DNA of 64,000 nt from Lichina pygmaea (GCA_963422465.1 OY730171.1:3286001-3350000), one strand, 5' to 3'; positions 1 through 64,000 are shown, numbered from the stretch's first letter. Notes: generated from the letters alone by a model not told the origin. Numbers and translations are program-made.

Positions 1-131
1 TCGGAGCTGGCGGGCAACGGCAAACTGCGATCGATTTAGCACTACGTATGTAGAGCTGCGACCATCGAGTACTTCTTTTCTTGCTCCGGCAGCTCGGGCT
101 TGGGCAGATCCTCAGCGGCGAAGTGGCTGCC

Positions 132-391
132 CTAGACGGAGGTGGTGAACTCATTGAGGGCCGCGTCGTTGATATCGAGCTCCTGCAACCTCTTGTCAAC
201 CTCTTGAGTCCACAAAGGGGGCTATCGATACGTAGTGTTGAGGAGGGTGTTCGATTCTGGGTAGTCTTACGGCTCGAGGCGAGAGGAATAGCCCAAGCTA
301 ATGCTCCGCCTGCTCCTAGCGCTACGTGCGGACTTCTACCGTAGATGTCACCCAGCTTTCTCGGCGCTTTCTCGGCGATCTCCTCAGACCT
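132..391 (-). CDS. possible 3' exons of an unidentified gene
   Basis: On the minus strand an open segment (391 to 271) reads ...LGDIYGRSPHVALGAGG.... It can be joined through a GTAAGA donor and a CAAG acceptor to a second exon (202 to 132) that reads ...RLQELDINDAALNEF... and ends at a TAG. The join keeps frame. The upstream exons, if any, would lie in a stretch rich in GTAC motifs where I could not extend the frame convincingly. I do not recognise the protein. It may be the end of a real gene, a decayed copy, or chance coding-like sequence. Confidence 0.3.
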
Positions 392-867
392 CTACGTATG
401 TACGTATGTACGTCTCGGTGCTTCAACTCCTCCGCGTCTCGCGGCGCTTCAGTTCCCCCAAGTCTGGACCTTGGCAGTGGTATTCTCAACAGATTGCACG
501 TGTATTTCTCTCATGTATAGTTATAGAGCTACTCAGGGCCCCGACTTGAGCTGTATACAGTTTTATACATCAATTGTTCAGTCAGTCACAATACAAACCT
601 CTAAAAACTGGGCGTACGTGCGTAAGAAGAAAGTCACCTACAGTACGTAACGTACCGTACGTACGTACATGACAATGAAATTATAGCGCCAAGTGGGGGG
701 AGGGAGAAGGCAAATCAGACAGGCGTCAAATGTCATGGAAATTTTGTACAAATCGACTACCAGTAGTCTCTTCTGACAACTACATCAACACAGGGACTCA
801 TATTGCTACTGGAATTTGAACCAAGTGGAAGTAGATAACAGCGGGCTCTTTGACAAGACACTTGGAA
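392..867. other. intergenic, GTAC-rich clusters
   Basis: No gene was recognised. The stretch holds two clusters of alternating GTAC/TACG motifs (about 393-412 and 613-669) of the kind found in many other spacers here. The right end is the promoter and 5' leader of GMP synthase. Confidence 0.5.
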
Positions 868-2679
868 ATGACTGCGGAGGCCGACGGCCAAGTGGCCAGA
901 CCACCATCACAAGCTTTTGACACCATCTTAGTGCTTGACTTTGGGTAGGCTGGGCCTGATTTGATAACATATCTCGAGCTGACAGTGATTGAGATCCCAG
1001 TATTCCCACCTCATCACACGGCGCCTACGCGAGCTCAATGTCTACTCGGAGCTGTTACCTTGCACTCAAAGATTGGCAGACTTGGCCTGGTCACCAAAGG
1101 GAATCATTCTGTCTGGGGGTCCATACTCGGTTTACGAGACAGATGCACCCCACGCAGACCCGGCTGTGTTCGAGCTCGACGTGCCAATACTGGGAATCTG
1201 CTACGGCCTTCAAGAGATTGCCTGGTTCCATGGTAAGAGTGTCGCAGCCGGAGAGAAGAGGGAATACGGCCACGCCCATTTAAATATTGTGAGGGACGCC
1301 GGCAGTGGAATCCACGTGGATCGGCTGTTTCAAGACCTCGACAACTACTTGCAGGTGTGGATGTCCCATGGAGATAAGCTGGCAAGCTTGCCTCCAGCAT
1401 TTCACGTGGTTGCTTCGACACCTCACGCTCCATACGCCGGTGTTGCTCACAACTCAAGATCCATCTACGGTATTCAGTTTCATCCGGAGGTCACTCATAC
1501 GCCGCAGGGAACGCGAATCTTGGAGAATTTTGCTGTCAAGATCTGTGGGGCTCGCCAGAACTGGACCATGGGAATGTTTGTGGACAAGGAGATTGCTCGG
1601 ATACGACAAACCGTTGGAGAGAAGGGCCAGGTGATTGGCGCCGTGAGCGGTGGTGTCGACTCGACCGTGGCTGCAAAGTTGATGAAGGAGGCCATCGGGG
1701 ACCGATTTCATGCTGTGTTGGTCGATAATGGACTCATGCGGTTTCGTGAGTGTGAGACTGTCCGTCAGACGCTCGAAGAGCACTTGGGTATCAACCTTGC
1801 GGTGATCGATGCTAGCGAGCAGTTTTTGGCTCGTCTTAAAGGTGTTGTCGACCCCGAGCGAAAGCGCATGATCATCGGCAACACGTTCATCGAGGTCTTT
1901 CAGGAGAAGGCCAAGAGCATCGCCGCCGCCGCTGCAGGATCGCCCCAGGAGGGTGACATCGAGTGGCTTCTGCAGGGCACACTATACCCCGACGTGATCG
2001 AGAGCATATCCTTCAAGGGTCCCAGCGCGACCATCAAGACACATCACAACGTCGGTGGACTACTGAAGGGAATGCACCTCAAGCTCATCGAGCCCCTCAG
2101 GGAGCTTTTCAAGGACGAAGTCCGCCTGCTGGGGACGAAGCTCGGCATCCCCGAGGAACTCGTCTGGAGGCACCCGTTCCCAGGCCCGGGGCTCGGCATC
2201 CGCGTTCTCGGGGAAGTGACTCCCGAGCAACTTCGGATCGCGCGTGAGGCCGATCACATCTTCATCGAGGAGATCAGGGCGGCCGGTCTGTACCGTCAGA
2301 TCAGCCAAGCCTTTGCCGCCTTGCTTCCCGTGAAGGCCGTCGGGGTGATGGGAGACAAGCGCGTGCACGAGCAAGTCATCGCTCTGAGAGCGGTCGAGAC
2401 GACCGACTTCATGACCGCCGACTGGTTTCCCTTTGATGGTCACTTCCTCAAAGTAGTCAGCCGAAGGATCGTGAACGAGGTCAACGGAGTCTGCAGGGTG
2501 CTCTACGACGGTATGTTCTTTGTGCGCGCGCGCGCGTGTGTGTGTGTGTGTGTGTGTGTGCTCTCATCCTGATTGATCGTCGATCGCGTCGCTAACTGCG
2601 AGTGTGCGTGTGTGCGCGTGTTTTTGTGTATGTGTGTGCAGTGACCAGCAAGCCTCCAGGTACAATCGAGATGGAATAA
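868..2679 (+). CDS. GUA1: GMP synthase (glutamine-hydrolysing)
   Basis: Catalyses XMP + ATP + glutamine to GMP in the cytosol, the last step of de novo guanine nucleotide synthesis. Exons are 868-944, 994-2510 and 2642-2679, giving 543 residues, a normal length. The start is set by a short first exon ([15 protein letters not shown]...) that supplies the conserved DTILVLDFG before [10 protein letters not shown]. The class I glutamine amidotransferase domain shows the nucleophile in GICYGLQE (Cys95) and the His/Glu pair in FHPEVTHT. The ATP-pyrophosphatase P-loop is [10 protein letters not shown], and the C-terminal dimerisation domain ends in [11 protein letters not shown]. Intron 1 is 49 nt. 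Intron 2 (2511-2641) carries a 40-nt alternating purine/pyrimidine tract; without splicing it the conserved C-terminus is lost. Confidence 0.97.
2521..2560. repeat. (CG)n(TG)n alternating tract inside intron 2 of GMP synthase
   Basis: Forty consecutive bases alternate pyrimidine and purine, first CG then TG dinucleotides, just after the 5' splice site of the last intron. A second GT-rich run follows at about 2600-2638. Confidence 0.9.
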
Positions 2680-3448
2680 TCACCAGAAGCCTGCACCTTT
2701 CGCGAGTCGAGCCGATCATCCTACGACCCACGGATGATCCCACGATCCAACGAGACGAGCCAATGACCCAGTCCCTACACCTCGCCTCCCGTCGCCTCCC
2801 GCCGCACGACGACTCCTGACCCCGAGAAGCGGACATATGTGCTGCCGGGAAGGGGGGTGTAATCATACTTAGATCTCTACGACTTGACATCGAGATGCTA
2901 CCATCTATGGGATACTTCACTGTCGATGCTTCGGGGACCAGGGTCAATGATCTATCAAGCTCTCTCACTTCTTTCAACACCTTTCCCTCTTACTACTCTG
3001 CCCATGTATTGTTGTCGCTGTCGGCAAGACGTGGTATACTGTACGTAGTACTGTACAGGCCCTTGTTCGAGTACGAGAGCACGGAGGAGTGCCGAAGGAG
3101 GGCGGCGCGACCTCCTCTACAAGCACTGCGAACGACGCTACCGAACACTTGCTCTACCGAGTACTTGGTTTACCGCCGCGGCCAAGGGGAACGGCGGGAG
3201 AATGTAAGTGGGATGGTGCTGCACAGGAGGGGCGACGTGCGAGAAAGATTGACAACCGAGAGCGTATGAGCATGAGAGCATGGGTGACAGCAGTTTGATT
3301 GACACGGCATGAACATCCTAGTGTAGCTGCGAGTCGGGGGATGAAAAACGCATTGCCCTAGCCCGGCGACGCGAGAAACGCAGCAGCCCGACCTGGTCAA
3401 CTTCGAGCATCGTCATCACGACCACGGACACACCCGCGACACCGCCGC
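2680..3448. other. intergenic between convergent GMP synthase and uL4
   Basis: No gene was recognised. The stretch contains the 3' ends of two convergent genes. Short open frames here lack conserved features. Confidence 0.5.
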
Positions 3449-4756
3449 TCAGTCGGCCAGGAGGACCTTGACGGACCCCTCCCCAGCCCGCTCCCGTTTT
3501 CCGTCGTCGACCTTCAGCTGACCCAGCTTCTTCTTGCGGTACTGCGCCGCGTAAGGATTCAGCCGGAGCAAGATCTGCATGTTCCGGAGCGGATTCTTCT
3601 TGAGCACACGCGTGCGTTTTGTCGTCGCGCCGCCCTTGACTGGCCGCACCACCGCCTGAACCTCGGCCGAGTTGATGAGCCGACCGATGTCGGCGTTCGC
3701 CACGAGACTGGACGGCAGCAGGAAGTCCTTCTTGAGCGCCGACGGCGCCGTTGACGATCCGTAGATCTGGTCGAGTGCGGCGAAGGCGCAAGACGTCCAG
3801 ACGATGAAGCGGCCCAGGTGCCCACCGGGCGCGAGTTGGAGGAGGTTCAGCGCAAAGACAGATGACGTCTCGACGCCCGGAATGTTACGGAACGCTCGCA
3901 CAAGCCCCTTGCCATCCTCATCCGGGTGGTAGACGATGAGCGGGCCACGTCGCTGCCGGAACCGTCGGCCTCGCATCTTGCCCTTGCCGGCCCGCATCTT
4001 GCGCGACTTTTTCACCTTGACCACGTCCGGGCCGGCACCGATACCCTTGAGCAACCCAACAGCGGCCGAGGTCTTCCCGACGGCGCCGTTGGCGAACGTC
4101 TTCGACGAGATGACGAGCGGGACCTCTGGCACGGTCGAGATGCGGTGGCCTCGCGCGAGCAGAAGAGCCGGCACCGACGAGGCCGCCAACGCCGATGTCG
4201 TCGCGAAGCGTCTGCGACACAGAAGTGTCAATCGGCTGCTCCGGTTCGGCTAGAACCCCCGCTCGAGGACTCGCTCACTTCTGGTTCAAATTGATCTTCT
4301 GGTGCCATTTCCGCCACACCTTTGTCGGAGCGAACATGCGGCCGGCGCGACACATGTTGCCAAAGGCACCTTGACCAGCTCGGTGGGTGCCGCCTCCGGA
4401 GACACGGGGGATACGAGCCACGGCCCGGCCTACGACGTAGAGAACAGCGTCAGTGACACGTTCTTGTAGTGGGGGCGTTGTCCGTGATCACTTGCCAGTT
4501 CCCCATGATTCGGCTGAGGTTTGGTGGCCGGCTTTCTCGCTGACGGCGTAAGGTTGCCTCTTGTTCTTGGCCATGCCAGTGTGGACGAACCTAGCAGGAA
4601 GGCCAGTGAGCAAGCAGGCCATCCAAGCGATCAAGGTGGCACTCACTGCACGATATCCGGCCGAATTGGCGACCTGAAGACGGCCGGAAGCGGATGAGTA
4701 GAGCCGGTGGGTTGGCCATCGGCCGAGAGAACGGTCACAGTCGGTCGTGTCGTCAT
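3449..4756 (-). CDS. RPL4: 60S ribosomal protein uL4 (L4/L1)
   Basis: Cytosolic large-subunit protein lining the exit tunnel. Exons on the minus strand are 4756-4647, 4590-4496, 4429-4279 and 4211-3449, giving 372 residues, typical for fungi. Family blocks are plain: an [14 protein letters not shown] start, [59 protein letters not shown] and [13 protein letters not shown]. Intron 2 (4495-4430) starts with GC (GCAAGT...TAG) instead of GT; no other join restores [11 protein letters not shown]. The other introns are GTGAGT...CTAG and GTGAGC...GCAG. The gene is divergent from the MAPEG gene, with a 373-bp shared upstream region holding telobox-like elements. Confidence 0.97.
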
Positions 4757-4827
4757 GTTGGCGATGAGCGTCAAGGGTTGAGCTGGCTGAGACGATCAGA
4801 TGAGGTTGTGATATCGCCAATCTCAAT

Positions 4828-4870
4828 TTAGGGCACTTGATGGGAGCAGTCCCATCAAACCCTAACCCTA
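4828..4870. promoter_or_regulatory. telobox-like TTAGGG elements upstream of RPL4
   Basis: TTAGGG lies at 4828-4833 on the plus strand. AACCCTAACCCTA at 4858-4870 gives two more TTAGGG cores on the minus strand. They sit roughly 70-115 bp upstream of the uL4 start codon. TTAGGG is the binding core of Tbf1-type factors, which control ribosomal protein genes in several ascomycetes. The role here is inferred. Confidence 0.55.
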
Positions 4871-5129
4871 GCGGATGTGCGCGTACAAGCATTGTGCTTA
4901 GTCACGGTTGGTGACATAAGCGGGTCTTTGTTCCGCCGAAAGTGTGGCCCGTCTTCCGTGAACCTCGGCCGTACGGAGGACGGTCGACGACTCTGGCCAG
5001 GCCCCGGAGCCCGGACCCCCGACGCGCCGGGCTACAAACGCTACGGTACTTAAAGCTCGCAGGCCGACTTAGCCACGGAACCAGTATTCTCCATCCGCCT
5101 TCACCTGGATCCTCTGCCGGTAAAGTGCC

Positions 5130-5769
5130 ATGGCATCCTCCGTCCAAGACTGGTCTCTCTACAGCATTGGCGGAGCCGTTCTGCTGGCGTACATCCCACA
5201 GCTGTGGTATGAATACCGAATCGTCTCTGCGTCCGGAGGATGGATCAGCAACGTACTGTCGGTAGCCTTTTCCAGCATAGTGACTGCTCATCAGGCTTGG
5301 CCTTCCGAGCCGATTCGCTGACCAGGTACTTGGATCAGACCTCGTAGAAACCTTGAGTACTTGAAGGGCAAGATTCCCGACGACATCTGGAAAGAATGCT
5401 ACCGAGCTCGAAGCGCTCACCTGAACGGCCTGGAGAGCATCCCCTTCTTCGCGGCGAGCGTGGTGCGTCCAAGTCCTGCCCCGCTACAAAGCAGCCATGT
5501 GAAGCCGATGGGGTGGCGGTCACGCAGCTCGCTGACGTCGGATCATTCTACAACAGCTCGCTGGCCATCTCGTAGGCCTTCCGCGTGCCTATCTGAACTC
5601 GCTGTCCCTGCAGTTTTTGGGATTGCGCACGCTGTATATGCTCCTATACATCACCACCCGCCGTGAACAGCTTAGCTATCTCCGAACGTTGGTCTGGTTC
5701 TGGAGCGGCAGCCTTCCCGCACGCTTGCTTGTTTCGGCAGCAAGGAAGCTCAATCATGAGCCAGCATGA
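5130..5769 (+). CDS. MAPEG-family membrane protein
   Basis: Probable microsomal membrane protein of the MAPEG (membrane-associated proteins in eicosanoid and glutathione metabolism) superfamily, about 150 residues, a usual length. Exon 1 starts at 5130 (MASSVQDWSLYSIGG..., then a hydrophobic segment). A middle exon ends at 5462 and carries KECYRARSAHLNGLES followed by IPFFAASV. The last exon is 5557-5769 and reads LAGHLVGLPRAYLNSLSLQ, then LRTLYMLLYITTRRE. The joined block RAHLNGLE-IPFFAASVLAGH is characteristic of the family. The exon 1 to exon 2 junction, between about 5245 and 5346, is unresolved: no strong donor/acceptor pair keeps frame, so a weak or non-canonical site, or a sequence error, is possible. 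The substrate is unknown. Confidence 0.8.
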
Positions 5770-6638
5770 TCACACGTTCGCTTGTCTGATCCTACCACGA
5801 CCTCGAGAAGGCTGAGCAGCCGTCGGCGAACTGTTGGATAAGAATCGCACCGACACGTTGTTCTGGTAGTGTACACTAGATTCTGGTTCAGTTTCTGCCT
5901 TTGTCTTTCATACCTCGGTTCGTTATAGTCGGCGAAGCCGTCTCAAATTCTCGTTGGGGGACAGCTGGGAAAACAAAGGCTGCAGATCTCATGAAGCTTT
6001 GAGGGGGAGATCGCTATACAAAAGTCTCCACTCCCTGCTCTCCTCATATTGCCAGACCGATCTCAAATGTGGCAGACGCTTCCACCAATACTTCCGCAGG
6101 ACCGTCTACGTTGATATCTCCACATAACTGATGTTCAAGAAATACAGTCAGCCGCAAATGCTCACGCAATATAATCTTATGTTGATACGGAATCGGCAGC
6201 TATCCACTTCTACAATACCCGGTCTACTCCATCACGTCTGTATGTAAAGTACAGCTCTCTAGCATCAACATGCGGGTGATTACCTCACGAGTGTTTTAAA
6301 TGGAAGCAGTCGAATGTGCAACACCACTAGGTTTCATCTCTCCGACAATACCCTTGAGACAGGTTGATACCTTGGCTGACATGGTATGTGGACGCCTCAT
6401 ACCTGCCCACTCCTTACGGTAGCTGTCGGTGCCGACCACGGCTTGACTGATAGGGGTGTATATATGTAGAAGTCCCATTTCTCTACATGGGTAGATGATG
6501 ATTTGTCTCATATGAAGAGCAACAACGTATACGATACTTGATTCCAACATACTCGTAAAAAGGCGATATAGTGAACTCCCTCCTTCTCCTGGAGTGCAAC
6601 AACGCCACCTTACTGTTCAGACATGACTGTTCCCTGCT

Positions 6639-6694
6639 TGTTGCGGCCGCAAGCAGGGCCAGGGCTGAGCCTGGCTTAGTCAGTTGTTGGTCAG
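6639..6694. repeat. dispersed repeat, copy A
   Basis: The core AGGGCCAGGGCTGAGCCTGG followed by CTTAGTCAG recurs inverted, with a few changes, at 18702-18740. The string CTGGCTTAGTCAG is found again at 19976-19988. The family is unknown. Confidence 0.6.
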
Positions 6695-6921
6695 CTTAGC
6701 TAGACGGGCTTCGAGCCGGAGAGGGCTACAGACCAGCAGGGGTGGCTTAGTCGATCACATTGGTCAGATCGCTCAGCCCATAAAAGCCTCGAGTCCTCGA
6801 CATTCAGGCTGTAGCCTTGGCACCTGTGCCAAGCTGTCACAGTACTGCCTCTAGTCCTACTTGTACTGTATCATGCCTCCACCTATAGAGCCACTGGAGT
6901 GTGTAGGCTTGTCGAACATCT

Positions 6922-7158
6922 GGGCGACTGGTCAGCGTGCGGTGTCGTTGTCGTAAGGAAGAGGCTCTCGGCAAGAAAGGTCTCTTGATTCTCTGTGTCG
7001 CTAGCTAGGCACGCTAGGCATCTATTGTATTGTATTGTATTGAGATCTGTTGAGCGGCCAGGCGACTGGTCAGCGTGCGGCGTCGGCGTCGTACGGAAGA
7101 GGCTCCCAGCCCGTAAGACTCTTGATTCTCTGAGTGTCGCTAGCTAGCGTCTATTATA
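6922..7158. repeat. imperfect tandem duplication, ~138-bp period
   Basis: GGCGACTGGTCAGCGTGCGG begins at about 6923 and again at 7061. Both copies continue with a GTCGT..GGAAGAGGCTC segment, then CTCTTGATTCTCTG and GTCGCTAGCTAG. The copies differ by substitutions and small indels and are separated by a TATTG microsatellite. Confidence 0.8.
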
Positions 7159-7180
7159 CAGGAAAAATTCTCTTCTTCTC

Positions 7181-7521
7181 CACGTGACCTCGCCTTTAGC
7201 AGCGAGCGAGGACCGGTCTCTCCCACCCCCAGTCAACAAGATCCTACACCATTCTAAAGCTAGCTACGCTACGGGAGTACATTATGTGGGGAATACTATG
7301 AAAGTGGGAAGGAAACCTTTGGCCCAGGTGACTAGTCACCTGCTCCTAGGATGAAACCCTCCCCTGCGGCCCCTAGGTGGGCACCATCTAACTATAGAAC
7401 AAAGAAGGCATCTAATGTACTTCGTACGAATTGTATTACCACACGTGACCTCAGCTCTAGCAGAGAGCAAAAGACTGGTTCTCTCACAGCCCACCCCCTC
7501 CCCCCCCGGGTCGACAAGACT
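7181..7521. repeat. second diverged direct repeat, ~260 bp apart
   Basis: A CACGTGACCTC...TAGCAG.GAGC...CTCTC..C.CCCCC...GTC.ACAAGA pattern starts at 7181 and again at 7443. The first copy runs to about 7232 and the second to about 7521. Similarity is moderate by eye. Confidence 0.5.
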
Positions 7522-7528
7522 GTACTGC

Positions 7529-7569
7529 ACGTATGTACCTTCCGTACCTGAGTACGGAAGTACATACGT
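7529..7569. repeat. GTAC-type inverted repeat (hairpin)
   Basis: ACGTATGTACCTTCCGTAC, a 4-base loop, then GTACGGAAGTACATACGT. The arms match except for one extra C. The right arm contains the recurrent element GTACGGAAGTAC. Confidence 0.8.
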
Positions 7570-7896
7570 ATATATTACGACATAGTAGAAATAGGCCCGG
7601 GGAGAGGAAGACAAACAGGCACGCAAGATACTCGCCCGTGAGAACAACGACAAAGGCCTCCGGGCGGCTTCCGACTTTCCCGTTGGCGTACACTGTACGT
7701 ATGTACAAGCAGACTAGGAGGAGCAACGGAACTGGAGAAGTCCAATTGAGCCTAGCTCTCCATACACTAAGAAGATCCTGGTCCATGACAGCCCAAGAAA
7801 AAGAGGAAGAGACAGGGAGCCCCCTCCAATAACGAGCTTCTCAAAGTCGCTTCCTTCCACTGAGGATTCAATCCTGCCTCAGCCGCTAGCGTGCTC

Positions 7897-7942
7897 GCTA
7901 CCCGTGCCATAGGGGGTTAATACCCCCCATGACACGGGTAGC
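7897..7942. repeat. 21-bp inverted repeat with TAAT loop
   Basis: The left arm (7897-7917) and right arm (7922-7942) pair at 19 of 21 positions around a TAAT loop. Each arm begins GCTACCCGTG when read outward. No gene adjoins it. Confidence 0.85.
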
Positions 7943-9090
7943 TGTTGCTGTCTCGCGATTGATGTACAGCGCAGTTGAACTTCGCTAGAGCACGACGGCC
8001 AGAAGGATCCACACACAAAGCCGACTACAATACGGCTACACTCAACTGTGACAGGGCACCTCTACAGAGCATGGACAACTTCATAGAGCAGCAAGATAAT
8101 CAATTGCTCCCTAGTACGTCTCCACCTCAGAGATGAATCCCGCGATCTTTTTTAGCTAGGAGACGAAAATCTCTTTTCTGCGCCTCCGGAGTAATGTTCT
8201 TCCGCTCCGAGGGCTGTTTAGTCATCGACCCCCTGACAAACGCCTTGACTGATACTGTAAGTAGCCACGCACGTGCCACGGTAGCCTCGCGAGGGTCTAG
8301 AATCCGGATCAAAGTTGACCCGAGCTGTCATTGAGCTGTCATTGAGTGCCCCCTTCCGAATCGGTACGTACAGTATATACGGAAGTACCAGGTACGGAAA
8401 GAGGTACAGTCGCACGACACAAGTCTGCGTACACCTTCATACATAATCTACCTGGGGTTAGTCCGGAGGATCAATACATCATCGCTTGCTATTGTCGCTT
8501 TAACTTTAATTCTGTCGCATTACTTAAGAAGAGAGCAGCTGTTGAGTTGTACCGGTGGGCGCAGACTTGTGTCGTGGCACTGTACAACAGTACGTAATAC
8601 GTAACTGCGTCTGTCTCCCGGCCGTGCTGAACGCTCAAGGTGGCGAATGCCGGCGCACTGACCATAATAAACAAGTTACCGAATTGCGCAAGGAGCTGAT
8701 GGCCCAGCTGAACCCGATGGGGCAAACAAGCGTGAGCTGACAGTCGGGACATGGTCGATGCAATGCAGGACAACGTTGCAGGGAGTCGTCACGTTCTGCT
8801 CTCCCTTCTCGCCTCCGCAAGCATGGGTCTGATATAACTGGGATTGGGTACCTATCCTGTCCATCTGGGATGACATCTAACTGGCTGAGGTGGCAGCGGA
8901 GTCGTGGATGGCTTGTCACCCTCGGTTTCTGCCACTTGTGATCAGATTGGTCTGAAGAATCTGCAGTCGGATCGGAGAACCAGCCAGTAAGCATCGTCCC
9001 GGTTCTTGTCCGGTGAACAGGCAACCGAGCCTGCTTTCGTCTGATCCGATCTAAGTGGAACCGTGACAGCAGAAATCCTCGTCACACGCA

Positions 9091-12000
9091 ATGGCATCCA
9101 GCCCGCCAGCGCCAGCTGGGCCTAGCCCAGACCGCCGGCCAGGTGGCGCAGCTCCTTCACGGCCTGTGACAATGACCGACGCCTTTGCAGACGTTTTCCT
9201 CCCGAGAAGCATGACACGCCGACTGGCCACCAACGGTCCTCCGAATAACTCTCCACGAGCTGGCCGACCAGTCGCACAGGTGCCAACGGCGGCTAAGCAG
9301 ATGTCGACCACCAACAAGCCGTTGTCACCCAACGACGGAAACAGCATGAAAGACAAGGTACGGAAGTGGCAGGAAGACTGTGGTGGTGCCGCTGCTGCCG
9401 AAGACACTATCGACACCACCTCTCCCTCAGCAGAAGCCCACCTGGACGCCCCTTCGAATGCAGCAAAGGAGCAGGGCCAGAACTTGGGCAAGTCAAAGAA
9501 GCGGACTAGGCAGAGGCACCGCAAAGGGCAAGAAGAGCCGCTCAAGAACGGCCCCAAGGCGACCCCTTCGAGACTGGATGACGATATGCCGCGGCGAGCA
9601 AAAGCGTCTTCTCCAGCGACCCCGAAGAGGCGAGTCGTCAGCGACGAGCATTGGGTTAGAGAGAGGAAGAAACAAGACTCGGCTGCCACGGAACTTCCGA
9701 ACAACACGCGCGAAGCCCTGAAGGGACGGCCGAGAAATGCGCCGCTAAAGAATCTCGTCGAGGCGTGGATGGAGAAATTGCCAGTCGACGACGAAATCAC
9801 TCCCAAACGGCGGCCGAAGAGGATGCGGCCAGATCGGACGAGTGAACGTTCCGAGGTAGTCGTCGGAGAAAACACAGGTCGGACTAGGTCTGACGATTCT
9901 CCACCGACTCCGTCGCGAAGAAAGCCACCGAAGCCTCCCTCCCCTGCACCTGCACCTCAAGGAGTCAAGGGGTGGCTACGGTCTCAGAGAACGCCAAGCC
10001 CTGTTGCGTCGGGTCCGAGCTCGCGTCACTCAAACGGATCAGCATCTCCAAAGGCGGCTGGGGCAGAATCGACGGTCGAGCGGAACGCTTTGCCTCGGCA
10101 CAAATCCAAGCGTCGTGGAAAAAGATCGCACCGCAAAGTCCGGCGCGGCTCGCCAGACCCAGAGGGATCTGAGCGTGGACCGCCACCGAAGACGACAGCC
10201 GTCAAGGTCGATCCCCGCGAAACGAATCTGAGGGAGGATAGGCATGCGGCTCCGGACTTGGCGCCCGTTCCCGGCCCTCGGAAGCCCGAGGGCCGGATTG
10301 AAGCCTGGCTTGACAACACTCCGGATCCATTCGTCGATGTTCAGACGAACCCGGATCCGTCAGCCGTGGAAGTTTGCCATGGGCCTCCCGAGGAAGGTCT
10401 TCCGGAAAACATATCGAGCCGAAACTCAGTCAAAGTCGAATCGCGTAGGAGTGGGCCGACGAAGGCTAGGGTCAGCGCCGAGAAATGCCGCAAAGACCCA
10501 GGCAAGGAATCCCGCAAGCTACATGTGTCTTTCGACATCCCCAGCCCACCCTTCGCGGGTGCGGATCATCACACCTCGAATGACGTCGATCCACATCCAG
10601 ATAGACAGCACACGGGTTCGCCCACGTCACCGATCAAGAGAGGCGGTCGTGCGAGAGAGCGTCCAGCCAAGAGTGCGGTCGTCAAGAGTCCTTCCGCAAC
10701 AGAGGAGCCGTTCTCCGAGAACACCGACGTGCCGTCGGCCGCTGCTGTAGATGCTCTGTCGAAGGATCAGACGCAGACGGCCATCGAGCCTCCGAATAGA
10801 CACGACGCCGAGCCCCGCACTGAGCGGTCTAGAGGCTCAGAGAACCGGGCGCCTGACGCGTTTCGAATGCAAGCTGAAACAATGTCACCCGAAGAGCCTG
10901 AGCCGGCGCCTGCAGTCCAGAGTCCAGCGATGGGTGATGTCTCCCTTGAGACCTGCTGGGCGCGTTGTCTACCACCGCAGGATGCTTCCATGAACAATCA
11001 GCTGCCAAGGCTTGACGGTCGAGCGGAACCCGCTGAAGGCAGCATCGCCTCTTGCACGGACCTGGCTTCTATGGTGTCCCTGCAGAGCACAGCGAGCGGA
11101 AGACTGAAGCCCTCACGAAGCGTCAGAGCACTTCGAAGCAACCTGACCGACCCAACGCTCACGGACCTGATGAGGGAGCTGTCCGAGGATGAAACCAGAT
11201 ACAGGCGTGAATTACATACGCTGGTGGATGGAGTGATCCCGGTGCTGTTGACGTGTGTCTTGTCCAAATCGGACTCCGCTACCGCAGCGGGCCTTTATGG
11301 CACATCGTCGACCAACGCAAACGATCAGGTTTTCACGCAGCCTATCATCAATATGGGAGTTGCCCTAGAACGGCTCAGATCACTTCACAAACGGATTCCA
11401 CTACGGGATCCCGACAGATTACTTCAGTGGGCCAAGGGGGCTCATAACATCTACCAAGAGTACATCAATTGCTGGAGGCTTGGCTTTGAAGACGTCGTCG
11501 TCAACCTAGGTCCTGCAGACTCCAACATCGTTGAGGCACGTCAAGACGAGGAAGCGGGCGCATCGCGACCGTCCAAGGAACAGTCAGACGAAGATCCGGG
11601 CATGCCGAGGAACGCTGACGGAGACGTGGTCGACGCTCAGGGAAGGAGGGTCGACGTGGCCTACCTTCTCAAGAGACCGCTCGTACGGCTCAAACGTCTG
11701 GCGAAGACATTCAAGGTACGCTCATCTCGTCATGTCACTTCAGCAGTTGCTGAGGGTCATAGGGAATCAATCATCAGATGCCGTCCAAGACGGCCGGAGA
11801 GCAAGAATCAACGTTCCACTCTCTCTTCACCAGAGCTCGCACGAAAGTGAGAGACGAGGAGGCGAGGGTCGACGACGAGACAGCGGCAGCGCTCGATCCT
11901 TCCGAGGCATTCGAGCTGCTATCTCTCGCACCAGCGGCGTCTGTCACGATCGACCCAACACGCTACGTCACACTGAGAGACATGTTCAGCCTCACGCTTC

Positions 12001-15000
12001 GGCACTCCAGCGGACAGACGCTCACGCGCAGGGTTGAGCTCTTTCTGCGGGACAGCGATTCCGCGGAAGGAGGAAGTGATATCCTGGTCGCCGAGCTTCG
12101 GGATGACGGCCATGGCCTGCTCTTCGCCCCGATCGATTCCAGCCTGTGCTCTGCACGGCAGGGTGGACTACCGGGAGAGGCTGTCGTAATGGTAAGAGGT
12201 ACCTCGGACGATGGTCAAGAATGGCACGAGATCCTGTTGCTCTACTCCGATCACGTTGATGCCTGCATCGATTGGATAGATGCTCTTGGGTCGAATCCTA
12301 GGCCACCTGTCATAGCCCGCCAGCAATCGTTCATCCGGGCCAGGCAGCCATTGTCGATCGAGCCAAGATACGACTTGGAGCCGGTCCCGGCCTCGCGGCA
12401 GGCAGCCGGGCAGACTCAGCAGCCGACACCGGGACTCTCGCATCTATCGTCATCCCGTCTTCATGATCGCGAAACTCGAAGTCTATCCGAATCTTCTTGC
12501 GCCGGGCAAGCCGAAGGGTACGAAGGGCGTAACAACGCCATCAGCCAGGCTTCATCTCCGGTCCTTCCATCTTCTCCGGTCGTCACGGTCAAGCAGAGGC
12601 CGAGTCCAAAATCGCCCCAAGCCGGCGGCTCCTCGCAGCTCAGTGCCGAGAGACCGACTACTCCTCGTTCACCCAAGGCCTCTGGCGGCGCCGCGACGCA
12701 AGCTGGTACGAACCAGAGCAGTGGACTTCGGAGAGTCAACGCGAAAAGAGCATCAAGGTCCTTTGATCATTCAGGCGGTACATGGCAAGATCGGAGAGCA
12801 GCAAGCGTCGGCGGCGGCGGCAGCCCGAGATCCGAGCTGTCCGTCGCATCAGTCGGCTCTACTCCCAAAGAAGCATTCTTCGCACGACAGGACTTGGCGG
12901 CACCTGACTTCGAGATCTCAGCAACTTCTACAGCAGCAGCAGTTAAACCCACTTCCAGGGCTCGCTTGTCGCCGGACCAAGATCGCCGTCAAGACAGCAA
13001 TTTGCGTCAGGACACGCGGCCGTCTGGAGCATCGGTCAAGTCCGCGGCCCTACCGGGTGGTAACAAGCAGGCGATCCAATCTCGAAGCCAGCCCAGCCCG
13101 TCACAGAGCAACGAATCGCATCTAGAGGACTTCGACCTCGAGAAGATCTACTCTCCTGACCCTGATCTAGCTCGGCGAAAAACCACATGGGGAAAGAAAT
13201 CTACCTCGCCCTCTCCGGTCACTCCACAACATACATCCACACTCCCATCCGTCGGCTCTCCGTCACTTTCGAATCGGCGCAACGGGGCTTTCCGAGACGT
13301 CACGGGATCATCCGGCAACATCGAGCAAGCAGGAGATAACACAGCTGCTCAGAACACACACCGTGCCGGCAACTCTCCCCTGGACATACCGCACAACCCG
13401 GGACTAACAAATGAGTCTACCGAAACAGTCGAAGGGCTGGCGCCATCCACCCCACCGTTGTACGCGGTTCCCGCTCCTTCGCGGCTGAAGAATGACATCA
13501 AGGTCAACGCTGGTCTTCCGGCCCTGACACCCAGCTTCCGGAGCGGATCTCGTTCGTCCTCGCCGTTGAAGAACGAGTATGAACCGTCAGCAACGTCGGA
13601 AGACTCGTCGGAAGACGCATCGGTCGCGGCAGATATACAACTGCCCGACGATGATGACGAACACGACACCCTGTCCGACACCACGTCCGAGGAGGCGGAT
13701 GAGGAGCTCGAGGACGGCGATGCTCCAACTCCTCTTCTTCCCATCGGCGCGCTACAGCGCTTGCGCAGGGTGTCCCGTCCCGGGTCGAACCGCACAGCGA
13801 ACCTCCCAAGCCTCGCGCCGTCCGATTCGGCGTCTCAGGCGCCATACCGGAGCGTGCCATCTCAGCCGATGGAGACGGCCCGAGCGATCGCGTCGGTCTT
13901 TGCCTGGTCCGAAGGACGAGGGGTGTGGGAGAGCCTGCATCCCACCGAATGCAGCATCGTCGTCACCGGCGGCCTTATCGAGGTCCACGAGATGACGGCG
14001 GAACATTCGGCGCCGAGGGCCACACCGGCGGCATCGGGGGATAGGGACAGCATGTCGGGCTCCCCGAATTTCCGGCCGGGGAGGCTGCCGCTTGTGGGCC
14101 AGGAGCTGACCCCGCTGGTGATGGTCCATCGCGGCACCGCTTTGGACATCTCCGTCCGCTCCCCGCCAACGGCTCGATCGACGCTCGACTGCGGAAGCCG
14201 GATCATGTTCCGGTCTCGCAATCCCAGCGAGTGCGAGGCCCTGTACGGGCTGGTGACAGCGGCGAGGCTCAACAACCCCACGTACGTAGCTCTCCAGCAC
14301 GCGCGATGCCGCCACGTCGGGCCCGGCTACTCGGCCCTCCGCGGACGACAGTCGCAACGGCGGAAAAGCTGGCTGGGATGGGGTCGGAAGCGGAGCCAGC
14401 GGGGCGACAGCGTGGCGGAGCCAAGCGTGTCTGCCTCCGAATGCAGCGTCGGCACGAGACGTTCGTTGCTCTCGGCGATGGGATTCCTCGACCGAAGCGG
14501 GCGATTCTTCAGCACTCCGCTGTCGAGCACCAGCGGCAGCATCGCGTCGACCGAGCCGACGGCGGCGTCGAGCGGCGAGAACAGCGGAGCCTCGACACCG
14601 GCGCAGGAGTCGAGCCCGGGGAAGAACAACTCGATCGGGCCAGCCGAGACCAAGTGTCGCTTGCACGTGCGAGCGGATCGGGGCAAGAGATGGCACAGCA
14701 TGGGTAGCACGCGACTCACGATCGAGCCGTCGCCCGTCGTCGGCAGCGGTAGCTTCTTCCCGGGACCGGTCGACGAACGGCGCATCATCGTCAAGGCCAA
14801 GTCCACGCGCAAGGTCTTTGTCGACGCCTGTCTCGGCAGCCGATCGTTCATGCGCGTCGGCACCTGCGGCATCGCCTTCGAGGTGCGCGAGGACATCTGT
14901 GGGCCGACGGGCGAGGTGGGCCAGGCCGGGCCGACGGGCGGAACGGGCGTCCAGCACAAGATCTATCTGATCTCGGTGAGTTTTTGCGTTTCTCTGGGCA

Positions 15001-15230
15001 GATACAATCTTCTTCGTGTCGTCCTGTCCCTTCTCGACTTGCTTCGTTCACGTCCCTTCCCTTCCGTCCAAGCCTCGGCAGACGACGATCGAGTAATTTC
15101 TGTCTGGCACTCCCTTGCAGTTCAGTCTAGTCCAGTGAAGTATAGATTCTGACGACTCTTTACCTCTACCGTCTAGCTCCCCTCGGAGGTTCAAGCCGCG
15201 TACATCTTCTCGCTGGTGGCTCCAAGCTAG
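9091..15230 (+). CDS. large RhoGEF (DH)-like protein with PH-like C-terminus
   Basis: Exons are 9091-11715, 11778-14975 and 15177-15230, giving 1958 residues. About the first 680 residues are low-complexity, basic and Ser/Pro-rich. Around residues 689-800 lies a Dbl-homology-like helical region (LTDLMRELSEDETRYRRELH, then KRIPLRDPDRLLQWAKGAH), continuing to YLLKRPLVRLKRLAKTFK. Exon 2 opens with a PH-like segment, then a long Ser-rich acidic linker. The last ~250 residues look like a second PH-like fold ending IYLISLPSEVQAAYIFSLVA across the final intron. I know this architecture from Pezizomycotina, where it is often listed as an SRm160/300-like or RhoGEF protein. Activity toward a Rho GTPase is inferred, not shown. 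Both introns are phase 0 with clean GT/AG ends. The start is the first ATG of the long frame. Confidence 0.85.
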
Positions 15231-16317
15231 GCCGGTTTCTCGCGCACGCTGGGAAGACTCCTCCACAGGTCTTGTTTTGGGCTTCATGAGGTCCAGTGTA
15301 GGGGACGGCAGGCATTCTATCGTCATGCGTTTTTAGCGTTCTCATTTCCGGACCGGGCGTTCGTCCTTGTCGGCGGCGGCGCCGTGGGCGAGTTGCAGCA
15401 TAAGCGGTGCCGGAAGGGGGAGCACTTTCTTGTCATCATTCTCCCCACTACCTGCCTACCAGCAGCATCACAGCAGGAAATGCTCATGAGCAGGGCAGGC
15501 AGTAACCCTTTTTACTCTCTTTTCTTCGCCTCTCTTTCTTCTTGCTTCTTCCCTGTGCTTCTTTCCTCAATCTCTTGCGGCTTAATGGTTCTTTTACTGG
15601 GTCTCTGCATATACACATGATACCCTGGTGTACGGAAATGATGTCCACACGGCGTTGAGCTGCACTTGGCAACGAGCAGCCGTATGGCTTGGCACATGCT
15701 TCTGCTTTGGGAACAATGACTAGCCGCTCATCTGGTCTTTTTGTGAAGTTCCCGCCAGGTCTGTTTCAGTACAGGGATGGGCAGCGGCATTCTCTCGGGT
15801 CCTAATGTCACCTCCTCAACCCCCACCCCTAGTCCTTCCCCAGAAAGAAAAAGATGATTGGGGAGGTGTGTGAGGTCTGAATTTGCACCCCACACAAACT
15901 CTAACTCCCAGAGTGTCATACGGGCAATCCAGTTCTTTGCGGTTTATCTCCCTTATGAAAAGGAAAGGTGACAAAACCAAGCTCAGGAGCTGCTATATGA
16001 CATATCCTCTGGGATATCACTTTCCCTGAGTATCAGGTGGATGTGTTGATGTATGGAGTGCGCTGCTGAATGGTCAAAGCTTGGTGTTGATGTTCAGAAT
16101 CAGCTATCATTCAGGGGTAGGCATGTGGGATTTTAGTTCCCTTGCGTGTTGTGGCAACAGTCTACAAACACAAGTGGGACTTATGATAACTACCGCGGTT
16201 GTCAATAGTATCAGCCCGCCCCTTGTACCGCCAAGTGATTCATCATCTGGCACCCGTAACGCACACACCACTGCTCCATCGTCCGCAGCATTCTACATCT
16301 TGAAAGGGCTTGAAGAA
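15231..16317. other. intergenic
   Basis: No gene was recognised. It holds the 3' region of the RhoGEF-like gene and the promoter of the queuosine gene. The open frame extends upstream of 16318, but that part lacks family similarity. Confidence 0.5.
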
Positions 16318-18328
16318 ATGCACTCCTCAGATGAGGAGGAGGTCGACCCGGAGCTTCTCCGCCTCTTCCAAGAGCGACTCGCCACAGGCTCGGAATTCCC
16401 TGCACACCTTCCAGACGATGTGCCTACTACTTTCGACACACATGTTCTTTCCAGCGCGGAGTACATCGTCAACCAAGCCGTTGACGTGGCCTTGGACCCA
16501 CGAGCGACGAAGGATGCAGCGCGGTTGATAGCAGAAAGGATGCGGACGACGGGATACTCAACCAAGACATGGTCAAGCCACGAGCTTCATCCATACATCC
16601 TCGACGACGACGGCGACGAAAGGAGACGGGAGATTGTTGACTTCATCTTCACCATGGATCTTCTGAATTTCTGCTTCTGGCCAGACAAAGCCGGAGAGGA
16701 GAACAGATTCACCGTGCTTTACAAAGACAAGAAGTGGACCGGGTACTGGAGCTTGGTTGCGGCCTTGCAGATGGCGCTCGACAAGGGTGTGCAGTCTCCA
16801 CCCCCCTCAGTCTCGTTGACCGAGAACGAACGCTGAAAAATTCTCGAGCCCCACCAAGGCGTCCTCACATAATTGTTGCACATTCGACTAAGCAGGAAAG
16901 GACTTTCTAGGCATACCAATAACTACGCCGTCCTTCTGGGTCGATCAAGAGGCCTGCCCAGATGACACTATCAAAGAGGTCTTCCGCTCCTGCACCTCTG
17001 AAGACATGCCTCTGATAGAGAAACGCATCTCCTGCCTACGGCAAGCGGGGGAGGTATTGTGTACGGTACAGCCAGGACATTTCTCACAAGATCGTTGCCA
17101 TTGGTCCCGTCCCTGTAGATAGATAGTCTTGATCTGCTGTACAACAGGGACTGACCACGCTGAGATTGACGCGGGCTTGCCAGGAGTTCAACGGACGATT
17201 CATACACTGCATAGAGCAGGCCAAAAACTCTGCCGCCGCGCTCATCAACATACTAATCACATACTTCTCGTCCACGTTTCGCGACGTGTTCCTCAGCCCC
17301 TTCGACGATGACAGCGACGACGAATACGTTCCTGTCGACGACGCCGATGGTCGATCGAGACGGAGGACGGAGAAGGGGAGAAAGAGAGAGGTGTTCTTTC
17401 TCAAAAGAGCGCAGATCCTTGTCGCGGACCTGTGGGCTTGCTTCGACCGGAAGGGTTATGGGAGGTTTGATGATGTCGACTGCGTCACGACGTTCGCCGG
17501 TACGTATGACCTGCATGACTCTCCACGCAGGCTCCCTCTTGCATTCGAAACTCTACCTCGTACCATGAACTCCTTGCTCTGCATTGAGACTTCAGTGACC
17601 CGCTGGAAGTACAACGCTGATTCACATGCAGCCGCTAACGAGTACGAGGATTCAAAGACTACCGGATTCCACAGATGCTCCACACACTGGGGTGCTTGAA
17701 ATACAGTCCACCCCTGGAAGCTCACATTCGCTCCTTGAAAGAGATGGAGTCGGGCGGGAGCTGGGAAGTGCAGATTCGAGGTTAGTGCATCTAGCGGGGC
17801 TCACGTTGCGTTCTATTCTTCGTGAGAAGCCATCTCTCTCTGCTTTGCTGGACCAGAATCCTGCACCGTTTCTCCTCGGTCCCCTCAAAGCCGTCGTTTC
17901 TTCTCCAACACACGCGCTATCACCTAACGCGATTGCAAAACCATGCAGGCTGCACAATCTGGGCAGTCGAGCTTCTTCGTCGCCAAATCACGCGTCTGCT
18001 CGAGACGGACTCGCGAAGCAACGGGATCGTACCGTTCGACCTACCAGACAAGATGGCAGGGCCACGAGCCAGCGACGAAAGCACGCAGACGGAAGAGCGA
18101 GCGACGGCCACTGACGCGTCATGCCTGAGAATCAATGCCATCCTGATCGATTACTTTCTGTACGACACATGCAAGGAGCAAGAGCGGATGGCGACAAGGG
18201 TCGGCGAAGAAGCCGACGGCGACAGCGAGCTACCGTCGCCCGAAAAAGACCAGGCCGGCCTCGACGGCGGAGAGAGAAGCATGCTGATGATGATCCCACA
18301 TCACCGGGTCAAGAGCATCTGGTACTAG
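16318..18328 (+). CDS. QNG1: queuosine-nucleotide hydrolase (Qng1/DUF2419)
   Basis: Family members release queuine from queuosine 5'-phosphate so that it can be salvaged for tRNA modification. Exons are 16318-16786, 16911-17065, 17184-17499, 17649-17780 and 17949-18328, giving 483 residues. Conserved blocks are LSSAEYIVNQAVDVALD, WSSHELHP, DLLNFCFWPDKAGEENRFTV, WTGYWSLVAALQ, then TTPSFWVDQEA, FKRAQILVADLWAC (here LKRAQ), FKDYRIPQMLHTLGCLKYSP and CTIWAVELLRRQI. The start MHSSDEEEVDPELL suits the family's acidic N-terminus. Unusual: exon 3 has an inserted charged segment (DDDSDDEYVPVDDADGRSRR and following) that makes the protein longer than most relatives. No queuine-synthesis gene lies nearby, as expected for a salvage enzyme in fungi. 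Confidence 0.92.
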
Positions 18329-20905
18329 ACCGCCAGGAAGCCTCGTCTCGAGGGCTTTATTCATTCAATCACCACACCTAAAGCTTCTCTGGTTCGTGTC
18401 TTGTAAAAGACTAGACTAGTTCAACCAAGCACACCAACTTTCATCTGCAAACACCACAACTTTCTGATATACCATTCCCCAAGACACTACATATCCCTCG
18501 AGTTTTCTCTCTAGCCTAACCCAAGTCTTGGTATTTCTTTACTGAGAAGTTTTCTGGGAAAGAAAGCATGTAAGTATTTAGAATTCCTGCATGGCTGGCA
18601 CAACTACAGGCCTATCGAGAGAGGGGAAGAAGTCTAGTCCATTGAGCCCCTCTCGGACTCGAGGGCTATATGTCCCTGATCTGGCTGACTAAGGCTACCG
18701 TACTGACCAAGCCAGGCTAGCCCCTGGCCCTGCCGCAACAATGGCTTACGTATCAGCCAGATCAAAGTAAGGATAAAAGAAGATACAAACGTCTAGAGCG
18801 TTGCCGTTCTCCTTTTTTTTCCCTCCTTCCTTCTCTGCCGTCGTTCCTTTCTTTCTATTTCATTCTATCCTCACCCCCTTCTGTCCGAATGCGCAGGTGT
18901 ACGAGTAAAGAGAGCAAGGAGTTTTTCGCGACCATGTGCCTTTTGCGGCTGAACCTCGCGGAGGAACAACTATACATACGTACGTACGGAACATACAGTA
19001 CAGTACTCCGTACAACACCGGTACATACATATGAGGTACCGTAACCACTCCCCCGCACCTCTCTAGCTAGGCAACCCAATTGAACCACGGCCCCTTGTTC
19101 TTCAGTGCCCGATTCTCCTAGGACGCTGTACGTACGTACAGTACGGAAGTAAATAGCGAGCAGTTCGAACATATGGAACGCAAGGACCTGGATGGAAGAC
19201 GGGTGAGAAGAACCTGTACGGAAGTACTCGTACGAGACTTCACGTGACCGTCTTCACGCCAATACCGGTACGTACCCTCGTACCCTCGTACCTCGTACTG
19301 CATGGCTCATCACGTGCCACCACCCCGACTCCATCCCGCCCCTCACCCCACCCTGCCCCACCACCCCACCAGGCCCAAACCCATGCCCGCCGCGCCGAAA
19401 CCACCCAGGCGTTGCCACGACATCGCACGACGAGCCGACCAAGGCGGCCAAGGCAGCCAAGGCAGCTGGTACGTGGCTAGGACAAACCGTACCGTAGCTT
19501 CCTTCCGACTAAGGGCTAGGCGGTACAGTAGGTTTCCGACTAGCTCACGATGTGAGGCAGAAGAGCTGACGGGACGATCGAGATGTCTTGGCTTGGCCTG
19601 GTTGCAACACCTACTCCGTAGGTCGAGAGCCTTACTGGTAGATGGCTGCAGTGGTAATACTGCCGGCCCGGCTCGTCAGTCATGCATCAGGTCCAGGTAC
19701 GAAGTACGGGCTTGCTGGTCCGACTTGCCCCACACCGGGTGCTAAATTTAGTAAGCTGTTCCATTGAGTCGCCTGCCCTGGTTGATCCTTTGCTTTTTTT
19801 TAGTGACCGCCCTAAGCAAGTGCAGTAGTACGGTATTCACTTGGTCTTGAGACATCAAGTTCTTTGTTGGTTGTGCTCAGTTACGCCTGCTACACCACTG
19901 AGTTGAGCCTTGGTCTGGGCCTGCGCCCTCTGCAGGTGAGTGCAGAGATCGATCGACTGGTCTAAAGAGTACCGTCTGGCTTAGTCAGACGTTAGTCAGC
20001 CACTCCCTGAAACAACAGTCCTCTGCCGAACCCAACTGCTAAACGACGAGATTCAGCGGCAGGGCTATCCTCGCTCGAGCTTATCAAAAAGATCTACCGA
20101 GGTATTTTATCTCGAAGATCTTTCCGTCATTTCTGCTCAACGGCGCTCGGACGCACTTACTGTACATACGTACTTCGTATAGGTACAGAACGTACTGTAC
20201 GTACAGTACGTACGTACGTATGTATCTTTGCGCACTTTCCTTTTTGTTCCCCCGTTCAGGAACATTGGCAGCATCGGCTGCCTATCAGTGATGGCACGAC
20301 AAGATGTTCACCACCACCACGATCTTCTTGGAGGCAGTCTTTCTCCGAGCAACGCTTGCATGCCGCTGGAGGCTCAAGGAGACAGAGGGGATTGATGGCA
20401 TCAGTCGCCGTACCGTCGTACCTCCGTACGCCAGGGTGCGGTAAGGCTCATGCGAGAAGATCATCAGATCCGTCACGGACTCCTGCCGCTCACCTTCGCC
20501 GATCCCTTACAGTACAATCTCGGAAGGTTCAACAGGTCCGAGCACCAAGCCCACACTAGACAAACCCACGCTCGGCATGCCCGAGATGACGTCCCGCCAT
20601 CGACGAGCCCCCCACTTCGACCGCGCCGGCTTTCATGCCGTCACCAGCCGGGATCGATGGTGTCATCGGGCGGACAAGCGGACAGACCCGGAAGGCGTTC
20701 GTGCGACGTTCAGCCCTTCTGGGGTATTGTTGCTTCGACCATGGATATAAGACAGGCCCGATGCCGCTACGGCAAGGAAGCCTTCTTCCGGAGTGGACCT
20801 GTAGCACGAGACGAAGTCTGAGGTGACGACGGCCGAGCAAGGTCCAGACAGCGGCGTTCGACTGCGCGGTGCACGTGGGCGGATTCTCCCCTTGAAGCGT
20901 TCAGG
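18329..20905. other. 2.6-kb gene-poor spacer with GTAC clusters
   Basis: No gene was recognised. It contains the inverted copy of the dispersed repeat (18702-18740), polypyrimidine runs (about 18810-18890), dense GTAC/TACG clusters (18970-19035, 19125-19150, 19214-19300, 20160-20225) and GTACGGAAGTAC elements at 19141 and 19216. Confidence 0.5.
18702..18740. repeat. dispersed repeat, copy B (inverted)
   Basis: On the minus strand this reads TTGTTGCGGCAGGGCCAGGG and continues GCTAGCCTGGCTTGGTCA. That matches copy A near 6639-6694 apart from an insertion and a few substitutions. Confidence 0.6.
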
Positions 20906-21320
20906 ATGGCCATGAAGCCCATCTTCGTTGCGACCCATCCGAGGTCATGTTCGACGGCGTATGAGCGGGTGCGTGTGATCGTCCTGCATCGCCTCGAGTT
21001 GCGATCATCTCCCCTCCGCCGAGCAGGCCGGCTGACCTCTCCGAGTGCTCAGGTGTTTATGACTCGCCGTGATACCTTGCATTGCATCCACGAGCCTTTC
21101 GGCGATGCATACTACTACGGCCCGGAGAGGCTGAACCCGAGATATCAGGACGACGAGGCGGGCCGCAATGCCTCTGGCTTCGGTGGCACGACCTATCAGG
21201 ACGTGCTCGATGGCATCGATCGGGAGACGGCTGAGGTTGGGCTGCCCCTTCCGCACCTCCCGATGCCAGGCGCCGCCACATGTGTCTGCTTCTGCCCTCA
21301 TGTCTCCGACAGCGTCCCTG

Positions 21321-21365
<45 letters not shown>

Positions 21366-23177
21366 CGCGATTGCTTTTCTCCTCTGCTACAGGTGTCACA
21401 TCACGTGTAGCTTTTGATAAATCATAATTTTATCTCTCATACGATCATCTCTGAGGTTGCATGCTGCTGCACGTCATCCCTGATGGTTTCTCGTTCCTCC
21501 TCCGCCAGCCGTCTGTGTTCCGAGCCCCAGCCTGTCGCTCCCGCCGAGCCGAGGCCGTACACCCCGATCCTGCGGTCGTGCTGGCATCCAGAGTGCTCTC
21601 TCTCTCCTGGGAGGGGGCAGCATCGGGCGGTGGCCCTTACATCAGCGAGCCAAGGATATATCTTGGGGCCCTCTCCAAGGGGCGTTGCCGCTGGTGTGGG
21701 GGCCACCGCTCCGTGCCCGTTCCTTCCCAAGGAGAAAGAACTTCTCGCGCTGCTCCCCACCGCCTCCATCTCTCCGAGACCGAGCTGCGTGGCCGTTACT
21801 AATGTGCAGCCCTCGCACGGTGGCTTATGCGAAGCCTGCAACTCTTCGTCTGCTCGGTTAACTTACCTCCGGTGAACAGGCACAAGGCAAGCGCGTCTTC
21901 GTCAAGGACATTGCACATTATCTGCTGCCTCTGGATGGAGTGCCGACGTCGATCGTCCCCTCGGTGGCGGACTCGACCAAGGCGTCCAAGTCCGTCAACG
22001 GTGGCGAGAAAGGCATCAACGGCGCACAGTACCGCGGCAGCCACGGAGGCCCGTACGGTACTCTCGCCGAGCCGGGCAACCCCACCGTCCTCCCGAGAGC
22101 GATCCTCGAGAAGTTCCACTTCACCTTCCTCATCCGCCACCCGCGCCACAGCATCCCGTCGTACTACCGCTGCGTCGTGCCGCCCCTGAGCGAGATGACG
22201 GGCTGGGAGTACCTGACGGTCAGCGAGATGGGCTACGCCGAGCTGCGGCGCTTGTTCGACTACCTGCGCGACGAGGCCTTGATCGGCCCTCACTTGGCCG
22301 GCGGCGAGGCCAACGGGGAGACCAACGGGGGGACCAACGGGGGGACCAACGGGGGGACCAACGGGGGGACCAACGGGGGGACCAACGGGGGGACCAACGG
22401 GGGGACCAACGGGGGGACCAACGGGGGGACCAACGGGGGGACCAACGGGGGGACCAACGGGGGGACCAACGGGGGGACCAACGGGGGGACCAACGGGGGG
22501 ACCAACGGGGGGACCAACGGGGGGACCAACGGGGGGACCAACGGGGGGACCAACGGGGGGACCAACGGGGGGACCAACGTGGAGACGAACGGGGAGACCA
22601 ACGGGGCGTCGAACGGATCCAACGGGATCCACAAGGCCAACGGACACGCAGGCGTCGAGATCTGCCTGATCGACGCGGACGACCTGCTGGACAAGCCGAA
22701 GGCGGTCATCGGAGCGTTCTGTCGCAGTGTCGGCATCGCCTACGATCCCAGCATGCTAGAGTGGGACACGGACGCCGAGCAGAAACAGGCCGAAGCGGCC
22801 TTTTCCAAGTGGAAGGGCTTTCACGAGGATGCTCTCAATTCGACGGGACTGAAGAGTCGACTTTCGGTACGTTCGTCCACCAGTGCAGATACGGCTACCA
22901 TTCCCCCGCACCGTCCCCCCGCCACCTACTCGCTCGATCTTTGCAGGAGCCTGGCCCCTGTGACCTCGGCAAGCCGAATGGAATCCGGCCGTACATCTAA
23001 CCGTGACCGTCATGGCAGGACGGGAAGCGTGCCCCGAAGAAGGCCAAGACGGACAAAGAGTACGACGCCGACTGGACGGCCAAATTCGGCGTCGACCAGG
23101 CGCGCTTCATCCGCGACATGGTCGATCAGAACGTTGCCGACTACGAGTATCTGAAGCAGTTTGCTCTCAAAGTCTGA
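20906..23177 (+). CDS. sulfotransferase-like P-loop protein with GGTN repeat
   Basis: Exons are 20906-20968, 21053-21235, 21880-22866 and 23019-23177, giving 463 residues. The start MAMKPIFVATHPRSCSTAYE resembles the 5'-phosphosulfate-binding loop of sulfotransferases. The segment FLIRHPRHSIPSYYR (near residue 165) resembles their 3'-phosphate-binding Arg/Ser motif. A C-terminal block follows (VEICLIDADDLLDKPKAVI, then FCRSVGIAYDPSMLEW). Related fungal proteins are usually annotated only as P-loop/sulfotransferase family; the substrate is unknown. Residues about 229-313 are a pure GGTN repeat, probably a disordered insertion between two conserved blocks. Intron 2 (21236-21879, 644 nt) is far longer than other introns here, starts with a weak GTTGGG donor and contains (TGC)14. 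The join AEAQGKRVFVKDIAHY supports it. Confidence 0.82.
21322..21363. repeat. (TGC)14 trinucleotide repeat in an intron
   Basis: Fourteen uninterrupted TGC units lie inside the 644-nt second intron of the sulfotransferase-like gene. Read in the upstream frame they would encode poly-alanine if the intron were retained. Confidence 0.9.
22321..22572 (+). repeat. 21 perfect copies of a 12-bp coding minisatellite
   Basis: The unit ACCAACGGGGGG is repeated 21 times without a single change and encodes Thr-Asn-Gly-Gly. Degenerate units flank it on both sides (GAG, GTG and GCG variants), as expected for a block that expanded from an older, mutated array. Confidence 0.97.
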
Positions 23178-23695
23178 CCGTCCTCATCGCCATCCACCGC
23201 TGGGGGGTTTTTTTTCCCCTCTCGAGGTGACGTCACTTGGACGGGAGATCGAGATCAGATGAGATGGTATAACTTCAATGGATACGGAAGTAATCATGTC
23301 GGGGATGACTGTAGACACGCGAAGGAATGGCAGCAGGATGGAATAGACGGGAATGCGAATGGCAATTGTGAACCGTGAAGCCATCAGTGCTACGACAAGT
23401 TACGGGTCCGGACATTCCAGCTTGGTCATGCTCGCCAGATTGCATGGGCAGTTACAAATACAGTACGTTCCGTACGAACGTTGTGGTTGACATACTTGTC
23501 CCCATAAACTTCTGTACACACACACTCTCTCTCTCTCTTTTGAGTACGGTAGTGAGCTATGGCTGGGTAATCAACCGAAGTACATGCCTTCGCCCGCGTC
23601 CTCGACCGGTACAGTAAGTACGTACTCGTCACAGCAACAGCGTCAAAACATGACCCATCCCTGCCGCAGGCATTCCGTACCTGACTTGCCTGCGA

Positions 23696-23815
23696 CCATC
23701 CCTGCCTGCCTCCCTGCCTGCCTCCTTGCCTGCCTGCCTGCCTGCCCAACTGCTCGACCGCCTGACCGCCTGACCGTCTGACCGCCCGACTGCCCGACTG
23801 CCCGACCGAGTGGCT
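23696..23815. repeat. CCTGC tetranucleotide and GACCGCCT-type minisatellite
   Basis: Repeated CTGC units with occasional CTCC interruptions pass directly into 8-9-bp units of the type GACCGCCT and GACTGCCC. Confidence 0.85.
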
Positions 23816-24792
23816 GTCTAGCGGATATAACGTTACATGAGTACGCTTAGTAAGCTGGAGTACCCGCAACAGTATCAAAAGGCCCGTACAAAAACTTTGG
23901 TGAGGTCACGATGCGACATCATGGACCAGGTCCCCGAGGTTCTTGATGCACCAGCAACCCCAAAGTGACAGCAAACAACTCAAGATGAATGTCTCCATGC
24001 TCAGCACCTTCGCAACCTTGGCGGGACCTACCCAGGCAGTCATTGATGCTAACAGGGGGCATACAGGATACTAAGCTGTACTTGTACAAGAGAGCAAACA
24101 TCTGTCTCAAGAGTTTTGATCATGCGGCTCTACAATCGACTTTTGCTTGTATCAATCGAACGTTATATCCGCTAGACACCTCGTACTTCCATACAGGCCA
24201 TTTCATTGTGGTGTACGGAGTACTTCCGTATGGGGGGGGGGGGGGGGGGGGGGAAATTGTTGTAAATCACGTACGCTTATTCCGTACGTACATACGTACA
24301 TATGTACCTTAGGCACTGTACGGGGGTACGTACCGTGCGTACGTACGTGGGTACCTAGTGGAAAATGTCGTGGAAAATGTCGTAGAGATGGCTCGCTCTG
24401 ATTAATCACGAGGGCTGGCGGGCGGTGTTTCCACTGAGTACTGTACAGAGGATGGAGTACTCTGTGGAACTTGTGGACGAGGGGAAGTTGCTGAAAGTAG
24501 CTACTGAGGAGTGCTGTAAAGAGCTGTATGTATGGGGGTGTGTATGGAGGTTACAGTACGTACGAGCACTGACTGACTGACTGTGTGTGTGTAGCAGTAC
24601 GTATGTACGTATACCTGACCGCGGCCCGACCTTTGGACAGGCAGAAAGAAAGGAAGGAAGAAGAGAGACGAGAGAAGAGAGAAAAGAGAAAAAGAAGAAA
24701 GGAGTACGAGAATGCTTCTGCATGGTTACTGTACATACACACGCCACTCTGGCAAGAGAAGGAAGATCAAGTAAGGTGTGATCACCGTGGAC

Positions 24793-24904
24793 GTGCTTCT
24801 CTACGAGTAGTATCCGAAGGACTATGGATGTGCTCTCTACGAGTAGTATCCGACCGACGATGGAGTAGCTCTCTGCGAGTAGTATCTGAAGGAAGATCGA
24901 GTAG
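24793..24904. repeat. three-copy ~38-bp tandem repeat
   Basis: The core CTCTACGAGTAGTATCCGA occurs in two close copies and a third diverged one (CTCTGCGAGTAGTATCTGA), each followed by a purine-rich GAxGAT segment. Confidence 0.85.
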
Positions 24905-25271
24905 GTGCTGTATGTATACAGTACTACAAGTCGGTAGGAGAGGAGAGGAGAAGGAGAAGGAGAAGGAGGAAGGGGGATTGGGTCGACGTACGGTACGTGC
25001 GGACGTGGTGAGGAGAGGAGACGAAGGAAGATCGGGTTGATGTACCGTACGTACGTACGGAGCGAGGAGAGAAGGAGAAGAGAAGGAGAGTGGAGGAAAG
25101 GAGGGGGGGTTGGGAGAGGGAGATTGGGGGGTTGGGGGATGGGAGAGGCAGAGGAGGACAGGGAAGAGAAAGAAAAGAAGGATGAGATACGTTTCTAGCT
25201 TCACTTTGACAAATAGAACAACGACGATGATAATACAGAACAAAGAACGCGACATGCGAAGAAGAGGCCAC

Positions 25272-26737
25272 CTAGACGGCGCTGTACCCTCCTCTCGATC
25301 CACCGCCTCTGGTGCCCTGCACCGTGTTCACGACGCGTCGGACAAAGTCGCGCAGCAGGTAGGGTATGTCGCGGATCGTGTCGCCGTGCGGGAGGAGATC
25401 CCATCTAACGATGTCATGGAGATTTTGGGTTTGGCTGTTAGTTGTGTGACGATATCGAGGGTTATCTGCCGTCGGCTGTCTGCCTTGCGTGGGTGCTTGG
25501 GCTTGGCTGGATGGGCTTGGCTGGTGTGGGGAACGGACCGACCGGCTTCCGTGGCCTGGTCGAGGGAGCAAAGGGAGAAGGAAAAGGAGGACGATGGGCT
25601 GGCGGTGTACGTGGCTGGATGAAAAAGAAAGACAAGACTCACCCTCTTGCACCGTACCGGTTGTAGTTCAGCCACGAGCCAAAGATGAGGTACGACGCCG
25701 TGGCGAGGAAGACGCTGCCATACCCGGCCGGGCGACGTTAGCTCCCTCCCTCGACCAGAGAAGAACGAAAGAGGGCGAATGCAAAGCCAAACTGGAACGC
25801 ACACGATGATGAACCACGTAAAGAACCCCCAGTGTCCACTGCCGCTCTTCCTCGGCTGGTCCTCCTTGCCCCCGTCCCGCATGCCTTCGCACGCGTACTT
25901 GGTCCGCCACTCGAGCCGCAGCGTGTCCTCGGCGATGTCGTCGCTGGTCGCTCCGTAGCTGATGTAGCGCAAGCTCCTCCTGTCATCATCCTTGCCCTTG
26001 TCGTCGTCGTCGTCTGGTGAGCGGGATCCATCGCCCTCTTCACCGTCGTCGTCCTTATCCTCGTCCGCGGTCGCCTCGTCGGGTGCTCCCCGCGCGAGGG
26101 CGGAGGATCCTCCAGCCTGCTTCGTCTCGCCGTCCTCGACGAGCCCCTCCAGGCCCGTACGCTCCTGGTCGCACACGAACTCGATGATGGCCCGCTGCTT
26201 CCTTCCATGCCGCTTTTCAAAGGGGTACCTCCCGCCGTGCAGCTCGACCCTCAACCCTTCCTTCTCCGAGTCCGCATTGCTGCTCGACGTCTTCAGGCGC
26301 GTGAAGGCCGGATCCAGCTCCAGGCCGTCGTGGACAAATTCTCCCGCAATGTCGATCACGCCCGTCACCTCGACCACCGTCTCCTGCTTCTTTTCTCCGT
26401 CGACCTTGTGGTGGCCTATGGTCCGCTCGATCGCGCAGACGCGCGCCGACTGGTGACACTGCTCGTTCCGGGGCACGCCCTTTTTCCGCTTCAGCGGCCC
26501 GCAGACGTTCAACGTGTACGTCGTGTTGTGTGTCGTCGGCGGATGCGGCTCCAGATGAGAGACGGAGTATTCGCCGGACAGCGACGAGAGGTCGAAGGAC
26601 TGGCCCTCTACGCGGATGTGGCTGCAGTCGTAGCTCGTCGAAGCCGCTGCAGGGCCTGATAGCAGCGCCAGGGCCACGGACAAGAGGGCCGGGAGATCCG
26701 GCCACGGTCCAGGCTGATGCGTACGTCTTAATCGCAT
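25272..26737 (-). CDS. ATG27: autophagy-related protein 27 (Atg27)
   Basis: Type I membrane protein that cycles between vacuole, Golgi and Atg9 vesicles and supports Atg9 traffic in autophagy. Exons on the minus strand are 26737-25803, 25714-25643 and 25404-25272, giving 379 residues. An N-terminal signal peptide (LLSVALALLSGPAAAS) is followed by an MRH-like lumenal domain with paired Cys (YDCSHIRVEGQSFDLSSLSG, LNVCGPL, QCHQSARVCAIER, FVCDQ). Then come an acidic linker, one membrane segment (FFTWFIIVVFLATASYLIF across intron 1) and a cytosolic tail (PHGDTIRDIPYLLRDFVRR). The tail ends exactly in YSAV, a YxxPhi signal identical to the sorting motif of yeast Atg27. The acidic Asp-rich linker is longer than in yeast. 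Confidence 0.94.
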
Positions 26738-28005
26738 CGTGATGAAGCCGTCGAACGTGCGAGACGCGCCTTTGGGCCGCTATTCGACCGAAAGGATACG
26801 GTACCGGTAGGGGTCTGTGTCGTACAGGGTGGCCGAGCGACGTAAGGAACGCTGCACCGCTGGCAAAAGGAGCGACGGAAGGAGACGGGGAGCTCTCAAG
26901 AGAAAGCGTCGACGGACTTGCCCGGTGGCTGTCGGCTCGTGAGTTGCGCTCGTGAGCATAAGACAACCGTGACGACTCGCACGACTCGGCGACGACTGCG
27001 CGCGAGGTTCGAATGCTTCACCGCAGCCACACATGATCGCGCCCAACGGGCTTCAGAAGTGGTAACACTCGCCGCATCAAGTCAGCGGCGTCCCAAGCTC
27101 AGGACTTGTGAGGCTGACACGGAGTCGCTGCGGCTTTGCAAAAAAAGTCACAAGGGAACAGCTACTTGGGACTTTTACACAGCTCTGTACGTTAGGTACT
27201 CCTGTAGCCTGCGTCGAGTCACACAGCAGAATGAACACAGGGCTTTATTTTACCGGTTCCGAACGGAGGCGCCCGAAGACGTCCGTCGCGCCAGAACCTA
27301 CCGTAAACGCTCGTACGCCTCGCAAGATTCATCGACGGCGATATGATTTGGACTGCAAGGCGTCTGTATCGTCTCGGGCGGAAGCTCCACCTAGAGATCA
27401 GTCCAGCGAGATCTGATGCGCTGCAACTCCGTACGGGAACGTACATCTAACTAGCAGGACCCCCTCTGGAGCTCCCACAACGTCAACGAATGCACGACCG
27501 AGAGCTCGAGTGTCCATGTAGGCGTCGTGACAGTACTAAGGTGGAGTGACATTGACCAACAGGTCTTGCTGCAAGGCCTGGAGCTCTACCTATGTACTGG
27601 TTGTGACCAGAGAGTGACCAGCCGTGGAAGGAGAGAGACGACGGCAGAGATCCTGCACAGCTCTCAGCGACGCGCCTTGGAGAAGTGCGTGGGGATGAAT
27701 GAAGGGCCCCCTTCTTATAGATATTGTGGGTAAGAGCTATTTACAGATGTATCATCAAACCAATCAAAAAAACACCCCCAGCTTTCAAGCATAGACAAGA
27801 CAGGCCCCAACAAAATCCAATCGCCATGACAAGGACGCCCCGATCCTCTCGAAGCCCCGTCGCGATGCAAGACAAATCAATGACGCGCTTTTCATGATGC
27901 CATTCGACCACCGGTGCCGCCCCGACACGGTCCGAGCCCCAGATGTACAGCCGTCGCCGACCCGATGCTGACTCGTAACGACGACGGCATGCCTCGTGAT
28001 ATGCT
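26738..28005. other. intergenic
   Basis: No gene was recognised. The left part is the promoter of ATG27 and the right part the 3' region of the cupredoxin gene. Confidence 0.5.
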
Positions 28006-29088
28006 CTATTCCATCTGGCCCAGCGTCAAGCCGCGGCCCTTGATCTTCGGCAGCGTCGACTGGGCCCTGGTCAGGAACTCCTGGAACTGATCGGCCGACT
28101 TGGGGTTGATGGCGAACACCATGCCCTTTCCGCAGTGTGAGTTGGGCGTGGCCTTGGCCTGCTTGCAGTAGAACCAGCGGGGCTTGTCGGCGTCGGTGTC
28201 GAGGGTCAGGTCAAAGGGCACCAGGTTCGGCGTGTCGTCGGCGTTGGCGTTCTTGAAGTTGGTGTCGACCGCATCGTTGGCCAGCTTGTTGCACGGCTCC
28301 TCGAACGAGCTCTCCGTGAGCGTGTGGTTGACCGCTCTGAAGTCGAATCGGATCGTGTCGCCCTTCCTGACGTTCGTCAAGTAGGGAGGCTCAAACTTCA
28401 AGGTCTTGCCCTGATCGAGGCCGACGGTCACGGTCGCGACAGCGCTCGGAGCCCAACCGGCCGGATGGCCAGCCGGGTAGCCTGTCGGCGAGGGATAATC
28501 GGTGGCGGTCGTTCCGGTCGCGCTAGTCGGGGGCGTGGCGGCGTCGTTGCCAGATGCCTTGGCCTTCTGGATGAACTCGTCCATCCTCCCCGCCGGGTTG
28601 ATGCCGAACACCATGCCTTGGGTGCAGTGATTCCCCTGTCGGCAGTAGAACCACTGGGGCTTGGTGTCCTCGACCTTGAGCTCGCGGATGAAAAGGCCCG
28701 TCTTGTTGTCCGGATTGAACTGGTTGAAGCCGGTGTCGAAGCCGCCGTTGAATGTGCAAGGGGTGTTGAAGTCGCTCTGGGAAAGAGTGTGGTTCAGAGC
28801 CAGGAACTCGAACGAGACGACATCGCCGATCTTGGCCTCCACCCTGTCTGGGCTGTAGACGTTCTGGCCGAAGGCGCCGACCTGGACCTTGTGGGTGACG
28901 GCGGGCTTGTGGGGGCCGGCACAGTCGGTCGTCGTGGGCGCGGCGGCGCCGTAGGGATCGATCGTTGGCTCTGCCGTCTTCGTCCAGCGCGCAGCTTCGG
29001 GCGCGCCCTCGTAGTACTCGGGGGCGTCGTGCCCGGCCGAGGCCAAGGCGGCAAGACCGCCGATGACGGCAACGGAGGAGACCTTCAT
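28006..29088 (-). CDS. secreted tandem-cupredoxin protein
   Basis: Intronless, 360 residues. The ATG at 29088 is chosen because it opens a signal peptide (MKVSSVAVIGGLAALASAG); the longer upstream open frame is the pyrimidine-rich leader. Two cupredoxin domains (about residues 65-180 and 215-345) each carry a plastocyanin-type copper ligand set: FLALNHTLSQSDF with WFYCRQGNHCTQGMVF, and FRAVNHTLTESSF with WFYCKQ...SHCGKGMVF. They are joined by a Thr/Pro/Gly-rich linker. No C-terminal GPI-type hydrophobic tail is present (it ends RGLTLGQME), so the protein is likely free in the wall or medium. The family is common in filamentous ascomycetes; redox or copper handling is inferred. Confidence 0.9.
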   Translation of the reverse strand: MKVSSVAVIGGLAALASAGHDAPEYYEGAPEAARWTKTAEPTIDPYGAAAPTTTDCAGPHKPAVTHKVQVGAFGQNVYSPDRVEAKIGDVVSFEFLALNHTLSQSDFNTPCTFNGGFDTGFNQFNPDNKTGLFIRELKVEDTKPQWFYCRQGNHCTQGMVFGINPAGRMDEFIQKAKASGNDAATPPTSATGTTATDYPSPTGYPAGHPAGWAPSAVATVTVGLDQGKTLKFEPPYLTNVRKGDTIRFDFRAVNHTLTESSFEEPCNKLANDAVDTNFKNANADDTPNLVPFDLTLDTDADKPRWFYCKQAKATPNSHCGKGMVFAINPKSADQFQEFLTRAQSTLPKIKGRGLTLGQME

Positions 29089-29296
29089 TCTGAAGTAGAA
29101 AAAGAGCAAAAACCGGTTGAGAAAAAGATGAGATAAAATATGAACACGGAAAAAGCGAGATCGGACAATAGGAAAACAGAGAGAAATCACAAAGGAAAAA
29201 CAAAGGAGATGAGATGTTGAGCGTAGGAAAGAAATTGTTGTTCGAGGTGAGGCGTGAAGATCGAAGAAAGACATGATCTGGGGGAGATCATGGGGG

Positions 29297-29304
29297 TTTA
29301 TATC
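29297..29304 (-). promoter_or_regulatory. TATA-box candidate of the cupredoxin gene
   Basis: GATATAAA on the minus strand lies about 209 bp upstream of the start codon. The stretch between them is a long pyrimidine-rich leader. Position and sequence fit a core promoter. Confidence 0.5.
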
Positions 29305-30552
29305 CTCCGCCGGCCATGCGATACGGCAGTGCTAGCATCTTGCTCTAGCGGTTCGCTCGTCCCAAGCTCTCACCGCCAGAGAGCGGGGTCCAGCGCAGAT
29401 GGTCCCGGATGTTAAGGACGGTGGCTTGCCGGCGGCATGTCTGCTGGGCCACGTCCGGGCGTCCCGGGCTGGAACGCTTTTGGCGTCGTCCGTCGACCGA
29501 TGGATTCCAAACTACCGTAGGGTTTGAACGAAGGAACGGAACCGTCCTGATCCGGTAGGATGCGGCACGACTCCAGCCAAATCGAGAGATCCGATTCTAA
29601 ATCGAGTCGATATCTAACCGAAAGCGGACGCGGAGGGTCCGGCTCCATCTCAATCGAGACTAGTGCCACGACAAGAAACGGGCTAGAGCGTCTGTCGATG
29701 CTCAATTAGGCTAGATCGATGTCTAATTGACCCTTCGTCGATAACCTTCAACCGTCAGCCGTCAGTCCTCGCCCAGAACAAGTCGTGGCTGACGACGACT
29801 TTTCCACCTTCAGTGGGGGTAGCGCCTACGAGTACGTGGGAACAGCAAACAGATCTTCGATAAGGAAACAGATCCTTCACAAGTGCAGTCAGCCTTCGGT
29901 GGGCGCATTCGGAGCAACGAGCATCCGTACAGTCTAGTAGAAAGATCGAAGTTCCAGTTTGTAAGCCTTCACCGGTACTTCGTATAGGGGATGGCTTGCG
30001 ACTCTTCTCGCTTGCACAGAAGAGGTTGACGATGCTGGACGTGCTTGGCGCTGCGGCCACGAAAGATCGGATAGGAGCCGCGTCTGGGTCCCAACTGCCG
30101 CTGTTGGTGTTGGGATGATGTGTCGTTGGACGCTATGAATGCTGTGCCTGTTGGCTTGCGCCACTTCCACTCTCCCGTAACGGATTTTTAGCAGCCGAAA
30201 GCGGTCAATGCTGCGAAGGATCGAGGATGAACAATAGGACATGACTCAGCACATACCGCTCTCACTTCTACAGTATTTCGAGTCTTCACTGGTCTCACGT
30301 AGGAGCTCTATGCGCATAATCAGGACACTAGACACAGGTGCGGGAAGCTGCGTTGTTGTACTTACAATCCATGGGGATGTTCTCCTTTCCAAGCAGAACC
30401 TCAATCATCACTACAAGACCCAACAGCCTAACGGGGGGAAAGTATACTCGGCAAAGACAGACAGTGTTATTCGGTCGTATCCATCTATCATCTCTGCAGG
30501 AGAAAGGCGCCAGGAAAGCAGGTAGCAACTACATTCGTTCGGATATGTTCAC
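29305..30552. other. intergenic
   Basis: No gene was recognised. A short AATCGAG motif recurs at about 29580-29660. Confidence 0.45.
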
Positions 30553-30777
30553 TCACCGCCGCTGCGCGATCGACGACGCCAAGGCCACCACGGCGAACTT
30601 GCGAGGCTTCGGCTTCGGCTTCGGCTTCCCCTCCGGCATGCCGGCAGTCTGGCAACTGTTGCATGGCTCTTTGGAGCTCTTAGATTGAGTGGTCGGACGA
30701 CACCAGGCCACGCCGCAGCGAACAAAGTCCTTCGCGACGTGCTTGCACTCGTATCGGGTCAGGATGATCTCACACAT
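30553..30777 (-). CDS. possible small Cys-rich protein
   Basis: An uninterrupted frame of 74 residues. It starts MCEIILTRYECKHVAKDFVRC, has further Cys (CGVAWC, CNSC) and a KPKPKPKP stretch, and ends ALASSIAQRR. The MCxxxxxxYxCxH opening resembles a group of short uncharacterised fungal proteins with zinc-binding-like Cys/His spacing. No intron is needed. It stands alone in a long spacer, so it could still be chance. Confidence 0.4.
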   Translation of the reverse strand: MCEIILTRYECKHVAKDFVRCGVAWCRPTTQSKSSKEPCNSCQTAGMPEGKPKPKPKPRKFAVVALASSIAQRR

Positions 30778-31709
30778 CTCTGCTGGTGCCTCTGGGGTCG
30801 GGGTTTTCCTGTGGTTCTGTTAGTAACTTGGGGTGGAGAGGGGGGACGCACACCGTTTGAGACAGATGTGTCGGGTCTTGCTGGTTGTTCTTTTTTTCTT
30901 ATCCTCCCGGGACACCGGAAATTCGAAAACGGTCGTCGTTATCTGTCACCTGTGTATCAAATCAAAAGGCGTGGACAAGAACAGAAGAGTAGTTGCGTGG
31001 GTTGCTGTGCTTCTGACTCTTCCCTCGTGTTGTCGCTCGATGCAGATGGATTGGAGGGTCTGTCACCGGTTTACATGCACGATCTCGAGGCCTTGTGTGG
31101 CACGGTAGATGCATTGTCCGTTTCTTGCAACAAAGCGTACAAGGGGCATTGTTCCCCGGACATGATTGTCGTTGAGAACAATGGCATCGCTTTGTGACTG
31201 GGATTTCGTCAGTGATCAAAGAGCGTTGAACATGAACCGAAACAAAGCCACTGTGCAGGGCTGAACAAATCATTGGTGGTCTGGGCCCCGCGCTCCAGCA
31301 CCGTATGCTGCATCGGCTTCAATCTGCGGGCCCGGAACATTGTGTGAGGAGGAGATGTTCTCGAGAGGCCACCCTCTTCGTTCCGAACATCTTGTATGTA
31401 GCTTGTAAGTTGCAAGTAGAGTCCAAGAGACAAGAGTTGGTTCTTGTCTACCCCTTAGGATCGAGGAGGAAGTGGGGAAGAATGCAACGCACGTCTACTT
31501 CAACCCTAGGAAAGAAGTTTCGTTGCTGATCATATTGATAGATAGAGGCCAGAAAGGACAGGAAAGGGTCAGGATGGAGAAATTCGGGACTGTCCAGTTC
31601 GGTTGTGGTCATTGTTTGCTTTACTCGCTAAAGATAGACGGTCATGGGCTCGTTGCAATCGTAGATATCACCGACAGAACCCCATCGCCGTCACAACCCA
31701 CATTCCCCC
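30778..31709. other. intergenic
   Basis: No gene was recognised on either strand; this is the 3' region of HSP104 and unassigned sequence. Confidence 0.45.
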
Positions 31710-34490
31710 TTACTCGTAGAGATCCATCTCGGCATCGGCCTCCTGTAGCTCCGCCACCGCGTCGTCCTCGTCGATCATGTCGTCCTCGTCTTCCATCTCG
31801 ACGTCCGCGTGGTTGGGCTGGATCACGATTCGTCCGTCCTCGAGCTCGGCACGCGCCACCTCTCCGTCGCGGACAGACCCGCGCAGGATGAGTACCGCCA
31901 GCCGGTTGAGCACCTCCTGCTCGATGAGACGCGCCAGGGGCCGGGCGCCGTAGGCCGGAGAGTAGCCGGCGCTGCCGAGGTAGTCCTTGACGGCGGGCGA
32001 GCACTGGATCGAGATGTTACGTCCGTTCTGCTGCAGCCGCTTCTGGATGTCGTCGATGCGGACCTCGACGATCTTGCGGATCTCGGTCCGCGCGAGGCGG
32101 TTGAAGATCACGATGCTCGAGATCCGGTTCAAGAACTCCGGCAGGAAGTAGTTGCGGAGCGCGTTCATCACCATCTCCTTCGTCGCCGGGTCGATCTTCC
32201 CGTCCGGCGCGTTCTGCCGCGCGAGGTACTCGGCCCCGAGGTTGGACGTCATGACGACGATGCAGTTGCGCGCGTCGACGACCCGTCCTTGGCCGTCCGT
32301 GATGCGGCCGTCGTCCATCAGCTGCAGCAGCACCGTCAGGACCTCCTTGGCCGCCTTCTCGACCTCGTCGAACAGCAGGATCGAGAACGGCTTGCGCCGG
32401 AGGTTCTCCGTGAGCTGACCGCCCGCGTCGTGGCCGACGTATCCCGGCGGTGCTCCGATCATTCGACTTAGCGAGTGCCGTTCTTGATATTCCGACATGT
32501 CGAATCGAATCATGGCCTTCGCGTCGTCGAAGAGGAACTCGGCCAAGGCCTTGGTGAGCAACGTCTTGCCGGTGCCGGAAGGACCGCTGAACAGGAAGCT
32601 CGGTGGCTGGTTGGGGTTGCTGAGACCCGATCGCTGCAGCCGGATGGCGTTGCAGACGGCCTTGACCGCCTCCCGTTGACCGACGACGATCTTGGACAGC
32701 GCCTTCTCCATGTGGAGAAGCTTCTCCTTCTCGGTGGTCCTTAGCCTCGTGACCGGAATGCCGGTCCATCGCGCCACGATCTCGTTGATCTGTTCTGGGC
32801 CCACGACGTCCGTCACCATCGACTCGCCGAGGTCGGCGCCGGGACGCGCGCTCAGATTCCTCTCCGCCGCCACCTTGGCGGCCTCGAGCTCGTCGATCCT
32901 CTTCGTCAGCTCGGGTATGGCGTAGTACTGCAGGTCCGAGACGGTGTAGTAATCCTGGACGCGCTCCGCTTCGGCATGCTTCACCTTGAGCGCCTCGAGC
33001 CGCATCTTGGCCTCTTGGATCTCCTTGCTGCGCGTCTTCTCGCTCTCGTACTTCTCGCGTAGCGGACGCAGCTCTTCCTCCACGTTGGCAGCCTCCTGCT
33101 TGGCCTGCTCGAGGCGCTTCTTCGACGCTTCATCCTTCTCTCGCTCCAGCGCGTGGATTTCGATCTGTAGCTGTCGGTGTTTCCGCTCGAGCGTGTCCAG
33201 GGCCTCCGGCTGGGATTCTCGCGACACTCTGACGGCCGCGGCAGCCTCGTCGATGAGATCGACAGCCGAGTCCGGAAGACGCCTCGTCGTGAGATACCTC
33301 GCTGCCAGGGTCGCAGACGCTACGATGGCTGCGTCCGCGATGGTGACGGCGTGGTGCACCTCGTAACGCTCCTTCAGGCCGCGCAGGATCGAGATGGTCT
33401 CGCTGACGGTCGGCTCCTTGATGAGGACCTGCTGGAACCGTCGCTCGAAGGCGGCATCCTTTTCGATGTACTTGCGATATTCGCCGAGGGTGGTGGCACC
33501 AATGCAGTGCAGTTGGCCTCGAGCTAGCATCGGCTTGAGAAGATTGGCGGCGTCCATACCCCCTTCGCCGGTCGCGCCAGCCCCCATCAGAAGGTGCATC
33601 TCGTCGATGAAGAGCACGACCATCTGGTGGGACTCCTCAATCTCTTTCAAGACGCCCTTCATTCGTTCCTCAAACTCGCCTCGGTATTTACTGCCCGCCA
33701 CGAGCGAGCCAACATCCAGCGAGAGGAGACGGCATGCTGCCAGGTTGGCCGGGACGTCGGAATTGACAATGCGCCTTGCCAGACCCTCCACCACGGTGGT
33801 CTTGCCGACTCCAGGCTCACCGATGAGAACCGGATTGTTCTTCGTGCGTCGCGAAAGAATGCGGATGACTCGCCGAATCTCCTCTTCCCGGCCGATGACC
33901 GGGTCGATCTTCCCCTCTCTCGCCATAGCCGTCATGTCGATGGTAAACTTCTTCAGGTTTTCATTCTCCTGCTCGATATCGGCCGTCTTCGAATCCACCC
34001 GCTTCGTCCCCCGAATTTGCGAGATTGCATCATCGATTAGTTTCGAGTTTGGGACGTTCGCTTCGGCCAAGACCCGCTGAATAGAGGCCTCGTGTGCCAG
34101 CGCGGATATAAGGTGATCGACGGCAATGAAGCTGTCTTTCTGTGTCTTTTGCAGCTCGTTCGCCGCGCGAAGGATCTTGGAGAATGTAGGCGAGACGGAA
34201 ACACGTTCGGGAGGTGGATCCTGACTGGGTAGTCGTACGAGCGCTTTCTTCAGAGCTCGGTCCAACGATTGAGGGTCGCCATTGGCACGTTCGACCACTT
34301 GCCGGAAGAGCGGCGCCGACGTCCCAGACTGCGCTCCATTCGCAGAAGCAGGCGGCCCTTCTGGTGGATCGAGAAGGGCTACGGCCAGGTGAATCGGAAT
34401 GATCTGAGAGTGTGCGTACTGTGCGGCGAGATCATGGGCGCCTTCGAGGGCCTTGGATGCCCGGTCGGTGAACTGCATCCCCGAAGCCAT
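31710..34490 (-). CDS. HSP104: Hsp104/ClpB protein disaggregase
   Basis: Cytosolic/nuclear AAA+ hexamer that extracts proteins from aggregates together with Hsp70. Intronless, 926 residues, a normal length. The N-domain ([20 protein letters not shown]) comes first. NBD1 has Walker [10 protein letters not shown] (about residue 220) and Walker [10 protein letters not shown]. The coiled-coil M domain (about 410-525) is rich in Glu/Lys/Arg. NBD2 has Walker [10 protein letters not shown] (about 634), Walker [11 protein letters not shown] and the sensor-2 segment [11 protein letters not shown]. The acidic C-terminus ([20 protein letters not shown]) is the cytosolic type, and there is no mitochondrial presequence, which argues against Hsp78. 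It is head to head with RDH54 across a 372-bp promoter. Confidence 0.97.
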
Positions 34491-34862
34491 GATGAAGCTT
34501 TAGCGGCCGACAACAGACTTCTATCGCAGTCGCCAAGTCCAGCACGATGATCGTACCCTTCGTAGCGAGCAAGAAGTGTTTTGATTATCGAAGGAGGAAC
34601 TCGACTGGTACCGAGAAATCGAGTCCGACGACCCTCATGTACTTAAGTATTTCGGGCTGCGACAGATTCCGGCTGGTGCTCGTCGCATCTAGAATGACCG
34701 AATTATACGTACTCCCAAGGACGTGACGTCATGCCGTACGGTACGGTACATGGCTTGGTCAGCCTCGCCACGTGATCACGCGACTCGATGACCGCTCCAC
34801 GTGTGTTGACGACGCGCCAAGTGGAGAGATGGCATTGCAACAGTATTGAAGGCGTTCTGACC
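34491..34862. promoter_or_regulatory. bidirectional promoter HSP104/RDH54 with CRE and E-boxes
   Basis: A perfect CRE palindrome TGACGTCA lies at 34724-34731, and CACGTG boxes at 34769-34774 and 34798-34803. CRE sites bind Atf1/CREB-type bZIP stress factors in fungi. I could not find a convincing heat-shock element. GTAC motifs are present at 34707-34750. Confidence 0.55.
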
Positions 34863-37747
34863 ATGTTGAATAAGGCATTCAAGCCACCGCTGCTCAGGAA
34901 AAGCAACAGCATCAACGAGAGGCAGACCGATGCTCCCCTTGTCAAACGGCGTCGCATCAGCAAAGAGAACGAGGCGGACGATGCAAGCGCAAGCTTGCAC
35001 AAGGGCGAATGCAGGTCCCACGCGCCTCCTCTGAATCACACCAACCAACTCATATCCGCAAGAAAATCAGACGATGATAGCGGCGAGACTTTTCGAGGTT
35101 ACTATACGGTGCTATGGTATTTACCACTTCTCTATCTTCAGAGTATCGTCCTTTAAGATTTTCTTTCTGATAGTGGCGCACTCGTAGGAGGAAGTTCACC
35201 ACCAAGAAGCACAAACCGTGGACTGGCGACGGTCTTCTGGCCGTACAGGCTGGTTATGCATATCTCCAGGATATCTCGGGCAGAGAGCTGGGCAAAAGTG
35301 CATCGAGTGGGCCTCTTCTCCACGGCTCCAATCTCTCGGTTGGCGGCAACGAAGTCGAGGTTGACATGGTAATCTCCCGTGAAGAATACGTCAAGACTAG
35401 AAAACGCTCTCTGCCTATAGCAAAAGAGATGCCTGTTCAGAAAGAGAGAGACCAAGGCAAAACCAGCACAATGAAAAGCGAGTCTATCGGCCCGAGAAAG
35501 CTGAATGTCGCAGCGCCCAGGAGTGTTTCCACCAAGGCACGTTTCGTAAATCCGTTGGTCACGGAGACGGTGCTTCCCAAGCAACATGGTGGAGACCCGG
35601 TTCCGCGTCATGACCCGAATCATCCAGCGGCTTTGGTGTTGCGACGCCCAACCGAAGTGGATAAGGGGAAACGAGTTGTTGACGTCGTCGTCGATCCCCT
35701 TCTGTCCAAGCATCTTCGCGAACATCAACGAGAAGGCGTCCGCTTTCTTTACGAGTGTGTGATGGGCGAGCGCCCATACCCAGGACAAGGAGCAATCTTG
35801 GCGGATGAAATGGGCCTCGGGAAGACACTGCAGACAATCGCCCTTTTGTGGACCTTGCTGAAGCAGAACCCGTTGTACGAGGAACCGCCCGTGGTAAAGA
35901 AGGCACTGGTTGTCTGCCCGGCCACCTTGGTCAGCAATTGGCAAAAAGAGTTCCGCAAATGGCTGGGGAACGAGCGTATCGGCGTCTTCGTGGCCGATGG
36001 ATCCCGAAACCTGACAGATTTCACTCACGGGAAATCGTACCATGTCATGGTGATTGGGTACGAGCGGCTCCGCAATGTGCAGGAAGAGCTGAAGGAGGGC
36101 GTGGGGATTGACATTGTCGTTGCGGATGAAGGTCATCGGCTCAAGACGGCACAGAACAAGTCGGCGCAGGCCATCAAGGCGCTCGATACCCCAAGACGAA
36201 TCATTCTTTCCGGTACGCCCATTCAAAACGACCTGTCCGAGTTCTTCGCCATGGTGGACTTTGTCAACCCAGGCATCGTAAGCACCTATGCTGCGTTCAA
36301 GAGGGAGTTCGAGGGGCCAATCCTGCGGAGTAGGCAGCCTGGTGCAACTTCGAGGGATGTGGAGAACGGGACGGCGAAAAGCAAGGAGCTGGCCACGATA
36401 ACGAGATCCTTCATCTTGAGAAGGACGGCAGAACTGATTGCGAAATTCCTTCCGCCGAAAGCGGAGTACGTCCTATTGTGCAAGCCTACCGCTGTTCAAA
36501 TTGGTGCCTACAGGGCGGTGCTGCAGTCATCCGCGTTCAGCGGAATCCTCGGAAGCCCGGAAGCGGCGTTGCAATTGATCACGGTGCTGAAGAAGGTCTG
36601 CAACAACCCTGGCCTGCTGGCTCAAGATGCCAAGGCGGATGGAGTGACCGAAGATAGCGTGAAGCAACTGGTCTCCAGCCTGCCGCACTCGATCCGTGTG
36701 CCACCGAAATCTGCAGGCGCCAAGCTTCAAGTTCTCGGGCGTTTGCTGCATCATTTGCATTCTACGACACAAGAGAAGGTAGTTCTCGTATCGAACTACA
36801 CATCGACACTGGACCTCCTGCAGTCTTTTCTCACGGCCAATGACCTTCCGTTTCTGCGGCTGGATGGAAGCACACCATCGTCAAAGCGTCAAGACCTAGT
36901 CGACTCGTTCAACCGGGCACCAGCGAGCCTCTGTTTTGCGTTCCTCCTCTCCGCAAAGGCAGGCGGTACAGGGCTGAATCTGATCGGAGCGTCTCGCCTT
37001 GTGCTCTTCGACATTGACTGGAATCCTTCGACCGATTTGCAAGCCATGGCGCGGATCCATCGGGATGGCCAGAAGCGACCGGTGAAGATCTATCGGCTCC
37101 TCGTCGCCGGATCGATGGACGAGAAGATCTGGCAACGGCAGGTGACGAAGATGGGACTGGCGGATAGCGTCATGGACCAGAAAGCCAGCGTCAGCAGCTT
37201 CTCGGCAGAAGAGCTCCGGGACCTGTTCACACTCGACACGGCATCGACCTGCCAGACACATGACCTGCTGGGCTGCCGATGCGGCGGACACGGCCGGAGC
37301 AGGGCGGGGACCGCGACCGACGACGCCGAAGAAAAGAGCGGACACGGAGCAAACATCAACGACCAAGGAGTAGAAGAAGAAGAGCTCCCGTCTCTCCCGA
37401 CGCTCATCAAAGCTTCGCAGGTGAACATGGACAAGCAAGAGCGCCTCATCCAAAACCGGCGCGAGAGAGCCGTGAGCTCCGCACGGGCCAAGGGCAGCAG
37501 CAAAAGCGCTCCGATCCAGTCTCTGATGAAGTACACGCATATCGACACATCCGAGTACGGTCGACGTCCATCTGGCACCGATGCCAATCACGACGATGAC
37601 GATGACGATGACGACGACGACGAGGGACAGCCAACAAAGTCACTCGGACAGCACGTGCGAGAGATCATAGACGACGACGTCTTGCTCGATGTTCTCCAGG
37701 AGGAATGTAACCGAGTCAAGTTTGTCTTTGCAAAGACCTCACCTTAG
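34863..37747 (+). CDS. RDH54: Rdh54/Tid1 (Rad54B) DNA translocase
   Basis: Swi2/Snf2 ATPase of homologous recombination that acts with Rad51/Dmc1 on duplex DNA. Exons are 34863-35116 and 35188-37747 with a 71-nt intron, giving 937 residues. The ATG at 34863 (MLNKAFKPPLLRKSN) is preferred over one 25 codons upstream because the block after it is conserved. The intron join gives YYTVLWRKFTTKKHKPWTGDG, a typical Rdh54 motif. Helicase motifs: I DEMGLGKTLQTIALLW, II VADEGHRLK (DEGH), III LSGTPIQNDLSEFF, V SAKAGGTGLNLIGASRL, VI MARIHRDGQKRPVKIYRL. A Cys/His cluster follows (CQTHDLLGCRCGGH). Unusual: an Asp run of about nine residues near the C-terminus. Confidence 0.95.
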
Positions 37748-37760
37748 TGTAACGTGATGT

Positions 37761-37777
37761 CGCGCGCGCGCGCGCGC
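37761..37777. repeat. (CG)8 tract just 3' of RDH54
   Basis: CGCGCGCGCGCGCGCG lies 14 bp after the RDH54 stop codon, between two convergent genes, followed by T- and G-rich runs. Confidence 0.9.
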
Positions 37778-38254
37778 CCAACTTTTGGAGGCTCTTTGGT
37801 GGGAGGGGTTCGCTGTTTCTTTCTTTTCTTTTTCTTTTTGGGGGGAACAGGGGGAGGGGGAGGGGCAGCGAGACGACTGTTTTAGTCGGAGGAGGGAGCA
37901 GGAACTGCATGATCAGTGGATTGCTACGTCGCTATATCATCTTGCTCTCCTGCCATCTAGAGAGGCATTCTACGATTGCTCTACATCAAGTAAGTTCAGC
38001 GTCATGAGAGGAGGCTCGCGTTGGCTCTCGATATAAAGACGCTCAGCACTTTTCGTCTTTGTGGTGATGATGATGACGATGGCGATGAAGACGCAAATGA
38101 GGATGCTCCATCCCTTGTTTCCCTCCCTCTTCTCCAAGTATCCATGAATCCTCCATGCCAAGGAATAGCCAACCACCTTCGCAGGCCGGACACCGGGTAA
38201 TACCCCTTACCCTAGTATCAGCTTAGATGGGTGCGAGCATAGCCAGAGCCCATG

Positions 38255-41200
38255 CTAGTCCATCTCGACTAGGACCCTCAACTCCTTCTCCTTCATGACG
38301 TCGTAGATGAGTCGTAAGTCCTGACGGCTCATGCCCTCGGACGCAGAGGAGAGGTGTTCGAACGCGAACAGATAGAGCTTCTTGACCCAGGGACAACTGC
38401 GGATGGCGCGGTGGTGTATGGAGATTGTGTGTTCGATCGGCAGGTTCGCTCGCGAGAAATGGAGGTACAGGTACCATATGCTCGCAGAGGTGCGCCCACT
38501 ATGTCGTGAATTCTCACGATGAGATTAGAGGGTCTGTAGGCCGGAAGGAGGAGATGGTGGGGGAGAGATTGAAAAGTGATGGGGTTGTTACCTGTCACTA
38601 CCAACCGCCCTTTCGAAGACAGCCGTGGTGGAGTTGACGTTGTGGCCCGCTCCGAGCGCCCCCTTGAGCTCGTTCCAAATGGCAAAGACCCATCCCACGA
38701 CGGTGTCGCCTCGGCCGTTGAGAACGACCTCGCGTATCATCGATCTGACCCGATCGTCGATCCGGAAGCGCGCCTCGTTCCAAGCATATAGGCTTAGGAA
38801 GATTGTGTTGTGAGGGAAGAGAGCGATGGACGTGGCCAGCTCGGCTCGCAGCAACGCCGGCCGGAAATGGTGGGATGTCGTGGCGTGATGGTGCAGCAGA
38901 CGGGCTTTGATTTGATGGAGAAGCTCGATCGTTGTCAGGTGCTTCTTTGCGTCGCGGTCGTTCAGAATTTCTGCGGTTTTCGTGTACGGAACCAGCGCGC
39001 CTTCGAGATCGCAACCTTGAGACAGGTAAATGAAGAGACCGAGGAGGTCTGTGAGATGCACGACTCGACTTGGGCCTCCCGATGAGATGGCCCACTCGAG
39101 GTCAAGTTGGAGGAACTGGTGGTTTTAGCATGACCGACTGGCTGCGAGCGAGGAGGCCTTACCTTCTTGGTCTTCAGGAGCTCGGTCGGTGGTGCAGCCA
39201 AAGAAGTATAGGAAATGTCTGTGGAGCTTCCAGCACCTCCGCCAGCTACTATCCCCTCTGGAATGCTGAGTATTGTTCGCAGTGCTCGCTCAGGCTCGTC
39301 TGGCAAAAGCTGCCAAGCCCAACATCTCCAGAGCAAGAGATCGTCCCCTCGTTCTCCGGGCTCAAGGCCGCTGCACATGCTCAACGCTGTCGAGAACACG
39401 TTCTCGGCCGCACTCTTGTTCCCCAGTCGCCATTCGATTAGAGCGTACGCGTTGTACAAGCGGAGGCTCGAGGGGAATGCTTTGATGACATTCTTCGCCG
39501 TTTTCCGCGCACTGGAAGCTAAAGTCAGCCAGAAACATTTGCATGTTCATGCCTGAGCATACCCCTCTTGATAGTTCATCCACTCGAAGGCCAGATAGAT
39601 CTCCGCAAGTGCTGGTCCGCCTATCCTGGACATCACTAAACCCCTAAGCACTCGACGAACCCATGAAGCGTCCACCGGTCCTTCACCGTCACGATACCTG
39701 GTCGTCCAACTTTCCATGCTAGTAAACCAAATCTCTTTTTCTGCATAAAGCGTGTCAGGCGAGATGACAAAATTACGAAACGTAAAGTCGAAGGCGCCTG
39801 GGGGCGCTCGTAGAGTGTTCGACTCGCCGGGGTCACCATCCGACAAACGCGCAAACGCATCGTTGTGCTGCTCGAGTAACTCTGATCGGATAAAAGAATC
39901 GCACGACCAGTCGTTAGTTTTCCGATCCAAGTCGGGGAACGGTGTTGGTGATAGTCGGCAGAAGGCGAGAAGCGCAGCTACCAGCGCTTCCCGGCTGCCA
40001 GATGACGAGAATCGCAGCAGAAAGTCCTTGACATCTGAATAGAGAACCACTCGGTATGGATCATCATGGAGCAGGTCGTCGGTAGTGCGTGCGACAGCTC
40101 GAGTTGTCATTGAGTGTTGGTGCTCTGACTCGAGCCAACTTTGGACTAGGATACCCGTGGTTGCATGGGCATCGGCAGCGTTGAGGTGCACTCCTGGTAC
40201 AGTATAGGGTGCATCGTCAGGTGCATATGCTCCCCAGCCCTTGGCACCTACTTCACCGGCTCGGGGAACTTCGCTGTCCCAGAATGCTTCGAACAGACCG
40301 AGTGGGCTATCTGGATCCGCCTTCTCGGAAAAAGTATTCCGTGGGGCAAAAAAGTTGAACTCGAGCAGCGCTTGCCAGACCGCAACGGCAGATTCCACGT
40401 ATCCTAGCGTGCATTAGCCATTGCTTCTGTGGCCTGGCTTACAAGGCCCCACCTGCTTCCCGCATCGACAGTGTATACCTTAACAAGATATATACTGCAA
40501 TGCGTTCCAGCTCACTAGGCCCTAATACACGCACTAAGTCTCGAGGTTCCAGGGCAGTACTCGGCAGCCGAGGGTCGTACCGTCATTTTGCGCATTAAGC
40601 TCAGACATTGCCGCCTTCAGCACAGTAAAGCATTCGATGTAGATATTCCGTAGAGCGTCAACTGTAAAGGTTTTAAAGCTAGTCTGATGAAAGTCAAGGT
40701 AGCGGTTCCATAGGCTGATGTTCGCAGGGTTATCCTGAAGCACGCTCTGCCACCTTCGCTGTTGTGATTTGAAGCTGCTGGAACCATTAGCTGCCTGTCT
40801 TAGGACAGGAAAACTTTGGGAAGAAGTTGAAAGGTAGATTTACTCCCATATCTTCGATCCTTCGTCCATGAGACCAACCAGAAGTTCGTCGTATCCTTTC
40901 GCGGCCTTCCCGACCTTGATTAGAGCCTTTTCATACATCGATAACTTGATATCTGCAGTGCTCCGTCGTTCTGCCTCGGTGGGCCGTCGTCCTCTAGAGC
41001 TGTTTGTATAGTCCAGAAGCCTGTCCTGGTGGCGAATCAGCTCTAACCAGCGGCTGGCACTGCTAGGCTCTTTGTCCACGTTCTGGACCAACTCCAAACG
41101 TCGCGCTTTTTTAGAGCTTTCCGGAGCATCAATATCGACCGCTTCGTAATCTGAAGTCGAAGTATCTGTTGCGTATTCCATCTCGGTGTCGACTGGTGCA

Positions 41201-41937
41201 TTCGTCTTGGCTCTGCCTTTAATTGAACGATAATCACGGTCGCCATCTGTCCCGGTCACTTCCAAACCGTCATCCTCGTTGCGATTTGTCTTTGACGGCC
41301 CTGAAAGCCTCAAAGGAATGAATTCCTGGCCCATCTCATCATTTGCAGGCAAAGCGCCAACATTGCGAATACGGAGCTTTCGGAGGTGTCGTCGCTCGTT
41401 TCGGGCGAAGCTATACTTCTCGCGCCGTCTTGCTTGGTTCTGGTGGCGATCGGTGATAACAACGAACTCCTCAGCCACAGCTCGGTCTATCCGAAGTCGA
41501 GCTGGAAGTCCAACGACGACACCGGCTCCCCACCGATAGTAGCTAGGAATATTGTACCGGTGGATGGTGCCATAGACAAGATTGTGCGGATCGCCTTCGA
41601 TGTCAACCTGGAACAGCCTGTCCGAGGCGTCTCTTCGATCGATAGTCAGTTCAGGAGATTTTCGTTTCAATGCTTGCCGCGAGCCTGGCTCATGAGATCT
41701 GCGGAGATCTCTGCTGCTGCTTTTCTGATGTAAAGGCTTAGATCGCTTGCTTGAGATCTCGCTTCTTGTAGTCGCGCTCTCCTGTGCCAGTCCCTGGGCC
41801 TCATCCACTGTGGCACTTCTTCCGGAGTCGTCCTGACTTTCATTGCGTCTCTCTTTTCCGCCAGATGGCTGCTCAGCCTTGCCCTTGGCCCGGAAGCTGG
41901 CAAACTTTGGTACATTGCTACGGCTGCTCTTTTCCAT
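38255..41937 (-). CDS. NRDE2: NRDE2 family protein (nuclear RNA surveillance/splicing)
   Basis: NRDE2 proteins are nuclear HAT-repeat proteins that work with Mtr4-type helicases in RNA surveillance, splicing and nuclear RNAi. Exons on the minus strand are 41937-40844, 40774-40581, 40533-40453, 40403-39563, 39511-39163, 39115-38592 and 38498-38255, giving 1108 residues. The N-terminus has MEKSSRSNVPKFASFRAKGK and the signature DIEGDPHNLVYGTIHRYNIP. The rest is HAT-like helices (QQRRWQSVLQDNPANISLW, SLRLYNAYALIEWRLGN, IWYLYLHFSRANLPIEH). Introns 2 (47 nt) and 3 (49 nt) are very small; splicing both restores one frame. The gene is head to head with UTP10 and convergent with RDH54. Confidence 0.92.
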
Positions 41938-42451
41938 ATCAGTCACTTGTTCCTGAGGAGAGAAGAAGGAGCATAAAATAGACACACTTGGGCATATCGA
42001 GTCGTAGCGCTGAGGATCTCCCTGCAGAAGTGCCTACTTCCCTGTGAGAGATCTCAAAGATCGCACCACGTCAAAGTGAGATGGGTTTTGTCGCATAGTG
42101 CATAGCGGCCATCTTGAAAGAGACAACTGTTGGTTTCGAACTTCGTTTGGTAGCCGGCCCATGTGTACGGAAGTACTTACGTACCGTTGGCTGCAGGTAC
42201 ATTACGTAGTGGTACGTAACGGACATACGTAGGAAGGTACGGAACGTACTCGTACGGGTGAGTGGTTCAAGTCACGTGCGATTATATCGTACCTTGACGT
42301 TGTGGTTTACTCAGCCAACCTGAATTGAACCTCCGAGGATCTCTTGCACGTGAGTACTCGTATACTTACTCTATCAAAAGATCAGTCACTCATCGACAAC
42401 AAGATCTCAGGTCCACAAATCCTTACTGATACTCTGTGCCTTGTCAACAAC
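41938..42451. promoter_or_regulatory. bidirectional promoter NRDE2/UTP10
   Basis: A 514-bp spacer between divergent starts. It contains GTACGGAAGTAC at 42165-42176, further GTAC clusters to about 42260, a CACGTG near 42275 and a CTCATCG (PAC-like) core near 42388 just upstream of the UTP10 start. PAC elements mark ribosome-biogenesis genes in yeast; assignment here is tentative. Confidence 0.45.
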
Positions 42452-45400
42452 ATGGCTACTGAGCTGGCAAAGCAGCTCTCGCAGATAGCAAAGACTTCCA
42501 CACATTCTCTGAATCTAAAGTTCCAAAGAAAGGCTCACGCACAATCTCTCATTTTCGACCACGACAAGGCCGTTGGGCAAGATTTCGGCACGCTCTACGT
42601 TCTTTGCCTGGAGGGTTTCACAGAACTATGTCTCTTGGATCGACGCTTTGCAAAGTTCAAGAACACCTTGTATAGCGAAGAGAGCAAGAACGAGGACCGG
42701 ACGCAGATGACAGCACGAGAGAACGCAGACCTAGATGGAGTGTTGGAGGATTTCTTGGGTCTTGTTGGTGGTCGGCTTCTACTACATCCAGCCATAAAAG
42801 CAGTGGAGTGGCTAGTTCGGCGTTTCAGGTAGGTCCAGTTTTGCTGCCGATATGTGTAATCTGTGTGAATGCACTGCTCACCATCACCCAACGAGCAGGA
42901 TCCATGAGTACAATGTTACTGCTCTATGCATGGCGTTTCTGCCATATCACACATCGCCTATATTCAAAGCTCTACTCGCCATCCTTCCGCAGACAATACC
43001 GTATGCTCTTCGCTTCCTTCACCCCTACCGACAGTCCATCGCGAACCCGCCGAGACACACTATAGTATACAGCCTCATCACAAACAAGCCCTTTGCCGCG
43101 GCATTGAGCAGCCATGTCCTTCGAATGTGCCGAGCCGGCCAGCAGCATCATGCATTGATGGCTTTTTGGGCTGGCAATATGGCGGAAGCTGTATCTGGCG
43201 CGATGGACCTCGCAAGTTCGGGACGGAAGTCTGTTCGGGATTCAAATCAACAGGATGTCCTTGTCAGCATACTTCCAACCCTGAACGAAGGCCTCGCAGC
43301 ACAACGCATTCCAGAGCTACGGCTCGGCTGCTACATGGTTGTTATGGTTGTTGCAACAAAGGCAGAGCTGAACGACGAAGCGTTAGCGGGGATGATGAAA
43401 GCTATCGTTGCGGGTTGGTCAGAGGACACAATACGAGAGGGACTCGTCTGCATCGCCATGCTCGCCGAACGCAGGGATTCAGTCCGGTTGCCGCAGGATT
43501 TGGCGAAACGAATCATGAGATTAGACGACCTTGCAGACATGATCAAGGACTTATCTCGGCACTACACCGTTGCGAGGTTATCTTCCGGCTTATTTCTCGA
43601 AAGCTTGGACCAGTTCTCAAGCGCAGAAGGTGCACGAGGGCTTGATTTCGTGAAGGCGATGCTCGATCCTTCTCTCCTCAACCCTTCCCAGATGGTACGC
43701 AGGCTCAAGACGCTCTTCCTTGCAATCCAAGCATGGAGCGAGGTCTTGATCGGCAAACGAAATGCTCGCAAAGAGCTTGCAGATTTACTTTTACAGCTTC
43801 GCTCTGCGGAAACTACCGCCCGAGCGGCAACGAATGCATTTAATAGCCCGGGAGTCGATATCCCTTTGCTGGAGTCCAAGCTGAACATGACGCTGCCAAG
43901 GGGAAGTCAGCAAGCTATCGAGGAAGCAGACGATGAAGGAATGTCTGACGTGGGCCCTCATCCGGAGACATCGGAGGAATTCGAAGCCACTCTTGCCAGG
44001 CTTCCCACACGGACCGTCGACGAGATCTCATTCCTCAAGCACACCCACTCGCATCTATTCGGAAAGTTAGTTGATTGCTTCGTAGCCGCTGCTGGAACCT
44101 CATCCAAGGCTGAGGTGTTTGCTAACCTACCAATCCTGCGGCGTGACTCTGCCTTTGAAGATCCTCTCTATTTCTCCTTCTTCATCCGGATCTGGTGTGG
44201 ATCATATTCAGCTGTAGCACGCAGACGCGCTATTGAGATCGTGTTCGACTTGGTCTCGGAACAGAAGGATCTACGAACTGATCTGCAAGCGTTCTTGCCT
44301 TACATAATTGCAGCTCTCGCGGATCCTGTCAAAGCGATCCGGAGGGCGGCTGGTAAGCTGCTTCTAGCGTGCGAAAAAGTCTACGGGCCTGGCAGCGGTA
44401 GAAAAAGCGCGAGGTTTCACACGATCTGGGGCACGGAGAACCTCTACGGAGAGGAAGATTCGAAGGCAATCAAGTGGATCAGCCAAGAAGAGACTGCTTC
44501 CATCATTTCGAAGGCGCTGATTCCTGGCATCGAAGAGTTTGTGCTCGACGGAACGCTTATCATTAGCCTATTGAGGACGGTTATGGCCCCTTCGGAAGCG
44601 GAGATCAAGCAACCAGGAAGACGGACAGGCGCCCTGAGAACCACACATAAGATGGCTTTCGAACTCTCGCTTGCTAGCCATGCGGTCACTACCCCACTCC
44701 TCAAGGCGAAATTGTGTCTCTTAACCATCCTCGGCCAGATCCCCCGACTTGGCAGACGCACCCGAACGGAGATCATCCAGCCGTTTTTACGGAGCTGGGA
44801 ATCTCAAGATTCCACTCAGCTGCTGGAGCATTGCGCAACCGAGCAGATCAAGCCAGAAGACCTAGAGATTGGAGTTGTCAGGATGGTCAATCACCGCGAC
44901 AAAGAAGGAGTGGCTACCTTGCAAGCCATCATCATTGCTGAGACGGGCAGATGTCGGCTCACCCTCGTCAAAGCTGCGATGGACCGCCTTCGGATGCTGT
45001 GGCCTTTGCTCAAGGAGGATACGATGCTGTCGATTGGGAAGTCTCTCCTCAAGCTGGCTTTGGTATCTAAAACGAGGAATCCGCAGTTCGATTCCCATGT
45101 GAGCGAAGTGAGGGAGCTTCTTCGCTCACTAGAGATACCCTCGGGCATTCTCGTAGAGTTTGTCGAGTCTTTGACTCCGCTGGAAGAGGTTGGGGTTGAG
45201 AGTAATCCAGCCAAACGGCGACGGCTCGCCAACGGCCAGGCAACCAGCCTTGAACCGGTGCATTCGAAAGATGCCACAGACATCATTACGGAAGTGGCCT
45301 TTGTTCTTGAGCTTGTAGACAGCTCTGCGCCTGCATTCAATCAACGGCTGATGAAAGCTCTGTTTCACGCACTCGGCCAAATACAAGGGCTTCGAAAGGA

Positions 45401-48400
45401 AACCGGAGCAGAACTTGGATATCTGCAGAGCATTGTGCTTAGCAGTCTATTGTCGACTGCAAGCCAGTACAAGGTACGCCGACCCATGCACCCACATATA
45501 GCTCGTGCTCATTCCTCGCAGGAGACTTTGCACGGCAAGGTAGAACCTGCAGCTGTTCGAACCGAGCTTCTTGTCGATTGTGTGCGATCATCATCGAGCC
45601 AGCAGGTGCAAAATTCGGCCTTGCTTCTGGTTGCTAAATTGTCGAATATCGCACCGGATCTGGTGCTGCATAACATCATGCCTATCTTCACGTTTGTGGC
45701 CCCTACTGTGCTTCAGCACGATGACGACTTCTCAATCTTCGTGATGGACGAGGTAAGATCGTTTGCGAGTGTGGCGCTCTGCTTGCTCTAACAAGCAACC
45801 TCCAGACTCTCAATCGCGTGGTACCCTCGCTGGTCGACTCTTTCAAAAACCAGAATAAGGACCCTATTGCAGGAATAGCTCCTCTCCTTTGGAGCTTCAC
45901 GACCGCATTTGCTCATGTGCCCTCCCATCGGCGTCTTCACCTCTATACGTCCCTCGTCCGCATCTTGGGCGAGCGAGACTTTCTCTTTGCGCTTTTGGTT
46001 ATGCTCGCCGATAAGTTTGGAGGAAGCCAAGAAGCCACAGACTTTGCTGTTGAGCTCTCGAGTCACTATGACCCAGAGTTGCAATTATTGGTGGGTTCTC
46101 TCGACCGAAAAGAAAAAGAACTCAGAAAGGGCAAGCGCTGATGGTATACAGAGCGCAACAAAGTTCGTCGGCGTCCTCGTTGATGCTCTGAAGCCTGAGA
46201 GAAATGCGTCTCAGCATCTCATCAACCTCAAAGGGTCAGCTCGACAAGATATCACGGCCCCGGCTATGGGTATCTTGTCCGTGCTGAAAAGGCTGCTTTC
46301 GTCTCTATCCCTTTCCTTTTATCCATCATCAGCATCCGCCCAACTCGCTAGCGAATCTGCCAGACAGCTTGTCTTTCCAGAACTGATTGAGAAGCTGTTG
46401 GAGCTTGTGGAGAAGGTAAAGGAGAACAAGCAAGGTAGGACATGACATACGCCGCATAGATCGCGGCCGCGGGTGAGGGCAGCATTGGCTAATCCGTACT
46501 CCGCAGTTCACGATATATCCCTTGAGATTCTCGAATCGGTTCTTGGGCTTCAATCAACGAACAATGTGGTCAGGACCATCGAGGTTCTACTAGGCCGACC
46601 CGACGACAAGGTTGGTGCTGAGTTTGAAGACCCGTTGCTGAGAGGAATCTGCTAAGAGTAGTAGTTACGCTCCAAGGTTCTTCGGGCTTTGAAGCCTCGC
46701 CTAGAGAAGGAGGCTCGAAGAGATCGAGAATTGCTGGATACTGTCCGCCACTTCGCCCCTCGTCTGGCATGCATCGTCAAGGAAAACTCCGACATGTCTT
46801 TGAAGCACGCAGCCATTTCTTGCCTTGACACGGTCGTCGAGAAGTATGGAAAATCCAGCGCTGACGCCGTGGTAGCCGCTGCACAGACGGTCGCCAGCTC
46901 GCATGGCGTTGGCCATGAAGATGTTCGCATCCAAGAGATATCGCTCGTGTGCTTGACCTCTGCCGTTGACAGCATAGGCCCCGCTACCGTTCCGCTTCTC
47001 GCCACAGCATTGCCGAGGGCATTGGAACTTCTAGAGGCCAGCTTCTCTGCAGAAAGGAATTCGACCAGGCTGCATGACGTCGTCTACTCCTTCTTGGGTG
47101 CCATTTTGACGCAGGTGCCATGGATTGCGACTGCCAGATACCTTGACAGCATCCTCCGACTTTCGCACAGGTCGGCCTCTGCCGGCCTGGAAACGAGCGC
47201 AAAGGACAGCAGGCTCCACGTCTTGCGCCTATTGTCGAGACAGCCCGATGCTAAGCAGATCTTCAGCGCCATCGAGCGAACCCTCGACGATGCAATTTCA
47301 TCCGGACCGATTGTGAGTTCTGCTGAGGACCTGTACTTTGGACGGTCGATGGCATTAACTGCCTTTTAGGCGACTGGGGAGCACCTCGATCTACTTCGTG
47401 GCTGTATCGAGAAGCATGCAAAGGCGGACATCGTGAGGCACGCTCAGCTTATCACCAGAGTTCTCCTGAACGTTCTCGATCTCCGCAGGCTTCGAGATGC
47501 CAACGAAATCAGCACCTTCTCTGCTGTTGATGTTGGCGCTACCGAAGAATTGACTATCGGCTGCACGATCAAAATGATCATGAAGATGAACGATACAGCG
47601 TTCAGACCCATATTCGTCAAGCTGCTTGAGTGGGCGGATGCGGGGCTACCGAGACGCGACCGCAGAGGCAGAACTCTGAGGCTGACGACAATGTATTGTT
47701 TGATCGAAAAGTTCTTTGGGTCTCTGAAGGTAGACGGGATGCGATGTTCTATCGGTTCCATGAGCACATGCTGACTTTCATGGCAGTCGATTGCCACGAG
47801 CTATGCTAGCTACGTACTTGACAACGCCGTCGATGTTCTCAGCAACTTGGCGCCGAAGAAGCAGGAAGACAGGAAGCTCGGGGCCGTGGTTCTGTGCACT
47901 CTTCGAAATGCCTTTGAGTATGACCAGGACGGTATGTCAAGGGTCTTCACAGGCGTGGGTTGCGTTGACATTTCTAGGGTTCTGGCAATCGCCATCACGC
48001 TTCGGCACCATCCAATCCGCTCTGCTGTCGCAGATTTCGCATGCTTCAGCTCTGCCCATAGACAATGAGCTGGTGCCGGCTGTGGTCGAGCTTGCGGCAG
48101 CGGTCGAGGGCGGACCCCACCACAAGGAGATGAATTCGGCTCTCCTAAAGCACATGCGTTCAGACAACGCTCGTGTCCGGCTGGCAGCTATCAGATGTGA
48201 GATGTCGCTCACGGGAAGACTTGGCGAGGATTGGCTCGCTTTGTTACCGGAGATGTTGCCGTTCATCAGCGAGCTGCAGGAGGACGACGTGAGACGATCC
48301 CCGCTTGCTTTACATGACGTGACAGTGGCTGACGTCAACGATGCATCTGTCTTACAGGACGAGGACGTCGAGAGGGAGACCCAGCAATGGATCGTCCAGA

Positions 48401-48444
48401 TCGAAGGCATCCTGGGGGAGAGTATAGAGGCAATGTTGCGGTAG
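42452..48444 (+). CDS. UTP10: U3 snoRNP protein Utp10 (HEATR1)
   Basis: HEAT-repeat protein of the t-UTP/UtpA complex, needed for pre-rRNA transcription and early 40S assembly in the nucleolus. Exons are 42452-42828, 42899-45473, 45522-45752, 45806-46090, 46152-46434, 46507-46610, 46665-47312, 47370-47729, 47787-47931, 47978-48288 and 48358-48444, giving 1801 residues, the usual fungal size. The start MATELAKQLSQIAKTSTHSL and the join RRFRIHEYNVTALCMAFLPY are diagnostic, as is the BP28CT-type C-terminus (FEYDQDGFWQSPSRFGTIQS, ALPIDNELVPAVVELAAA). Ten introns of 46-72 nt all keep phase. Two (45474-45521, 48 nt; 48289-48357, 69 nt) are multiples of three without stops, so retention would leave an open frame. 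Confidence 0.95.
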
Positions 48445-48991
48445 TGCTTGTGGGTGGAACCGGGCCGCTGAGCATGCTGGCTCCTCGGAGTCGGCCGAGC
48501 CGCTGTAATTAAACCTGGATGAAGATTCAATCGAACATTCGGGCAAATTCTCGTAGGAATAGATATCTGTCTCATACAAGGCCACCGTCGCAAGGGCTCG
48601 ACTTCGTGGGGAATTTGTGACTGCCCCTTTTCCCGGTCGATCGTAACAGAGCAAATACTTGTCCTGTACGGAGACTGACTTACAACTACTGACAGTGCAT
48701 GCGTCCCCAAGCCAGTATCGCCGTAAGTGGCGAGAAATCTTACTCAGCGATCAGGTCACTCGGGTGCCCGTCTGACGGAGGTCCTCACGACGCATTCCCA
48801 ACCCTGACGAAGAATTTGTTCTGAAATGCTCTCCCTACGCAAAAACCTCACAACGACCACTCTCACCACCCCCGACGTGCCATGCACCTATAGTACGAGC
48901 ATCCGGAACCGCAACTCGTCCCTCGGTGCACCTACCAAGCTCCACCTCTCCCTAACGTGACTGCCGCCGAGTCCATTTCGAAACGCCAGCA
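48445..48991. other. intergenic
   Basis: No gene was recognised. The region includes the UTP10 3' region and the promoter of the RNR-regulator gene. Confidence 0.5.
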
Positions 48992-49804
48992 ATGCCTGCT
49001 TCCAAATCCAAGCGACAAGCCAAGCGGCCTTTTCAGCCGAGTATCACCGACTACTTCTCTCACGGCCAGGATGGCTCAGCTGCATCAGCCCACTCAGAAT
49101 CGTCAAGAGGCTCGGTCCCGGTCCTCCCAGCTGCCGTACAATCGTCTCTCCTGAACGTCGGGATGAGAGTCCGGAAATCCGTGCCGGAAGGATATCAAAC
49201 CAAGCGCGGTTCCCCGGCATCTGGCGGCAACCCGCTGGCCAAAGGGGCGGCAACGAGCCCAAGCAACCCAACGCAGAAGCCGCTCTGTCCGAGACCTAGC
49301 GAACTGGCACCGTTCTGCGGCATCCTCAAAGTCGGAGGCTACGCTGTTCCCGAGAGTGCATATCCGCCCGACATAGACGATCTGCCTCCGCTGGATGATA
49401 TGGAACTCGGTGAAGATGGCCTTCCGCTGGCCAGCCAGGAGTCCAACTGTTCCACCACCTCGACGCATCCAACGAGCACGATCAGCCTAGGAAAGCGTCG
49501 TCACGAGGAAGACGATCTGTTCGACGGGGCGGATCCAGTCGTCTTCGAGGACGAGGCGGCGTCCTCTGTGTCAGGCTACCTTTCCACTGCTCCGGCGCAT
49601 GGCGTCATGACCGATCTCGTTTTCTCTCGGCCTCTCGCTCAGCCGAAGACGAGACGGCCATTCGACATGGCGACACACTTCAAGTCGCCCGCCGGCGGCC
49701 AAGAGAACGGCCGGTTACGCATGAGCCCAGACTCGGGGGAGTTTGAGGAGGCGTCCTTCTTGCAGCCGTCGGACTTTGTCGAGCATGAGATGCACATGGG
49801 CTAG
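48992..49804 (+). CDS. Spd1/Dif1-type ribonucleotide reductase regulator
   Basis: Small, probably disordered protein of 270 residues, no intron. The block LPAAVQSSLLNVGMRVRKSV followed by PEGYQT (residues 45-70) is the Hug/Sml1-Spd1-Dif1 motif of proteins that restrain ribonucleotide reductase or carry its small subunit into the nucleus. Residues 15-22, QPSITDYF, match a PCNA-interacting peptide with the TD residues typical of Cdt2-directed degrons. Fission yeast Spd1 is destroyed through PCNA and CRL4-Cdt2 in S phase. A basic patch (KSKRQAKR) precedes the motif. A second conserved segment lies near the C-terminus (LVFSRPLAQPKTRRPFDMAT). The function is by family; which of the Spd1 or Dif1 roles applies is open. 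Confidence 0.85.
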   Translation: MPASKSKRQAKRPFQPSITDYFSHGQDGSAASAHSESSRGSVPVLPAAVQSSLLNVGMRVRKSVPEGYQTKRGSPASGGNPLAKGAATSPSNPTQKPLCPRPSELAPFCGILKVGGYAVPESAYPPDIDDLPPLDDMELGEDGLPLASQESNCSTTSTHPTSTISLGKRRHEEDDLFDGADPVVFEDEAASSVSGYLSTAPAHGVMTDLVFSRPLAQPKTRRPFDMATHFKSPAGGQENGRLRMSPDSGEFEEASFLQPSDFVEHEMHMG

Positions 49805-51277
49805 TGGTGTGACAGTAGATGACTTGGCCGATGGGAATCTCAGGATCTGGCCGCGGGGCCGACCTGCATTAGCTGGGATGGATTTATCAACAACCAAATG
49901 CATAATGTTCTCTGGTATGTCTAGCCCGTTTCCTTTTTGTCTTTTTGTCACATTGAAGCAAGCCAAAACATAGGTCGATTTCGCTAAGCCCCTATCTTTT
50001 GCTAGATCCAGTTACGGAGGCAGGTTTAGCGTGCGGATCCTACGAGCATGGCAGATGAGCGAGCTTCTACTAGGTTATCTTTGAAAAGGTCTCCTATGGA
50101 CGAAGGCACCGCGAGGGGCTCCTCTGAGGTTCTCTGGGGACAAAGCGTGGCACGCAGTTTCTTAGGCTTATCGTCAGCACAACTTCGATCCATTCACAAC
50201 CACCTCGTGACAGCAATGGCAATGGACCGACAAAGGCGCTCTTGGCTCCTTACGCAGGCTCGGCTGATGTTCCTCGCCTGACTGCTTACCCCTTACTCTA
50301 GACTCGTCTCACCTTGTCGAAGGGCAAGGACGACAGGCTCCCTTCTTCAGAACATAGTTTAGGAGACGGGTTACGATCTTTCTCCGCATGACTTAGGTAC
50401 GCAGCTTCTGTCCTAGGCGGCTCATCGCCCCCAAGCCTTGGTTTCGTAGGAGGTTAGCGCCGAGAAGACGTAGCTCGAGCACAGAACTGCTAGTACCATC
50501 TCGGCTCCTTGCAACTCATCACGCTGCTCGGGCTGGATAGCATGTCCAGAATGAATGACAGGTAAATAGGTTTGAGAGACAAGCTATGTCTACACCGTTG
50601 TTCTGCTTTCGCAGCCGGTTGGTCCGTCATGGAAAGGGGTCTCGGCTGGTCGCAGATCTGGAGCAACGTGATTGTCGATGGCTTGGACTACCGTAGAGGC
50701 TTGGGGACTTGGGAATCACTGAACTGAGCTCTACCGGCATTGAAGGAGCCGGATCTGGGCGATGGGAATGCGCTGATGATACTGAGATATGAGAGGTCAT
50801 GAGAGAGCCTCTGCGAATATCTGAGCATGTCCCTGCATGATGACAGCGGCATGAAACTTTGTTGACGGGCTCCAGCTTGCATACGCTCACGTGACATACC
50901 GTACCACCATGATTGACCAGCGTGGTGATTTCTGGGTCTTGATCTTTACGATAGTAGGAAGCTCATCCCTATGATATGAGATTAAGCATTTCAAACAGGA
51001 AACATAATAGCTAATGTTCTGTGATGCATGTCGGTAGTCACCTTTGGGCAAGCTTTAACTTCCGTGCAGTTACCACCGGACCGGTCGCGTGTTCCGGTGG
51101 TGCCACGTCAGGTTGCGACACGTGACTTCGGCAGAGGTAAACAAATCAGCTCGGCTGCGGTCCCGTCCTTCCGACGAGACCAAATCTATCGATCCTCGAC
51201 CGTCAAGCAGCTTATGCCACCCCTTCTGGCAGCAGGCACCCTTGCATAGACCGGCGGACAAGGCTGCTCTGCTGTCG
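49805..51277. other. intergenic
   Basis: A frame of 77 codons at 50048-50281 has no recognisable features. No other candidate was seen. The right end is the promoter of the coiled-coil gene. Confidence 0.45.
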
Positions 51278-53445
51278 ATGGACTCGGCGTACAGAGCCCC
51301 GCCAGCATCGGGGACCCCTCTGTTCCCCGTATCGGCAGAGCGGGCGAACCAGCAAAAGCATCCTCTCCAGGAGATTGGAGCAGCACCATCGATGCCAAAT
51401 CTGGGCGGCTTGTCGCATTCACGCACAATCTCGGACGTGCAAGGCAAGGTGGCACGGTTCAACTCCCTCAACAAAGAGGCAATGGACCGAAAGCGAGATG
51501 CTGAGGCGGCCATAAGACGAGCGGTCCTCGGCCGCGAAGAGGCCGAGAACGAGACGAGAAGGGCGAAGGAGGAGATCAGACGGCTGAGGCGCGACGTCGA
51601 AGAGAGCAAACAGCGGGAGGCAAAGGTTGCCGAGAGGCTGGATCGGGTCATGGTACGATCGATGCTGCCGCTGCGACGGTGGTTCGCACAGAGATCTGAC
51701 TCAAGATGCAGGAGGACTTGCACCGCACAAAGGACACGACAACGCGCTCCCAGGCTCTCTACGAGAAGGAGATTCGCCGAGCGCGAAAGGAGGCGTTCAA
51801 ATCTTCGTCGATGGTAGTCAAGCTGCAGGAGGATCTCAAGACTTCGCGAGACTCGCTACGAAATCTGCAATACGACGTTGTCCAGCAGAAAGCCAGGGCG
51901 GAGGAGAGGGAGCGGGATGCCTTTACAGCCAGATACCAGCTGGTCGGCGCGCAAGAGGACCTCTTGCAGATGCGGGAGTCGGCCAGGCTGCTGGGCGAGG
52001 AACGAGATGCGCTCAAGACGAGTCTCAAGGAAGAGGAAGTGGCGCGGGTGGCAGCGCAGGGAGGCATATCGCTTCCCGTGAGCACCGAAGACGAGGCCCT
52101 TGCGTCCGCTCGGGAGACGCGGACGCATGCGCCGCCTCAGGCGCAGGCCGACGTTGCCAAGGAACGGGAGACGATGGCAAGGCTCGCGGACGAGCTGCGG
52201 TGGGCGCGGCGACGGACGCGGGCCGCCGAGGAGCAGGTCGAGCATCTCAAGCGGGAATGCCAGTTCGGGTGCTGCGCCTGTCGACTGGCAGAGATGCAGC
52301 AGGGGCACTACGAGGTCGAGCCGTCGCTTCAAGACGCCTTTGCCGAGAAGATGCGAGAGATGGAGGAGGCATTGGCCGCGGTCGATGTCGCTGACGACGG
52401 AGCCAAGGGTGCAATCGAGCGGGTGGCGCATGATCCTCGCGCACCGGCTCCAGCGACGGTCGAGCCGGAGACCAGCGCCGACCAGACGCCCGCAACGCCC
52501 CCGGAACGACCCGTCGTGGCCTTCTGTCGAGACACGGGCACGTTTCAGCGGGTAGAGCCGCTCGACGAACACGTCCAGGAGGAAGCTGTGCCCTGCAAGG
52601 CCGAGGAGCCAGTAGAGGTCCCGTCCAGCGAATCTCTATTGTCGCCACCGCCCCCACCTCTACCTCCACCGAGCTCGCAGCCAGCGGCTATCCCGGAGGA
52701 AGCCTCGCTCATGTTCCTACTCACCGCACCTCAGCTGCTTCCCGCCGCTCAACCCGACGCATCAGCCGACGCACACGCGTCCGACACGGCTCCCGAGTCC
52801 GCTCCTGCCCCTCGAGCGCCTTCACCGCCGCCTCGTCCGCGGATGCACCGCACCGTCACCACCACGACCACGGTTCCTCTTGCCGGCGGAGCAGAAGAGG
52901 AGGGCCACGGCAGCTCGTCGTGGTCCGCGACCGGGCCCCATCGCCAGACAGGCAGCAACGCGGTCAACGGGCTGCGCAGCGACGCCGATGCCAACCCAGA
53001 CCCCACTCCAGACACGATCCAACGCGCCGGCCAAGGAAGACGGCCCTTACCGCCGCTGCCCCTTCCGTCGCAGCTCCCACCACCAGCCCCATCAACGCCG
53101 GCGCCAACGGCACCAGCCACCCCCAGGACCACGGCCTTGACGACGGCGACGACGATGACGATGACGATGACGCGCGAAGAGGCCATCGAACAGATCCGTC
53201 TTCGCCGCGGGCGCGCCCGCAGCGTGGCGGCAGGCTCGTCCACGCCGCGCAGACCGCTCACGCTCGACACCAGCAGCAGCACCACGACGACGACCGCTGC
53301 CACCGGCGGCGTCGCACTCACGACAACGAGGAGGGACATCTCGGCCCCGACCATCCGATCCGCAAGGGGAAACAAGGAGTTCGAACGCGAGATCCAGCGC
53401 GCCATAACGAGAGGACAGAGCGAGGACGATCTCATTATGTTCTGA
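51278..53445 (+). CDS. coiled-coil protein with Cys-rich QFGCCACRLAE motif
   Basis: Exons are 51278-51652 and 51706-53445 with a 53-nt intron, giving 704 residues. The start MDSAYRAPPASGTPLFPVSA and the motif SLSHSRTISDVQGKVA-like (here LSHSRTISDVQGKVARFNSL) belong to a protein I know as conserved but uncharacterised in Pezizomycotina. Residues about 60-235 are a charged coiled coil (heptad-rich, Arg/Glu/Lys). Then comes a second helix ending in ECQFGCCACRLAEMQ, where three closely spaced Cys could bind metal. The C-terminal half is Pro/Ala/Thr-rich and probably disordered. The end is conserved: RDISAPTIRSARGNKEFERE and AITRGQSEDDLIMF. A structural role in the cytoskeleton or a spindle pole is possible but not shown. 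Confidence 0.85.
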
Positions 53446-54785
53446 ACCAGGGCCGGGCTGCTGGGTGATGTGTGTGTGTGTGTGTGTTTGGGTGTGGGGG
53501 GGGGGGGGGGGAGAGAGATGAAGAATTGCGTGCGGGCAGCTGGTGGCTCATCTGAGCACTTGGGTACTGAAGTAGTCTGCTTGACGGGCACTGGATGGAT
53601 CACGTCACACTACTTTCTACTCTGCATCAGTCGACAGTGACCGTCTTCACACCACCGCACATTAGCGTACTTGAAGTTACCGTCTTTAGACTCTTCCCCT
53701 CTCCACAGCGACCATCTCACATTAAACGGTACATGTCTATGGGGGGCTCAAGAGAGCATCCATCTGTCTCCAAGAAAGCCTGTGGAGAAACAAGGACCGT
53801 CTCCAAGAGAGTACCGTACATGTAAAAACTGAAAGAGAGAAAGAAAGAAGAAAAGCAGCATGATTACCATCACTTCTGTCTTCTAAGAGAGCGAGAGAGA
53901 GAGAGCGAGGAAGGGAGGAACAAGAACAGCAGGGACCATGATCAGTCACTCGAGGGATAAGAGAGGATGCAGACCACCGCCACAGCAACTGTCTCTGAGG
54001 GAGCACGTGGAAAAGGAAGAAACCCCTCCCCCCCCCCCCCCCCCCCCCAAAAAAAAGACAAGGGCTGTCTGTCATGTACTTGGTTGGCTGGTTGGTTCAG
54101 TGATGACAATGATGATGACGATGATATCTGGGTCGCAGTGCTAGGATGTCTGTGTAGCGGTGATGTGACATGTGTACTCTGTACAGCAGTGATGTCTGTG
54201 TAGCACTGCAATCCACAGTTATTATATGATGATTAGATGTCATGTCTTGCATGGCAGTGGAGTGTTGTCTTGCATGGCAGTGGAGTGTGGTCTGCATAGC
54301 ACTGATGTGACATCTACACGGCCTGTCTATCTGATGCAGTAGTATGATATCTCCATACCGTAGTTTAGTTTCTTTTAATTTGCCTTTGTTTGGTTTGGTT
54401 GATTTGATTCAGCTTCATTGTCTTGACTGACCTGTGCTTGTGTCCCGCTGTGTGGTGGCTCTACTGTCCAGTTCCTCTAACCGTGGTAGTTGGTGTGATC
54501 ATGAGTACAGTAGTAGATGTTTGGCCATTCATTTTATTTCTGGCCTTTTCGTTGTCTTGGGGATGATTGAGTGTGGCTTTTACGTCTGCATCACGGAAGA
54601 CATGTCTGTGTCGTGATTGAGTTCTTCCTGATGACGAAGATACCGGATGGGAGGAGAATATCAGAGAGAGAGAGAGTGTGGATCAGGCTGGTGGAGATGG
54701 CCCAAGTTGTTTTGATTGATTGTGCGAGCTGTGTAAAAGTAGCACGCCCGCCGAAAAGAAGCGCAACTGATCCCTCCACCGGTCC
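53446..54785. other. intergenic with homopolymer runs and minisatellites
   Basis: No gene was recognised. It contains a (TG)n run with a 16-base G tract (53496-53511), a 21-base C tract followed by eight A (54028-54056) and a degenerate repeat zone (54130-54330) that includes two adjacent copies of GTCTTGCATGGCAGTGGAGT. Confidence 0.6.
54240..54292. repeat. two-copy tandem repeat
   Basis: TGTCTTGCATGGCAGTGGAG is repeated twice head to tail, within a zone of looser GTAGCACTGATGT-like repeats. Confidence 0.75.
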
Positions 54786-55735
54786 TCAACGGTTGCTCTT
54801 GGCGACTCGTTCCAGTTCGTCCTTCTTCTTGATGGCGTAGCTGTTGCTGCTTCCCTTGGCCGCATTGATCAGCTCCTCGGCGAGACATTCGGCGATCGTC
54901 TTGACGTTGCGGAAGGCCGCCTCGCGCGCGCCGATGGTCAACAGTGCGATGGCCTGATTGACTCGTCGCAGCGGAGACACGTCGACGGCCTGACGTCGCA
55001 CCGTACCCGCCGAGCCAATCCGAGTGCTGTCTTCCCGAGGGCCGCAGTTGGCGATGGCGTCAACGGTGACCTGGATGGGGTTCTGATCGGTGAGGACGTT
55101 GATCTGGAGAGTTGTTAGCATGTGGTGAATATGTCAGCGATTGCAGGACTCGAGACTAGGCGGATTGCTCGAGGAACAAAATGTAGAGTCGACGTCTGGT
55201 CCTGCGTCACAGCGTATGACAAAAGACAGCAGTCGACTCACAATCTCAAAGGCGTGGGCTACGATTCGCACGGCCATGAGCTTCTTGCCGTTATTTCGGC
55301 CGTGCATCATGAGCGAATTGGTGAGGCGCTCGATGATGGGACACTGGGCCTTTCGAAAGCGTTTGACAGCGAAGCGGCCGGCCGAGTGGGAGATGTAGCA
55401 GGGTGCACGGGTTTGGATGTAGTCCCTACAGAGCAGTGGAACAAGTCAGCCAACGACCATCTCCAACAGGACGTTCCGACTGATCTAGTCGGCTATATGG
55501 CACCATCCCCACCCCTTCCTAACGACCCCAGATACCCGTGCAAGACCAAAAACGCGTTGCCGGCAGAACAAAGTTAGAAGAACACTTACGACAACGAAAT
55601 GTCTCGAACGTCGACTTCGTCATACGACCACTTGCCGAACAGCTTGATCTGGCCGATCTGGTCGAGGACTTCTTTGGGCAGGACCTCGTAGCCGTTGGCC
55701 GCGGGCACCGCCACCTCTCCGTTTTCCGACGACAT
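54786..55735 (-). CDS. RPS5: 40S ribosomal protein uS7 (S5)
   Basis: Small-subunit head protein at the mRNA exit. Exons on the minus strand are 55735-55590, 55425-55242 and 55103-54786, giving 215 residues, normal for fungi. Blocks: [20 protein letters not shown] at the start, [80 protein letters not shown] and a C-terminus ending [14 protein letters not shown]. The introns (164 and 138 nt) are longer than most here. I looked for a C/D snoRNA in them and saw none. A TTAGGG element lies about 165 bp upstream. Confidence 0.97.
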
Positions 55736-56260
55736 GGCTGTGCGACTGTTGCTGATGCTACTCGATATGTGTCAGGTTAGCTTCCCGGCAGATCTTCGTC
55801 GTTGGTGGTTCGCTCACTCGTGTACTTTGGTGACAGCTTGGTTCGCTGCCGGTTGCGATAGACGAGTATCAAGCGTGACTGTCAAACTTCCACACAAATT
55901 AGGGCTTTGCGCGGGGGGCATGGTATATTTAAACGAGCCTTTATTATCGGGAAACAGTAACCGAGCTTTCATAGAGTTCACGTGAGTAGCCGTCAAGTAC
56001 TTCCGTACGTACGAGTACACGAAGGTCAGGCCTGCAACTTCAACGAGCACGTCAAACAGGGCCGGATCACTACCAGGTTCAATATCAAGCCACCAATAAA
56101 TTCGATCGAGGTCATGCAGTACGCTCAATTCTCGCAAGGTAGATTGTAGCAATGATACGGATATGAGATACGTAAATCTACACCACAAGAATCTACACCT
56201 CCTAAAACCCTCGGCCAGGACGTAGCCAAACCCGGGGGGATGCGCCCTTCCAAATAAGAT
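55736..56260. promoter_or_regulatory. RPS5 upstream region with TTAGGG and GTAC element
   Basis: The spacer between LHS1 (its 3' end) and RPS5. It has TTAGGG at 55899-55904 (plus strand) and the recurrent element GTACTTCCGTAC at 55997-56008. The TTAGGG parallels the telobox-like elements upstream of RPL4. Confidence 0.5.
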
Positions 56261-59200
56261 CTATAGCTCGTCGTGCTCCTTCTGCTCGGGTTCAGCCTCC
56301 ACGGGAGTCTGCGTGCGACTTGCCTCTGGTGCGACCGTGCTTTCCGAAGCGGCGGGCGTTTGCGTGACCTTTGAGCTGGCGCTATTGGCTTTCTTCTTCG
56401 GCTTTGTCTTGACCTTGGTGGACGACGACGACGACGACGACGACGACGTCTTCTGCTTGACAGGCTTGCGCATCTGCTGCTCCAGTACCTTCATGATGAC
56501 TTGGTTGAGCTCCTTGGACTTGGCCTCGATATCGCTCGTCAGGATCACGGGGTCATCCCGCGGAGACAGTTTCCCTTGCTCCGCGAGCTTGGCATCCAAC
56601 CAATTCTGGATGGATTCGTAGCTGCTTCTCAGATGGGCAACGTCTTCGACCGTGTACAGAGGAGCATCTGGTGACTGGGAAGGTGCTGTCGCGGTTGAAG
56701 TGGAGGTGCTCGAGCTCGAGTCTTCGAGGTCCGCAAAGTGGTCGCTTGCTGAAGCCGTCAAGGCGGACTCTGGTGCGCTGGCAGCAGACTCCGAGGAAGA
56801 GGAAGTGGAAGAAGACGAAGAAGAAGAAGCTGCCTCTGCGCTTGCCTTGTCGATGTGCTTTTGCATGGCGTTGACGAGGACCTGCGTCTGGTTCAAGGCA
56901 TCCTTGATGAATTCGACCGCCTTGGGTCTGGTGGCCGCCTCCCGCCGTCGCTTCTCGACAGGTTCGACGAGGTCTTCCAGCTGCTTCAGTCGAGCTCTGA
57001 GTTCGCTGCGTGCGGCATCGGCGCCATCCTCATACAGCCAGTCCGATGCTGCTCCAAGCTTCGCTTGCAGCTGACTCCGCTCCTCGTCACTCGATGACGC
57101 GATGAAAGACTCGTCCGTCAGCTGATCTCGAGCTCGGTATATGAACGCCTCCAGAGTGTTCAAGCTCTCCTCGCGCATGAGCCGTGCCTTGTCGGAAGCA
57201 TCAAAGGCGGCCAGTCTGTACCTCTGTCAGCCGAAAAACATCCACAGTCGTACGACGGGTCGATCGATACCTTTTCTTCATGCGGTCAAGGTCCGCCTTG
57301 GACACATCCGGGATCCCTTGATCTTCCGTGGTGAAGTGCAGATAGATGGTCTCGGTTGCCTTGCTCGTCTCCGCAGCGTTCTCGGTCTCGTTGTCTGCCG
57401 TCGAGTTGGTAGTTGCGCTGGACGCACTTGGCGAGGCCGCTTCAGATGTTGCGGACTCGCTGGCGCTGGACGAGTCACCGGCTGACGACCCTTCGCCCAT
57501 TGGCTCCTGTTCGTCCTGCTTTCCGCCGAAACCGAAGAAGCCCTTGACGTCATCCACGACGCCTCCCTTCTTTTCGACGTAATCCAAGGCGCAAGCAACG
57601 GTACCGTAAGCCACCTCGGGTAGGCCATCGCGTGCCCCGAGCCTGAAAACGAAGGTTGTGGTGATGTTCGCCGCAGCACATCCTGGCTTGTCCTTCAACT
57701 GAGCAACAGATGCCGTAAGGTTCCGCGTCTGGATCTTCGCGATGGGGTTTAGTTCGCCCTCGGACTCTCCGCCCGCGGTGCTGTCATCCTGGTAGAGCGT
57801 GAAGGCAAAGTCTTGAAGGTTCTTGAACGGGACGTTTTTCTCGACCCCTCTTTGCGACGTAGGCACGAACAGCTTCTGCCGCCGATCTGGAAGAGCAGCC
57901 GATGCCCAAGTCAGCCGGATGCGCGGCCGAATGTTCTGGACTGGGCCCCTCACCTTTGCCATCGACAGGCCACTCGACCCCGAACGAGTACGGTGTGGCT
58001 TCCTTGACTTGGATTTCCTTGACCCTGAAGCTAGGGCTCAGGCTCGCGCCTCGGAAAGCGGCGCCGAACACCGCAGCCTCGTCGGCGTTGACGTTGCTCC
58101 TGATCTTCGTGCTCCCTCCGAGCAGTTGCTCGAGTGTCGATTGGACGATGGGGGTTCGCGTCGCACCTCCGTGCAGAATCACCGAATCCAGCTCGTCGAC
58201 GGCCATCTTCGACGCCTCCAAGGCCCGCTTCACGACGACCTTGACCCGTTCGGTGAAAGCAGAAGCCATGTCTTCGAACTGGGAGCGCGTGATCTTGTAG
58301 CGAAAATCGACGTCGTCATAGAGACCCTCGAAGCTGGTCGAGGTCTCCGAATTTGCGCTGAGGACCTGTCTGACGCGCTCGGCATCCTTCAGCAGCTTGG
58401 CCATGGCCCTTCCGTGGACCTTGACATTCTCGGCGGCGACACCTTTCCCCTGGGCGCCTTTGCTCTTCACAAACTCATCGACCATGTGATCGACGATGGC
58501 TGCATTTAGCGCGTCACCGCCGAGCGATCTGTCATGACTAGTGGCGAGCACGGCTACATCTTGAAACGTCTTGTTGTATTTCCCGACGTCCTTGACTGTC
58601 TTCTGTTGGAATTCCAGGATCGAAGCCGTTGTCGAACCAGCCCCCATATCGAAAACCAGATGCCGCTCCGCCTTCCCTCCTTCCTTGACGCTGGGGAACG
58701 CGCGAGAGGTGGCATAGTTCACTCCGACTGCCAAGCCATCGCTGATCAGACCCAAGACTTTCAGACCCGCCAACTTGGCCGCCAGCTCCAGCGCCCGTAT
58801 CTCCTGCGCCGTGAAGAACGCCGGGGCCGTGATCACGACGTCCTTGATGATGGTCCCTTTGCCTGCCAAAGCCTCGGCGTTCGACCGAATGTTCTGTAGC
58901 TCCATCGCGAGGAGCTCTTCCACTGTGAAAGGATCCTGAGCCTTCCCAGACGCCTTGGAGACAAACGCCGCCGTCGCCCTGGTCTGATCGCGAACGATTT
59001 CTAGAGCCGGGTGTGATCTTCTGTACTGCTCGACCGACTCCGAGTGTTCCAACGGCTGCCCGAGTAAGGGTTTGAGATTGGGGTAGACATCGCCGGGATA
59101 CCGAGCTGCGAGCGCCATGGCATCGGAGCCATAGACACGCTCCGGAAGGTCATCCTTCTTCTGCGCATTCTGCGGGGGTTTGAGGGCGACGGCCGATACC

Positions 59201-59391
59201 TCTTTGCGCTTCGAGTCCTTTGTCAGGACAATCTCCAGGGGGATACCAGGTTTCACGAGCGCCGCCTTGATGTACTCCGTTCCTAGATCGACCCCTAAAA
59301 CCGCTGATGCCGCCGATGCTGTGAAGGAGAAGAAGGAGAGAAAGAGGAAGAGCGATGTCAATAGAGCGGTGCGCCGGCCCGGCGGCGCCAT
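56261..59391 (-). CDS. LHS1: ER-lumenal Hsp70 Lhs1/Grp170
   Basis: Large Hsp70 of the ER lumen that acts as nucleotide exchange factor for Kar2/BiP and as a holdase. Exons on the minus strand are 59391-57954, 57886-57271 and 57215-56261, giving 1002 residues. The ATG at 59391 opens a signal peptide (LLTSLFLFLSFFSFTASA); the open frame extends 47 codons further upstream but would bury it. The Hsp70 nucleotide-binding domain shows VLGVDLGTEYIKAALV, LVFDMGAGSTTASILEF, DRSLGGDALNAAIVDHMVDE and VILHGGATRTPIVQ. The C-terminal half has Ser/Ala/Thr-rich low-complexity loops and helices typical of Grp170. The protein ends KEHDEL, an HDEL-type ER retrieval signal. Confidence 0.95.
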
Positions 59392-59891
59392 GACCGAGGA
59401 GTCTGGCGAGGGAGGGTCGTACGAGCGACCGACGGCGACGCTGCACCCAGCAGAGAAGAGAATGCGCCTAGCAATCCAATCGTCCAAAGACAGGAACTCC
59501 GCTACCCTCTGCGACAAAAGGAGAAGTGACAAACGGAGTTGCCAGAGAAAATTGGGCCGATGAGGTAGTCTCCGATAGACATCTCTCCGGTTTTGGCGGG
59601 TGGGAGTGCTCTGGTTGTCGCCAAATAGCGAACCCGAGAGGACACTTTGGCATCATCTGAGCTCCGCATAGGACCACAGCTGAATTAAAGCTACTTCCGT
59701 ACGCGCGTATTCATCTATTCGAACGAACCTGCTGACAACGAACAGCAGGTCAAAGCTCTCCAGAAACACTCTCGCAGGCAGCGACATGAACAGTTTTGGA
59801 AGTTACAGCAGAGCAATCCGCCCTCTCTTTGCCCTTTCGCCCAACGATAGTCGACCCCAAAGCGAAGGCCCAACAAGGAATGGGACATGTC
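59392..59891. other. intergenic
   Basis: The LHS1 promoter and the 3' region of the LCHN-like gene. A CTACTTCCGTAC element lies at 59691-59702. No gene was recognised. Confidence 0.5.
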
Positions 59892-62024
59892 TCAGCAGAT
59901 CCTCATGCCACAGCACTCGATGCCTGCACCTTGTGCTTGAGCAACGACACCGAAATACTTCCGGGTGAGCTCCTCTGCAAAAGCGATGTCGCGCGCGCTC
60001 CATACGTCCAAGCCTAACTGCGAGATGTCCCTACTACGCATGCGCAACGACCTGCTTTCGTCGTATGCGACGGCCGTACTTCGGTCGTCTTCGTCGCTTG
60101 CGTTGTCGATCATGTTGGCTACATCGGTCAGCATGCTCGTCGTGAGGCGGCGGAAGTAGGCGATCAGAGCCATCTCCGGCAGGGATTCGCATTGGCTGGC
60201 CACCTCTGCTTCGTCGTCTCCGCCCGCGAGAGCGTCGTTGGCGGACGAGGATTGCAAGGCAAAACTGGCAAATCCCTCTAGTAGCGGCTCTTCTTCCTCT
60301 GTCGGGCCTTCGAGATCTCCTGGCTCTTCTCCGGCCGATGCCCACCACATGAAAGATGTGTAGGTCAAGGCTGGCCAGGAGAGCGGCTCCAGGACGCCGT
60401 CGTCGACTATCGTCCTCGGTCAGCAAGTCGTAGTGCCCTCCCCTGAATGGACGATCCTCGGACAAGGTACCTTGCAAGTCGTACGGATCCACGTCGAGCT
60501 CTAAGGGCGATTCTGAAAGATGCCATGCGTCGTGCATCTTCCTTAGACTTCTCTGCAGAAGAAGGTGTCGCCTGAGATCTCTCTGGGTGGCTCTGATTTT
60601 ATGGCCGTCTGAAGACTCGATTCGGGCCCACCGTTTCCCTCCAGCCCCCCCGCTCGACTGGCTTGGTAGATGTACGAGGACGTCAAATAGTTTGGGTCTT
60701 CCGGCGATTAAACGATCTGTCGTGCAAGCTATCCACCCAGCGGAGCTTCTCCAGGCAGAAGCATCGGTTGGGTAACGCACAGGGACACTTGCAGCGGTGG
60801 TTCTCGCAACCTCCTCGAGAAACGGAATGTCGTGAATGCCAATCGAGTAGAGGAGACTTGAACGTGACGGAGGCCCACGGCTCGGTATCACTCCCGCAGC
60901 GGAAGCGGGAATGTCAGCCAACAGGGCAATATCATACACTGTTGATGCGTAGTAGCCTGTTAGCACTTCCGCCCCAGTAACAGATTCCGGGCGTTGGCTC
61001 TCGGCTGACCAAAATGACAAGCACGCCGGATTGGCGCTTCGCAAACGAACAATATCCGCTTGCGCAACAGTGCCGCCCTGTAGAGAGGGAAGAGAAGAGG
61101 ACCGAGGACGTCGTAGAGGTCCGGCAAGGAGAGCGCCGGGTGCGACTCGGGCAACCGATGAGACTGCGGATCGGAAGCCGTCGATCCTGAACTCGACCGT
61201 ATCTGGCGATCTCTGGTCCGGCGATCTCTGGTCCGTGGGCCGACAGCCGAGGACTGTCCATCTAGGCTCCTGATGCTCAGGGGGGAGGGCGGCGGCGAGC
61301 CCTGACGAGGCAACACATCATCATCACGTGTCTGATTAATGAACCAGTACTTTCCGAGATCTGGCAGAGGCATCTCGCCAGACTCAAGATCCGGTCTTTC
61401 TTCTGCGATCTTGCTGTACCCTCCGTCAGAAAGTCGACTCCTCCTGGTGGTCTCGCGTCGGCTCTTAGAACACCCAACGCACCTAGCAAGGGCCTGCAGA
61501 TGTGGTACATGTTGCCAGCTCCTCCCTAATCTTCCCATGCTAAGGGGCACCAAAGCACCGACGGCCAACATGACAGCATTGCGTCGGCTTTCTTCCGCCG
61601 GGTAGGTGACGAAGGCGCTAACGCCCGCGTACTCCTCGTGGATGAAATATCTGACGAAGCGGTTAGCTCTGTTGCGAAGCTGTGGTCTGAGGAGATACAC
61701 TCACATGACATCTTCTTTCAGCGAGTGCAGACCTGACGGCAGAGACTTGTATTCGACGGAATCCTCCAATTTCACTGCGACATGAGATCAATCGTCAAGG
61801 TCAACGATCCGATAGGTCAAGAAAGCATTGCCGAAAAGACCCTACCTTTGGCTATCGTCTGATGCCAACCCAGCGTGTACCTTGAAGCGTCGCCTCGTCA
61901 GCTGGTTGCGAACGATCATGTAGATGATTGGGGCTGCTTACCCTTTCCGTTTGTCAAAGTAGACGACGAACAAGGCGGCAACCGGCGGAAGGTCAGGATC
62001 GGTCCTGTTTTCGTTCGGCTCCAT
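59892..62024 (-). CDS. DUF4484/LCHN (DENN-type) protein
   Basis: Related to metazoan LCHN/DENND11 and yeast Anr2, thought to be DENN-type proteins of membrane traffic. Exons on the minus strand are 62024-61942, 61880-61846, 61774-61705, 61650-61010, 60938-60471 and 60406-59892, giving 603 residues. Exon 2 is a 35-nt microexon. Blocks: LPPVAALFVVYFDKRKGYTL, VEYKSLPSGLH, YFIHEEYAGVSAFVTYPAEE, LAVGALVPLSMGRLGRSW, LFPLYRAALLRKRILFVCEA, VYDIALLADIP, YSIGIHDIPFLEE, WIACTTDRLI and PLSWPALTYTSFMWWASAGE. Two apparent frame changes disappear with introns 61009-60939 and 60470-60407, each with a good branch site. The C-terminus carries an acidic insert (EGPTEEEEPLLEG). It is head to head with DML1. Confidence 0.9.
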
Positions 62025-62521
62025 GGATACTGCCACCGCTGTTGATGTCTGGCAAAGACGGTGGTGATTTCCGATCAGGAAGCTCGAGGCGGCGAACGTC
62101 GGCGCTTGGCCGGGCCTTATAAGGCTGGCAAAAGCAATATCGATACCGTAGGGCTGTCGAGTAGTCGAGCGGCAAGGCTGAACGGGCACCCAGTCAGTCC
62201 CTCTGTACGGAAGGTACGTACCCGCGACTTACTGTGCGACTCCACTGAGGCTGTCGAGCTGAAGAGGCAATGCGCGCAATGGTTTCAGTTGACACATTCA
62301 TGATGACGTTCTTTGATTGGAGAAGCTCCGCCTCTCCATTGCGGCACCTATAAAACATCTAGCACCTGATTAGACTGTTGATTTACAGGTACGGGTCTGA
62401 TCAGCCGTTGGTCTTCTCCTTGCCTTTGCCACAGCCATTCCATCTTTTTCAAGATCCAGCTAATGCCATCTAGCCTGCAAAGACTTTATTCATCGCATCC
62501 ACCGTAGGTCCTGGCTTGGGG
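62025..62521. promoter_or_regulatory. bidirectional promoter LCHN/DML1
   Basis: A 497-bp spacer between divergent starts. It includes a GTAC-type GGTACGTACC near 62211-62222. I see no recognisable factor site beyond this. Confidence 0.4.
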
Positions 62522-64000
62522 ATGCATGAGATCATCACCCTGCAGCTAGGCCAACGGAGCAACTACGTGGCAACCCACTTCTGGAATGCTCAGGTAGGAG
62601 ACTCGGTTTCATGGAGCCAGTTGCGTTCGCATCCGGCGCGCGTATAATGCCGTGGCATGGGCTAGATCGTGCGTCAGGAATCGTATTTCACATACGCCGG
62701 CGAAGAGGAATCGATAGTCGACCACGATGTCCACTTTCGAGCCGGGCTCGGCGTCGACGGCGTGGAAACGTTTACGCCGAGGACACTTATCTACGACCTC
62801 AAAGGAGGATTTGGATCGCTCAGAAAGTTCAATGCACTGTACGAGATCGACGAAGGCCGCGATCTGCTGCGTGGCTTGTGGTAAGATCGACGTCGATCTG
62901 ACATGGCCCGCCCCCTCTTGTGCCTGTGGAGCGCGCCCGACCAGCTCATGAGCTGCGAACACAGGGACGGGCCAAGCTCGATGCAGCAGCAGTCGCCGCT
63001 CGAACGACCGCCGTACCAAATAGACCTGGACCAAGGCCTACCACGACGGCCCCTGACCACGGAGACGGTCAGGTACTGGTCAGACTTCAACCGCGTCTTC
63101 TATCATCCAAAGTCCGTCGTGCAGGTCAACGAATACGAGCTTAACTCAAGCATCATGCCCTTCGAGGACTGGAACGCTGGCGAAGAGCTCTTCAACTCGC
63201 TGAACAAGGAGCACGACCTCCTCGACCGAGACTTCCGATCTTTCGCCGAGGAATGCGATCTCCTTCAGGGGGTGCAGATGCTGACGGGGGTCGACGACGC
63301 CTGGGGAGGGTTTGCAGCCCGTTACCTCGACCACTTACGTGACGAGTTTGGAAAAGCAAGCGTGTGGGTGTGGGCGCTGGAAGATGGGCATAGCACCTCT
63401 GCCGTGAGGATCGACCGCGATCGAGATTCCTGGACGGTCAAGGGCGGTGGCTGACATCTTCACCAGCGCACGCAGACGAAAAAGGGCGCCAACTCTGCAC
63501 GATCCGTACTCGGCATCTCGTCCCAGGCATCGTTGTACGTTCCGATGGTAGATCCACCGGCAACCCTACCAACACACGTGCAGGTGGATTCGAGGTCGGA
63601 GTGGCACACCTCTGCCTTGCTCTCCACGGCAATGGAGACCATGACGTTGCCGAGCCGCTTGAGACCATCGAACCGTTCTCGTGCGACAACGAGTGCAATG
63701 GAAGACATGCTGCGACGCAACGAGAGTCGAAACATTGCCGTCGTCCGGTTGGAGGTCGAAGAGGCCATGGAGAATGGCCTTCACGATGCAAGGACGTCCG
63801 GTCTCCACAACGCACAGTCCGGCTACTTCAGCTTGTATCCAACGAACACAGGTGCGAGAGACGACGGATCGAGCCAGGTCTTTTCAGAGTTGGAGGTACG
63901 CCGTCAGCGTGAGGCGGATGTCCCGTCCGTCGTCACGACCGAGGCTCGAGCGACCCAGGCTCAAAGGTTCGTGGCATCAACGCGAAGCCGTTTGCGCCAT
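62522..64000 (+). CDS. DML1: DML1/misato tubulin-like protein, cut by the window end
   Basis: Tubulin/FtsZ-like protein needed for mitochondrial distribution and inheritance. Exons are 62522-62593, 62678-62880, 62965-63403 and from about 63467 on. The gene runs off the window, so the C-terminus is missing. Blocks: [20 protein letters not shown] at the start, [100 protein letters not shown] and [20 protein letters not shown]. The start of exon 4 is less certain: 63467 suits the nearest branch site (GCTGAC), and 63476 would also keep frame. A further intron near 63898-63960 is possible. Confidence 0.92.

What the first reader, a model, noticed from the sequence alone, without database searches (positions are those of the whole stretch)
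7552..59702. A recurrent intergenic element GTACGGAAGTAC, specific to spacers
GTACGGAAGTAC (or its complement GTACTTCCGTAC) occurs exactly at 7552-7563, 19216-19227, 42165-42176 and 55997-56008. One-mismatch or truncated forms lie at 8378, 19141, 23282, 24220 and 59691. A fixed 12-mer is expected about 0.01 times in 64 kb on both strands. All copies I saw are outside exons and often sit in clusters of GTAC/TACG. Two are in promoters of core genes (NRDE2/UTP10, RPS5). It could be a transcription-factor site, the terminal motif of a miniature mobile element, or a chromatin-organising element. I know no named fungal element of this sequence.
Basis: partly seen in the sequence, partly recalled or inferred. 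Interest (0 to 1): 0.65.

Follow-up and report, generated by a model that had tools for sequence, protein, structure and literature searches.

The report
Jumping-gene exit scars crowd intergenic DNA
The repeated 12-letter word is most likely not a control switch but a scar left when a small cut-and-paste jumping element leaves its landing site; this fungal genome holds over a thousand exact copies and, by rough estimate, tens of thousands of related scars between its genes, which themselves look like preferred landing sites.

Summary
The window has 4 exact and 7 one-mismatch copies of GTACGGAAGTAC (0.13 expected), all in predicted noncoding DNA; the genome has 1,063 exact copies (reversed control: 1). 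The 12-mer is one word of a vocabulary, TA-X-TA, with X = CG, CGG, CAG, CGT, CCGG, CGAG, CGGAG, CGGAAG. These are best read as excision footprints of Tc1/mariner-type elements. The key evidence is about 100 copies of one 176-bp MITE (one copy at window 8405-8584). Of 27 insertions of 2 nt or more in 90 alignable copies, 13 convert a single TA of the family consensus exactly into TA-X-TA, and about 7 more do so allowing one change. Two of them create TACGGAAGTA (L161, L082). Extant elements have a TA target duplication, prefer G-TA-C, and have ends starting CAG, CGG and CGT, which match the three commonest 3-nt X. An extant family with a DDE_3 transposase begins CGGAAG. MITE insertion sites are about tenfold enriched in scar words, so scars seem to make new targets. 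No promoter preference was seen. The 6-nt scar is longer than usual (2-4 bp) and unexplained. No related genome was available to show pre-insertion sites at unique loci.

The parts
7552..7563 (+). scar G-TA-CGGAAG-TA-C (exact 12-mer)
   Evidence: interpreted
8377..8388 (+). scar A-TA-CGGAAG-TA-C
8405..8584 (+). extant 176-bp-class MITE: TA target duplication, TIR CAGTSSCACGACACAAGTCTGCG; same family as the ~100 copies used as the substrate test
7899..7940 (+). short palindromic element CCCGTGCC...(TG)ACACGGG flanked by TA (family D)
   Evidence: related copies in L014, L017, L025
7270..7279 (+). probable scar TA-CGGGAG-TA, seen as an insertion in a repeat alignment against another locus
18980..19039 (.). 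scar cluster (7 GTAC): GTACGTAC, GTACAGTAC, GTACTCCGTAC
19141..19152 (+). scar G-TA-CGGAAG-TA-A
19216..19227 (+). scar G-TA-CGGAAG-TA-C, overlapping TA-CTCG-TA
20162..20217 (.). scar cluster (9 GTAC)
20418..20429 (-). scar G-TA-CGGAGG-TA-C (variant element end)
23283..23292 (+). scar core TA-CGGAAG-TA
24183..24194 (-). decayed scar GTATGGAAGTAC
24220..24231 (-). scar A-TA-CGGAAG-TA-C, next to TA-CGGAG-TA at 24213
24271..24354 (.). scar cluster (11 GTAC)
42165..42184 (+). scar G-TA-CGGAAG-TA-C followed by overlapping GTACTTACGTAC, in the NRDE2/UTP10 divergent spacer
55997..56008 (-). scar G-TA-CGGAAG-TA-C followed by GTACGTAC and TA-CGAG-TA, about 260 bp upstream of the putative RPS5 start
59691..59702 (-). 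scar G-TA-CGGAAG-TA-G in the spacer upstream of the Hsp70-like gene

Best explanation
GTACGGAAGTAC is the scar G-TA-[CGGAAG]-TA-C, left when a cut-and-paste element of the Tc1/mariner type that had inserted at the TA of a GTAC leaves again and the gap is end-joined. Insertion duplicates the TA. Excision leaves a few terminal letters (X) between the two TAs. Different element families give different X (CAG/CTG, CGG/CCG, CGT/ACG, CG, CCGG, CGAG, CGGAG, CGGAAG). The preferred target is G-TA-C, and element ends start with C, so most scars carry a GTAC at both ends. Each scar thus turns one preferred target into two, so scars accumulate in clusters. SHOWN: the words arise as insertions at TA inside copies of an unrelated MITE; extant elements have TA duplications, a G-TA-C preference and ends matching X; a family whose ends begin CGGAAG encloses DDE_3 transposase remnants; insertion sites and scars share places. 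INFERRED: that each insertion was an excision event, that end joining made it, that the CGGAAG scar comes from the CGGAAGC-ended family, and the self-reinforcing growth.
For: (1) 90 copies of one MITE (94.3% mean identity to consensus): 27 insertions of 2 nt or more, 13 exactly TA to TA-X-TA with the same X as genome-wide (chance mean 0.4-1.3, maximum 7 in 3,000 simulations); about 7 more fit with one substitution, by my reading. L161: GCTGTAACTC to GCTG-TA-CGGAAG-TA-ACTC. L082: GTGTACGCAG to GTG-TA-CGGAAG-TA-CCG-TA-CGCAG. L120: AGTAGC to AG-TA-CGGAG-TA-GC, showing that TA, not GTAC, is the unit. 22 deletions show no such pattern. (2) A second repeat family: CCTATCTAGCTG versus CCTATC-TA-CTG-TA-CCG-TA-GCTG (L029). 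(3) TA-X-TA enrichment in 155 kb of noncoding DNA: CG 342/71, CCG 83/15, CAG 82/20, CCGG 28/3, CGAG 30/4.5, CGGAG 17/1.1, CGGAAG 20/0.3. (4) Inverted repeats abutting GTAC: 22 found, against 0-1 for six of seven other palindromic tetramers (ACGT gave 10, in the same GTACGT-rich clusters); the GTAC hits outside such clusters gave the element families. Their ends CAG, CGG and CGT are the three most enriched 3-nt X. (5) Extant ends: TA in 104/114, G before TA in 72/114 (MITE) and 85% (CGGAAG family). TACGGAAGTA occurs 1,671 times, 64% of them flanked G..C. (6) The 6-nt words GTACGG-NN-GTAC are mainly AA, then AG, then GA, matching end variants CGGAAGC, CGGAGGC and CGGGAGC. (7) 45% of 28-bp MITE flanks hold scar words versus 4.2% of random noncoding pieces. 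(8) DDE_3 matches lie inside four CGGAAG-ended elements.
Against: Described Tc1/mariner footprints are 2-4 bp (PMC7913693); CGGAAG is 6 and CGGAG 5, so the cut or joining geometry is unexplained. CCC, expected from family D, is not among the enriched 3-nt X. The load is very high (scar words 477 versus 138 for reversed controls in 244 kb, roughly 45,000 genome-wide by extrapolation). No related genome was available to show empty, filled and scarred alleles at one unique locus. The MITE test shows insertion at TA, not excision directly. The 'about 7 more' fits were judged by eye.
Confidence: 0.88

Rival explanations
1. A transcription-factor or general regulatory-factor binding site kept by selection in promoters.
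For: Exclusively noncoding in the sample; two copies lie near the starts of NRDE2/UTP10 and putative RPS5; very strong genome-wide over-representation.
Against: Scar-word density is not promoter-biased: 2.6 per kb in the 200 bp next to starts, up to 5.3 farther out, and 6.6 per kb at 750-1000 bp beyond gene ends. The same words occur inside MITE copies as insertions at TA. Co-option of single copies is not excluded.
Confidence: 0.04
2. Imperfect tetranucleotide (GTAC)n microsatellites grown by slippage.
For: GTACGTAC runs exist and GTAC pairs at spacings 4-9 dominate. Slippage may add to the TACGTA class.
Against: Single-step changes such as AGTAGC to AG-TA-CGGAG-TA-GC and GCTGTAACTC to GCTGTACGGAAGTAACTC add non-templated words, not copies of a unit. 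GGAA needs two transversions from GTAC yet is one of the commonest spacers.
Confidence: 0.03
3. Scars of another TA-cutting or TA-joining process (a nuclease, or aborted insertion with filler DNA) that is not element excision.
For: The MITE test shows insertion at TA with a duplicated TA, not excision itself. Long X (5-6 nt) is unusual for Tc1/mariner.
Against: X matches the terminal letters of extant elements (CAG, CGG, CGT, CGGAAG, CGGAGG, CGGGAG), and scars sit where elements insert.
Confidence: 0.05
4. Terminal fragments of resident or decayed MITE copies.
For: The CGGAAGC-ended element begins GTACGGAAG.
Against: 42 copies of the 12-mer have unrelated flanks and none continues into the element end; the second GTAC is not in the element.
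Confidence: 0.02

Closest known systems
Excision footprints of Tc1/mariner elements (e.g. Sleeping Beauty TAG(T/A)CTA, PMC2874221; ZB, PMC7913693)
   Same: TA duplication with a few terminal letters between the two TAs; 3-nt classes CAG/CTG, CGG/CCG, CGT/ACG match element ends
   Different: Also 5-6 nt scars (CGGAG, CGGAAG) in bulk; scars so numerous that they are among the commonest non-simple intergenic words and cluster at preferred targets
TA-inserting fungal Tc1/mariner elements and MITEs (Fot1, impala, Trem, mimp)
   Same: TA target, short inverted ends, non-autonomous derivatives, DDE transposase matches in the genome
   Different: Strong G-TA-C preference; ends starting CGG, CAG or CGT. 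The Fot1-like DDE_1 family here has ends starting A (AGGTC/AGTCT) and does not give the C...G scars

Membership tests
Tc1/mariner excision footprint | Extra sequence sits at a TA and duplicates it (TA to TA-X-TA) | tested here: met
   13 exact cases of 27 insertions in 90 MITE copies; second family
Tc1/mariner excision footprint | X consists of terminal letters of a mobile element in the genome | tested here: met
   CAG, CGG and CGT match the ends of three families; CGGAAG, CGGAGG and CGGGAG match end variants; CCC of family D not seen
Tc1/mariner excision footprint | Length of 2-4 nt | tested here: not met
   Met for CG, CAG, CGG, CGT, CCGG and CGAG; not for CGGAG (5) and CGGAAG (6)
Tc1/mariner excision footprint | Allele pair in which the element is present in one strain and the scar in another | not testable with these tools
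   no related genome held
Tc1/mariner elements (source of the scars) | Inverted ends, TA target duplication | tested here: met
Tc1/mariner elements (source of the scars) | DDE/D transposase between the ends | tested here: met
   PF13358 (DDE_3) inside CGGAAG-ended elements at C4:1010839, C3:3869613, C2:753848, C1:4020513; two over the cut-off, two below it
Transcription-factor site | Positional preference near starts | tested here: not met
Microsatellite | Length changes by repeat units | tested here: not met
   insertions are TA-X-TA with non-templated X

The most novel reading that the evidence does not exclude
Self-reinforcing target growth: because the elements prefer G-TA-C and their scars carry GTAC at both ends, each insertion and excision multiplies landing sites. 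Intergenic DNA thereby turns into ever denser scar arrays, so that one superfamily rewrites the word composition of a whole genome without leaving its own copies behind.
Probability: 0.5. Interest if true: 0.75.

Novelty: new variant of a known kind. Interest (0 to 1): 0.6.

Why it matters
Motif-finding in such a genome will report these words as top 'regulatory motifs' although they are repair scars. Counted as a record of past excisions, they show cut-and-paste activity far beyond what surviving copies suggest, and they give a natural readout of the excision and end-joining chemistry. The feedback between scars and target preference, if real, is a simple way for a transposon to reshape intergenic DNA.

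Tried and rejected
Alignable transposon copies around the 12-mer: flanks of 42 copies do not align. Microsatellite slippage: rejected by non-templated single-step insertions. RNA hairpin with a GNRA loop (GUAC-GGAA-GUAC): considered, not pursued, since both orientations and many non-GNRA spacers are equally common. Fot1-like DDE_1 elements as the source: their ends start with A. Scars at one MITE site by exact pattern: 2 TA insertions versus 0 non-TA insertions, too few alone. All-against-all alignment of repeats in hand gave mostly poor alignments but two clear scars. Literature searches found no report of this word or of footprints as a dominant genomic word; the library is open-access only, so this is weak evidence of novelty.

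Full report
GTACGGAAGTAC is present exactly four times in the window, with seven one-mismatch copies against 0.13 expected, and 1,063 times in the 32.5-Mb genome against 1 for the reversed word. In a 244-kb sample made of the window and eighteen 10-kb stretches, all 12 copies fall outside predicted coding DNA (the gene calls are from a simple codon model of my own, and probably miss genes).

The 12-mer is not alone. GTAC is followed by another GTAC after 0-5 bases far more often than expected, with a sharp drop after 5, unlike other palindromic tetramers. GTAC-N4-GTAC occurs 7,453 times against 541 for the control. Read as TA-X-TA, the enriched X in noncoding DNA are CG, CGG/CCG, CAG/CTG, CGT/ACG, CCGG, CGAG, CGGAG and CGGAAG. 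Copies of the 12-mer have unrelated flanks.

Inverted repeats that abut GTAC at both ends are found (22), with 0-1 for six of seven other palindromic tetramers; ACGT gave 10, in the same GTACGT-rich clusters. After setting such clusters aside, these led to element families with TA duplications: a CGGAAGC-ended family with about 1.6-kb full copies and 78 end matches, a 176-bp MITE with ends CAGTGGCACGACACAAGTC and 256 end matches, a CGTCCGGAACAC-ended family (L039, and next to L121) and a short CCCGTGCC palindrome. The 1.6-kb family carries DDE_3 transposase remnants. Its ends sit on G-TA-C in most cases. Later sampling of 114 MITE ends gave TA in 104 and GTA in 72. The three most enriched 3-nt X (CGG, CAG, CGT) are the first three letters of three of these families. 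The fourth family's CCC is not enriched.

The decisive test used the MITE as a substrate. One hundred and two copies were collected (plus the window and L001) and 90 aligned to two subfamily consensuses at 94.3% mean identity. They hold 27 insertions of two or more bases. Thirteen convert one TA of the consensus exactly into TA-X-TA. Randomly placed insertions of the same letters do so 1.3 times on average and at most 7 times in 3,000 trials; with shuffled letters 0.4 times. By eye about seven more fit if one substitution is allowed. X is drawn from the genome-wide vocabulary. L161 shows GCTGTAACTC becoming GCTG-TA-CGGAAG-TA-ACTC. L082 shows GTGTACGCAG becoming GTG-TA-CGGAAG-TA-CCG-TA-CGCAG, which creates GTACGGAAGTAC from a single TA. 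L120 shows the same at a TA that is not in a GTAC. A different repeat shows TA to TA-CTG-TA-CCG-TA with intact flanks (L029). These facts show that the words originate as insertions at TA. That they are excision footprints is inferred from the duplicated TA and from the match of X to element ends.

Two further checks agree. TACGGAAGTA occurs 1,671 times, and 64% have G before and C after, close to what the target preference of living elements predicts (0.63-0.85 per side). Forty-five percent of 28-bp pieces flanking MITE ends hold a scar word, against 4.2% of random noncoding pieces. This fits shared targets and suggests, but does not prove, that scars attract new insertions.

A regulatory role is not supported. 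Scar words are sparse in coding DNA (0.33 per kb) and spread over intergenic DNA, with the highest densities several hundred bases from genes, on both sides. This fits neutral debris removed where it harms genes.

Open points. Published Tc1/mariner footprints are 2-4 bp (PMC7913693), so the 5- and 6-nt scars need an explanation: a longer stagger in that family, or partial processing of the ends. The 6-nt words follow the end variants CGGAAGC, CGGAGGC and CGGGAGC, which ties them to that family but does not explain the length. The total, about 45,000 scars, is an extrapolation from 477 words against 138 control words in 244 kb. No relative was available for comparison of alleles.

Noticed in passing
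window 22230-22685: A 12-bp tandem repeat (unit like CGGGGGGACCAA, about 26 registered copies) lies inside a predicted 404-aa open frame (21940-23154) with no Pfam match.
   Followed up: no
window 24798-24905: Three copies of a 36-bp tandem repeat beginning TCTCTACGAGTAGTATCCG.
   Followed up: no
window 23819-24174: A 354-bp inverted-repeat element with ends GCGGATATAACGTTACAT next to TA; a possible further MITE beside scars 24183 and 24220.
   Followed up: partly
G000 (e.g. C5:1531800, C7:2495381, C5:547571, C2:925723): 112 Fot1/pogo-type DDE_1 matches, several in uninterrupted frames of the same length (534 aa); ends AGGTCGTACCCCCC / AGTCTGACCCCCC at TA. They look recent, but their ends do not match the C...G scars.
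   Followed up: partly
L025 about 2060-2100, L014 2881-2983, L017 883-933, window 7899-7940: Very short, almost perfectly palindromic TA-flanked elements (38-100 bp, ends CCCGTGCC), some with scar-like words in the middle.
   Followed up: partly
G000:C8: The eighth contig is only about 48 kb by subtraction of the seven contig lengths; possibly the mitochondrial genome.
   Followed up: no
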